Assembly: GCA_026929865.2 (NCBI GenBank)
Contig: JAMBYZ020000024.1
Location: 62,001-126,000 of the forward strand
DNA length: 64,000 nt
Direction of reading: 5' to 3'
Origin: Hyperoplus lanceolatus
Lineage: Eukaryota; Chordata; Actinopteri; Uranoscopiformes; Ammodytidae
Below are positions 1 through 64,000 of this stretch, piece after piece (position 1 is the stretch's first letter; every line of letters begins with the position of its first letter). The position numbers and the translations under genes were made by a program. The notes beneath the pieces were generated by a model that worked only from the letters and a program-made list of their open reading frames with translations, had not been told where the DNA came from and did not search any database.

Positions 1-1249
1 GGGTCGTGAACTATGACCCTGGAGTGGAATTTTCTGGAATAACAGGGCGTTTTTTTTAATTGAATCGAAATCATATCTAATTTGTCTCATATTTTCAAAA
101 TTAGATATGATTTTGGATTCAATTAAAAATTAAAACGCCCTGTTATTCCAGAGTCATTCCACTCCAGGGTCATAGTTCACAACCCCATGAGGTCCCCCAA
201 GAAGTTTCAGGACATTCTGATGTGTGGTTTCAAAATAAAAGCCCACTAGATATTGAAAATATGAGAGAAATTAGATATGATTTTGGATTCAATTTTTAAA
301 AAAACTCCCTGTTATTCCAGAGTCATTCCACTCCAGGGTCATAGTTCACGACCCCATGAGGCCACACAAAAAGTTTCAGGACATTCTGATGTTTAGTTTC
401 AGAATAAAAGCCCACTAGATATTGAACATATGAGAAAAATTAGATATGATTTTGGATTCAATTTAAAAAAAAAACGCCCTGTTATTCCAGAGTCATTCCA
501 CTCCAGGGTCATAGTTCACAACCCCATGAGGTCCCCCAAGAAGTTTCAGGACATTCTGATGTGTAGTTTCAAAATAAAAGCCCACTAGATATTGAAAATA
601 TGAGAGAAATTAGATATGATTTTGGATTCAATTTAAAAAAAAACGCACTGTTATTCCAGAGTCATTCCACTCCAGGGTCATAGTTCACGACCCCGTGAGG
701 TCCCCCAAGACGTTTCAGGACATTCTGATGTGTAGTTTCAGAATAAAGGGCCCACTAGATATTGAAAATATGAGAAAAATTAGATATGATTTTGGATTCA
801 ATTTAAAAAAAAACGCACTGTTATTCCAGAGTCATTCCACTCCAGGGTCATAGTTCACGACCCCATGAGGTCCCCCAAGACGTTTCAGGACATTCTGATG
901 TGTAGTTTCAGAATAAAGGGCCCACTAGATATTGAAAATATGAGAAAAATTAGATATGATTTTGGATTCAATTTAAAAAAAAACGCCCTGTTTTTCCAGA
1001 GTCATTCCACTCCAGGGTCATAGTTCACGACCCCATGAGGCCACACAAAAAGTTTCAGGATATTCTGATGTGTACTTTCAAAATAAAAGCCCACTTGATA
1101 TTGAAAATATCAGAGAAATTAGATATGATTTTGGATTCAATTTTTAAAAAAACACCCTGTTATTCCAGAGTCATTCCACTGCAGGGTCATAATTCACAAC
1201 CCCATGAGGTCACACAAGCAGATTCAGGACATTCTGATGTGTACTTTCA
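1..1249. repeat. Unit U0 (left-truncated): inverted arm 1-96, forward run 97-1249
   Basis: The window opens inside a minus-strand arm, which turns back at 96/97. The forward run of 1153 bp fits k = 6. Copies in order include A, a B-like copy, A, the two F copies, C, and terminal D. The type D copy here has cacaagcagattc rather than cacaagaagattc, a variant shared with the D near 12980. Confidence 0.9.
644..983 (+). repeat. Tandem pair of type F monomers, almost identical
   Basis: Two adjacent 170 bp copies (644-813 and 814-983) share cgcactg, ccaagacgtttcagg and ataaagggcccactag. By eye they differ only once: ccccgtgagg in the first and ccccatgagg in the second. GGGCCC is an ApaI site absent from other subtypes. 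Related copies occur near 13550 and 14390. The pair is probably a recent one-monomer duplication. Confidence 0.85.
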
Positions 1250-2356
1250 GGGTGACCTCATGGGGTGACCTCATGGGGTTGTGAACTTTGACCCTGGAGT
1301 TGAATGACTCTGGAATAACAGGGCGCGTTTTTTAAATTGAATCAATCAAAATCATATCTAATTTCTCTCATATTTTCAATATCAAGTGGGTTTTTATTCT
1401 GAAACTACACATCAGAATGTCCTGAAACTTTGTGGTTGGCCTCATGGGGTCGTGAACTATGACCCTGGAGTGAATTTTTCTGGAATAACAGGGCGTTTTT
1501 TTTTAATTGAATCCGAAATCATATCTAATTTGTCTCATATTTTCAAAATTAGATATGATTTTGGATTCAATTAAAAATTAAAACGCCCTGTTATTCCAGA
1601 GTCATTCCACTCCAGGGTCATAGTTCACAACCCCATGAGGTCCCCCAAGAAGTTTCAGGACATTCTGATGTGTGGTTTCAAAATAAAAGCCCACTAGATA
1701 TTGAAAATATGAGAGAAATTAGATATGATTTTGGATTCAATTTTTAAAAAAACTCCCTGTTATTCCAGAGTCATTCCACTCCAGGGTCATAGTTCACGAC
1801 CCCATGAGGCCACACACAAAGTTTCAGGACATTCTGATGTGTAGTTTCAGAATAAAAGCCCACTAGATATTGAAAATTTGAGAAAAATTAGTTATGATTT
1901 TGGATTCAATTTAAAAAAAAACGCCCTGTTATTCCAGAGTCATTCCACTCCAGGTTCATAGTTCACAACCCCATGAGGTCCCCCAAGAACTTTCAGGACA
2001 TTCTGATGTGTAGTTTCAAAATAAAAGCCCACTAGATATTGAAAATATGAGAGAAATTAGATATGATTTTGGATTCAATTTAAAAAAAAACGCCCTGTTA
2101 TTCCAGAGTCATTCCACTCCAGGGTCATAGTTCACAACCCCATGAGGTCCCCCAAGAACTTTCAGGATATTCTGATGTGTAGTTTCAAAATAAAAGCCCA
2201 CTAGATATTGAAAATAGGAGAGAAATTAGATACGATTTTGGATTCAATTTAAAAAAAAACGCCCTGTTATTCCAGAGTCATTCCACTGCAGGGTCATAAT
2301 TCAGAACCCCATGAGGTCACAAAAGAAGATCCAGGACATTCTGATGTGTACTTTCA
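1250..2356. repeat. Unit U1: inverted arm 1250-1544, forward run 1545-2356 (k=4)
   Basis: The inverted arm has the diagnostic gtggttggcctc, shared with arms near 18920, 26665, 29607, 32668 and 40476. The forward run begins with caattaaaaattaaaacg and includes a copy with aaaatttgagaaaaattagt. Its layout matches U16. Confidence 0.9.
1507..1570. repeat. Turn-back palindrome, junction B (example)
   Basis: Arms of 25 nt (1507-1531 and 1546-1570) are reverse complements with a single mismatch (a CpG in the left arm against TpG in the right). They are separated by a 14 nt spacer, gtctcatattttca. Homology continues outward through the T/A tracts and the cgccctgttattccag region, so the full inverted repeat is well over 100 bp per side. 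The left arm carries marks not seen in ordinary monomers: aatttgtctc (normally aatttctctc) and often tccgaaatc. The same structure recurs in almost every unit. Confidence 0.92.
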
Positions 2357-2948
2357 GGGTGACCTCATGGGGTGACCTCATGGGGTTGTGAACTTTGACC
2401 CTGGAGTTGAATGACTCTGGAATAACAGGGCGTTTTTTTAAATTGAATCCAAAATCATATCTAATTTCTCTCATATTTTCAATATCAAGTGGGCTTATTC
2501 TGAAACTACACATCAGAATGTCCTGAAACTTTGTGTGTGGCCTCATGGGGTCGTGAACTATGACCCTGGAGTGGAAATTTTCTGGAATAACAGGGCGTTT
2601 TTTTAATTGAATCCGAAATCATATCGAATTTGTCTCATATTTTCAAAATTAGATATGATTTTGGATTCAATAAAAAAAAAAACGCCCTGTTATTCCAGAG
2701 TCATTCCACTCCAGGGTCATAGTTCACGACCCCATGAAGCCACACAAAAAGTTTCAGGATATTCTGATGTGTACTTTCAAAATAAAAGCCCACTTGATAT
2801 TGAAAATATCAGAGAAATTAGATATGATTTTGGATTCAATTTTTAAAAAAACTCCCTCTTATTCCAGAGTCATTCCACTGCAGGGTCATAATTTACAACC
2901 CCATGAGGTCACACAAGAAGATTCAGGACATTCTGATGTGTACTTTCA
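2357..2948. repeat. Unit U2: inverted arm 2357-2644, forward run 2645-2948 (k=1)
   Basis: The forward run is just one type C copy plus D. The arm carries atatcgaatttgtctc, an extra CpG variant shared with U7, U17 and U37. The D copy has ctccctcttattccag, also seen in U7. Confidence 0.9.
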
Positions 2949-4558
2949 GGGTGACCTCATGGGGTGACCTCATGGGGTTGTGAACTTTGACCCTGGAGTT
3001 GAATGACTCTGGAATAACAGGGCGTTTTTTTAAATTGAATCCAAAATCATATCTAATTTCTCTCATATTTTCAATATCAAGTGGGCTTTTATTCTGAAAC
3101 TACACATCAGAATGTCCTGAAACTTTGTGTGTGGCCTCATGGGGTCGTGAACTATAACCCTGGAGTGGAATTTTTCTGGAATAACAGGGCGTTTTTTTTT
3201 AATTGAATCCGAAATCATATCTAATTTGTCTCATATTTTCAAAATTAGATATGATTTTGGATTCAATTAAAAATTAAAACGCCCTGTTATTCCAGAGTCA
3301 TTCCACTCCAGGGTCATAGTTCACAACCCCATGAGGTCCCCCAAGAAGTTTCAGGACATTCTGATGTGTGGTTTCAAAATAAAAGCCCACTAGATATTGA
3401 AAATATGAGAGAAATTAGATATGATTTTGGATTCAATTTTTAAAAAAACTCCCTGTTATTCCAGAGTCATTCCATTCCAGGGTCATAGTTCACGACCCCA
3501 TGAGGCCACACAAAAAGTTTCAGGACATTCTGATGTGTAGTTTCAGAATACAAGCCCACTAGATATTGAAAATATGAGAAAAATTAGATATGATTTTGGA
3601 TTCAATTAAAAAAAAAACGCCCTGTTATTCCAGAGTCATTCCACTCCAGGGTCATAGTTCACGACCCCATGAGGTCCCCCAAGAAGTTTCAGGACATTCT
3701 GATGTGTAGTTTCAAAATAAAAGCCCACTAGATATTGAAAATATGAGAAAATTTAGTTATGATTTTGGATTCAATTTAAAAAAAAACGCCCTGTTATTCC
3801 AGAGTCATTCCACTCCAGGGTCATAGTTCACAACCCCATGAGGTCACCCAAGAAGTTTCAGGACATTCTGATGTGTAGTTTCAGAATAAAAGCCCACTAG
3901 ATATTGAAAATATGAGAAAAATTAGATATAATTTTGGATTCAATTTAAAAAAAAACGCCCTGTTATTCCAGAGTCATTCCACTCCAGGGTCATAGTTCAC
4001 GACCCCATGAGGTCCCCCAAGAAGTTTCAGGACATTCTGATGTGTAGTTTCAGAATAAAAGCCCACTAGATATTGAAAATATGAGAGAAATTAGATATGA
4101 TTTTGGATTCAATTTAAAAAAAAACGCCCTGTTATTCCAGAGTCATTCCACTCCAGGGTCATAGTTCAAGACCCCATGAGGCCAAACAAAAAGTTTCAAG
4201 ACATTCTGATGTGTAGTTTCAGAATAAAAGCCCACTAGATTTTGAAAATATGAGAGCAATTAGATATGATTTTGGATTCAATAAAAAAAAAACGCCCTGT
4301 TATTCCAGAGTCATTCCACTCCAGGGTCATAGTTCACGACCCCATGAAGCCACACAAAAAGTTTCAGGATATTCTGATGTGTACTTTCAAAATAAAAGCC
4401 CACTTGATATTGAAAATATCAGAGAAATTAGATATGATTTTGGGTTCAATTTTTAAAAAAACACCCTGTTATTCCAGAGTCATTCCACTGCAGGGTCATA
4501 ATTCACAACCCCATGAGGTCACACAAGAAGATTCAGGACATTCTGATGTGTACTTTCA
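2949..4558. repeat. Unit U3: inverted arm 2949-3240, forward run 3241-4558 (k=7)
   Basis: This forward run contains an early type E copy and rare variants (attccattccag, agatataattttgg, gaggccaaacaaaaag with ttcaagac). All of them reappear in U8 in the same order. Confidence 0.9.
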
Positions 4559-5657
4559 GGGTGACCTCATGGGGTGACCTCATGGGGTTGTGAACTTTGA
4601 CCCTGGAGTTGAATGACTCTGGAATAACAGGGCGTTTTTTTTAAATTGAATCCAAAATCATATCTAATTTCTCTCATATTTTCAATATTCAAAGTGGGAT
4701 TTTATTCTGAAAAACACATCAGAATGTCCTGAAACTTTGCCTCAGGGTCATAGTTAAAACCCCATGGGGTCCCCCAGGAACCTTTCAGGACATTCTGATG
4801 TTTTTTTAATTGAATCGAAAGCCTATCTAATTTGTCTCATATTTTCAAAATTAGATATGATTTTGGATTAAAAAAAAAAAAAACGCCCTGTAATTCCAGA
4901 GTCATTCCACTCCAGGGTCATAGTTCAAAACCCCATGGGGTCCCCCAAGAAGTTTCAGGACATTCTGATGTGTAGTTTCAGAATAAAAGCCCACTAGATA
5001 TTGAAAATATGAAAGAAATTAGATATGATTTTGGATTTAATTAAAAAAAAAACGCCCTGTTATTCCAGAGTCATTCCACTCCAGGGTCATAGTTCACAAC
5101 CCCTTGAGGTCCCCCAAGAACTTTCAGGACATTCTGATGTGTAGTTTCAAAATAAAAGCCCACTAGATATTGAAAATATGAGAGAAATTAGATATGATTT
5201 TGGATTCAATTTAAAAAAAAACGCCCTGTTATTCCAGAGTCATTCCACTCCAGGGTCATAGTTCACGACCCCATGAGGTCCCCCAGGAAGTTTCAGGACA
5301 TTCTGATGTGTAGTTTCAGAATAAAAGCCCACTAGATATTGAAAATATGAGAGAAATTAGATATGATTTTGGATTCAATTAAAAAAAAAAACGCCCTGTT
5401 ATTCCAGAGTCATTCCACTCCAGGGTCATAGTTCACGACCCCATGAGGCCAAACAAAAAGTTTCAAGACATTCTGATGTGTAGTTTCAGAATAAAAGCCC
5501 ACTAGATATTGAAAATATGAGAGCAATTAGATATGATTTTGGATTCAATTTTTAAAAAAACGCCCTGTTATTCCAGAGTCATTCCACTGCAGGGTCATAA
5601 TTCACAACCCCATGAGGTCACACAAGAAGATTCAGGACATTCTGATGTGTACTTTCA
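4559..5657. repeat. Unit U4: inverted arm 4559-4846 (scrambled), forward run 4847-5657 (k=4)
   Basis: In the arm, about 4737-4800 reads as plus-strand monomer (catagttaaaaccccatggg, ttcaggacattctgatg) and then returns to minus strand at tttttttaattgaatcg. This is a local strand mosaic. The forward run has accccttgaggtc, shared only with U9. Confidence 0.85.
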
Positions 5658-6419
5658 GGGTGACCTCATGGGGTGACCTCATGGGGTTGTGAACTTTGAC
5701 CCTGGAGTTGAATGACTCTGGAATAACAGGGCGGTTTTTTTTAAATTGAATCCAAAATCATATCTAATTTCTCTCATATTTTCAAGTATCAAGTATTATT
5801 CTGAAACTACACATCAGAATGTCCTGAAACTTGTGTGTGGCCTCATGGGGTCATGAACTATGAACCTGGAGTGGCATTTTTCTGGAATAACAGGGCGTTT
5901 TTTGAGTGAATTGAATGAAATCATATCTAATTTGTCTCATATTTTCAAAATTAGATATGATTTTGGATTCAATAAAAAAAAAAACGCCCTGTTTTTCCAG
6001 AGTCATTCCACTCCAGGGTCATAGTTCAAAACCCCATGGGGTCCCCCAAGAAGTTTCAGGACATTCTGATGTGTAGTTTCAGAATAAAAGCCCACTAGAT
6101 ATTGAAAATATGAAAGAAATTAGATATGATTTTGGATTTAATTAAAAAAAAAACGCCCTGTTATTCCAGAGTCATTCCACTCCAGGGTCATAGTTCACAA
6201 CCCCATGATGTCCCCCAAGAACTTTCAGTACATTCTGATGTGTAGTTTCAAAATAAAAGCCCACTAGATATTGAAAATATGAGAGAAATTAGATATGATT
6301 TTGGATTCAATTTAAAAAAAAACGCCCTGTTATTCCAGAGTCATTCCACTGCAGGGTCATAATTCACAACCCCATGAGGTCACACAAGAAGATTCAGGAC
6401 ATTCTGATGTGTCCTTTCA
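5658..6419. repeat. Unit U5: inverted arm 5658-5946, forward run 5947-6419 (k=2)
   Basis: The arm has gaacctggagtggcat in place of gaccctggagtggaat. The run has ttcagtacattc and its D ends gtcctttcag. All three marks recur in U10, and the first and third in U15. Confidence 0.9.
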
Positions 6420-7019
6420 GGGTGACCTCATGGGGTGACCTCATGGGGTTGTGAACTTTGACCCTGGAGTTGAATGACTCTGGAATAACAGGGCGTTTTT
6501 TTTTAAATTGAATCCAGAATCATATCTAATTTCTCTCATATTTTCAATATCAAGTGGGCTTTTATTCTGAAACTACACATCAGAATGTCCTGAAACTTTG
6601 TGTGTGGCCTCATGGGGTCGTGAACTATGACCCTGGAGTGGAAATTTTCTGGAATAACAGGACGCGTTTTTTTAATTTGAATCCGAAATCATATCTAATT
6701 TGTCTCATATTTTCAAAATTAGATATGATTTTGGATTCAATTAAAAATTAAAACGCCCTGTTATTCCAGAGTCATTCCACTCCAGGGTCATAGTTCACAA
6801 CCCCATGAGGTCCCCCAAGAAGTTTCAGGACATTCTGATGTGTGGTTTCAAAATAAAAGCCCACTATATATTGAAAATATCAGAGAAATTAGATATGATT
6901 TTGGATTCAATTTTAAAAAAAACGCCCTGTTATTCCAGAGTCATTCCACTGCAGGGTCATAATTCAGAACCCCATGAGGTCACAAAAGAAGATCCAGGAC
7001 ATTCTGATGTGTACTTTCA
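6420..7019. repeat. Unit U6: inverted arm 6420-6714, forward run 6715-7019 (k=1)
   Basis: The forward run is a single A/C hybrid copy (A-like left part, atatcagagaa right part) plus D. The D has agaaccccatgaggtcacaa and gatccaggac, as in the D of U1 near 2310. Confidence 0.9.
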
Positions 7020-7605
7020 GGGTGACCTCATGGGGTGACCTCATGGGGTTGTGAACTTTGACCCTGGAGTTGAATGACTCTGGAATAACAGGGCGCTTTT
7101 TAAATTGAATCCAAAATCATATCAATTTCTCTCATATTTTCAATATCAAGTTGGCTTTTATTCTGAAACTACACATCAGAATGTCCTGAAACATTTGTGT
7201 GTGGCTCATGGGGTCGGAACATGACCCTGGAAGTGGAATTTTCTGAATAACAGGGTTTTTTTTTTAATTGAATCGAAAATCATATCGAATTTGTCTCATA
7301 TTTTCAAAATTAGATATGATTTTGGATTCAATAAAAAAAACGCCCTGTTATTCCAGAGTCATTCCACTCCAGGGTCATAGTTCACGACCCCATGAAGCCA
7401 CACAAAAGTTTCAGGATATTCTGATGTGTACTTTCAAAATAAAAGCCCACTTGATATTGAAAATATCAGAGAAATTAGATATGATTTTGGATTCAATTTT
7501 TAAAAAAACTCCCTCTTATTCCAGAGTCATTCCACTGCAGGGTCATAATTTACAACCCCAAGAGGTCACACAAGAAGATTCAGGACATTCTGATGTGTAC
7601 TTTCA
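7020..7605. repeat. Unit U7: inverted arm 7020-7305, forward run 7306-7605 (k=1)
   Basis: This is a near-copy of U2, with small indels between about 7190 and 7265 in the arm (gtcggaac, ctgaataacaggg). The forward run is C plus D. Confidence 0.88.
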
Positions 7606-9210
7606 GGGTGACATAAAGGGGGCCTCATGGGGTTTTGAACTTTGACCCTGGAGTTGAATGACTCTGGGGAACAGGGCGTTTTTTTAAATTGAATCCAAAA
7701 TCATATCTAATCTTCCTCTCATATTTTCATTCAAGGGGCTTTGATTCTGAAACACACATCAGAATGTCCTGATAGTTTGTGGCCTCATGGGGTCAGTGAA
7801 CTAACCCTGGAGTGGGGGAATTTTCTGGAATAACAGGGCCGTTTTTTTAATTGAATCGGGCAAATCATATCTAATTTGTCTCATATTTTCAAAATTAGAT
7901 ATGATTTTGGATTCAATTAAAAATTAAAACGCCCTGTTATTCCAGAGTCATTCCACTCCAGGGTCATAGTTCACAACCCCATGAGGTCCCCAAGAAGTTT
8001 CAGGACATTCTGATGTGTGGTTTCAAAATAAAAGCCCACTAGATATTGAAAATATGAGAGAAATTAGATATGATTTTGGATTCAATTTTAAAAAAAAACT
8101 CCCTGTTATTCCAGAGTCATTCCATTCCAGGGTCATAGTTCACGACCCCATGAGGCCACACAAAAAGTTTCAGGACATTCTGATGTGTAGTTTCAGAATA
8201 ACAAGCCCACTAGATATTGAAAATATGAGAAAAATTAGATATGATTTTGGATTCAATTAAAAAAAACGCCCTGTTATTCCAGAGTCATTCCACTCCAGGG
8301 TCATAGTTCACGACCCCATGAGGGCCCCCAAGAAGTTTCAGGACATTCTGATGTGTAGTTTCAAAATAAAAGCCCACTAGATATTGGAAAATATGAGAAA
8401 AATTAGTTATGATTTTGGATTCAATTTAAAAAAAAAACGCCCTGTTATTCCAGAGTCATTCCACTCCAGGGTCATAGTTCACAACCCCATGAGGTCACCC
8501 AAGAAGTTTCAGGACATTCTGATGTGTAGTTTCAGAATAAAAGCCCACTAGATATTGAAAATATGAGAGAAAAATTAGATATAATTTTGGATTCAATTAA
8601 AAAAAAAACGCCCTGTTATTCCAGAGTCATTCCACTCCAGGGTCATAGTTCACGACCCCATGAGGTCCCCCAAGAAGTTTCAGGACATTCTGATGTGTAG
8701 TTTCAGAATAAAAGCCCACTAGATATTGAAAATATGAGAGAAATTAGATATGATTTTGGATTCAATTTAAAAAAAAACGCCCTGTTATTCCAGAGTCATT
8801 CCACTCCAGGGTCATAGTTCAAGACCCCATGAGGCCAAACAAAAGTTTCAAGACATTCTGATGTGTAGTTTCAGAATAAAAGCCCACTAGATATTGAAAA
8901 TATGAGAGCAATTAGATATGATTTTGGATTCAATTTTTAAAAAAACGCCCTGTTATTCCAGAGTCATTCCACTCCAGGGTCATAGTTCACGACCCCATGA
9001 AGCCCACAAAAAGTTTCAGGATATTCTGATGTGTACTTTCAAAATAAAAGCCCACTTGATATTGAAAATATCAGAGAAATTAGATATGATTTTGGGTTCA
9101 ATTTTTAAAAAAACACCCTGTTATTCCAGAGTCATTCCACTGCAGGGTCATAATTCACAACCCCATGAGGTCACACAAGAAGATTCAGGACATTCTGATG
9201 TGTACTTTCA
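7606..9210. repeat. Unit U8: inverted arm 7606-7890 (indel-rich), forward run 7891-9210 (k=7)
   Basis: The forward run repeats U3 monomer by monomer. Junction A is damaged (gggtgacataaagggggcc), so the 13-mer duplication is not intact. The arm to about 7860 carries many one- to few-base indels. Confidence 0.88.
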
Positions 9211-10473
9211 GGGTGACCTCATGGGGTGAACTCATGGGGTTGTGAACTTTGACCCTGGAGTTGAATGACTCTGGAATAACAGGGCGTTTTTTAAATTGAA
9301 TCCAAAATCATATCTAATTTCTCTCATATTTTCAATATCAAGTGGGCTTTTATTCTGAAATCCACACATCAGAATGTCCTGAAACTTTTGTGTGGCCTCA
9401 TGAGGTCGTGAACTATGAACCTGGAGTGGCATTTTCTGGAATAACAGGGCGTTTTTTTTAATTGAAACCGAAATCATATCTAATTTGTCTCATATTTTCA
9501 AAATTAGATATGATTTTGGATTTAAAAAAAAAAACGCCCTGTAATTCCAGAGTCATTCCACTCCAGGGTCATAGTTCAAAACCCCATGGGGTCCCCCAAG
9601 AAGTTTCAGGACATTCTGATGTGTAGTTTCAGAATAAAAGCCCACTAGATATTGAAAATATGAAAGAAATTAGATATGATTTTGGATTTAATTAAAAAAA
9701 AACGCCCTGTTATTCCAGAGTCATTCCACTCCAGGGTCATAGTTCACAACCCCTTGAGGTCCCCCAAGAACTTTCAGGACATTCTGATGTGTAGTTTCAA
9801 AATAAAAGCCCACTAGATATTGAAAATATGAGAGAAATTAGATATGATTTTGGATTCAATTAAAAAAAACGCCCTGTTATTCCAGAGTCATTCCACTCCA
9901 GGGTCATAGTTCACGACCCCATGAGGTCCCCCAAGAAGTTTCAGGACATTCTGATGTGTAGTTTCAGAATAAAAGCCCACTAGATATTGAAAATATGAGA
10001 GAAATTAGATATGATTTTGGATTCAATTTAAAAAAAAACGCCCTGTTATTCCAGAGTCATTCCACTCCAGGGTCATAGTTCACGACCCCATGAGGCCAAA
10101 CAAAAAGTTTCAAGACATTCTGATGTGTAGTTTCAGAATAAAAGCCCACTAGATATTGAAAATATGAGAGCAATTAGATATGATTTTGGATTCAATTTTT
10201 AAAAAAACGCCCTGTTATTCCAGAGTCATTCCACTCCAGGGTCATAGTTACGACCCCCATGAAGCCACACAAAAAGTTTCAGGATATTCTGATGTGTACT
10301 TTCAAAATAAAAGCCCACTTGATATTGAAAATATCAGAGAAATTAGATATGATTTTGGGTTCAATTTTTAAAAAAACACCCTGTTATTCCAGAGTCATTC
10401 CACTGCAGGGTCATAATTCACAACCCCATGAGGTCACACAAGAAGATTCAGGACATTCTGATGTGTACTTTCA
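9211..10473. repeat. Unit U9: inverted arm 9211-9499, forward run 9500-10473 (k=5)
   Basis: This matches U4 but has one extra monomer. It shares accccttgaggtc and the ccaaacaaaaag copy. The arm is clean here, unlike the arm of U4. Confidence 0.88.
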
Positions 10474-11234
10474 GGGTGGCTCGAGGGGGGCCTCATGGGG
10501 TTGTGAACTTTGACCCTGGAGTTGAATGACTCTGGGAATTACGCGGGATTGGCGTTTTTAAATTGAATCCAAAATCATCTTTTCTAACCTCTCTCTTGGC
10601 ATATCCAAGTGGGGGTTTTATTCTGAACACTCCAGAGATCATAGTGATCATAACCTCATGAGGGGTGCGTGGAACTTTGAACCTGGAGGGCATTTTTCTG
10701 GAATAACAGGGGGTCGGGGTTTTTGAATTGAATTCGAAATCTACATATTTCATATATTTTCAAAATTAGATATGATTTTGGATTCAATAAAAAAAAAACG
10801 CCCTGTTTTTCCAGAGTCATTCCACTCCAGGGTCATAGTTCAAAACCCCATGGGGTCCCCCCAAGAAGTTTCAGGACATTCTGATGTGTAGTTTCAGAAT
10901 AAAAGCCCACTAGATATTGAAAATATGAAAGAAATTAGATATGATTTTGGATTTAATTAAAAAAAAAACGCCCTGTTATTCCAGAGTCATTCCACTCCAG
11001 GGTCATAGTTCACAACCCCATGAGGTCCCCCAAGAACTTTCAGTACATTCTGATGTGTAGTTTCAAAATAAAAGCCCACTAGATATTGAAAATATGAGAG
11101 AAATTAGATATGATTTTGGATTCAATTTAAAAAAAAACGCCCTGTTATTCCAGAGTCATTCCACTGCAGGGTCATAATTCACAACCCCATGAGGTCACAC
11201 AAGAAGATTCAGGACATTCTGATGTGTCCTTTCA
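10474..11234. repeat. Unit U10: inverted arm 10474-10761 (scrambled), forward run 10762-11234 (k=2)
   Basis: The forward run is a near-copy of U5. Almost the whole arm is degraded (for example ggaattacgcgggattggcg and catagtgatcataacctc), with G-rich miscopies, though its length is still close to 288 bp. Confidence 0.85.
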
Positions 11235-13013
11235 GGGTGACCTCATGGGGTGACCTCATGGGGTTGTGAACTTTGACCCTGGAGTTGAATGACTCTGGAA
11301 TAACAGGGCGTTTTTTTTTAAATTGAATCCAGAATCATATCTAATCTCCATATTTTCAATATCAAGTGGGCTTTTATTCTGAAACTACACATCAGAATGT
11401 CCTGAAACTTTTGTGTGTGGCCTCATGGGGTCGTGAACTATGACCCTGGAGGGAATTTTTCTGGACATAACAGAGCGTTTTTTTTAATTGAATCGAAATC
11501 ATATCTAATTTGTCTCATATTTTCAAAATTAGATATGATTTTGGATTCAATTAAAAATTAAAACGCCCTGTTATTCCAGAGTCATTCCACTCCAGGGTCA
11601 TAGTTCACAACCCCATGAGGTCCCCCAAGAAGTTTCAGGACATTCTGATGTGTGGTTTCAAAATAAAAGCCCACTAGATATTGAAAATATGAGAGAAATT
11701 AGATATGATTTTGGATTAAATTATTTAAAAAAACTCCCTGTTATTCCAGAGTCATTCCACTCCAGGGTCATAGTTCACGACCCCATGAGGCCACACACAA
11801 AGTTTCAGGACATTCTGATGTGTAGTTTCAGAATAAAAGCCCACTAGATATTGAAAATATGAGAGAAATTAGATATGATTTTGGATTCAATTTAAAAAAA
11901 AAAACCCTGTTATTCCAGAGTCATTCCACCCCAGGGTCATAGTTCACGACCCCATGAGGCCACACAAAAGTTTCAAGACATTCTGATGTGTAGTTTCAGA
12001 ATAAAAGCCCACTAGATATTGAAAATATGAGAGCAATTAGATATGATTTTGGATTCAATTATTTTTAAAAACGCCCTGTTATTCCAGAGTCATTCCACTC
12101 CAGGGTCATAGTTCACAACCCCATGAGGTCCCCCAAGAACTTTCAGGACATTCTGATGTGTAGTTTAGAAATAAAAGCCCACTAGATATTGAAAATATGA
12201 GAGAAATTAGATATGATTTTGGATTCAATTTAAAAAAAAACGCCCTGTTTTTCCAGAGTCATTCCACTCCAGGGTCATAGTTCACGACCCCATGAGGCCA
12301 CATAAAAAGTTTCAAGACATTCTGATGTGTAGTTTCAGAATAAAAGCCCACTAGATATTGAAAATATGAGAGCAATTAGATATGATTTTGGATTCAATTT
12401 TTAAAAAAACGCCCTGTTATTCCAGAGTCATTCCACTCCAGGGTCATAGTTCACGACCCCATGAAGCCACACAAAAAGTTTCAGGATATTCTGATGTGTA
12501 GTTTCAGAATAAAAGCTCACTAGATATTGAAAATATGAGAAAAATTAGATATGATTTTGGATTCAATTTAAAAAAAAACGCCCTGTTATTCCAGAGTCAT
12601 TCCACTCCAGGGTCATAGTTCACGACCCCATGAAGCCACACAAAAAGTTTCAGGATATTCTGATGTGTAGTTTCAGAATAAAAGCCCACTAGATATTGAA
12701 AATATGAAAGAAATTAGATATGATTTTGGATTCAATTAAAAAAAAAACGCCCTGTTATTCCAGAGTCATTCCACTCCAGGGTCATAGTTCACGACCCCAT
12801 GAAGCCACACAAAAAGTTTCAGGATATTCTGATGTGTACTTTCAAAATAAAAGCCCACTTGATATTGAAAATATCAGAGAAATTAGATATGATTTTGGAT
12901 TCAATTTTTAAAAAAACACCCTGTTATTCCAGAGTCATTCCACTGCAGGGTCATAATTCACAACCCCATGAGGTCACACAAGCAGATTCAGGACATTCTG
13001 ATGTGTACTTTCA
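11235..13013. repeat. Unit U11: inverted arm 11235-11524, forward run 11525-13013 (k=8)
   Basis: The run contains three B/C-like copies in a row (about 12240-12740) that combine gaagccacac and aggatattc with gtagtttcagaataaaag. These look like B/C recombinants. Confidence 0.9.
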
Positions 13014-15450
13014 GGGTGACCTCATGGGGGGCCCCATGGGGTTGTGAACTTTGACCCTGTGTGAGAATGACTCTGACGAGAAATTAGACATGATTTTTAA
13101 ACTGAATCAAAATCATCTATCTAACTTCTCAATGTTATTCCAAGAGTCATTCCACACATCAGAATGTCCTGAAACTTTGAGTGACCTCATGAGGTCATGA
13201 TGTGACCCTGAGTGGAATTTTCTGGAATACAGAGGGTGTTTTTTTATTGAATCCGAAATCATATCTAATTTGTCTCATATTTTCAAAATTAGATATGATT
13301 TTGGATTCAATTTAAAAAAAAACGCCCTGTTATTCCAGAGTCATTCCACTCCAGGGTCATAGTTCATAACCCCATGAGGTCCCCCAAGAAGTTTCAGGAC
13401 ATTCTGATGTGTAGTTTCAAAATAAAAGCCCACTAGATATTGAAAATATGAGAAAAATTAGTTATGATTTTGGATTCAATTTAAAAAAAAACGCCCTGTT
13501 ATTCCAGAGTCATTCCACTCCAGGGTCATAGTTCACGACCCCATGAGGTCCCCCAAGACGTTTCAGGACATTCTGATGTGTAGTTTCAGAATAAAGGGCC
13601 CACTAGATATTGAAAATATGAGAAAAATTAGTTATGATTTTGGATTCAATTAAAAAAAAAACGCCCTGTTATTCCAGAGTCATTCCACTCCAGGGTCATA
13701 GTTCACGACCCCATGAGGTCCCCCAAGAAGTTTCAGGACATTCTGATGTGTAGTTTCAGAATAAAAGCCCACTAGATATTGAAAATATGAGAGAAATTAG
13801 ATATGATTTTGGATTCAATTTAAAAAAAAACGCCCTGTTATTCCAGAGTCATTCCACTCCAGGGTCATAGTTCACGACCCCATGAGGCCAAACAAAAAGT
13901 TTCAAGACATTCTGATGTGTAGTTTCAGAATAAAAGCCCAATAGATATTGAAAATATGAGAGAAATTAGATATGATTTTGGATTCAATTTTTTAAAAAAC
14001 TCCCTGTTATTCCAGAGTCATTCCACTCCAGGGTCATAGTTCACGACCCCATGAGGCCACACACAAAGTTTCAGGACATTCTGATGTGTAGTTTCAGAAT
14101 AAAAGCCCACTAGATATTGAAAATATGAGAAAAATTAGATATGATTTTGGATTCAATTTAAAAAAAAACGCCCTGTTATTCCAGAGTCATTCCACTCCAG
14201 GGTCATAGTTCACAACCCCATGAGGTCCCCCAAGAAGTTTCAGGACATTCTGATGTGTAGTTTCAAAAAAAAAGCCCACTAGATATTGAAAATATGAGAG
14301 AAATTAGATATGATTTTGGATTCAATTTAAAAAAAAACGCACTGTTATTCCAGAGTCATTCCACTCCAGGGTCATAGTTCACGACCCCATGAGGTCCCCC
14401 AAGATGTTTCAGGACATTCTGATGTGTACTTTCAGAATAAAGGGCCCACTAGATATTGAAAATATGAGAAAAATTAGTTATGATTTTGGATTCAATTTAA
14501 AAAAAAACGCCCTGTTATTCCAGAGTCATTCCACTCCAGGGTCATAGTTCACAACCCCATGAGGTCACCGAAGAAGTTTCAGGACATTCTGATGTGTAGT
14601 TTCAAAATAAAAGCTCACTAGATATTGAAAATATGAGAGAAATTAGATATGATTTTGGATTCAATTTTTAAAAAAACGCCCTGTTATTCCAGAGTCATTC
14701 CACTCCAGGGTCATAGTTCACGACCCCATGAGGCCACACAAAAAATTCAGGACATTCTGATGTGTAGTTTCAGAATAAAAGCCCACTAGATATTGAAAAT
14801 ATGAGAAAAATTAGATATGATTTTGGATTCAATTTAAAAAAAAAACACCCTGTTATTCCAGAGTCATTCCACTCCAGGGTCATAGTTCACGACCCCATGA
14901 GGTCCCCCAAGAAGTTTCAGGACATTCTGATGTGTAGTTTCAGAATAAAAGCCCACTAGATATTGAAGATATGAGAGAAATTAGATATGATTTTGGATTC
15001 AATTTAAAAAAAAACGCCCTGTTATTCCAGAGTCATTCCACTCCAGGGTCATAGTTCACGACCCCATGAGGCCACACAAAAAGTTTCAAGACATTCTGAT
15101 GTGTAGTTTCAGAATAAAAGCCCACTAGATATTGAAAATATGAGAGCAATTAGATATGATTTTGGATTCAAATTTTTAAAAAAACGCCCTGTTATTCCAG
15201 AGTCATTCCACTCCAGGGTCATAGTTCACGACCCCATGAAGCCACACAAAAAGTTTCAGGATATTCTGATGTGTACTTTCAAAATAAAAGCCCACTTGAT
15301 ATTGAAAATATCAGAGAAATTAGATATGATTTTGGATTCAATTTTTAAAAAAACACCCTGTTATTCCAGAGTCATTCCACTGCAGGGTCATAATTCACAA
15401 CCCCATGAGGTCACACAAGAAGATTCAGGACATTCTGATGTGTACTTTCA
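13014..15450. repeat. Unit U12: inverted arm 13014-13284 (scrambled), forward run 13285-15450 (k=12)
   Basis: This is one of the longest forward runs (2166 bp). It includes two type F-like copies (near 13550 and 14395) and several copies with agttatgatttt. The arm from about 13030 to 13260 is a jumble of plus- and minus-strand fragments. Confidence 0.88.
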
Positions 15451-16383
15451 GGGTGACCTCATGGGGTGACCTCATGGGGTTGTGAACTTTGACCCTGGAG
15501 TTGAATGACTCTGGAATAACAGGGCGTTTTTTTTAAATTGAATCCAAAATCATATCTAATTTCTCTCATATTTTCAATATCAAGTGGGCTTTTATTCTGA
15601 AACTACACATCAGAATGTCCTGAAACTTTGTGTGTGGCCTCATGGGGTCGTGAACTATGAACCTGGAGTGGCATTTCTCTGGAATAACAGGGCGTTTTTT
15701 TTTAATTGAATCCGAAATCATATCTAATTCGTCTCATATTTTCAAAATTAGATATGATTTTGGATTCAATAAAAAAAAACGCCCTGTTATTCCAGAGTCA
15801 TTCCACTCCAGGGTCATAGTTCACAACCCCATGGGGTCCCCCAAGAAGTTTCAGGACATTCTGATGTGTAGTTTCAAAATAAAAGCCCACTAGATATTGA
15901 AAATATGAAAGAAATTAGATATGATTTTGGATTCAATTAAAAAAAAAAACCCCTGTTATTCCAGAGTCATTCCACTCCAGGGTCATAGTTCACAACCCCA
16001 TGAGGTCCCCCAAGAACTTTCAGGACATTCTGATGTGTAGTTTAGAAATAAAAGCCCACTAGATATTGAAAATATGAAAGAAATTAGATATGATTTTGGA
16101 TTCAATTAAAAAAAAAACGCCCTGTTATTCCAGAGTCATTCCACTCCAGGGTCATAGTTCACGACCCCATGAGGCCACACAAAAAGTTTCAGGACATTCT
16201 GATGTGTAGTTTCAGAATAAAAGCCCACTAGATATTGAAAATATCAGAGAAATTAGATATGATTTTGGATTCAATTTTTAAAAAAACACCCTGTTATTCC
16301 AGAGTCATTCCACTGCAGGGTCATAATTCACAACCCCATGAGGTCACACAAGAAGATTCAGGACATTCTGATGTGTACTTTCA
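15451..16383. repeat. Unit U13: inverted arm 15451-15743, forward run 15744-16383 (k=3)
   Basis: The arm has gaacctggagtggcat, marking it as the U5/U9/U15 arm lineage. The copy before D is a B/C hybrid: B on the left, atatcagagaa on the right. Confidence 0.9.
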
Positions 16384-17984
16384 GGGTGACCTCATGGGGT
16401 GACCTCATGGGGTTGTGAACTTTGACCCTGGAGTTGAATGACTCTGGAATAACAGGGCTTTTTTAAATTGAATCCAAAATCATGTCTATTTCTCTCATAT
16501 TTTCAATATCAAGTGGGCTTTTATTCTGAAACTATACATCAGAATGTCCTGAAACTTTGTGTGGCCTCATGGGGTCGTGAACTATGACCCTGGAGTGGAT
16601 TTTTCTGGAATAACAGGGCGTTTTTTTAATTGAATCGAAATCATATCTAATTTGTCTCATATTTTCAAAATTAGATATGATTTTGGATTCAATAAAAAAA
16701 AAACGCCCTGTTATTCCAGAGTCATTCCACTCCAGGGTCATAGTTCAAAACCCCATGGGGTCCCCCAAGAAGTTTCAGGACATTCTGATGTGTAGTTTCA
16801 GAATAAAAGCCCACTAGATATTGAAAATATGAAAGAAATTAGATATGATTTTGGATTTAATTAAAAAAAAAACGCCCTGTTATTCCAGAGTCATTCCACT
16901 CCAGGGTCATAGTTCACAACCCCATGAGGTCCCCCAAGAACTTTCAGGACATTCTGATGTGTAGTTTCAAAATAAAAGCCCACTAGATATTGAAAATATG
17001 AGAGAAATTAGATATGATTTTGGATTCAATTTTTAAAAAAACTCCCTGTTATTCCAGAGTCATTCCACTCCAGGGTCATAGTTCACGACCCCATGAGGCC
17101 ACACACAAAGTTTCAGGACATTCTGATGTTTAGTTTCAGAATAAAAGCCCACTAGATATTGAAAATTTGAGAAAAATTAGTTATGATTTTGGATTCAATT
17201 TAAAAAAAAACGCCCTGTTATTCCAGAGTCATTCCACTCCAGGGTCATAGTTCATAACCCCATGAGGTCCCCCAAGAAGTTTCAGGACATTCTGATGTGT
17301 AGTTTCAGAATAAAAGCCCACTAGATATTGAAAATATGAGAAAAATTAGATATGATTTTGGATTCAATTTAAAAAAAAACGCCCTGTTATTCCAGAGTCA
17401 TTCCACTCCAGGGTCATAGTTCACGACCCCATGAGGTCCCCCAAGAAGTTTCAGGACATTCTGATGTGTAGTTTCAGAATAAAAGCCCACTAGATATTGA
17501 AAATATGAGAGAAATTAGATATGATTTTGGATTCAATTTAAAAAAAAACGCCCTGTTATTCCAGAGTCATTCCACTCCAGGGTCATAGTTCACGACCCCA
17601 TGAGGCCAAACAAAAAGTTTCAAGACATTCTGATGTGTAGTTTCAGAATAAAAGCCCACTAGATATTGAAAATATGAGAGCAATTAGATATGATTTTGGA
17701 TTCAATTTTTAAAAAAACGCCCTGTTATTCCAGAGTCATTCCACTCCAGGGTCATAGTTCACGACCCCATGAAGCCAAACAAAAAGTTTCAGGATATTCT
17801 GATGTGTACTTTCAAAATAAAAGCCCACTTGATATTGAAAATATCAGAGAAATTAGATATGATTTTGGGTTCAATTTTTAAAAAAAACACCCTGTTATTC
17901 CAGAGTCATTCCACTGCAGGGTCATAATTCACAACCCCATGAGGTCACACAAGAAGATTCAGGACATTCTGATGTGTACTTTCA
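16384..17984. repeat. Unit U14: inverted arm 16384-16666, forward run 16667-17984 (k=7)
   Basis: The forward length equals that of U3 and U8 (1318-1320 bp), and the run ends with the same ccaaacaaaaag, ttcaagac and C, D series. Earlier monomers differ, so this is a partial relative rather than a straight copy. Confidence 0.9.
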
Positions 17985-18741
17985 GGGTGACCTCATGGGG
18001 TGACCTCATGGGGTTGTGAACTTTGACCCTGGAGTTGAATGACTCTGGAATAACAGGGCGTTTTTTTTAAATTGAATCCAAAATCATATCTAATTTCTCT
18101 CATATTTTCAATATCAAGTGGGCTTTTATTCTGAAACTACACATCAGAATGTCCTGAAACTTTGTGTGTGGCCTCATGGGGTCGTGAACTATGAACCTGG
18201 AGTGGCATTTTCTGGAATAACAGGGCGTTTTTTTTAATTGAATCCGAAATCATATCTAATTTGTCTCATATTTTCAAAATTAGATATGATTTTGGATTCA
18301 ATAAAAAAAAAAACGCCCTGTTATTCCAGAGTCATTCCACTCCAGGGTCATAGTTCAAAACCCCATGGGGTCCCCCAAGAAGTTTCAGGACATTCTGATG
18401 TGTAGTTTCAGAATAAAAGCCCACTAGATATTGAAAATATGAAAGAAATTAGATATGATTTTGGATTTAATTAAAAAAAAAACGCCCTGTTATTCCAGAG
18501 TCATTCCACTCCAGGGTCATAGTTCACAACCCCATGAGGTCCCCCAAGAACTTTCAGGACATTCTGATGTGAAAATAAAAGCCCACTAGATATTGAAAAT
18601 ATGAGAGAAATTAGATATGATTTTGGATTCAATTTAAAAAAAAACGCCCTGTTATTCCAGAGTCATTCCACTGCAGGGTCATAATTCACAACCCCATGAG
18701 GTCACACAAGAAGATTCAGGACATTCTGATGTGTCCTTTCA
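17985..18741. repeat. Unit U15: inverted arm 17985-18275, forward run 18276-18741 (k=2)
   Basis: This is a third member of the U5/U10 type (aacctggagtggcat arm, gtcctttcag D). One forward copy lacks a few bases: gatgtgaaaataaaag near 18570. Confidence 0.9.
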
Positions 18742-19844
18742 GGGTGACCTCATGGGGTGACCTCATGGGGTTGTGAACTTTGACCCTGGAGTTGAATGAC
18801 TCTGGAATAACAGGGCTTTTTTTTAAATTGAATCCAGAATCATATATAATTTCTCTCATATTTTCAATATCAAGTGGGCTTTTATTCTGAAACTACACAT
18901 CAGAATGTCCTGAAACTTTGTGGTTGGCCTCATGGGGTCGTGAACTATGACCCTGGAGTGGAATTTTTCTGGAATAACAGGGCGTTTTTTTTTAATTGAA
19001 TCCGAAATCATATCTAATTTGTCTCATATTTTCAAAATTAGATATGATTTTGGGTTCAATTAAAAATTAAAACGCCCTGTTATTCCAGAGTCATTCCACT
19101 CCAGGGTCATAGTTCACAACCCCATGAGGTCCCCCAAGAAGTTTCAGGACATTCTGATGTGTGGTTTCAAAATAAAAGCCCACTATATATTTAAAATATG
19201 AGAGAAATTAGATATGATTTTGGATTCAATTTTTAAAAAAACTCCCGTTATTCCAGAGTCATTCCACTCCAGGGTCATAGTTCACGACCCCATGAGGCCA
19301 CACACAAAGTTTCAGGACATTCTGATGTGTAGTTTCAGAATAAAAGCCCACTAGATATTGAAAATTTGAGAAAAATTAGTTATGATTTTGGATTCAATTA
19401 AAAAAAAAACGCCCTGTTATTCCAGAGTCATTCCACTCCAGGGTCATAGTTCATAACCCCATGAGGTCCCCCAAGAACTTTCAGGACATTCTGATGTGTA
19501 GTTTCAAAATAAAAGCCCACTAGATATTGAAAATATGAGAGAAATTAGATATGATTTTGGATTCAATTTTAAAAAAAACGCCCTGTTATTCCAGAGTCAT
19601 TCCACTCGAGGGTCATAGTTCACAACCCCATGAGGTCCCCCAAGAACTTTCAGGATATTCTGATGTGTAGTTTCAAAATAAAAGCCCACTAGATATTGAA
19701 AATATGAGAGAAATTAGATATGATTTTGGATGCAATTTAAAAAAAAACGCCCTGTTATTCCAGAGTCATTCCACTGCAGGGTCATAATTCAGAACCCCAT
19801 GAGGTCACACAAGAAGATTCAGGACATTCTGATGTGTCCTTTCA
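18742..19844. repeat. Unit U16: inverted arm 18742-19033, forward run 19034-19844 (k=4)
   Basis: This is a near-copy of U1 at an offset of about 17.49 kb. It shares gtggttggcc in the arm, caattaaaaattaaaacg after the turn-back, and agaaccccatgagg in D. Confidence 0.9.
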
Positions 19845-20434
19845 GGGTGACCTCATGGGTTGACCTCATGGGGTTGTGAACTTTGACCCTGGAGTTGAAT
19901 GGCTCTGGAATAACAGGGCGTTTTTTTTAAATTGAATCCAAAATCATATCTAATTTCTCTCATATTTTCAATATCAAGTGGGCTTTTATTCTGAAACTAC
20001 ACATCAGAATGTCCTGAAACTTTGTGTGTGGCCTCATGGGGTCGTGAACTATGACCCTGGAGTGGAATTTTTATGGAATAACAGGGCGTTTTTTTTAATT
20101 GAAAATCATATCGAATTTGTCTCATATTTTCACAATTAGATATGATTTTGGATTCAATAAAAAAAAAACGCCCTGTTATTCCAGAGTCATTCCACTCCAG
20201 GGTCATAGTTCACAACCCCATGAGGTCCCCCAAGAAGTTTCAGGACATTCTGATGTGTAGTTTCAAAATAAAAGCCCACTAGATATTGAAAATATGAGAG
20301 AAATTAGATATGATTTTGGATTCAATTTTTAAAAAAACTCCCTGTTATTCCAGAGTCATTCCACTGCAGGGTCATAATTCACTACCCCATGAGGTCACAT
20401 AAGAAGATTCAGGACATTCTGATGTGTACTTTCA
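19845..20434. repeat. Unit U17: inverted arm 19845-20131, forward run 20132-20434 (k=1)
   Basis: This has the same size and atatcgaatttgtctc arm variant as U2. The single full forward copy, however, is type A rather than type C. Confidence 0.9.
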
Positions 20435-21993
20435 GGGTAGACCCCATGAGGGTGAAAACCTCATGGGAACTTAGATTGATTTGACCCTGGAAAAAGAGGG
20501 CGTTTTTTATTGAACAAACTCATGTCTATTTCTCATATTTTCAATATCCACTGAGGGTCTTATTCTGAAACTACCCATGAGGTCACACAAGAATTTTCAG
20601 GACATTCTGGTGTTTTTTTTAAATTGAATCCAAAATCATATCTAATATTGAAAATATTTTCAAAATTAGATATGATTTTGGATTCAATAAAAAAAAAACT
20701 CTGTTATTCCAGAGTCATTCCACTCCAGGGTCATAGTTAACAACCCCATGAGGTCCCCCAAGAAGTTTCAGGACATTCTGATGAGTACTTTCAGGGTGAC
20801 CTCATGGGGTTGACCCTCTGGGATTCTGAACTTTCAGAAATTAGACTATGATTTTGGATTCAACAAAAAAAAAAACGCCCTGTTATTCCAGAGTCATTCC
20901 ACTCCAGGGGTCATAGTTCACAACCCCATGGGGTCCCCCAAGAAGTTTCAGGACATTCTGATGTGTAGTTTCAATTGAATCCAAATCATATCTAATATTG
21001 TCTAATATTTTCAAAATTAGATATGATTTTGGATTCAATAAAAAAAAAAACACCCTGTTATTCCAGAGTCATTCCACTCCAGGGTCATAGTTCACAACCC
21101 CATGAGGTCCCCCAAGAACTTTCAGGACATTCTGATGTGTAGTTTCAAAATAAAAGCCCACTAGATATTGAAAATATGAGTGAAATTAGATATGATTTTG
21201 GATTCAATTTAAAAAAAAACGCCCTGTTATTCCAGAGTAATTCCACTCCAGGGTCATAGTTCACAACCCCATGAGGTCCCCCGAGAAGTTTCAGGACATT
21301 CTGGTGTGTGGTTTCAAAATAAAAGCCCACTAGATATTGAAAATATGAGAGAAATTAGATATGATTTTGGATTCAATTTTTAAAAAAAACTCCCTGTTAT
21401 TCCAGAGTCATTCCACTCCAGGGTCATAGTTCACGACCCCATGAGGCCACACACAAAGTTTCTGGACATTCTGAAGTGTAGTTTCAGAATAAAAGCCCAC
21501 TAGATATTGAAAATCTGAGAAAAATTAGTTATGATTTTGGATTCAATTTAAAAAAAAAACGCCCTGTTATTCCAGAGTCATTCCACACCAGGGTCATAGT
21601 TCACAACCCCATGAGGTCCCCCAAGAACTTTCAGGACATTCTGATGTGTAGTTTCAAAATAAAAGCCCACTAGATATTGAAAATATGAGAGAAATTAGAT
21701 ATGATTTTGGATTCAATTTAAAAAAAAACGCCCTGTTATTCCAGAGTCATTCCACTCCAGGGTCATAGTTCACAACCCCATGAGGTCCCCCAAGAACTTT
21801 CAGGATATTCTGATGTGTAGTTTCAAAATAAAAGCCCACTAGATATTGAAAATATGAGAGAAATTAGATACGATTTTGGATTCAATTTAAAAAAAACGCC
21901 CTGTTATTCCAGAGTCATTCCACTGCAGGGTCATAATTCAGAACCCCATGAGGTCACACAAGAAGATTCAGGACATTCTGATGTGTACTTTCA
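20435..21993. repeat. Unit U18: disordered unit, arm 20435-20661, forward run 20662-21993 with broken junctions
   Basis: The arm is short (227 bp) and scrambled. Inside the forward run is an abortive junction A at 20804-20836, which goes straight back to forward sequence. There is also an isolated 39 bp minus-strand stretch at about 20974-21012 with its own turn-back. The run length (1332 bp) therefore does not fit the ladder exactly. Confidence 0.82.
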
Positions 21994-22921
21994 GGGTGAC
22001 CTCATGGGGTGACCTCATGGGGTTGTGAACTTTGACCCTGGAGTTGAATGACTCTGGAATAACAGGGCGTTTTTTAAATTGAATCCAAAATCATATCTAA
22101 TTTCTCTCATATTTTCAATATCAAGTGGGCTTTTATTCAGAACTACACATCAGAATGTCCTGAAACTTTGTGTGTGGCCTCATGGGGTCGTGACTATGAC
22201 CCTGGAGTGGAATTTTCTGGAATACCTGGGGTTTTTTTTAATTGAATCCGAAATCATATCTAATTTGTCTCATATTTTCAAAATTAGATATGATTTTGGA
22301 TTCAATAAAAAAAAAAAACGCCCTGTTATTCCAGAGTCATTCCACTCCAGGGTCATAGTTCACAACCCCATGAGGTCCCCCAAGAAGTTTCAGGACATTC
22401 TGATGTGTAGTTTCAAAATAAAAGCCCACTAGATATTGAAAATATGAGAGAAATTAGATATGATTTTGGATTCAATTTTTAAAAAAACGCCCTGTTATTC
22501 CAGAGTCATTCCACTCCAGGGTCATAGTTCACGACCCCATGAGGCCACACAAAAGTTTCAGGACATTCTGATGTGTAGTTTCAGAATAAAAGCCCACTAG
22601 ATATTGAAAATATGAGAGAAATTAGATATGATTTTGGATTCAATTTTTAAAAAAACGCCCTGTTATTCCAGAGTCATTCCACTCCAGGGTCATAGTTCAC
22701 GACCCCATGAGGTCACACAAGAAGTTTCAGGATATTCTGATGTGTACTTTCAAAATAAAAGCCCACTTGATATTGAAAATATCAGAGAAATTAGATATGA
22801 TTTTGGATTCAATTTTTAAAAAAACTCCCTGTTATTCCAGAGTCATTCCACTGCAGGGTCATAATTCACAACCCCATGAGGTCACACAAGAAGATTCAGG
22901 ACATTCTGATGTGTACTTTCA
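21994..22921. repeat. Unit U19: inverted arm 21994-22279, forward run 22280-22921 (k=3)
   Basis: The run is A, B, a C-like copy with gaggtcacacaagaag, then D. The arm has a damaged site near 22225 (ggaatacctggggttt for ggaataacagggcgttt). Confidence 0.9.
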
Positions 22922-23982
22922 GGGTGACCTCATGGGGTGCCTCAGTGAACTTTGAAAGCCCACTAGATATTGGAAATCATATCTAATTTGTCTCATATTT
23001 TCAAAATTAGATATGATTTTGGATTCAATAAAAAAAAAACGCCCTGTTATTCCAGAGTCATTCCACTCCAGGGTCATAGTTAACAACCCCATGAGGTCCC
23101 CCAAGAAGTTTCAGGACATTCTGATGTGTAGTTTCAAAATGAAAGCCCACTAGATATTGAACATATGAAAGAAATTAGATATGATTTTGGATTCAATTTA
23201 AAAAAAAACGCCCTGTTATTCCAGATTCATTCCACTCCAGGGTCATAGTTCACAACCCCATGAGGTCCCCCAAGAACTTTCAGGATATTCTGATGTGTAG
23301 TTTCAAAATAAAAGCCCACTAGATATTGAAAATATGAGAGAAATTAGATATGATTTTGGATTCAATTTAAAAAAAAACGCCCTGTTATTCCAGAGTCATT
23401 CCACTCCAGGGTCATAGTTCACAACCCCATGAGGCCACACAAAAAGTTTCAGGACATTCTGATGTGTACTTTCAAAATAAAAGCCCACTTGATATTGAAA
23501 ATATCAGAGAAATTAGATATGATTTTGGATTCAATTTAAAAAAAAACGCCCTGTTATTCCAGAGTCATTCCACTCCAGGGTCATAGTTCACGACCCCATG
23601 AGGCCACACAAAAAGTTTCAGGACATTCTGATGTGTAGTTTCAGAATAAAAGCCCACTAGATATTGAAAATATGAGAGCAATTAGATATGATTTTGGATT
23701 CAAATTTTTAAAAAAACGCCCTGTTATTCCAGAGTCATTCCACTCCAGGGTCATAGTTCACGACCCCATGAAGCCACACAAAAAGTTTCAGGATATTCTG
23801 ATGTGTACTTTCAAAATAAAAGCCCACTTGATATTGAAAATATCAGAGAAATTAGATATTATTTTGGATTCAATTTTTAAAAAAACTCCCTGTTATTCCA
23901 GAGTCATTCCACTGCAGGGTCATAATTCACAACCCCATGAGGTCACACAAGAAGATTCAGGACATTCTGATGTGTCCTTTCA
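22922..23982. repeat. Unit U20: truncated arm 22922-23002 (81 bp), forward run 23003-23982 (k=5)
   Basis: Most of the arm is missing. Between junction A and the turn-back lies a plus-strand scrap (gaaagcccactagatattgg, about 22954-22973). The forward run is intact and carries the marks gaacatatgaaag and ccagattcattcc. Confidence 0.85.
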
Positions 23983-26487
23983 GGGTGACTCATGGGGTGA
24001 CCTCATGGGGTTGTGAACTTTGACCCTGAGGTGACTCTGGAATAACAGGGCGTTTTTTTAAATTGAATCCAGAATCACCTATCTAATTTGTGATCATATT
24101 TTCAAAATTAGATATGATTTTGGATTCTGAAACTACACATCAGAATGTGCTGAATTTTGTAGGTTATTCCACTCCAGGGTCATGAGTTCACGACCCCATG
24201 AGGTCCCCCAAGAAGTTTCAGGACATTCTGATGTGTAGTTTCAAAATGAAAGCCCACTAATATTGTATCATATTTTAAAAATTAGATATGATTTTGGATT
24301 CAATTAAAAATTAAAACGCCCTGTTATTCCAGAGTCATTCCACTCCAGGGTCATAGTTCACAACCCCATGAGGTCCCCCAAGAAGTTTCAGGACATTCTG
24401 ATGTGTAGTTTCAAAATAAAAGCCCACTAGATATTGAAAATATGAGAGAAATTAGATATGATTTTGGATTCAATTTAAAAAAACTCCCTGTTATTCCAGA
24501 GTCATTCCACTCCAGGGTCATAGTTCACGACCCCATGAGGCCCCACAAAAAGTTTCAGGACATTCTGATGTGTAGTTTCAGAATAAAAGCCCACTAGATA
24601 TTGAAAATATGAGAAAAATTAGATATGATTTTGGATTCAATAAAAAAAAAACGCCCTGTTATTCCAGAGTCATTCCACTCCAGGGTCATAGTTCACAACC
24701 CCATGAGGTCCCCCAAGAAGTTTCAGGACATTCTGATGTGTACTTTCAGGGTGGAATAGGAAAGCCCATCTAGATATTGAAAATATGAGAGAAATTAGAT
24801 ATGATTTTGGATTCAATTTTAAAAAAAAAACGCCCTGTTATTCCAGAGTCATTCCACTCCAGGGTCATAGTTCACAACCCCATGAGGTCGACACAAGAAG
24901 TTTCAGGACATTCTGATGTGTATTTTCAAAATAAAAGCCCACTAGATATTGAAAATATCTAAGTTGAGAAATTAGATATGATTTTGGATTCAATAAAAAA
25001 AACGCCCTGTTATTCCAGAGTCATTCCACTCCAGGGTCATAGTTCACGACCCCATGAGGTCCCCCAAGAAGTTTCAGGACATTCTGATGTGTACTTTCAA
25101 AATAAAAGCCCACTAGATATTGAAAATATGAGAGAAATTAGATATGATTTTGGATTCAATTTTAAAAAAACTCCCCGTTATTCCAGAGTCATTCCACTCC
25201 AGGGTCATAGTTCACGACCCCAGGGCAAAAAGTTCAGGACATTCTGAACTAGATAAACCTGATTTTGAAAATTCAATTAGATATGATTTTGAAATTTTAA
25301 AAAAAACGCCCTGTTATTCCAGAGTCATTCCACTCCAGGGTCATAGTTCACGACCCCATGAGGTCACACAAGAAGTTTCAGGACATTCTGATGTGTACTG
25401 TTCAGGGTGCTTCTTGGGGGGTCCTCTTGGGGTTTTGGAGTTGGCCCTGGGGTTGAATGTTTTTTTTTTTTTAAATCAAAGCCCACTTGATATTGTCTAA
25501 AATTTCAGAGAAATTAGATATGATTTTGGATTCAATATTAAAAAAACTCCCTGTTATTCCAGAGTCATTCCACTCCAGGGTCATAGTTAACAACCCCATG
25601 AGGTCCCCCAAGAAGTTTCAGGACATTCTGATGTGTAGTTTCAAAATGAAAGCCCACTAGATATTGAACATATGAAAGAAATTAGATATTATTTTGGATT
25701 TAATTTAAAAAAAAACGCCCTGTTATTCCAGATTCATTCCACTCCAGGGTCATAGTTCACAACCCCATGAGGTCCCCCAAGAACTTTCAGGATATTCTGA
25801 TGTGTAGTTTCAAAATAAAAGCCCACTAGATATTGAAAATATGAGAGAAATTAGATATGATTTTGGATTCAATTTTAAAAAAAAACGCCCTGTTATTCCA
25901 GAGTCATTCCACTCCAGGGTCATAGTTCACAACCCCATGAAGCCACACAAAAAGTTTCAGGATATTCTGATGTGTACTTTCAAAATAAAAGCCCACTTGA
26001 TATTGAAAATATCAGAGAAATTAGATATGATTTTGGATTCAATTAAAAAAAAACGCCCTGTTATTCCAGAGTCATTCCACTCCAGGGTCATAGTTCACGA
26101 CCCCATGAGGCCACACAAAAAGTTTCAGGACATTCTGATGTGTAGTTTCAGAATAAAAGCCCACTAGATATTGAAAATATGAGAGCAATTAGATATGATT
26201 TTGGATTCAATTTTAAAAAAACGCCCTGTTATTCCAGAGTCATTCCACTCCAGGGTCATAGTTCACGACCCCATGAAGCCACACAAAAAGTTTCAGGATA
26301 TTCTGATGTGTACTTTCAAAATAAAAGCCCACTTGATATTGAAAATATCAGAGAAATTAGATATTATTTTGGATTCAATTTTTAAAAAAACTCCCTGTTA
26401 TTCCAGAGTCATTCCACTGCAGGGTCATAATTCACAACCCCATGAGGTCACACAAGAAGATTCAGGACATTCTGATGTGTCCTTTCA
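23983..26487. repeat. Unit U21: disordered unit, arm 23983-24103, forward run 24104-26487 with remnants
   Basis: The arm is short. A second minus-strand scrap follows at about 24124-24155, and a damaged turn-back near 24260 (tgtatcatattttaaaaat). Junction-A-like remnants occur near 24749 (ctttcagggtggaatagg) and 25404-25476, the latter with a degraded minus-strand piece and a long T run. A truncated monomer lies at about 25220-25310. From about 25590 the copies are regular again. Confidence 0.8.
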
Positions 26488-27252
26488 GGGTGACCTCATG
26501 GGGTGACCTCATGGGGTTGTGAACTTTGACCCTGGAGTTGAATGACTCTGGAATAACAGGGCGTTTTTTTAAATTGAATCCAGAATCATATCTAATTTCT
26601 CTCATATTTTCAATATCAAGTGGGCTTTTATTCTGAAACTACACATCAGAATGTCCTGAAACTTTGTGGTTGGCCTCATGGGGTCGTGAACTATGACCCT
26701 GGAGTGGAATTTTTCTGGAATAACAGGGCGTTTTTTTTTAATTGAATCCGAAATCATATCTAATTTGTCTCATATTTTCAAAATTAGATATGATTTTGGA
26801 TTCAATTAAAAATTAAAACGCCCTGTTATTCCAGAGTCATTCCACTCCAGGGTCATAGTTCACAACCCCATGAGGTCCCCCAAGAAGTTTCAGGACATTC
26901 TGATGTGTGGTTTCAAAATAAAAGCCCACTATATATTGAAAATATGAGAGAAATTAGATATGATTTTGGATTCAATTTTAAAAAAAACTCCCTGTTATTC
27001 CAGAGTCATTCCACTCCAGGGTCATAGTTCACGACCCCATGAGGCCACACACAAAGTTTCAGGACATTCTGATGTGTAGTTTCAGAATAAAAGCCCACTA
27101 GATATTGAAAATTTGAGAAAAATTAGTTATGATTTTGGATTCAATTAAAAAAAAACGCCCTGTTATTCCAGAGTCATTCCACTGCAGGGTCATAATTCAC
27201 AACCTCATGAGGTCACATAAGAAGATTCAGGACATTCTGATGTGTACTTTCA
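26488..27252. repeat. Unit U22: inverted arm 26488-26779, forward run 26780-27252 (k=2)
   Basis: This has the gtggttggcc arm and caattaaaaattaaaacg start. It is near-identical to U25 at an offset of 2938 bp. The D copy has cctcatgaggtcacataag, also as in U25. Confidence 0.9.
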
Positions 27253-27647
27253 AGGTGAGCCTCATGGGGTGACCTCATGGGGTTGTAAACTTTGACCCTG
27301 AGATTGGATATGATTTTGGATTCAATTTGAATCCAAAAAACCCCTCTTATTCTCATAGTTTTCAATATCTAAAGGGTCTTTATTCTGAAACTCACATCAG
27401 AAGTCCTGAAACTTTTATGTGGCATGTCTGATGTGTCAGGGGATTTTCTGGAATAACAGGGCGTTTTTTTTAATTGAATCCGAAATCATATCTAATTTAT
27501 CTCATATTTTCAAAATTAGATATGATTTTGGATTCAATAAAAAAAAAAAACACCCTGTTATTCCAGAGTCATTCCACTCCAGGGTCATAGTTAACAACCC
27601 CATGAGGTCCCCCAAGAAGTTTCAGGACATTCTGATGTGTACTTTCA
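27253..27647. repeat. Unit U23: scrambled arm 27253-27511, minimal forward run 27512-27647 (k=0)
   Basis: After the turn-back only 136 bp of forward sequence precede the next junction A, and this copy is type A rather than D at its end. The arm between about 27300 and 27440 is badly degraded, whereas its counterpart U26 is clean. Confidence 0.85.
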
Positions 27648-29425
27648 GGGTGACCTCATGGGGTGACCTCATGGGGTTGTGAACTTTGACCCTGGAGTTG
27701 AATGACTCTGGAATAACAGGGCGTTTTTTTAAATTGAATCCAAAATCATATCTAATTTCTCTCATATTTTCAATATCAAGTGGGCTTTTATTTGAAACTA
27801 CACATCAGAATGTCCTGAAACTAGGTGTGTGGCCTCATGGGGTCGTGAACTCATGACCCTGGAGTGGAATTTTCTGGAATAACAGGGGCGAATTTTTTCG
27901 GAATAAAAGAATTCATATCTAATTTGTCTCATATTTTCAAAATTAGATATGATTTTGGATTCAATTAAAAAAAAAACGCCCTGTTATTCCAGAGTCATTC
28001 CACTCCAGGGTCATAGTTCACAACCCCATGAGGTCCCCCAAGAAGTTTCAGGACATTCTGATGTGTAGTTTCAAAATAAAAGCCCACTAGATATTGAAAA
28101 TATGAGAGAAATTAGATATGATTTTGGATTCAATTTTTAAAAAAACTCCCCGTTAATCCAGAGTCATTCCACTCCAGGGTCATAGTTCACGACCCCATGA
28201 GGCCACACAAAAAGTTTCAGGACATTCTGATGTGTAGTTTCAGAATAAAAGCCCACTAGATATTGAAAATATGAGAGCAATTAGATATGATTTTGGATTC
28301 AATTTTTAAAAAAACGCCCTGTTATTCCAGAGTCATTCCACTCCAGGGTCATAGTTCACGACCCCATGAAGCCACACAAAAAGTTTCAGGATATTCTGAT
28401 GTGTACTTTCAAAATAAAAGCCCACTTGATATTGAAAATATCAGAGAAATTAGATATTATTTTGGATTCAATTTTTAAAAAAACTCCCTGTTATTCCAGA
28501 GTCATTCCACTGCAGGGTCATAATTCACAACCCCATGAGGTCCCCCAAGAAGTTTCAGGACATTCTGATGTGTAGTTTCAAAATGAAAGCCCACTAGATA
28601 TTGAACATATGAAAGAAATTAGATATTATTTTGGATTTAATTTAAAAAAAAACGCCCTGTTATTCCAGATTCATTCCACTCCAGGGTCATAGTTCACAAC
28701 CCCATGAGGTCCCCCAAGAACTTTCAGGATATTCTGATGTGTAGTTTCAAAATAAAAGCCCACTAGATATTGAAAATATGAGAGAAATTAGATATGATTT
28801 TGGATTCAATTTAAAAAAAAACGCCCTGTTATTCCAGAGTCATTCCACTCCAGGGTCATAGTTCACAACCCCATGAAGCCACACAAAAAGTTTCAGGATA
28901 TTCTGATGTGTACTTTCAAAATAAAAGCCCACTTGATATTGAAAATATCAGAGAAATTAGATATGATTTTGGATTCAATTAAAAAAAAAACGCCCTGTTA
29001 TTCCAGAGTCATTCCACTCCAGGGTCATAGTTCACGACCCTATGAGGCCACACAAAAAGTTTCAGGACATTCTGATGTGTAGTTTCAGAATAAAAGCCCA
29101 CTAGATATTGAAAATATGAGAGCAATTAGATATGATTTTGGATTCAATTTTTAAAAAAACGCCCTGTTATTCCAGAGTCATTCCACTCCAGGGTCATAGT
29201 TCACGACCCCATGAAGCCACACAAAAAGTTTCAGGATATTCTGATGTGTACTTTCAAAATAAAAGCCCACTTGATATTGAAAATATCAGAGAAATTAGAT
29301 ATTATTTTGGATTCAATTTTTAAAAAAACTCCCTGTTATTCCAGAGTCATTCCACTGCAGGGTCATAATTCACAACCCCATGAGGTCACACAAGAAGATT
29401 CAGGACATTCTGATGTGTCCTTTCA
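27648..29425. repeat. Unit U24: inverted arm 27648-27938, forward run 27939-29425 (k=8)
   Basis: The run includes ctccccgttaatccag (shared with U27), tagatattattttgg copies, and a stretch from about 28530 that repeats about 25595-26487 of U21 at a 2937 bp offset. Confidence 0.9.
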
Positions 29426-30189
29426 GGGTGACCTCATGGGGTGACCTCATGGGGTTGTGAACTTTGACCCTGGAGTTGAATGACTCTGGAATAACAGGGC
29501 GTTTTTTTTAAATTGAATCCAGAATCATATCTAATTTCTCTCATATTTTCAATATCAAGTGGGCTTTTATTCTGAAACTACACATCAGAATGTCCTGAAA
29601 CTTTGTGGTTGGCCTCATGGGGTCGTGAACTATGACCCTGGAGTGGAATTTTCTGGAATAACAGGGCGTTTTTTTAATTGAATCCGAAATCATATCTAAT
29701 TTGTCTCATATTTTCAAAATTAGATATGATTTTGGATTCAATTAAAAATTAAAACGCCCTGTTATTCCAGAGTCATTCCACTCCAGGGTCATAGTTCACA
29801 ACCCCATGAGGTCCCCCAAGAAGTTTCAGGACATTCTGATGTGTGGTTTCAAAATAAAAGCCCACTATATATTGAAAATATGAGAGAAATTAGATATGAT
29901 TTTGGATTCAATTTTTAAAAAAACTCCCTGTTATTCCAGAGTCATTCCACTCCAGGGTCATAGTTCACGACCCCATGAGGCCACACACAAAGTTTCAGGA
30001 CATTCTGATGTGTAGTTTCAGAATAAAAGCCCACTAGATATTGAAAATTTGAGAAAAATTAGTTATGATTTTGGATTCAATTAAAAAAAAAACGCCCTGT
30101 TATTCCAGAGTCATTCCACTGCAGGGTCATAATTCACAACCTCATGAGGTCACATAAGAAGATTCAGGACATTCTGATGTGTACTTTCA
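29426..30189. repeat. Unit U25: inverted arm 29426-29715, forward run 29716-30189 (k=2)
   Basis: This is a near-copy of U22 with the same A-to-A length (764 versus 765 bp). Confidence 0.9.
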
Positions 30190-30619
30190 GGGTGACCTCA
30201 TGGGGTGACCTCATGGGGTTGTGAACTTTGACCCTGGAGTTGAATGACTCTGGAATAACAGGGCGTTTTTTTTAAATTGAATCCAAAATCATATCTAATT
30301 TCTCTCATATTTTCAATATCAAGTGGGCTTTTATTCTGAAACTACACATCAGAATGTCCTGAAACTTTTTGTGTGGCCTCATGGGGTCGTGAACTATGAC
30401 CCTGGAGTGGAATTTTTCTGGAATAACAGGGCGTTTTTTTTTTTAATTGAATCCGAAATCATATCTAATTTATCTCATATTTTCAAAATTAGATATGATT
30501 TTGGATTCAATAAAAAAAAAAACACCCTGTTATTCCAGAGTCATTCCACTCCAGGGTCATAGTTAACAACCCCATGAGGTCCCCCAAGAAGTTTCAGGAC
30601 ATTCTGATGTGTACTTTCA
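30190..30619. repeat. Unit U26: inverted arm 30190-30484, minimal forward run 30485-30619 (k=0)
   Basis: This is a clean minimal unit of 430 bp, made of one inverted arm and 0.8 forward monomer. The turn-back has aatttatctc instead of aatttgtctc, shared with U23 and U30, so the three minimal units are related. Confidence 0.92.
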
Positions 30620-31555
30620 GGGTGACCTCATGGGGTGACCTCATGGGGTTGTGAACTTTGACCCTGGAGTTGAATGACTCTGGAATAACAGGAGGGGGTG
30701 GTTTTTTAAATTGAATCCAAAATCATATCTAATTTCTCTCATATTTTCAATATCAAGTGGGCTTTTATTCTGAAACTACACATCAGAATGTCCTGAAACT
30801 TTGTGTGTGGCCTCATGGGGTCGTGAACTATGACCCTGGAGTGGAATTTTCTGGAATAACAGGGCGTTTTTTTTAATTGAATCCGAAATCATATCTAATT
30901 TGTCTCATATTTTCAAAATTAGATATGATTTTGGATTCAATAAAAAAAAAACGCCCTGTTATTCCAGAGTCATTCCACTCCAGGGTCATAGTTCACAACC
31001 CCATGAGGTCCCCCAAGAAGTTTCAGGACATTCTGATGTGTAGTTTCAAAATAAAAGCCCACTAGATATTGAAAATATGAGAGAAATTAGATATGATTTT
31101 GGATTCAATTTTTAAAAAAACTCCCCGTTAATCCAGAGTCATTCCACTCCAGGGTCATAGTTCACGACCCCATGAGGCCACACAAAAAGTTTCAGGACAT
31201 TCTGATGTGTAGTTTCAGAATAAAAGCCCACTAGATATTGAAAATATGAGAGCAATTAGATATGATTTTGGATTCAATTTTTAAAAAAACGCCCTGTTAT
31301 TCCAGAGTCATTCCACTCCAGGGTCATAGTTCACGACCCCATGAAGCCACACAAAAAGTTTCAGGATATTCTGATGTGTACTTTCAAAATAAAAGCCCAC
31401 TTGATATTGAAAATATCAGAGAAATTAGATATTATTTTGGATTCAATTTTTAAAAAAACTCCCTGTTATTCCAGAGTCATTCCACTGCAGGGTCATAATT
31501 CACAACCCCATGAGGTCACACAAGAAGATTCAGGACATTCTGATGTGTACTTTCA
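30620..31555. repeat. Unit U27: inverted arm 30620-30914, forward run 30915-31555 (k=3)
   Basis: The arm has a local change near 30690 (acaggagggggtggtttttt). The run is A, B with ctccccgttaatccag, C with tagatattattttgg, then D. Confidence 0.9.
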
Positions 31556-32491
31556 GGGTGACCTCATGGGGTGACCTCATGGGGTTGTGAACTTTGACCC
31601 TGGAGTTGAATGACTCTGGAATAACAGGGCGTTTTTTTTAATTGGAATCGAAATCATATCTAATTTGTCTCATATTTTCAAAATTAGATATGATTTTGGA
31701 TTCAATTAAAAAAAAAAACACCCTGTTATTCCAGAGTCATTCCACTCCAGGGTCATAGTTAACAACCCCATGAGGTCCCCCAAGAAGTTTCAGGACATTC
31801 TGATGTGTAGTTTCAAAATAAAAGCCCACTAGATATTGAACATATGAAAGAAATTAGATATGATTTTGGATTTAATTTAAAAAAAAACGCCCTGTTATTC
31901 CAGATTCATTCCACTCCAGGGTCATAGTTCACAACCCCATGAGGTCCCCCAAGAACTTTCAGGACATTCTGATGTGTAGTTTCAAAATAAAAGCCCACTA
32001 GATATTGAAAATATGAGAGAAATTAGATATGATTTTGGATTCAATTTAAAAAAAAACGCCCTGTTATTCCAGAGTCATTCCACTCCAGGGTCATAGTTCA
32101 CAACCCCATGAAGCCACACAAAAAGTTTCAGGACATTCTGATGTGTAGTTTCAGAATAAAAGCCCACTAGATATTGAAAATATGAGAGCAATTAGATATG
32201 ATTTTGGATTCAATTTTTAAAAAAATGCCCTGTTATTCCAGAGTCATTCCACTCCAGGGTCATAGTTCACGACCCCATGAAGCCAAACAAAAAGTTTCAG
32301 GATATTCTGATGTGTACTTTCAAAATAAAAGCCCACTTGATATTGAAAATATCAGAGAAATTAGATATTATTTTGGATTCAATTTTTTAAAAAACTCCCT
32401 GTTATTCCAGAGTCATTCCACAGCAGGGTCATAATTCACAACCCCATGAGGTCACACAAGAAGATTCAGGACATTCTGATGTGTCCTTTCA
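31556..32491. repeat. Unit U28: short inverted arm 31556-31679 (124 bp), forward run 31680-32491 (k=4)
   Basis: The arm is clean but lacks exactly one monomer (124 versus about 292 bp). The first inverted segment runs directly to the turn-back. The run carries gaacatatgaaag and ccagattcattcc. Confidence 0.92.
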
Positions 32492-33585
32492 GGGTGACCT
32501 CATGGGGTGACCTCATGGGGTTGTGAACTTTGACCCTGGTAATATGACTCTGGAATAACAGGGTGTTTTTTTAAATTGAATCCAGAATCATATCTAATTT
32601 CTCTCTATTTCAATATCAAGTGGGCTTTTATTCTGAAACACACATCAGAATGTCCTGAAACTTTGTGGTTGGCCTCATGGGGTCGTGACTATGACCCTGG
32701 AGTGGAATTTTCTGGAATAACAGGGCGTTTTTTAATTGAATCCGAAATCATATCTAATTTGTCTCATATTTTCAAAATTAGATATGATTTTGGATTCAAT
32801 TAAAAAAAAAAACACCCTGTTATTCCAGAGTCATTCCACTCCAGGGTCATAGTTCACAACCCCATGAGGTCCCCCAAGAAGTTTCAGGACATTCTGATGT
32901 GTGGTTTCAAAATAAAAGCCCACTATATATTGAAAATATGAGAGAAATTAGATATGATTTTGGATTCAATTTTTAAAAAAACTCCCTGTTATTCCAGAGT
33001 CATTCCACTCCAGGGTCATAGTTCACGACCCCATGAGGCCACACACAAAGTTTCAGGACATTCTGATGTGTAGTTTCAGAATAAAAGCCCACTAGATATT
33101 GAACATTTGAGAAAAATTAGTTATGATTTTGGATTCAATTTAAAAAAAAACGCCCTGTTATTCCAGAGTCATTCCACTCCAGGGTCATAGTTCATAACCC
33201 CATGAGGTCCCCCAAGAACTTTCAGGACATTCTGATGTGTAGTTTCAAAATAAAAGCCCACTAGATATTGAAAATATGAGAGAAATTAGATATGATTTTG
33301 GATTCAATTTAAAAAAAAACGCCCTGTTATTCCAGAGTCATTCCACTCCAGGGTCATAGTTCACAACCCCATGAGGTCCCCCAAGAACTTTCAGGATATT
33401 CTGATGTGTAGTTTCAAAATAAAAGCCCACTAGATATTGAAAATATCAGAGAAATTAGATATGATTTTGGATTCAATTTAAAAAAAAACGCCCTGTTATT
33501 CCAGAGTCATTCCACTGCAGGGTCATAATTCAGAACCCCATGAGGTCAAACAAGAAGATTCAGGACATTCTGATGTGTACTTTCA
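32492..33585. repeat. Unit U29: inverted arm 32492-32773, forward run 32774-33585 (k=4)
   Basis: This has the gtggttggcc arm lineage, like U1 and U16, and equal forward length. Small indels in the arm (ctctctatttcaat, gtcgtgactatg) shorten it to 282 bp. Confidence 0.9.
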
Positions 33586-34012
33586 GGGTGACCTCATGGG
33601 GTGACCTCATGGGGTTGTGAACTTTGACCCTGGAGTTGAATGACTCTGGAATAACAGGGCGTTTTTTTTAAATTGAATCCAAAATCATATCTAATTTCTC
33701 TCATATTTTCAATATCAAGTGGGCTTTTATTCTGAAACTACACATCAGAATGTCCTGAAACTTTGTGTGTGGCTTCATGGGGTCGTGAACTATGACCCTG
33801 GAGTGGAATTTTTCTGGAATAACAGGGCGTTTTTTTTTTAATTGAATCCGAAATCATATCTAATTTATCTCATATTTTCAAAATTAGATATGATTTTGGA
33901 TTCAATAAAAAAAAACACCCTGTTATTCCAGAGTCATTCCACTCCAGGGTCATAGTTAACAACCCCATGAGGTCCCCCAAGAAGTTTCAGGACATTCTGA
34001 TGTGTACTTTCA
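33586..34012. repeat. Unit U30: inverted arm 33586-33879, minimal forward run 33880-34012 (k=0)
   Basis: This is the third minimal unit (427 bp), with aatttatctc at the turn-back as in U26. Confidence 0.92.
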
Positions 34013-34761
34013 GGGTGACCTCATGGGGTGACTCATGGGGTTAGAACTTTGGCCCTGGAGTTGAATGACTCTGAATAACAGGGCGTTTTTTAAATTGAAT
34101 CCAAAATCATATCTAATTTCTCTCATATTTTCATACAAGTGGGCTTTTATTCTGAAACTCACACATCAGAATGTCCTGAAAGTGTGAGGCCATGGGGTCG
34201 TGAACTATGACCCTGGAGTGGAATTTTCTGGAATAACAGGGCGTTTTTTTAATTGAATTCGAAATCATATCTAATTTGTCTCATATTTTCAAAATTAGAT
34301 ATGATTTTGGATTCAATAAAAAAAAACACCCTGTTATTCCAGAGTCATTCCACTCCAGGGTCATAGTTAACAACCCCATGAGGTCCCCCAAGAAGTTTCA
34401 GGACATTCTGATGTGTAGTTTCAAAATAAAAGCCCACTAGATATTGAACATATGAGAGAAATTAGATATGATTTTGGATTCAATTTAAAAAAAAACGCCC
34501 TGTTATTCCAAAGTCATTCCACTCCAGGGTCATAGTTCACAACCCCATGAAGCCACACAAAAAGTTTCAGGATATTCTGATTTGTACTTTCAAAATTAAA
34601 GCCCACTTGATATTGAAAATATCAGAGAAATTAGATATGATTTTGGATTCAATTTTAAAAAAAACTCCCTGTTATTCCAGAGTCATTCCACTGCAGGGTC
34701 ATATTTCACAACCCCATGAGGTCACATAAGAAGATTCAGGACCTTCTGATGTGTACTTTCA
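34013..34761. repeat. Unit U31: inverted arm 34013-34290, forward run 34291-34761 (k=2)
   Basis: The arm has scattered small deletions (278 bp). The forward order is A, C, D. The C copy has tgatttgtactttc and aaaattaaagccc. Confidence 0.9.
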
Positions 34762-37168
34762 GGGTGACCTCATGGGGTGACCTCATGGGGTTGTGAACTT
34801 TGACCCTGGAGTTGAATGACTCTGGAATAACAGGGCGTTTTTTTAAATTGAATCCAAAATCATATCTAATTTCTCTCATATTTTCAACAAAAATGGGCTT
34901 TATTCTGAAACTACACATCAGAATGTCCTGAAACTTGTGTGTGGCCTCATGGGGTCGTGAACTATGACCCTGGAGTGGAATTTTCTGGAATAACAGGGCG
35001 TTTTTTTTAATTGAATCGGAAATCATATCTAATTTGTCTCATATTTTCAAAATTAGATATGATTTTGGATTCAAAAAAAAAAAACACCCTGTTATTCCAG
35101 AGTCATTCCACTCCAGGGTCATAGTTCACAACCCCATGAGGCCCCCCAAGAAGTTTCAGGACATTCTGATGTGTAGTTTCAAAATAAAAGCCCACTAGAT
35201 ATTGAAAATATGAAAGAAATTAGATATGATTTTGGATTCAATTTTAAAAAAAACGCCCTGTTATTCCAGATTCATTCCACTCCAGGGTCATAGTTCACAA
35301 CCCCATGAGGTCCCCCCAAGAACTTTCAGGACATTCTGATGTGTAGTTTCAAAATAAAAGCCCACTAGATATTGAAAATATGAGAGAAATTAGATATGAT
35401 TTTGGATTCAATTTAAAAAAAAACGCCCTGTTATTCCAGAGTAATTCCACTCCAGGGTCATAGTTCACAACCCCATGAGGCCCCCCAAGAAGTTTCAGGA
35501 CATTCTGATGTGTGGTTTCAAAATAAAAGCCCACTAGATATTGAAAATATGAGAGAAATTAGATATGATTTTGGATTCAATTTTAAAAAAACGCCCTGTT
35601 ATTCCAGAGTCATTCCACTCCAGGGTCATAGTTCACGACCCCATGAGGCCACACAAAAGAAGTTTCAGGACATTCTGATGTGTAGTTTCAGGGAAATAAA
35701 AGCCCACTAGATATTGAAAATATGAGAAAAATTAGATATGATTTTGGATTCAATTTAAAAAAAAACGCCCTGTTATTCCAGAGTCATTCCACTCCAGGGT
35801 CATAGTTCACAACCCCATGAGGTCCCCCAAGAAGTTTCAGGACATTCTGATGTGTAGTTTCAAAATAAAAGCCCACTAGATATTGAAAATATGAGAGAAA
35901 TTAGATATGATTTTGGATTCAATTTAAAAAAAAACGCCCTGTTATTCCAGAGTCATTCCACTCCAGGGTCATAGTTCACAACCCCATGAGGTCCCCCAAG
36001 AAGTTTCAGGACATTCTGATGTGTGGTTTCAAAATAAAAGCTCACTAGATATTGAAAATATGAGAGAAATTAGATATGATTTTGGATTCAATTAAAAAAA
36101 AAACGCCCTGTTATTCCAGAGTCATTCCACTCCAGGGTCATAGTTCACAACCCCATGAGGTCACCCAAGAAGTTTCAGGACATTCTGATGTGTAGTTTCA
36201 GAATAAAAGCCCACTAGATATTGAAAATATGAGGGTTGTTAGATATGATTTTGGATTCAATTAAAAAAAACGCCCTGTTTCAAGATTACTCCAGGGTCAT
36301 AGTCACAGGTCCCAAAGTTTTGGACATTCTGAAGTGTAGTTTCAGAATAAAAGACTAGATATTGAAAATTGAAAATAGTTATGATTTTGATTAAACTCCC
36401 GTTATTCCAGAGTCATTCCACTCCAGGGTCATAGTTCACAACCCCATGAGGTCCCCCAAGAAGTTTCAGGACATTCTGATGTGTAGTTTCAAAATAAAAG
36501 CCCACTAGATATTGAAAATATGAGAGAAATTAGATATGATTTTGGATTCAATTTAAATAAAAAACGCCCCTGTTATTCCAGAGTCATTCCACTCCAGGGT
36601 CATAGTTCACGACCCCATGAGGTCCCACAAGAACTTTCAGGACATTCTGATGTGTAGTTTCAAAATAAAAGCCCACTAGATATTGAAAATATGAGAGAAA
36701 TTAGATATGATTTTGGATTCAATTTTTAAAAAAACGCCCTGTTATTCCAGAGTCATTCCACTCCAGGGTCATAGTTCACAACCCCATGAGGTCCCCCAAG
36801 AACTTTCAGGACATTCTGATGTGTAGTTTCAAAATAAAAGCCCACTAGATATTGAAAATATGAGAGAAATTAGATATGATTTTGGATTCAATTTTTAAAA
36901 AAACGCCCTGTTATTCCAGAGTCATTCCACTCCAGGGTCATAGTTCACAACCCCATGAGGCCCCCCAAGAAGTTTCAGGATATTCTGATGTGTACTTTCA
37001 AAATAAAAGCCCACTTGATATTGAAAATATCAGAGAAATTAGATATGATTTTGGATTCAATTTAAAAAAAACGCCCTGTTATTCCAGAGTCATTCCACTG
37101 CAGGGTCATAATTCACAACCCCATGAGGTCACACAAGAAGATTCAGGACATTCTGATGTGTACTTTCA
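34762..37168. repeat. Unit U32: inverted arm 34762-35048, forward run 35049-37168 (k=12 minus ~46 bp)
   Basis: This is a long run, mostly type A. One monomer (36232-36415) is scrambled and shortened, which accounts for the deviation from the ladder. Several copies have gaggccccccaag, combining B-like gaggcc with an A-like C-run. Confidence 0.87.
36232..36415 (+). repeat. Scrambled forward monomer
   Basis: From gagggttgttagatatg to gattaaactcccgttattcc the copy has many deletions (gccctgtttcaagattactc, catagtcacaggtcccaaag). It is one of few degraded patches lying outside an inverted arm. Confidence 0.8.
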
Positions 37169-38137
37169 GGGTGACCTCATGGGGTGACCTCATGGGGTTG
37201 TGAACTTTGACCCTGGAGTTGAATGACTCTGGAATAACAGGGCGTTTTTTTAAATTGAATCCAAAATCATATCTAATTCTCTCATATTTTCAATATCAAG
37301 TGGGCTTTTATTCTGAAACTACACATCAGAATGTCCTGAAACTTTGTGTGTGGCCTCATGGGGTCGGAACTATGACCCTGGAGTGGAATTTTTCTGGAAT
37401 AACAGGGCGTTTTTTTTTAATTGAATCCGAAATCATATCTAATTTGTCTCATATTTTCAAAATTAGATATGATTTTGGACTCAATTAAAAAAAAAAACGC
37501 CCTGTTATTCCAGAGTCATTCCACTCCAGGGTCATAGTTCACAACCCCATGAGGTCCCCCAAGAAGTTTCAGGACATTCTGATGTGTAGTTTCAAAATGA
37601 AAGCCCACTAGATATTGAAAATATGAGAGAAATTAGATATGATTTTGGATTCAATTTTTAAAAAAACTCCCTGTTATTCCAGAGTCATTCCACTCCAGGG
37701 TCATAGTTCACAACCCCATGAGGTCCCCCACAAACTTTCAGGACATTCTGATGTGTAGTTTCAAAATAAAAGCCCACTAGATATTAAAATATGGAGAATA
37801 GATGTTGGTTACCTAGATATTTAAAATATGAGAGAAATTAGATATGATTTATGATTCAATTTAAAAAAAAACGCCCTGTTATTCCAGAGTCATTCCACTC
37901 CAGGGTCATAGTTCACAACCCCATGAGGTCCCCCAAGAACTTTCAGGACATTCTGATGTGTAGTTTCAAAATAAAAGCCCACTAGATATTGAAAATATGA
38001 GAGAAATTAGATACGATTTTGGATTAAATTTAAAAAAAAACGCCCTGTTATTCCAGAGTCATTCCACTGCAGGGTCATAATTCACAACCCCATGAGGTCA
38101 CACAAGAAGATTCAGGACATTCTGATGTGTACTTTCA
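37169..38137. repeat. Unit U33: inverted arm 37169-37458, forward run 37459-38137 (k=3 plus ~38 bp)
   Basis: The extra 38 bp lie at about 37785-37845, where ctagatatt(t)aaaatatg occurs twice around gaatagatgttggttac. This is a local partial duplication within one monomer. Confidence 0.85.
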
Positions 38138-39366
38138 GGGTGACCTCATGGGGTGACCCCGGGTTGGGTAAACTTTGACCCTGGAATTAGATATGATTTT
38201 GGATTAAATTGAATCCAAAATCATATCTAATTTCTCTCATATTTTCAATTATTCCAGAGTCATTCTGACACTCCAGGGTCATAGTCTCACAACCTCATGG
38301 GGTCCCCCGAGAAGTTTCAGGACATTCTGGATACGGCGTTTTTTTTAATTAAAGCCCAAATCATATCTAATTTGTCTCATATTTTCAAAATTAGATATGA
38401 TTTTGGATTCAATAAAAAAAAAAAACGCCCTGTTATTCCAGAGTCATTCCACTCCAGGGTCATAGTTCACAACCCAATGAGGTCCCCCAAGAAGTTTCAG
38501 GACATTCTGATGTGTAGATTCAAAATAAAAGCCCACTAGATATTGAAAATATGAAAGAAATTAGATATGATTTTGGATTCAATTAAAAAAAAACGCCCTG
38601 TTATTCCAGAGTCATTCCACTCCAGGGTCATAGTTCACGACCCCATGAGGCCACACACAAAGTTTCAGGACATTCTGATGTGTAGTTTCAGAATAAAAGC
38701 CCACTAGATATTGAAAATTTGAGAAAAATTAGTTATGATTTTGGATTCAATTTAAAAAAAAACGCCCTGTTATTCCAGAGTCATTCCACTCCAGGGTCAT
38801 AGTTCACAACCCCATGAGGTCCCCCATGAACTTTCAGGACATTCTGATGTGTAGTTTCAAAATAAAAGCCCACTAGATATTGAAAATATGAGAGAAATTA
38901 GATATGATTTTGGATTCAATTTAAAAAAAAACGCCCTGTTATTCCAGAGTCATTCCACTCCAGGGTCATAGTTCACAACCCCATGAGGTCCCCCAAGAAC
39001 TTTCAGGATATTCTGATGTGTAGTTTCAAAATAAAAGCCCACTAGATATTGAAAATATGAGAGAAATTAGATACGATTTTGGATTCAATTTAAAAAAAAA
39101 CGCCCTGTTATTCCAGAGTCATTCCACTCCAGGGTCATAGTTCACGACCCCATGAAGCCACACAAAAAGTTTCAGGATATTCTGATGTGTAGTTTCAAAA
39201 TAAAAGCCCACTAGATATTGAAAATATGAGAGAAATTAGATACGATTTTGGATTCAATTTAAAAAAAAACGCCCTGTTATTCCAGAGTCATTCCACTGCA
39301 GGGTCATAATTCAGAACCCCATGAGGTCACACAAGAAGATTCAGGACATTCTGATGTGTACTTTCA
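38138..39366. repeat. Unit U34: scrambled arm 38138-38386 (249 bp), forward run 38387-39366 (k=5)
   Basis: The arm mixes both strands between about 38185 and 38345 (for example ggattaaattgaatcc, then plus-strand gtcattctgacactccag). The forward run is regular, with several gatacgatttt copies. Confidence 0.87.
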
Positions 39367-40296
39367 GGGTGACCTCATGGGGTGACCTCATGGGGTTGTG
39401 AACTTTGACCCTGGAGTTGAATGACTCTGGAATAACAGGGCGTTTTTTTTAAATTGAATCCAAAATCATATCTAATTTCTCTCATATTTTCAATATCAAG
39501 TGGGCCTTTTATTCTGAAACTACACATCAGAATGTCCTGAAACTTTGTGTGTGGCCTCATGGGGTCGTAGATGACCCTGGAGTGGAATTTTTCTGGAATA
39601 ACAGGGCGTTTTTTTAATTGAATCCGAAATCATATCTAATTTGTCTCATATTTTCAAAATTAGATATGATTTTGGATTCAATAAAAAAAAAAACGCCCTG
39701 TTATTCCAGAGTCATTCCACTCCAGGGTCATAGTTCACAACCCCATGAGGTCCCCCAAGAAGTTTCAGGACATTCTGATGTGTAGTTTCAAAATAAAAGC
39801 CCACTAGATATTGAAAATATGAGAGAAATTAGATATGATTTTGGATTCAATTTTAAAAAAACTCCCTGTTATTCCAGAGTCATTCCACTCCAGGGTCATA
39901 GTTCACAACCCCATGAGGTCCCCCAAGAACTTTCAGGACATTCTGATGTGTAGTTTCAAAATAAAAGCCCACTAGATATTTAAAATATGAGAGAAATTAG
40001 ATATGATTTTGGATTCAATTTAAAAAAAAACGCCCTGTTATTCCAGAGTCATTCCACTCCAGGGTCATAGTTCACAACCCCATGAGGTCCCCCAAGAACT
40101 TTCAGGACATTCTGATGTGTAGTTTCAAAATAAAAGCCCACTAGATATTGAAAATATGAGAGAAATTAGATACGATTTTGGATTCAATTTTAAAAAAAAC
40201 GCCCTGTTATGCCAGAGTCATTCCACTGCAGGGTCATAATTCACAACCCCATGAGGTCACACAAGAAGATTCAGGACATTCTGATGTGTACTTTCA
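39367..40296. repeat. Unit U35: inverted arm 39367-39655, forward run 39656-40296 (k=3)
   Basis: This has a clean arm with one short deletion near 39567 (ggtcgtagatgaccc). The run has three type A copies and no type C before D. Confidence 0.92.
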
Positions 40297-41569
40297 GGGT
40301 GACCTCATGGGGTGACCTCATGGGGTTGTGAACTTTGACCCTGGAGTTGAATGACTCTGGAATAACAGGGCGTTTTTTTTAAATTGAATCCAAAATCATA
40401 TCTAATTTCTCTCATATTTTCAATATCAAGTGGGCTTTTATTCTGAAACTACACATCAGAATGTCCTGAAACTTTGTGGTTGGCCTCATGGGGTCGTGAA
40501 CTATGACCCTGGAGTGGAATTTTCTGGAATAACAGGGCGTTTTTTTAATTGAATCCGAAATCATATCTAATTTGTCTCATATTTTCAAAATTAGATATGA
40601 TTTTGGATTCAATTAAAAATTAAAACGCCCTGTTATTCCAGAGTCATTCCACTCCAGGGTCATAGTTCACAACCCCATGAGGTCCCCCAAGAAGTTTCAG
40701 GACATTCTGATGTGTGGTTTCAAAATAAAAGCCCACTAGATATTGAAAATATGAGAGAAATTAGATATGATTTTGGATTCAATTTTTTAAAAAAACTCCC
40801 TGTTATTCCAGAGTCATTCCACTCCAGGGTCATAGTTCACGACCCCATGAGGCCACACACAAAGTTTCAGGACATTCTGATGTGTAGTTTCAGAATAAAA
40901 GCCCACTAGATATTGAAAATTTGAGAAAAATTAGTTATGATTTTGGATTCAATTTAAAAAAAAACGCCCTGTTATTCCAGAGTCATTCCACTCCAGGGTC
41001 ATAGTTCACAACCCCATGAGGTCCCCCATGAACTTTCAGGACATTCTGATGTGTAGTTTCAAAATAAAAGCCCACTAGATATTGAAAATATGAGAGAAAT
41101 TAGATATGATTTTGGATTCAATTTAAAAAAAAACGCCCTGTTATTCCAGAGTCATTCCACTCCAGGGTCATAGTTCACAACCCCCTAGAGGTCCCCCAAG
41201 AACTTTCAGGATATTCTGATGTGTAGTTTCAAAATAAAAGCCCACTAGATATTGAAAATATGAGAGAAATTAGATTCGATTTTGGATTCAATTTAAAAAA
41301 AAACGCCCTGTTATTCCAGAGTCATTCCACTCCAGGGTCATAGTTCACGACCCCATGAAGCCACACAAAAAGTTTCAGGATATTCTGATGTGTACTTTCA
41401 AAATAAAAGCCCACTTGATATTGAAAATATCAGAGAAATTAGATATGATTTTGGATTCAATTTTTAAAAAAACACCCTGTTATTCCAGAGTCATTCCACT
41501 GCAGGGTCATAATTCACAACCCCATGAGGTCACACAAGAAGATTCAGGACATTCTGATGTGTACTTTCA
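40297..41569. repeat. Unit U36: inverted arm 40297-40586, forward run 40587-41569 (k=5)
   Basis: This has the gtggttggcc arm and caattaaaaattaaaacg start, as in U1, U16, U22 and U25. Order is A, B, A, A, C, D. Confidence 0.92.
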
Positions 41570-42325
41570 GGGTGACCTCATGGGGTGACCTCATGGGGTT
41601 GTGAACTTTGACCCTGGAGTTGAATGACTCTGGAATAACAGGGCGTTTTTTAAATTGAATCCAAAATCATATCTAATTTCTCTCATATTTTCAATAGATG
41701 GGATTTTGATTCTGAAACTACACAAGAATGTCCTGAAACTTTGTGTCATTCACTCAGGGTCAAGTTCATGACCCTGGAGTGAGGTTTTTCTAGAATAACA
41801 GGGCGTTCTTTTTAATTGAAATGAAATCATATCGAATTTGTCTCATATTTTCAAAATTAGATATGATTTTGGATTCAATAAAAAAAAAAACGCCCTGTTA
41901 TTCCAGAGTCATTCCACTCCAGGGTCATAGTTCACGACCCCATGATGCCACACAAAAAGTTTCAGGACATTCTGATGTGTAGTTTCAGAATAAAAGCCCA
42001 CTAGATATTGAAAATATGAGAGCAATTAGATATGATTTTGGATTAAATTTTTTAAAAAACTCCCTGTTATTCCAGAGTCATTCCACTCCAGGGTCATAGT
42101 TCACGACCCCATGAAGCCACACAAAAAGTTTCAGGATATTCTGATGTGTACTTTCAAAATAAAAGCCCACTTGATATTGAAAATATCAGAGAAATTAGAT
42201 ATGATTTTGGATTAAATTTTTTAAAAAACATCCTGTTATTCCAGAGTCATTCCACTGCAGGGTCATAATTCACAACCCCATGAGGTCACACAAGAAGATT
42301 CAGGACATTCTGATGTGTACTTTCA
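41570..42325. repeat. Unit U37: inverted arm 41570-41852, forward run 41853-42325 (k=2)
   Basis: The arm is degraded at about 41695-41820 but still close to full length, with atatcgaatttgtctc at the turn-back. The order B, C, D is unusually free of type A. Confidence 0.9.
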
Positions 42326-44442
42326 GGGTGACCTCATGGGGTGACCTCATGGGGTTGTGAACTTTGACCCTGGAGTTGAATGACTCTGGAATAACAGGGC
42401 GTTTTTTTAAATTGAATCCAAAATCATATCTAATTTCTCTCATATTTTCAATATCAAGTGGGCTTTTATTCTGAAACTACACATCAGAATGTCCTTAAAC
42501 TTTGTGTGTGGCCTCATGGGGTCGTGAACTATGACCCTGGAGTGGAATTTTTCTGTTATAACAGGGCGTTTTTTATTTAATTGAATCCGAAATCATATCT
42601 AATTTGTCTCATATTTTCAAAATTAGATATGATTTTGGATTCAATTTTTTAAAAAACGCCCTGTTATTCCAGAGTCATTCCACTCCAGGGTCATAGTTCA
42701 CGACCCCATGAGGCCACACAAAAAGTTTCAGGACATTCTGATGTGTAGTTTCAGAATAAAAGCCCACTAGATATTGAAAATATGAGAAAAAATAGATATG
42801 ATTTTGGATTCAATTTAAAAAAAAACGCCCTGTTATTCCAGAGTCATTCCACTCCAGGGTCATAGTTCACGACCCCATGAGGTCCCCCAAGAAGTTTCAG
42901 GACATTCTGATGTGTAGTTTCAGAATAAAAGCCCACTAGATATTGAAAATATGAGAGAAATTAGATATGATTTTGGATTCAATTTAAAAAAAAACTCCCT
43001 GTTATTCCAGAGTCATTCCACTCCAGGGTCATAGTTCACAACCCCATGAGGTCCCCCAAGAAGTTTCAGGACATTCTGATGTGTAGTTTCAAAGTAAAAG
43101 CCCACTAGATATTGAAAATATGAGAGAAATTAGATATGATTTTGGATTCAATTTTTAAAAAAACTCCCTGTTATTCCAGAGTCATTCCACTCCAGGGTCA
43201 TAGTTCACGACCCCATGAGGCAACACACAAAGTTTCAGGACATTCTGATGTGTAGTTTCAGAATAAAAGCCCACTAGATATTGAAAATTTGAGAAAAATT
43301 AGTTATGATTTTGGATTCAATTTAAAAAAAAACGCCCTGTTATTCCAGAGTCATTCCATTCCAGGGTCATAGTTCACAACCCCATGAGGTCCCCCAAGAA
43401 CTTTCAGGACATTCTGATGTGTAGTTTCAAAATAAAAGCCCACCAGATATTGAAAATATGAGAGAAATTAGATATGATTTTGGATTCAATTTAAAAAAAA
43501 ACGCCCTGTTATTCCAGAGTCATTCCACTCCAGGGTCATAGTTCACAACCCCATGAGGTCCCCCAAGAACTTTCAGGATATTCTGATGTGTACTTTCAAA
43601 ATAAAAGCCCACTAGATATTGAAAATATGAGAGAAATTAGATATGATTTTGGATTCATTTTTTAAAAAAACGCCCTGTTATTCCAGAGTCATTCCACTCC
43701 AGGGTCATAGTTCACGACCCCATGAGGCCACACAAAAAGTTTCAGGACATTCTGATGTGTAGTTTCAGAATAAAAGCCCACTAGATATTGAAAATATGAG
43801 AGAAATTAGATATGATTTTGAATTCAATTTTTAAAAAACGCCCTGTTATTCCAGAGTCATTCCACTCCAGGGTCATAGTTCACGACCCCATGAGGCCACA
43901 CAAAAAGTTTCAGGACATTCTGACGTGTAGTTTCAGAATAAAAGCCCACTAGATATTGAAAATATGAGAAAAATTAGATATGATTTTGGATTCAATTTAA
44001 AAAAAAAAGCCCTGTTATTCCAGAGTCATTCCACTCCAGGGTCCTAGTTCACAACCCCATGAGGTCCCCCAAGAAGTTTCAGGACATTCTGATGTGTAGT
44101 TTCAGAATAAAAGCCCACTAGATATTGAAAATATGAGAGAAATTAGATATGATTTTGGATTCAATTTTTAAAAAAACGCCCTGTTATTCCAGAGTCATTC
44201 CACTCCAGGGTCATAGTTCACGACCCCATGAAGCCACACAAAAAGTTTCAGGATATTCTGATGTGTACTTTCAAAATAAAAGCCCACTTGATATTGAAAA
44301 TATCAGAGAAATTAGATACGATTTTGGGTTCAATTTAAAAAAAAACGCCCTGTTATTCCAGAGTCATTCCACTGCAGGGTCATAATTCACAACCCCATGA
44401 GGTCACACAAGAGGATTCAGGACATTCTGATGTGTACTTTCA
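42326..44442. repeat. Unit U38: inverted arm 42326-42618, forward run 42619-44442 (k=10)
   Basis: This is a long regular run (1824 bp). It includes one copy with ttctgacgtgtag (a CpG in place of TpG), shared with a copy in U39. Confidence 0.92.
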
Positions 44443-45717
44443 GGGTGACCTCATGGGGTGGCCTCATGGGGTTGTGAACTTTGACCCTGGAGTTGAATGA
44501 CTCTGGAATAACAAGGCGTTTTTTTTTAAATTGAATCCAAAATCATATCTAATTTCTCTCATATTTTCAATATCAAGTGGGCTTTTATTCTGAAAATACA
44601 CATCAGAATGTCCTGAAACTTTTTGTGTGGCCTCATGGGGTCGTGAACTATGACCCTGGAGTGGAATTTTTCTGGAATAACAGGGCGTTTTTTTTTAATT
44701 GAATCCGAAATCATATCTAATTTGTCTCATATTTTCAAAATTAGATATGATTTTGGATTCAATTAAAAAAAAAAACGCCCTGTTATTCCAGAGTCATTCC
44801 ACTCCAGGGTCATAGTTCACAACCCCATGAGGTCCCCCAAGAAGTTTCAGGACATTCTGATGTGTACTTTCAAAATAAAAGCCCACTAGATATTGAAAAT
44901 ATGAGAGAAATTAGATATGATTTTGGATTCATTTTTTAAAAAAACGCCCTGTTATTCCAGAGTCATTCCACTCCAGGGTCATAGTTCACGACCCCATGAG
45001 GCCACCCAAAAAGTTTCAGGACATTCTGATGTGTAGTTTCAGAATAAAAGCCCACTAGATATTGAAAATATGAGAGAAATTAGATATGATTTTGAATTCA
45101 ATTTTTTAAAAAACGCCCTGTTATTCCAGAGTCATTCCACTCCAGGGTCATAGTTCACGACCCCATGAGGCCACACAAAAAGTTTCAGGACATTCTGACG
45201 TGTAGTTTCAGAATAAAAGCCCACTAGATATTGAAAATATGAGAAAAATTAGATATGATTTTGGATTAAATAAAAAAAAAACGCCCTGTTATTCCAGAGT
45301 CATTCCACTCCAGGGTCATTGTTCACAACCCCATGAGGTCCCCCAAGAACTTTCAGGACATTCTGATGTGTAGTTTCAAAATAAAAGCCCACTAGATATT
45401 GAAAATATGAGAGAAATTAGATATGATTTTGGATTCAATTTAAAAAAAAACCGCCCTGTTATTCCAGAGTCATTCCACTCCAGGGTCATAGTTCACAACC
45501 CCATGAGGTCCCCCAAGAACTTTCAGGATATTCTGATGTGTAGTTTCAAAATAAAAGCCCACTAGATATTGAAAATATGAGAGAAATTAGATACGATTTT
45601 GGATTCAATTTTAAAAAAAACGCCCTGTTATTCCAGAGTCATTCCACTGCAGGGTCATAATTCACAACCCCATGAGGTCACACAAGAGGATTCAGGACAT
45701 TCTGATGTGTACTTTCA
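44443..45717. repeat. Unit U39: inverted arm 44443-44736, forward run 44737-45717 (k=5)
   Basis: Type B copies with tatgattttgaattc and ttctgacgtgtag repeat the pair seen in U38 at about 43700-43980. Both units have a D with cacaagaggattcagg. Confidence 0.92.
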
Positions 45718-47212
45718 GGGTGACCTCTTGGGGTGGCCTCATGGGGTTGTGAACTTTGACCCATGAATGACTCTGGAATAAGGCGTTTTTTTAAATTGAA
45801 TCCAAAATCATATCTAATTTCTCTCATATTTTCATTCAAGTGGGCTTTTATTCTGAAAATACACATCAGAATGTCCTGAAACTTTTTGTGGCCTCATGGG
45901 GTCGTGAACTATGACCCTGGAGTGGAATTTTCTGGAATAACAGGGCGTTTTTTTAATTGAATCCCAAATCATATCTAATTTGTCTCATATTTTCAAAATT
46001 AGATATGATTTTGGATTCAATAAAAAAAAAACGCCCTGTTATTCCAGAGTCATTCCACTCCAGGGTCATAGTTCACAACCCCATGAGGTCCCCCAAGAAG
46101 TTTCAGGACATTCTGATGTGTAGTTTCAAAATAAAAGCCCACTAGATATTGAAAATAAGAGAGAAATTCGATATGATTTTGGATTCAATTTAAAAAAAAA
46201 CGCCCTGTTATTCCAGAGTCATTCCACTCCAGGGTCATAGTTCACGACCCCATGAGGTCACCAAAGAAGTTTCAGGACATTCTGATGTGTAGTTTCAGAA
46301 TAAAAGCCCACTAGATATTGAAAATATGAGAGAAATTAGATATGATTTTGGATTCAATTTTAAAAAAACGCCCTGTTATTCCAGAGTCATTCCACTCCAG
46401 GGTCATAGTTCACAACCCCATGAGGTCACCCAAGAACTTTCAGGACATTCTGATGTGTAGTTTCAGAATAAAAGCCCACTAGATATTGAAAATATGAGAG
46501 AAATTAGATATGATTTTGGATTCAATTTTAAAAAAAACGCCCTGTTATTCCAGAGTCATTCCACTCCAGGGTCATAGTTCACAACCCCATGAGGTCCCCC
46601 AAGAAGTTTCAGGACATTCTGATGTGTAGTTTCAAAATAAAAGCCCACTAGATATTGAAAATATGAGAGAAATTAGATATGATTTTGGATTCAATTTAAA
46701 AAAAAACGCCCTGTTATTCCAGAGTCATTCCACTCCAGGGTCATAGTTCACAACCCCATGAGGTCACCCAAGAAGTTTCAGGACATTCTGATGTGTAGTT
46801 TCAAAATAAAAGCCCACTAGATATTGAAAATATGAGAGAAATTAGATATGATTTTGGATTCAATTTTTAAAAAAACGCCCTGTTATTCCAGAGTCATTCC
46901 ACTCCAGGGTCATAGTTCACGACCCCATGAGGTCACACAAAAAGTTTCAGGACATTCTGATGTGTAGTTTCAGAATAAAAGCCCACTAGATATTGAAAAT
47001 ATGAGAGAAATTAGATATGATTTTGGATTCAATTAAAAAAAAACGCCCTGTTATTCCAGAGTCATTCCACTCCAGGGTCATAGTTCACAACCCCATGAGG
47101 TCACCCAAGAAGTTTCAGGACATTCTGATGTGTAGTTTCAAAATAAAAGCCCACTAGATATTGAAAATATGAGAGAAATTAGATATGATTTTGGATTCAA
47201 TTAAAAAAAAAA

Positions 47213-47382
47213 CGCCCTGTTATTCCAGAGTCATTCCACTCCAGGGTCATAGTTCACAACCCCATGAGGTCCCCCAAGAAGTTTCAGGACATTCTGATGT
47301 GTAGTTTCAAAATAAAAGCCCACTAGATATTGAAAATATGAGAGAAATTAGATATGATTTTGGATTCAATTTAAAAAAAAAA
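47213..47382 (+). repeat. Type A monomer (example copy)
   Basis: This is a clean 170 bp copy of the commonest forward subtype. It reads cacaaccccatgaggtcccc, then caagaagtttcaggac and gtgtagtttcaaaataaaag, then gatattgaaaatatgagag. A sub-variant has caagaactttcagg instead of caagaagtttcagg. Type A copies tend to come first after a turn-back. Confidence 0.9.
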
Positions 47383-47550
47383 CGCCCTGTTATTCCAGAG
47401 TCATTCCACTCCAGGGTCATAGTTCACAACCCCATGAGGTCACCCAAGAAGTTTCAGGACATTCTGATGTGTAGTTTCAAAATAAAAGCCCACTAGATAT
47501 TGAAAATATGAGAGAAATTAGATATGATTTTGGATTCAATTAAAAAAAAA
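47383..47550 (+). repeat. Type E monomer (example copy)
   Basis: This 168 bp copy has catgaggtcacccaagaag in place of gtcccccaagaag. It is rare before 36 kb (for example near 3840 and 8500) and frequent from about 46 kb to 60 kb, often immediately followed by a type B copy. Confidence 0.85.
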
Positions 47551-48563
47551 CGCCCTGTTATTCCAGAGTCATTCCACCCAGGGTCATAGTTCACGACCCC
47601 ATGAGGCCACACAAAAGTTTCAGGACATTCTGATGTGTAGTTTCAGAATAAAAGCCCACTAGATATTGAAAATATGAGAGAAATTAGATATGATTTTGGA
47701 TTCAATTTAAAAAAAAACGCCCTGTTATTCCAGAGTCATTCCACTCCAGGGTCATAGTTCACAACCCCATGAGGTCACACAAGAAGTTTCAGGACATTCT
47801 GATGTGTACTTTCAAAATAAAAGCCCACTTGATATTGAAAATATGAGAGAAATTAGATATGATTTTGGATTAAATTTAAAAAAAAACACCCTGTTATTCC
47901 AGAGTCATTCCACTGCAGGGTCATAATTCACAACCCCATGAGGTCACACAAGAAGTTTCAGGACATTCTGATGTGTAGTTTCAGAATAAAAGCCCATCTA
48001 GATTTGTCAAATATTTTCAAAATTAGATATGATTTTGGATTCAATTAAAAAAAAACGCCCTGTTATTCCAGAGTCATTCCACTCCAGGGTCATAGTTCAC
48101 AACCCCATGAGGTCCCCCAAGAAGTTTCAGGACATTCTGATGTGTAGTTTCAAAATAAAAGCCCACTAGATATTGAAAATATGAAAGAAATTAGATATGA
48201 TTTTGGATTCAATTAAAAAAAAAACGCCCTGTTATTCCAGAGTCATTCCACTCCAGGGTCATAGTTCACAACCCCATGAGGTCCCCCAAGAAGTTTCAGG
48301 ACATTCTGATGTGTAGTTTCAGAATAAAAGCCCACTAGATATTGAAAATATGAGAGAAATTAGATATGATTTTGGATTCAATTTAAAAAAAAACGCCCTG
48401 TTATTCCAGAGTCATTCCACTCCAGGGTCATAGTTCACAACCCCATGAGGTCACCCAAGAAGTTTCAGGACATTCTGATGTGTAGTTTCAAAATAAAAGC
48501 CCACTAGATATTGAAAATATGAGAGAAATTAGATATGATTTTGGATTCAATTTTAAAAAAAAA

Positions 48564-48731
48564 CGCCCTGTTATTCCAGAGTCATTCCACTCCAGGGTCA
48601 TAGTTCACGACCCCATGAGGCCACACAAAAAGTTTCAGGACATTCTGATGTGTAGTTTCAGAATAAAAGCCCACTAGATATTGAAAATATGAGAGAAATT
48701 AGATATGATTTTGGATTCAATTTTTAAAAAA
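48564..48731 (+). repeat. Type B monomer (example copy)
   Basis: This is a 168 bp copy. It differs from type A by cacgaccccatgaggccaca (a CpG where type A has CpA), acacaaaaagtttcagg, and gtagtttcagaataaaag. It often sits just before type C. A relative found early in the array has gaggccaaacaaaaag followed by ttcaagac. Confidence 0.9.
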
Positions 48732-48997
48732 CGCCCTGTTATTCCAGAGTCATTCCACTCCAGGGTCATAGTTCACGACCCCATGAAGCCACACAAAAAG
48801 TTTCAGGATATTCTGATGTGTAGTTTCAAAATAAAAGCCCACTTGATATTGAAAATATCAGAGAAATTAGATATGATTTTGGATTCAATTTTTAAAAAAA
48901 CACCCTGTTATTCCAGAGTCATTCCACTGCAGGGTCATAATTCACAACCCCATGAGGTCACACAAGAAGATTCAGGACATTCTGATGTGTACTTTCA

Positions 48998-49932
48998 GGG
49001 TGACCTCATGGGGTGACCTCATGGGGTTGTGAACTTTGACCCTGGAGTTGAATGACTCTGGAATAACAGGGCGTTTTTTAAATTGAATCAAAATCATATC
49101 TAATTCCTCTCATATTTTCAATATCAAGTGGGCTTTTATTCTGAAACTACACATCAGAATGTCCTGAAACTTTGTGTGTGGCCTCATGGGGTCGTGAACT
49201 ATGACCCTGGAGTGGAATTTTTCTGGAATAACAGGGCGTTTTTTTTAATTGAATTCGAAATCATATCTAATTTGTCTCATATTTTCAAAATTAGATATGA
49301 TTTTGGATTCAATAAAAAAAAAAAAAACGCCCTGTTATTCCAGAGTCATTCCACTCCAGGGTCATAGTTCACAACCCCATGAGGTCCCCCAAGAAGTTTC
49401 AGGACATTCTGATGTGTAGTTTCAAAATAAAAGCCCACTAGATATTGAAAATATGAAAGAAATTAGATATGATTTTGGATTCAATTAAAAAAAAAACGCC
49501 CTGTTATTCCAGAGTCATTCCACTCCAGGGTCATAGTTCACAACCCCATGAGGTCCCCCAAGAACTTTCAGGACATTCTGATGTGTAGTTTCAGAATAAA
49601 AGCCCACTAGATATTGAAAATATGAGAGCAATTAGATATGATTTTGGATTCAATTTTTTTAAAAAACGCCCTGTTATTCCAGAGTCATTCCACTCCAGGG
49701 TCATAGTTCACGACCCCATGAAGCCACACAAAAAGTTTCAGGATATTCTGATGTGTACTTTCAAAATAAAAGCCCACTTGATATTGAAAATATCAGAGAA
49801 ATTAGATATGATTTTGGATTCAATTTTTAAAAAAACACCCTGTTATTCCAGAGTCATTCCACTGCAGGGTCATAATTCACAACCCCATGAGGTCACACAA
49901 GAAGATTCAGGACATTCTGATGTGTACTTTCA
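48998..49932. repeat. Unit U41: inverted arm 48998-49286, forward run 49287-49932 (k=3)
   Basis: This is a clean unit. The run is A, an A/B mixed copy, C, D. The A-tract after the turn-back is unusually long (14 bases from about 49314). Confidence 0.92.
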
Positions 49933-51709
49933 GGGTGACCTCATGGGGTGACCTCATGGGGTTGTGAACTTTGACCCTGGAGTTGAATGACTCTGGAATA
50001 ACAGGGCGTTTTTTATAAATTGAATCCAAAATCATATCTAATTTCTCTCATATTTTCAATATCAAGTGGGCTTTTATTCTGAAACTACACATCAGAATGT
50101 CCTGAAACTTTGTGTGTGGCCTCATGGGGTCGTGAACTATGACCCTGGAGTGGAATTTTCTGGAATAACAGGGCGTTTTTTTAATTGAATCCGAAATCAT
50201 ATCTAATTTGTCTCATATTTTCAAAAATAGATATGATTTTGGATTCAATAAAAAAAAAAACGCCCTGTTATTCCAGAGTCATTCCACTCCAGGGTCATAG
50301 TTCACAACCCCATGAGGTCACCCAAGAAGTTTCAGGACATTCTGATGTGTAGTTTCAAAATTAAAGCCCACTAGATATTGAAAATATGAGAGAAATTAGA
50401 TATGATTTTGGATTCAATTTTAAAAAAAACGCCCTGTTATTCCAGAGTCATTCCACTCCAGGGTCATAGTTCACGACCCCATGAGACCACACAAAGTTTC
50501 AGGACATTCTGAAGTGTAGTTTCAGAATAAAAGCCCACTAGATATTGAAAATATGAGAAAAATTAGTTTCGATTTTGGATTCAATTTAAAAAAAAACGCC
50601 CTGTTATTCCAGAGTCATTCCACTCCAGGGTCATAGTTCACAACCCCATGAGGTCACCCAAGAAGTTTCAGGACATTCTGATGTGTAGTTTCAAAATAAA
50701 AGCCCACTAGATATTGAAAATATGAGAGAAATTAGATATGATTTTGGATTCAATTTTTAAAAAAAACGCCCTGTTATTCCAGAGTCATTCCACTCCAGGG
50801 TCATAGTTCACGACCCCATGAGGCCACACAAAAAGTTTCAGGACATTCTGATGTGTAGTTTCAGAATAAAAGCCCACTAGATATTGAAAATATGAGAGAA
50901 ATTAGATATGATTTTGGATTCAATTTAAAAAAAAACGCCCTGTTATTCCAGAGTCATTCCACTCCAGGGTCATAGTTCACGACCCCATGAGGTCCCCCAA
51001 GAAGTTTCAGGACATTCTGATGTGTAGTTTCAGAATAAAAGCCCACTAGATATTGAAAATATGAGAGAAATTAGATATGATTTTGGATTCAATTTAAAAA
51101 AAAACGCCCTGTTATTCCAGAGTCAATCCACTCCAGGGTCATAGTTCACAACCCCATGAGGTCCCCCAAGAAGTTTCAGGACATTCTGATGTGTAGTTTC
51201 AGAATAAAAGCCCACTAGATATTGAAAATATGAGAGAAATTAGATATGATTTTGGATTCAATTTAAAAAAAAAACGCCCTGTTATTCCAGAGTCATTCCA
51301 CTCCAGGGTCATAGTTCACAACCCCATGAGGTCACCCAAGAAGTTTCAGGACATTCTGATGTGTAGTTTCAAAATAAAAGCCCACTAGATATTGAAAATA
51401 TGAGAGAAATTAGATATGATTTTGGATTACATTTTTAAAAAAACGCCCTGTTATTCCAGAGTCATTCCACTCCAGGGTCATAGTTCACGACCCCATGAGG
51501 CCACACAAAAAGTTTCAGGACATTCTGATGTGTAGTTTCAGAATAAAAGCCCACTAGATATTGAAAATATGAGAGAAATTAGATATGATTTTGGATTCAA
51601 TTTTTAAAAAAACGCCCTGTTATTCCAGAGTCATTCCACTGCAGGGTCATAATTCACAACCCCATGAGGTCACACAAGAAGATTCAGGACATTCTGATGT
51701 GTACTTTCA
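49933..51709. repeat. Unit U42: inverted arm 49933-50222, forward run 50223-51709 (k=8)
   Basis: The run alternates types E and B several times (E near 50317, 50655 and 51333; B near 50480, 50820 and 51495). Confidence 0.92.
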
Positions 51710-52663
51710 GGGTGACCTCATGGGGTGACCTCATGGGGTTGTGAACTTTGACCCTGGAGTTGAATGACTCTGGAATAACAGGGCGTTTTTTAAATTGAAT
51801 CCAAAATCATATCTAATTTCTCTCATATTTTCAGATATCAAGTGGGCTTTCGATGAAAAATCACTACACATTCAAAAATGTCCTGAATATGACTGTGGCC
51901 TCTATGGGGTCTGTGATCAGAGTATCACTCCAGGGTCATAGTTCACAACTGAGGTCAAGAAGTTTCAGGGCATTTTGATGTGTAGTTTCGAAATCATATC
52001 TACTATTTGTCTCATATTTTCAAAATTAGATATGATTTTGGATTCAATAAAAAAAAAACGCCCTGTTATTCCAGAGTCATTCCACTCCAGGGTCATAGTT
52101 CACAACCCCATGAGGTCCCCCAAGAAGTTTCAGGACATTCTGATGTGTAGTTTCAAAATAAAAGCCCACTAGATATTGAAAATATGAAAGAAATTAGATA
52201 TGATTTTGGATTCAATTAAAAAAAAAAACGCCCTGTTATTCCAGAGTCATTCCACTCCAGGGTCATAGTTCACGACCCCATGAGGCCACACAAAAAGTTT
52301 CAGGACATTCTGATGTGTAGTTTCAGAATAAAAGCCCACTAGATATTGAAAATATGAGAGAAATTAGATATGATTTTGGATTCAATTTTAAAAAAAACGC
52401 CCTGTTATTCCAGAGTCATTCCACTCCAGGGTCATAGTTCACGACCCCATGAAGCCACACAAAAAGTTTCAGGACATTCTGATGTGTACTTTCAAAATAA
52501 AAGCCCACTTGATATTGAAAATATCAGAGAAATTAGATATGATTTTGGATTCAATTTTTAAAAAAACACCCTGTTATTCCAGAGTCATTCCACTGCAGGG
52601 TCATAATTCACAACCCCATGAGGTCACACAAGAAGATTCAGGACATTCTGATGTGTACTTTCA
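51710..52663. repeat. Unit U43: arm 51710-52021 (scrambled, 312 bp), forward run 52022-52663 (k=3)
   Basis: The arm is normal to about 51830, then degenerates and contains a plus-strand scrap (cactccagggtcatagttca, about 51926-51945) before returning to the turn-back. The run is A, B, C, D. Confidence 0.87.
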
Positions 52664-53437
52664 GGGGGTGACCTCATGGGGGTGACCTCATGGGGTTGTG
52701 AACTTTGACCCTGGAGTGGAATGACTCTGGAATAACATGGGGCGTTTAGGTTTTTTAAATTGAATCCAAAATCATATCTAATTTGTCTCATATTTTCAAA
52801 ATTAGATATGATTTTTGATTCAATAAAAAAAAAACGCCCTGTTATTCCAGAGTCATTCCACTCCAGGGTCATAGTTCACAACCCCATGAGGTCCCCCAAG
52901 AAGTTTCAGGACATTCTGATGTGTAGTTTCAAAATAAAAGCCCACTAGATATTGAAAATATGAAAGAAATTAGATATGATTTTGGATTCAATTAAAAAAA
53001 AACGCCCTGTTATTCCAGAGTCATTCCACTCCAGGGTCATAGTTCACGACCCCATGAGGCCACACAAAAAGTTTCAGGACATTCTGATGTGTAGTTTCAG
53101 AATAAAAGCCCACTAGATATTGAAAATATGAGAGCAATTAGATATGATTTTGGATTCAATTTTTAAAAAAACGCCCTGTTATTCCAGAGTCATTCCACTC
53201 CAGGGTCATAGTTCACGACCCCATGAAGCCACACAAAAAGTTACAGGATATTCTGATGTGTACTTTCAAAATAAAAGCCCAATTGATATTGAAAATATCA
53301 GAGAAATTAGATATGATTTTGGATTCAATTTTAAAAAAAACACCCTGTTATTCCAGAGTCATTCCACTGCAGGGTCATAATTCACAACCCCATGAGGTCA
53401 CACAAGAAGATTCAGGACATTCTGATGTGTACTTTCA
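52664..53437. repeat. Unit U44: short inverted arm 52664-52797 (134 bp), forward run 52798-53437 (k=3)
   Basis: The arm lacks one monomer, as in U28, U48 and U21. Junction A has extra Gs (cagggggtgacctc). The run is A, B, C, D. Confidence 0.9.
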
Positions 53438-54438
53438 GGGTGACCTCATGGGGTGACCTCATGGGGTTGTGAACTTTGACCCTGGAGTTGAATGACTCTG
53501 GAATAACAGGGCGTTTTTTAAATTGAATCCAAAATCATATCTAATTTCTCTCATATTTTCAATATCAAGTGGGCTTTTATTCTGAAACTACACATCAGAA
53601 TGTCCTGAAACTTTGTGTGTGGCCTCATGGGGTCGTGAACTATGACCCTGGAGTGGAATTTTCTGGAATAACAGGGCGTTTTTTTAATTGAATCCGAAAT
53701 CATATCTAATTTGTCTCATATTTTCAAAATTAGATATGATTTTGGATTCAATAAAAAAAAAAACGCCCTGTTATTCCAGAGTCATTCCACTCCAGGGTCA
53801 TATTTCACAACCCCATGAGGTCCCCCAAGAAGTTTCAGGACATTCTGATGTGTAGTTTCAAAATAAAAGCCCACTAGATATTGAAAATATGAATGAAATT
53901 AGATATGATTTTGGATTCAATTAAAAAAAAAACGCCCTGTTATTCCAGAGTCATTCCACTCCAGGGTCATAGTTCACAACCCCATGACGTCCCCCAAGAA
54001 GTTTCAGGACATTCTGATGTGTAGTTTCAAAATAAAAGCCCACTAGATATTGAAAATATGAAAGAAATTAGATATGATTTTGGATTCAATTAAAAAAAAA
54101 CGCCCTGTTATTCCAGAGTCATTCCACTCCAGGGTCATAGTTCACAACCCCATGAGGTCCCCCAAGAAGTTTCAGGACATTCTGATGTGTAGTTTCAAAA
54201 TAAAAGCCCACTAGATATTGAAAATATGAGAGAAATTAGATATGATTTTGGATTCAATTTTTAAAAAAACGCCCTGTTATTCCAGAGTCATTCCACTCCA
54301 GGGTCATAGTTCACGACCCCATGAGGCCACACAAAAAGTTTCAGGACATTCTGATGTGTAGTTTCAGAATAAAAGCCCACTAGATATTGAAAATATGAGA
54401 GAAATTAGATATGATTTTGGATTCAATTTTTAAAAAAA

Positions 54439-54607
54439 CGCCCTGTTATTCCAGAGTCATTCCACTCCAGGGTCATAGTTCACGACCCCATGAAGCCACA
54501 CAAAAAGTTTCAGGATATTCTGATGTGTACTTTCAAAATAAAAGCCCACTTGATATTGAAAATATCAGAGAAATTAGATATGATTTTGGATTCAATTTTT
54601 AAAAAAA
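54439..54607 (+). repeat. Type C monomer (example copy), usually penultimate
   Basis: This is a 169 bp copy with several linked differences: gaccccatgaagccac, ttcaggatattctg, gtgtactttcaaaat, cccacttgatattg and aaatatcagagaaat. These marks travel together in dozens of copies. In most units this subtype lies immediately upstream of the terminal type D part-monomer. Confidence 0.9.
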
Positions 54608-54704
54608 CACCCTGTTATTCCAGAGTCATTCCACTGCAGGGTCATAATTCACAACCCCATGAGGTCACACAAGAAGATTCAGGACATTCTGATGTGTACT
54701 TTCA
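54608..54704 (+). repeat. Type D part-monomer (example copy), terminal before junction A
   Basis: This 97 bp part-monomer starts at caccctg (CpA in place of the usual CpG). It carries ccactgcagggtcataattc where other subtypes have ccactccagggtcatagttc, so it alone has a CTGCAG (PstI) site, here at 54634-54639. It continues with gaggtcacacaagaagattc and stops after tactttca, where the inverted arm takes over. One such copy precedes nearly every junction A. The CTGCAG is lost in the copies near 32420 and 57370. Confidence 0.9.
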
Positions 54705-54733
54705 GGGTGACCTCATGGGGTGACCTCATGGGG
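54705..54733. repeat. Junction A switch point with 13 bp tandem duplication (example)
   Basis: After tactttca the forward type D copy ends at gggtgacctc. The 13-mer tgacctcatgggg then occurs twice back to back (54708-54720, 54721-54733), followed by minus-strand monomer beginning ttgtgaac. The doubled 13-mer is present at most junctions A, so it was fixed before the units were amplified. It could be a replication-slippage or template-switch scar, or an old target-site duplication. I cannot tell which. Confidence 0.85.
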
Positions 54734-55458
54734 TTGTGAACTTTGACCCTGGAGTTGAATGACTCTGGAATAACAGGGCGTTTTTTTAAATTGAATCCAA
54801 AATCATACCTAATTTCTCTCATATTTTCAATATCAAAGATTTGGATTTATGAAACTACACATCAGAATGTCCTGAAACTTTGTGTCGGGGTCATGAGGTC
54901 GTGAACCCCTGGGGTGGAATTTTCTGGAATAACAGGGAGTTTTTATTTGAATCCGAAATCATATCTAATTTGTCTCATATTTTCAAAATTAGATATGATT
55001 TTGGATTCAATAAAAAAAAAAACGCCCTGTTATTCCAGAGTCATTCCACTCCAGGGTCATAGTTCACAACCCCATGAAGTCCCCCAAGAAGTTTCAGGAC
55101 ATTCTGATGTGTAGTTTCAAAATAAAAGCCCACTAGATATTGAAAATATGAAAGAAATTAGATTTGTTTTTGGATTCAATTAAAAAAAAACGCCCTGTTA
55201 TTCCAGAGTCATTCCACTCCAGGGTCATAGTTCACAACCCCATGAGGTCCCCCAAGAAGTTTCAGGACATTCTGATGTGTAGTTTCAAAATAAAAGCCCA
55301 CTAGATATTGAAAATATGAAAGAAATTATATATGATTTTGGATTCAATTAAAAAAAAAAAACACCCTGTTATTCCAGAGTCATTCCACTGCAGGGTCATA
55401 ATTCACAACCCCATGAGGTCACACAAGAAGATTCAGGACATTCTGATGTGTACTTTCA
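54705..55458. repeat. Unit U46: inverted arm 54705-54984, forward run 54985-55458 (k=2)
   Basis: The arm is damaged at about 54836-54945 (agatttggatttatg, gtgaacccctggggtgg). The forward run is A, A, D with no type C. Confidence 0.9.
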
Positions 55459-56672
55459 GGGTGACCTCATGGGGTGACCTCATGGGGTTGTGAACTTTGA
55501 CCCTGGAGTTGAATGACTCTGGAATAACAGATATGATTTTGGATTCAATTAAAAAAAAAACGCCCTGTTATTCCAGAGTCATTCCACTCCAGGGTCATAG
55601 TTCACAACCCCATGAGGTCCCCCAAGAAGTTTCAGGACATTCTGATGTGTAGTTTCAAAATAAAAGCCCACTAGATATTGAAAATATGAATGAAATTAGA
55701 TATGATTTTGGATTCAATTAAAAAAAAAACGCCCTGTTATTCCAGAGTCATTCCACTCCAGGGTCATAGTTCACAACCCCATGAGGTCCCCCAAGAAGTT
55801 TCAGGACATTCTGATGTGTAGTTTCAAAATAAAAGCCCACTAGATATTGAAAATATGAATGAAATTAGATATGATTTTGGATTCAATTAAAAAAAAAAAC
55901 GCCCTGTTATTCCAGAGTCATTCCACTCCAGGGTCATAGTTCACAACCCCTAGAGGTCCCCCAAGAAGTTTCAGGACATTCTGATGTGTAGTTTCAGAAT
56001 AAAAGCCCACTAGATATTGAAAATATGAGAGAAATTAGATATGATTTTGGATACAATTTAAAAAAAAACGCCCTGTTATTCCAGAGTCATTCCACTCCAG
56101 GGTCATAGTTCACAACCCCATGAGGTCACCCAAGTAGTTTCAGGACATTCTGATGTGTAGTTTCAAAATAAAAGCCCACTAGATATTGAAAATATGAGAG
56201 AAATTAGATATGATTTTGGATTCAATTTTTTAAAAAACGCCCTGTTATTCCAGAGTCATTCCACTCCAGGGTTATAGTTCACGACCCCATGAGGCCACAC
56301 AAAAAGTTTCAGGACATTCTGATGTGTAGTTTCAGAATAAAAGCCCACTAGATATTGAAAATATGAGAGAAATTAGATATGATTTTGGATTCAATTTTTA
56401 AAAAAACGCCCTGTTATTCCAGAGTCATTCCACTCCAGGGTCATAGTTCACGACCCCATGAAGCCATACAAAAAGTTTCAGGATATTCTGATGTGTACTT
56501 TCAAAATAAAAGCCCACTTGATATTGAAAATATCAGAGAAATTAGATATGATTTTGGATTCAATTTTTAAAAAAACACCCTGTTATTCCAGAGTCATTCC
56601 ACTGCAGGGTCATAATTCACAACCCCATGAGGTCACACAAGAAGATTCAGGACATTCTGATGTGTACTTTCA
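55459..56672. repeat. Unit U47: arm cut short 55459-55530 (72 bp), forward run from ~55531 to 56672
   Basis: The inverted sequence stops at ggaataacag and jumps directly to forward atatgattttggattc with no turn-back palindrome. Both sides are otherwise clean, so this looks like a precise internal deletion. Later monomers include E and B copies. Confidence 0.9.
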
Positions 56673-57440
56673 GGGTGACCTCATGGGGTGACCTCATGGG
56701 GTTGTGAACTTTGACCCTGGAGTTGAATGACTCTGGAATAACAGGGCGTTTTTTTTAAATTGAATCCAAAATCATATCTAATTTGTCTCATATTTTCAAA
56801 ATTAGATATGATTTTGGATTCAATAAAAAAAAAAACGCCCTGTTATTCCAGAGTCATTCCACTCCAGGGTCATAGTTCACAACCCAATGAGGTCCCCCAA
56901 GAAGTTTCAGGACATTCTGATGTGTAGTTTCAAAATAAAAGCCCACTAGATATTGTAAAATATGTTAAAAATTAGATATGATTTTGGATTCAAAATTAAA
57001 AAAAAACGCCCTGTTATTCCAGAGTCATTCCACTCCAGGGTCATAGTTCACAACCCCATGAGGTCCCCCAAGAAGTTTCAGGACATTCTGATGTGTAGTT
57101 TCAAAATAAAAGCCCACTAGATATTGAAAATATGAAAGAAATTAGATATGATTTTGGATTCAATTAAAAAAAAACGCCCTGTTATTCCAGAGTCATTCCA
57201 CTCCAGGGTCATAGTTCACAACCCCATGAGGCCCCACAAAAAGTTTCAGGACATTCTGATGTGTAGTTTCAAAATAAAAGCCCACTAGATATTGAAAATA
57301 TGAGAGAAATTAGATATGATTTTGGATTCAATTTTTAAAAAAACACCCTGTTATTCCAGAGTCATTCCACTCCAGGGTCATAATTCACAACCCCATGAGG
57401 TCACACAAGAAGATTCAGGACATTCTGATGTGTACTTTCA
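56673..57440. repeat. Unit U48: short inverted arm 56673-56797 (125 bp), forward run 56798-57440 (k=3)
   Basis: This has a clean one-monomer-short arm. The copy just after it has a local change (attgtaaaatatgttaaaaa, about 56953-56972). The D here has ccactccagg, so its CTGCAG is lost. Confidence 0.92.
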
Positions 57441-58364
57441 GGGTGACCTCATGGGGTGACCTCATGGGGTTGTGAACTTTGACCCTGGGGTTGAATGACT
57501 CTGGAATAACAGGGCGTTTTTTAAATTGATTCCAAAATAATATCTAATTTCTCTCATATTTTCAATATCAAGTGGGCTTTTATTCTGAAACTACCATCAG
57601 AATGTCCTGAAACTTTGTGTGTGGCCTCATGGGGTGTGAACTATGACCCTGGAGTGGAATTTTCTGGAATAACAGGGCGTTTTTTTAATTGAATCGAAAT
57701 CATATCTAATTTGTCTCATATTTTCAAAATTAGATATGATTTTGGATTCAATAAAAAAAAACGCCCTGTTATTCCAGAGTCATTCCACTCCAGGGTCATA
57801 GTTCACAACCCCATGAGGTCCCCCAAGAAGTTTCAGGACATTCTGATGTGTAGTTTCAAAATAAAAGCCCACTAGATATTGAAAATATGAAAGAAATTAG
57901 ATATGATTTTGGATTCAATTAAAAAAAAACGCCCTGTTATTCCAGAGTCATTCCACTCCAGGGTCATAGTTCACGACCCCATGAGGCCACACAAAAAGTT
58001 TCAGGACATTCTGATGTGTAGTTTCAGAATAAAAGCCCACTAGATATTGAAAATATGAGAGAAATTAGATATGATTTTGGATTCAATTTTTAAAAAAACG
58101 CCCTGTTATTCCAGAGTCATTCCACTCCAGGGTCATAGTTCACGACCCCATGAAGCCACACAAAAAGTTTCAGGATATTCTGATGTGTACTTTCAAAATA
58201 AAAGCCCACTTGATATTGAAAATATCAGAGAAATTAGATATGATTTTGGATTCAATTTTTAAAAAAACACCCTGTTATTCCAGAGTCATTCCACTGCAGG
58301 GTCATAATTCACAACCCCATGAGGTCACACAAGAAGATTCAGGACATTCTGATGTGTACTTTCA
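57441..58364. repeat. Unit U49: inverted arm 57441-57725, forward run 57726-58364 (k=3)
   Basis: This is a clean unit, order A, B, C, D. The same order occurs in U43 and U44. Confidence 0.93.
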
Positions 58365-59630
58365 GGGTGACCTCATGGGGTGACCTCATGGGGTTGTGAA
58401 CTTTGACCCTGGAGTTGAATGACTCTGGAATAACAGGGCGTTTTTTTAAATTGAATCCAAAATCATATCTAATTTCTCTCATATTTTCAATATCAAGTGG
58501 GCTTTTATTCTGAAACTACACATCAGAATGTCCTGAAACTTTGGTGTGCCTCATGGGGTCGTGAACTATGACCCTGGAGTGGAATTTTTCTGGAATAACA
58601 GGGCGTTTTTTTTAATTGAATCGAAATCATATCTAATTTGTCTCATATTTTCAAAATTAGATATGATTTTGGATTCAATAAAAAAAAAAACGCCCTGTTA
58701 TTCCAGAGTCATTCCACTCCAGGGTCATAGTTCACAACCCCATGAGGTCCCCCAAGAAGTTTCAGGACATTCTGATGTGTAGTTTCAAAATAAAAGCCCA
58801 CTAGATATTGAAAATATGAAAGAAATTAGATATGATTTTGGATTCAATTTTTAAAAAAAAACGCCCTGTTATTCCAGAGTCATTCCACTCCAGGGTCATA
58901 GTTCACGACCCCATGAGGCCACACAAGAAGTTTCAGGACATTCTGATGTGTAGTTTCAGAATAAAAGCCCACTAGATATTGAAAATATGAGAGAAATTAG
59001 ATATGATTTTGGATTCAATTTTAAAAAAAAACGCCCTGTTATTCCAGAGTCATTCCACTCCAGGGTCATAGTTCACAACCCCATGAGGTCACCCAAGAAG
59101 TTTCAGGACATTCTGATGTGTAGTTTCAAAATAAAAGCCCACTAGATATTGAAAATATGAGAGAAATTAGATATGATTTTGGATTCAATTTTAAAAAACG
59201 CCCTGTTATTCCAGAGTCATTCCACTCCAGGGTCATAGTTCACGACCCCATGAGGCCACACAAGAAGTTTCAGGACATTCTGATGTGTAGTTTCAGAATA
59301 AAAGCCCACTAGATATTGAAAATATGAGAGAAATTAGATATGATTTTGGATTCAATTTAAAAAAAACGCCCTGTTATTCCAGAGTCATTCCACTCCAGGG
59401 TCATAGTTCACAACCCCATGAGGTCACCCAAGAAGTTTCAGGACATTCTGATGTGTGTTTCAAAATAAAAGCCCACTAGATATTGAAAATATCAGAGAAA
59501 TTAGATATGATTTTGGATTCATTTTAAAAAAAACGCCCTGTTATTCCAGAGTCATTCCACTGCAGGGTCATAATTCACAACCCCATGAGGTCACACAAGA
59601 AGATTCAGGACATTCTGATGTGTACTTTCA
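58365..59630. repeat. Unit U50: inverted arm 58365-58652, forward run 58653-59630 (k=5)
   Basis: The order is A, B, E, B, E/C hybrid, D. The E-B alternation resembles U42. Confidence 0.92.
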
Positions 59631-60570
59631 GGGTGACCTCATGGGGTGACCTCATGGGGTTGTGAACTTTGACCCTGGAGTTGAATGACTCTGGAAATAA
59701 AAAAAAAGGCCGTTTTTCCAAATTCATTCCACTGAGTCATATCACATCAAAATTTCTCTATTTTCAATATCAAGTGGACTTTTATTCTGAACTACAGGGT
59801 CATAGTTCAGAACCTGTGTGTGCCTCATGGGGTGGTCTATGACCCCAAGAAGTAGGACATTCTGATGTGCAATAACAAAAGGCCCGTTTTTTATTTGAAT
59901 CCAAATTATCTAATTTGTCTCATATTTTCAAAATTAGATATGATTTTGGATTCAATAAAAAAAAAAACGCCCTGTTATTCCAGAGTCATTCCACTCCAGG
60001 GTCATAGTTCACAACCCCATGAGGTCCCCCAAGAAGTTTCAGGACATTCTGATGTGTAGTTTCAAAATAAAAGCCCACTAGATATTGAAAATATGAAAGA
60101 AATTAGATATGATTTTGGATTCAATTAAAAAAAAAACGCCCTGTTATTCCAGAGTCATTCCACTCCAGGGTCATAGTTCACAACCCCATGAGGTCACCCA
60201 AGAAGTTTCAGGACATTCTGATGTGTAGTTTCAAAATAAAAGCCCACTAGATATTGAAAATATGAGAGAAATTAGATATGATTTTGGATTCAATTTTAAA
60301 AAAACGCCCTGTTATTCCAGAGTCATTCCACTCCAGGGTCATAGTTCACGACCCCATGAGGCCACACAAAAAGTTTCAGGACATTCTGATGTGTAGTTTC
60401 AAAATAAAAGCCCACTTGATATTGAAAATATCAGAGAAATTAGATATGTTTTTGGATTCAATTTTTAAAAAAACACCCTGTTATTCCAGAGTTATTCCAC
60501 TGCAGGGTCATAATTCACAACCCCATGAGGTCACACAAGAAGATTCAGGACATTCTGATGTGTACTTTCA
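59631..60570. repeat. Unit U51: scrambled arm 59631-59929, forward run 59930-60570 (k=3)
   Basis: The arm is disordered from about 59694 to 59890, with plus-strand scraps (cattccactgagtcatatc, gggtcatagttcagaacc) mixed into the minus-strand sequence. The forward run is clean. Confidence 0.87.
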
Positions 60571-62890
60571 GGGTGACCTCATGGGGTGACCTCATGGGGT
60601 TGTGAACTTTGACCCTGGAGTTGAATGACTCTGGAATAACAGGGGCATGTTTTTAAAGGGATAATTCAAAATCATATCCTAATTTCTCTCATATTTTCAA
60701 TATCGAAGTTTCTATTCTGAGACTACACATCAGAATGTCCTGAAATGATTTTGGATAAAAAAAAAGTGAGAGCATCCATGGGGTCGTTCAGACCCCATGA
60801 GGCCCAAGAAGACTCAGGACAGTGGTGTTTTCTGGAATAACAGAGAAATAGAGAGGGTCTTTTTGATCGAATCATATCTAATTTGTCTCATATTTTCAAA
60901 ATTAGATATGATTTTGGATTCAATAAAAAAAAAACGCCCTGTTATTCCAGAGTCATTCCACTCCAGGGTCATAGTTCACGACCCCATGAGGCCACACAAA
61001 AAGTTTCAGGACATTCTGATGTGTTGTTTCAGAATAGAAGCCCACTAGATATTGAAAATATGAGACCAATTAGATATGATTTTGGATTCAATTTTAAAAA
61101 AAACGCCCTGTTATTCCAGAGTCATTCCACTCCAGGGTCCTAGTTCACGACCCCATGAAGCCACACAAACAGTTTCAGGATATTCTGATGTGTACTTTCA
61201 AAATAAAAGCCCACTAGATATTGAAAATATGAGAGAAATTAGATATGATTTTGGATTCAATTTTTAAAAAAACGCCCTGTTATTCCAGAGTCATTCCACT
61301 CCAGGGTCATAGTTCACCACCCCATGAGGCCACACAAAAAGTTTCAGGACATTCTGATGTGTAGTTTCAGAATAAAAGCCCACTAGATATTGAAAATATG
61401 AGAAAAATTAGATATGATTTTGGATTCAATTTAAAAAAAAACGCCCTGTTATTCCAGAGTCATTCCACTCCAGGGTCATAGTTCACAACCCCATGAGGTC
61501 CCCCAAGAAGTTTCAGGACATTCTGATGTGTAGTTTCAAAATAAAAGCCCACTAGATATTGAAAATATGAAAGAAATTAGATATGATTTTGGATTCAATT
61601 TAAAAAAAAACGCCCTGTTATTCCAGAGTCATTCCACTCCAGGGTCATAGTTAATAACCCCACGAAGTCCCCCAGGAACTTTCAGGACATTCTAATGTGT
61701 ATTTTCAAAATAAAAGCCCACTAGATATTGAAAATATGAGAGAAATTAGATATGATTTTGGATTCAATTTTTTAAAAAACGCCCTGTTATTCCAGAGTCA
61801 TTCCACTCCAGGGTCATAGTTCACGACCCCATGAGGCCACACAAAAAGTTTCAGGACATTCTGATGTGTAGTTTCAGAATAAAAGCCCACTAGATATTGA
61901 AAATATGAGAAAAATTAGATATGATTTTGGATTCAATTTAAAAAAAAACGCCCTGTTATTCCAGAGTCATTCCACTCCAGGGTCATAGTTCACAACCCCA
62001 TGAGGTCCCCCAAGAAGTTTCAGGACATTCTGATGTGTAGTTTCAGAATAAAAGCCCACTAGATATTGAAAATATGAGAGAAATTAGAAATGATTTTGGA
62101 TTCAATTTAAAAAAAAACGCCCTGTTATTCCAGAGTCATTCCACTCCAGGGTCATAGTTCACGACCACATGAGGTCCCCCAAGAAGTTTCAGGACATTCT
62201 GATGTGTAGTTTCAGAATAAAAGTCCACTAGATATTGAAAATATGAAAAAAATTAGATATGATTTTGGATTCAATTTAAAAAAAACGCCCTGTTATTCCA
62301 GAGTCATTCCACTCCAGGGTCATACTTCACAACCCCATGAGGTCCCCCAAGAAGTTTCAGGACATTCTGATGTGTAGTTTCAAAATAAAAGCCCACTAGA
62401 TATTGAAAATATGAAAGAAATTAGATATGATTTTGGATTCAATTAAAAAAAAAAACGCCCTGTTATTCCAGAAAAATTCCACTCCAGGGTCATAGTTCAC
62501 GACCCCATGAGGCCACACACAAAGTTTCAGAACATTCTGATGAGTAGTTTCAGAATAAAAGCCCACTAGATATTGAAAATATGAGACCAATTAGATATGA
62601 TTTAGGATTAAATTTTTAAAAAAACGCCCTGTTATTCCAGAGTCATTCCACTCCAGGGTCATAGTTCACGACCCCATGAAGCCACACAAAAAGTTTCAGG
62701 ATATTCTGATGTGTACTTTCAAAATAAAAGCCCACTTGATATTGAAAATATCAGAGAAATTAGATATGATTTTGGATTCAATTTTTAAAAAAACACCCTG
62801 TTATTCCAGAGTCATTCCACTGCAGGGTCATAATTCACAACCCCATGAGGTCACACAAGAAGATTCAGGACATTCTGATGTGTACTTTCA
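60571..62890. repeat. Unit U52: scrambled arm 60571-60897 (327 bp), forward run 60898-62890 (k=11)
   Basis: The arm is disordered from about 60640 to 60880 and longer than usual. The forward run contains the rare gttaataaccccacgaag copy at 61650. Confidence 0.87.
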
Positions 62891-62915
62891 GGGTGACCTC
62901 ATGGGGTGACCTCAT

Positions 62916-62934
62916 GGGGGGGGGGGGGGGGGGG
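62916..62934. repeat. Homopolymer run of 19 G
   Basis: This is the only G run of this length seen in the window. It sits exactly where minus-strand sequence should start after ctcatgggg. A sequencing or consensus fault at a fold-back site is more likely than real sequence. Confidence 0.9.
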
Positions 62935-63216
62935 TCCCTGAAGTTTCAGGACATTCTGGAACTGTGTAGTTTCAAAATCGAAACACTTTGTCTCATATAT
63001 TTCAAAATTAGATATGATTTTGGATTCAATAAAAAAAAAAACGCCCTGTTATTCCAGAGTCATTCCACTCCAGGGTCATAGTTCACAACCCCATGAGGTC
63101 CCCCAAGAAGTTTCAGGACATTCTGATGTGTAGTTTCAAAATAAAAGCCCACTAGATATTGAAAATATGAGAGAAATTAGATATGATTTTGGATTCAATT
63201 TAAAAAAAAACACCCT

Positions 63217-64000
63217 GTTATTCCAGAGTCATTCCACTCCAGGGTCATAGTTAATAACCCCACGAAGTCCCCCAGGAACTTTCAGGACATTCTAATGTGT
63301 ATTTTCAAAATAAAAGCCCACTAGATATTGAAAATATGAGAGAAATTAGATATGATTTTGGATTCAATTTTTAAAAAAACGCCCTGTTATTCCAGAGTCA
63401 TTCCACTCCAGGGTCATAGTTCACGACCCCATGAGGCCACACAAAAAGTTTCAGGACATTCTGATGTGTAGTTTCAGAATAAAAGCCCACTAGATATTGA
63501 AAATATGAGAAAAATTAGATATGATTTTGGATTCAATTTAAAAAAAAACGCCCTGTTATTCCAGAGTCATTCCACTCCAGGGTCATAGTTCACAACCCCA
63601 TGAGGTCCCCCAAGAAGTTTCAGGACATTCTGATGTGTAGTTTCAGAAAAAAAGCCCACTAGATATTGAAAATATGAGAGAAATTAGATATGATTTTGGA
63701 TTCAATTTAAAAAAAAACACCCTGTTATTCCAGGGTCATTCCACTCCAGGGTCATAGTTAATAACCCCACGAAGTCCCCCAGGAACTTTCAGGACATTCT
63801 AATGTGTATTTTCAAAATAAAAGCCCACTAGATATTGAAAATATGAGAGAAATTAGATATGATTTTGGATTCAATTTTTAAAAAAACGCCCTGTTATTCC
63901 AGAGTCATTCCACTCCAGGGTCATAGTTCACGACCCCATGAGGCCACACAAAAAGTTTCAGGACATTCTGATGTGTAGTTTCAGAATAAAAGCCCACTAG
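63217..64000 (+). repeat. Three-monomer forward repeat, 507 bp period
   Basis: The rare copy with gttaataaccccacgaag and ttctaatgtgtattttc occurs with gttaataac at 63250 and 63757, exactly 507 bp apart (3 x 169). Each time it is followed by a type B copy. A third instance is at 61650, again followed by B and then A. Confidence 0.88.

Follow-up and report, generated by a model that had tools for sequence, protein, structure and literature searches.

A satellite array of Hyperoplus lanceolatus with a recurring inverted arm between two conserved junctions

Introduction

According to excerpts of the Tribolium madens satellite paper, no satellite arrays with macro-dyad symmetries have been documented outside Tribolium (PMC13081366). 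In the same excerpts, the T. madens satellite TmSat1 carries recurrent conserved inversion sites, INV_1a and INV_1b, each with its own diverged subunits, as does the array described here (PMC13081366). The 704-bp minor satellite TmSat2 likewise consists of one basic unit (~110 bp there) in both orientations, with inverted halves of ~300 bp, a predicted large hairpin and a putative (peri)centromeric location (PMC13081366). Long inverted segments (~470 bp) also occur in the 1061-bp satellite of Tribolium brevicornis, there as a fixed intramonomeric palindrome (PMC13081366). Among teleosts, the centromeric satellite of medaka, whose genome is similar in size, also forms arrays in which monomer types are grouped; the excerpted account leaves inverted arms unmentioned, and its sole use of "inverted" refers to the drawing of a chromosome (PMC5705604).

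Here we describe a 64-kb stretch (the window) of contig JAMBYZ020000024.1 of Hyperoplus lanceolatus, called C44 below.

Results

The whole window is a single array of a ~169-bp satellite, as seen by TRF and by BLAST of a 167-bp consensus. In the BLAST map of this consensus, 49,539 bp match on the plus strand and 11,708 bp on the minus strand, and plus runs alternate across the window with short minus arms. Long head-to-tail runs of similar non-coding monomers, as in tandem satellite DNA, make up both the window and the rest of C44, the coverage of the latter excluding positions 60,001-61,099 and two transposon insertions whose look points to a fish, probably a teleost.

1..64000 (C44:62001-126000), no strand assigned: ~169-bp satellite array (TRF, BLAST map, genome position)

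With its nucleosome-length monomer, the array looks like a (peri)centromeric satellite; the genome has ~807 Mb, and the array would be located at a centromere. CpG was counted 548 times against 2165 expected, a shortfall that says little because the monomer consensus itself has one CpG. An Rfam scan gave no match; an exact 22-mer of the monomer was absent from the viral and genome contigs searched; distant BLAST of 848 bases against plasmids and phages gave no match; and six monomer words of 17-21 bases were printed in no paper of the literature searched.

About 52 short minus arms lie in the window (49-55 depending on the counting rule). Merging yields 49 minus segments, three of which contain two arms each, hence 52, the first being cut by the window edge. 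On the plus strand, 55 monomers end truncated at position ~134, and a minus match lies at most 60 bp beyond that end in 51 of them. The arms are composed of the satellite's own monomer, reversed, over ~265 bp or ~1.6 monomers, and stand between the same two junctions, A and then B. The original prediction of an arm recurring in constant layout some 54 times in 64 kb was right about the layout, and the count is here ~52. The arms are very probably real, and their layout is unusual. One module may serve as an example.

1116..1249, plus strand: last forward monomer before A, type T (carries CTGCAG and stops at monomer position 134; class consensus built from 55 such monomers)
1245..1278, plus strand: junction A, TTTCA joined to the doubled 13-mer (GGGTGACCTCATG x2.3; site search, TRF 13-bp rows)
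1265..1531, minus strand: inverted arm, positions 98 to 1 (type arm_a), followed by one complete monomer from 167 to 1 (type m)
1520..1557, plus strand: junction B, 11-bp stem ends flanking a loop of ~14-16 nt (site search, folds)
1546..1713, plus strand: first forward monomer after B, mostly of type a

Type a opens 47 of the 57 forward runs, a few of these runs starting at gaps instead of at B. At least 10 arms are shortened, scrambled or in part absent.

20434..21014, no strand assigned: scrambled module or modules, with fragmentary arms and truncated monomers
31551..31692, no strand assigned: short arm, one whole arm monomer absent (A to B just 104 bp)
56668..56810: second short arm (A to B 105 bp)
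22917-23004, 27249-27487, 38133-38373, 55454-55530, 59626-59905, 60566-60745 and 62891-63005: further arms of this kind

Junction A is a doubled 13-mer that follows a truncated, usually CTGCAG-bearing monomer. Searched over 34 bp with up to 9 mismatches, it occurs 50 times on the plus strand of the window and never on the minus strand (39 copies exact), with no matches in 20 base-shuffles of the window; at the same cut-off, C44 holds 108 A sites. With 5 mismatches allowed, the 38 bp of junction B match 49 times on plus and never on minus, 37 copies being exact; with 8 allowed, monomer borders within the arms also matched. The truncated last monomers contain CTGCAG in 48 of 55 cases, and 48 of the 50 CTGCAG sites in the window lie inside them, the sequence context being nearly the same at all 50. 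Similarly, TTTGTCTCATATTTTCAA is found exactly at 44 places in the window, every one of them a B site. The variants at A (CTGCAG, doubled 13-mer) and at B are thus private to the junctions, as had been proposed, and conserved inversion sites with private subunits, which characterize macro-dyads of the Tribolium type, are present in this fish.

Eight of the nine contigs sampled (C44, C392, C408, C164, C79, C515, C433 and C70) carry both junctions, and they do so in either contig orientation; some of the sampled contigs may be alleles or misplaced copies of a single locus. The 3.2 kb examined of C525 consist of 20 forward monomers and contain no arm. Therefore, one ancestral fold-back module was amplified. 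The sharing of A, B and the class variants by most copies, on eight of nine contigs, likewise bears out the earlier view that a single inverted module multiplied and inversion did not recur.

Between arms lie 1-18 forward monomers, both in the window and in 94 of 100 C44 intervals; of the six dropped, runs of 23 and 18 monomers span the transposon insertions, and four are off the lattice. A 168.75-bp lattice describes the lengths of the window's forward runs with a mean deviation of 8 bp, against a mean of 34 (smallest 28) for 200 random sets fitted on a coarser grid. Under a geometric law of equal mean, the 94 intervals show 14 runs of 1-2 monomers where 32 are expected and 53 runs of 3-6 monomers where 35 are expected. 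Some stretches are free of arms for 17-18 monomers. A true higher-order repeat is found at C44:23,446-32,348, with a 2.97-kb unit that contains three arms; its other copies share 99.1% and 96.7% identity with the middle one. A fixed multi-monomer unit is seen in that part (23.4-32.3 kb), and unit length varies in the window. An arm "in every higher-order unit" does not describe the window, as no single unit runs through it and forward monomers differ greatly in number from run to run; the expected minimal A-to-A unit of ~430 bp, however, was found, at 430 and 427 bp.

25473..30236, plus strand: recent duplication (25473-27300 against 28412-30236, 98.7% identical, 2,939-bp shift, arms included)
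30185..30614, plus strand: minimal A-to-A unit of 430 bp, a single truncated forward monomer between two arms (TRF period-430 row)

The 2.97-kb repeat and the 98.7% duplication in the window therefore point to amplification in blocks.

In 24 clean modules (full-length, C44:7,000-34,000), arms are 98.7% alike, and they are 87.6% and 91.2% identical to their own right and left flanks, values lowered by one-monomer runs that put the next arm in the flank blocks. We found no self-excess of arms with their own flanks, either in these modules (p 0.70 and 0.91) or in the window, where 39 modules gave p 0.79 and 0.50 and an identity of 90.5% to the own right flank. Arms match other arms rather than their own hairpin partners. 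The similarity between arms showed no relation to distance or to flank similarity; therefore, conversion shuffling must be assumed beyond simple block duplication.

The arms also differ individually. In 37 of the 39 window modules (those at 30185 and 33581 were left out, their right flank entering the next arm), singleton substitutions per kb per copy were 17.1 in arms versus 2.4 and 3.5 in flanks, and singleton gap cells 10.3 versus 0.4 and 1.1. An extended alignment, limited to the 30 of 39 modules whose flanks were of sufficient length, showed up to 18 singletons per 30 bp in the far right flank as well (270-330 bp past B), where monomer types are mixed. The changes are uneven, with three arms holding 35, 28 and 19 of 140 in these 30 modules. 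Noisy arms lie, for instance, at window positions 4554, 13009 and 59626, and a clean module at 15446. In a survey of 92 of the 99 paired C44 modules (full-length arms, 60,001-62,000 excluded), arms at 7-34 kb were mostly clean; in the 10 modules at 120-140 kb, flanks differed from consensus by a median of 0.5 columns and arms by 18 of ~308. Transition and transversion counts of the singletons gave no clear split of errors from mutations.

Discussion

The fold-back module probably arose once by template switches and then spread by unequal exchange and conversion, most likely without selection for pairing. Two close switches during replication or repair would have created it. Forward synthesis would halt at monomer position 134 and jump to the opposite strand near position 98, forming junction A with at most ~1 bp of microhomology and a 13-bp stutter; copying would then run backward for ~265 bp and jump forward again over a ~16-nt loop at junction B, with ~2-4 bp of microhomology. 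These breakpoints were read by eye from the consensus, and the microhomology lengths are approximate. Module anatomy and junctions are shared among copies, the number of forward monomers varies in monomer steps, and duplications have occurred recently. Unequal exchange and gene conversion would spread the module along with the rest of the array, and may also insert and delete whole forward monomers between modules. The homogeneity of arms and junctions could also reflect constraint. Moreover, the deficit of runs of 1-2 monomers and the excess of runs of 3-6 are not obvious under pure random exchange.

Hairpin or polarity-switch roles for the arms are possible. Recurrent long hairpins or cruciforms might mark centromeric chromatin, as proposed for centromeric dyads and Tribolium macro-dyads, although we consider this unlikely. 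In one clean module, the predicted hairpins on the two sides are strong and of near-equal energy.

15170..15719, plus strand: left hairpin, the two monomers before A pairing with the arm via loop A (DNA fold -241.8 kcal/mol, z -37.6)
15480..16015, plus strand: right hairpin, the arm pairing with the next two forward monomers via loop B (DNA fold -234.5 kcal/mol, z -35.7)

A second module also folds into a strong predicted hairpin, and each arm could in principle fold with either side. Centromeres without a CENP-B box tend to rely on dyads, and the window has no match to the CENP-B box motif, TTCGNNNNANNCGGG, with one mismatch allowed, though chance alone predicts only 2.8; this too would suit a hairpin role, as would the high homogeneity of the clean-stretch arms and the paucity of very short forward runs. 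Furthermore, in many taxa centromeres are reported to be enriched in short dyad symmetries, for which a part in specification is proposed, in excerpts of the T. madens paper (PMC13081366). However, matching is not maintained between an arm and its own partners, and the array tolerates short, scrambled and missing arms as well as the long arm-free stretches. Most likely, the module is carried along and is not selected for pairing.

A reversed piece of its own sequence would give the array a route by which its polarity can flip. If an arm recombined with a forward monomer, stretches of array could be inverted and macro-dyad symmetries created. Such an event is suggested by C515:84,001-93,000, where the overall polarity of the array turns from minus to plus at a B junction (~89.3 kb); the monomer beside this junction reads as arm type m with type T, in place of arm_a, joined to it. 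This is, however, one instance in ~0.19 Mb examined, misassembly could produce the same picture, and the scanned parts of C44 (without 60,001-61,099) keep a single polarity throughout. That arms act as polarity-switch sites is, on this evidence, quite unlikely.

That the excess of changes is real, driven by hairpin mutation in fast-decaying arms, is very unlikely. The singleton rates would fit it, and the rise in the far right flank means that the arms are not the only site of the excess. But the adjoining monomers, the would-be pairing partners, are not raised, most changes sit in few arms, and flanks at C44:120-140 kb are near consensus while the arms beside them differ; we therefore rejected fast decay as the main cause. 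Most likely, the excess singletons and indels are consensus errors of nanopore type, made at inverted duplicates, as the arm differences here follow the pattern published for nanopore reads of genuine inverted duplicates (PMC7229812). Such an origin would itself speak for physical inversions. The many unique differences in arms, some of them garbled, might seem to mark the arms themselves as assembly or read artefacts, but this is highly improbable given fixed junctions and private variants in more than 100 copies on eight contigs in both orientations, the mostly clean arms at C44:7-34 kb, and the concentration of differences in the arm that matches the published pattern (PMC7229812, in part). 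Fold-back transposon insertions were rejected, as the arms contain satellite sequence alone and no element sequence of their own. As a practical warning, inverted arms of satellites can probably gather nanopore consensus errors that resemble fast evolution.

The closest architecture described is that of TmSat1 and TmSat2 of T. madens. The original prediction knew of no described family with this architecture; TmSat1 and TmSat2 do resemble it, but their inversion layout, as excerpted, differs (PMC13081366). In TmSat2, the inversion lies inside a monomer of fixed length, whereas here a ~265-bp arm stands in a forward array at variable intervals (PMC13081366, in part). Its host is unrelated, and the likeness is one of architecture. 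The TmSat1 sites part multi-kilobase subarrays of opposite polarity (same excerpts, PMC13081366); here A and B enclose ~1.6 monomers, after which polarity returns, save on C515. In a search for printed satellites with inverted monomers, only the Tribolium paper came close, by title, within a literature largely free of subscription papers.

A bolder, rather unlikely reading would see a vertebrate satellite with a built-in self-complementary switch: a fixed ~265-bp reverse arm every few monomers, able to pair with either side about equally in single-stranded DNA or RNA, in arrays that flip polarity. Vertebrate centromere-type arrays would then have the organization in hairpins and macro-dyads that has to date been reported from Tribolium beetles alone, arisen independently and possibly maintained for chromatin, as a hairpin mark or a source of double-stranded RNA. 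With arms homogenized among themselves and not with their own hairpin partners, the array is a natural place to ask whether dyad symmetry of centromere-type DNA is under selection or just tolerated. A fixed, recurring fold-back arm in a fish array would extend a principle related to that of the Tribolium satellites beyond beetles.

Results

The whole window is a single array of a ~169-bp monomer (TRF); it spans positions 62,001-126,000 on C44, a 141,624-bp contig of an assembly totaling 806,742,258 bp in 527 contigs. A 167-bp consensus monomer matched 49,539 bp on the plus strand and 11,708 bp on the minus strand (BLAST). Plus runs stop at about monomer position 134. Junction A comes next, followed by a minus arm that is usually 250-270 bp long and covers positions 98 to 1 of one monomer and then all of another (167 to 1); past junction B, the plus strand resumes from position 1. 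Short or broken arms occur in some modules. The arm total in the window is 49 to 55, depending on the rule applied: 55 truncated T monomers (the last forward monomer before A) were found, 51 of them with a minus match within 60 bp, and the 49 merged minus segments, three of which hold two arms each, give 52 arms. The original prediction of 54 units, each with one inverted arm, is a fair count. Short plus-strand pieces within minus arms (window 4743-4801 and 27303-27352) represent either local re-inversions or consensus scrambling. TRF also reported some 339-bp dimer periods in the window, where adjoining monomer types follow no clear alternation.

Both junctions have one orientation in the window. 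The A word gave 50 plus and no minus matches (39 exact), and the B word 49 plus and no minus matches (37 exact). The T monomer shows several departures from the bulk consensus, among them CTGCAG, which had been proposed as a private variant at A and is indeed present in 48 of 55 T monomers. The full (m) and partial (arm_a) arm monomers each carry their own consensus differences, and forward monomers sort into linked types a to f. Since the order of types recurs (c directly before T in 26/50 runs, a as first monomer in 47/57), while arm-to-arm intervals on C44 span 1 to 18 forward monomers (mean 5.3; 94 of 100 intervals usable), the neighborhood of an arm is largely fixed, yet how many forward monomers separate two arms is free to vary. 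Forward runs in the window lengthen by 168.75-bp steps. Very short runs are rarer on C44 than a geometric law predicts, which speaks against purely random exchange. Arm-free runs of 18 monomers (window 45996-48997) and 12 monomers (60899-62890) were also seen; such long runs show that arms are not evenly kept.

Elsewhere on C44, junctions A and B are equally numerous (47 each in 1-60,000, one each in 61,100-62,000 and 10 each in 126,001-141,624), with a single polarity throughout. A true higher-order repeat lies at C44:23,446-32,348; its ~2.97-kb unit has three arms, spaced by 9, 1, and 3 forward monomers, and the outer copies share 99.1% and 96.7% identity with the middle one. Two insertions interrupt the array.

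Transposon insertions in the array
C44:3,161-5,842: two elements with a scrap of satellite between
C44:20,371-21,991: reverse transcriptase fragment

We take the first to be a LINE-like ORF plus a hAT-like inverted-repeat element of teleost type; the second, with an RVT_1 match (E 2.7e-15), is presumably a teleost LINE fragment. The size of the genome is also consistent with a fish.

Monomer matches were found on at least 25 contigs among the best 40 of 2273 first-look candidates scored. Eight of nine contigs sampled carry both junctions (C44, C392, C408, C164, C79, C515, C433, and C70), and the 3.2 kb sampled of C525 hold 20 forward monomers and no arm. In C515:84,001-93,000, a B junction (around 5032-5350 of the segment) marks a change of overall polarity, minus before it and plus after it, and an m-type monomer is joined there directly to a T-type one. 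This may be an array-scale inversion through an arm, possibly a macro-dyad center, or a misjoin.

Discussion

Arms carry far more private differences than their flanks. Singleton substitutions per kb per copy were 17.1 in arms, 2.4 in the left flank, and 3.5 in the right, and singleton gap cells 10.3, 0.4, and 1.1, respectively (37 of 39 modules). When the alignment was extended (30 modules), the excess started ~60 bp past A and dropped at B; at the far right end (~270-330 bp past B), where monomer types are mixed, it rose again, with as many as 18 singletons in 30 bp. The excess is patchy, most of it lying in a few arms. Among 10 modules at C44:120-140 kb, the median columns off consensus were 0.5 in flanks and 18 of ~308 in arms; at C44:7-34 kb most arms are clean. 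Excerpts of one report describe that the accuracy of nanopore reads of inverted duplicates falls past the junction, over the length of the preceding complement (PMC7229812). An arm has complements on both sides, so that reads of either strand would meet it as the second half; each flank would be read first by one strand, and fewer errors would be expected there. This strand order predicts errors mainly in the arm, matching the observed excess, which we infer to be nanopore-type error at inverted duplicates. If so, the inversions are present in the molecules themselves, and the apparent decay of arms should not be read as evolution. The fold-back arms are very probably real; any function of theirs is unproven.

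As single-stranded DNA, the arm is predicted to pair with either side: for one clean module, folding gave -241.8 kcal/mol with the left (z -37.6) and -234.5 with the right (z -35.7), and for a second module -257.8 kcal/mol (z -42). Arms matched their own partners no better than those of other modules, either in the 39 window modules (p 0.79 right, 0.50 left) or in 24 clean ones (p 0.70 and 0.91, respectively). In the clean stretch, arm-arm identity was 98.7%, against 87.6% for arm versus right flank and 91.2% versus left flank, some of these flanks extending into the neighboring arm; window modules gave 90.5% for arm versus own right flank. Being more alike among themselves than to their own partners, arms are therefore homogenized with arms. 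Neither module set gave any sign of correction within the hairpin, and arm similarity tracked neither distance nor flank similarity in them. Because arms match their own partners no better than others and some are short or broken, passive carriage is favored over selection for pairing; a loose structural role is possible.

By eye, forward TTTCA abuts the reverse strand at A, where there is a 13-bp stutter and the overlap is ~1 base at most, and B passes from reverse to forward across a ~16-nt loop with ~2-4 shared bases. Judged from these junctions, two template switches would produce such a forward-reverse-forward order with short overlaps, and the arm may have formed in this way. A replication-based model exists for inverted triplications (PMC10766183). 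The module would then have spread by block duplication, which is supported by a 98.7% copy inside the window and by the higher-order repeat on C44.

The nearest published likeness found is in the satellites of Tribolium madens, for which excerpts of the report describe kilobase-scale macro-dyads, inversion sites that have conserved, diverged subunits of their own and, for TmSat2, inverted halves of ~300 bp (PMC13081366). As far as those excerpts go, a conserved, amplified inversion site is common to both systems; unlike in T. madens, two sites in the C44 array enclose an arm of 1.6 monomers, and the spacing of these arms along the forward array is variable.
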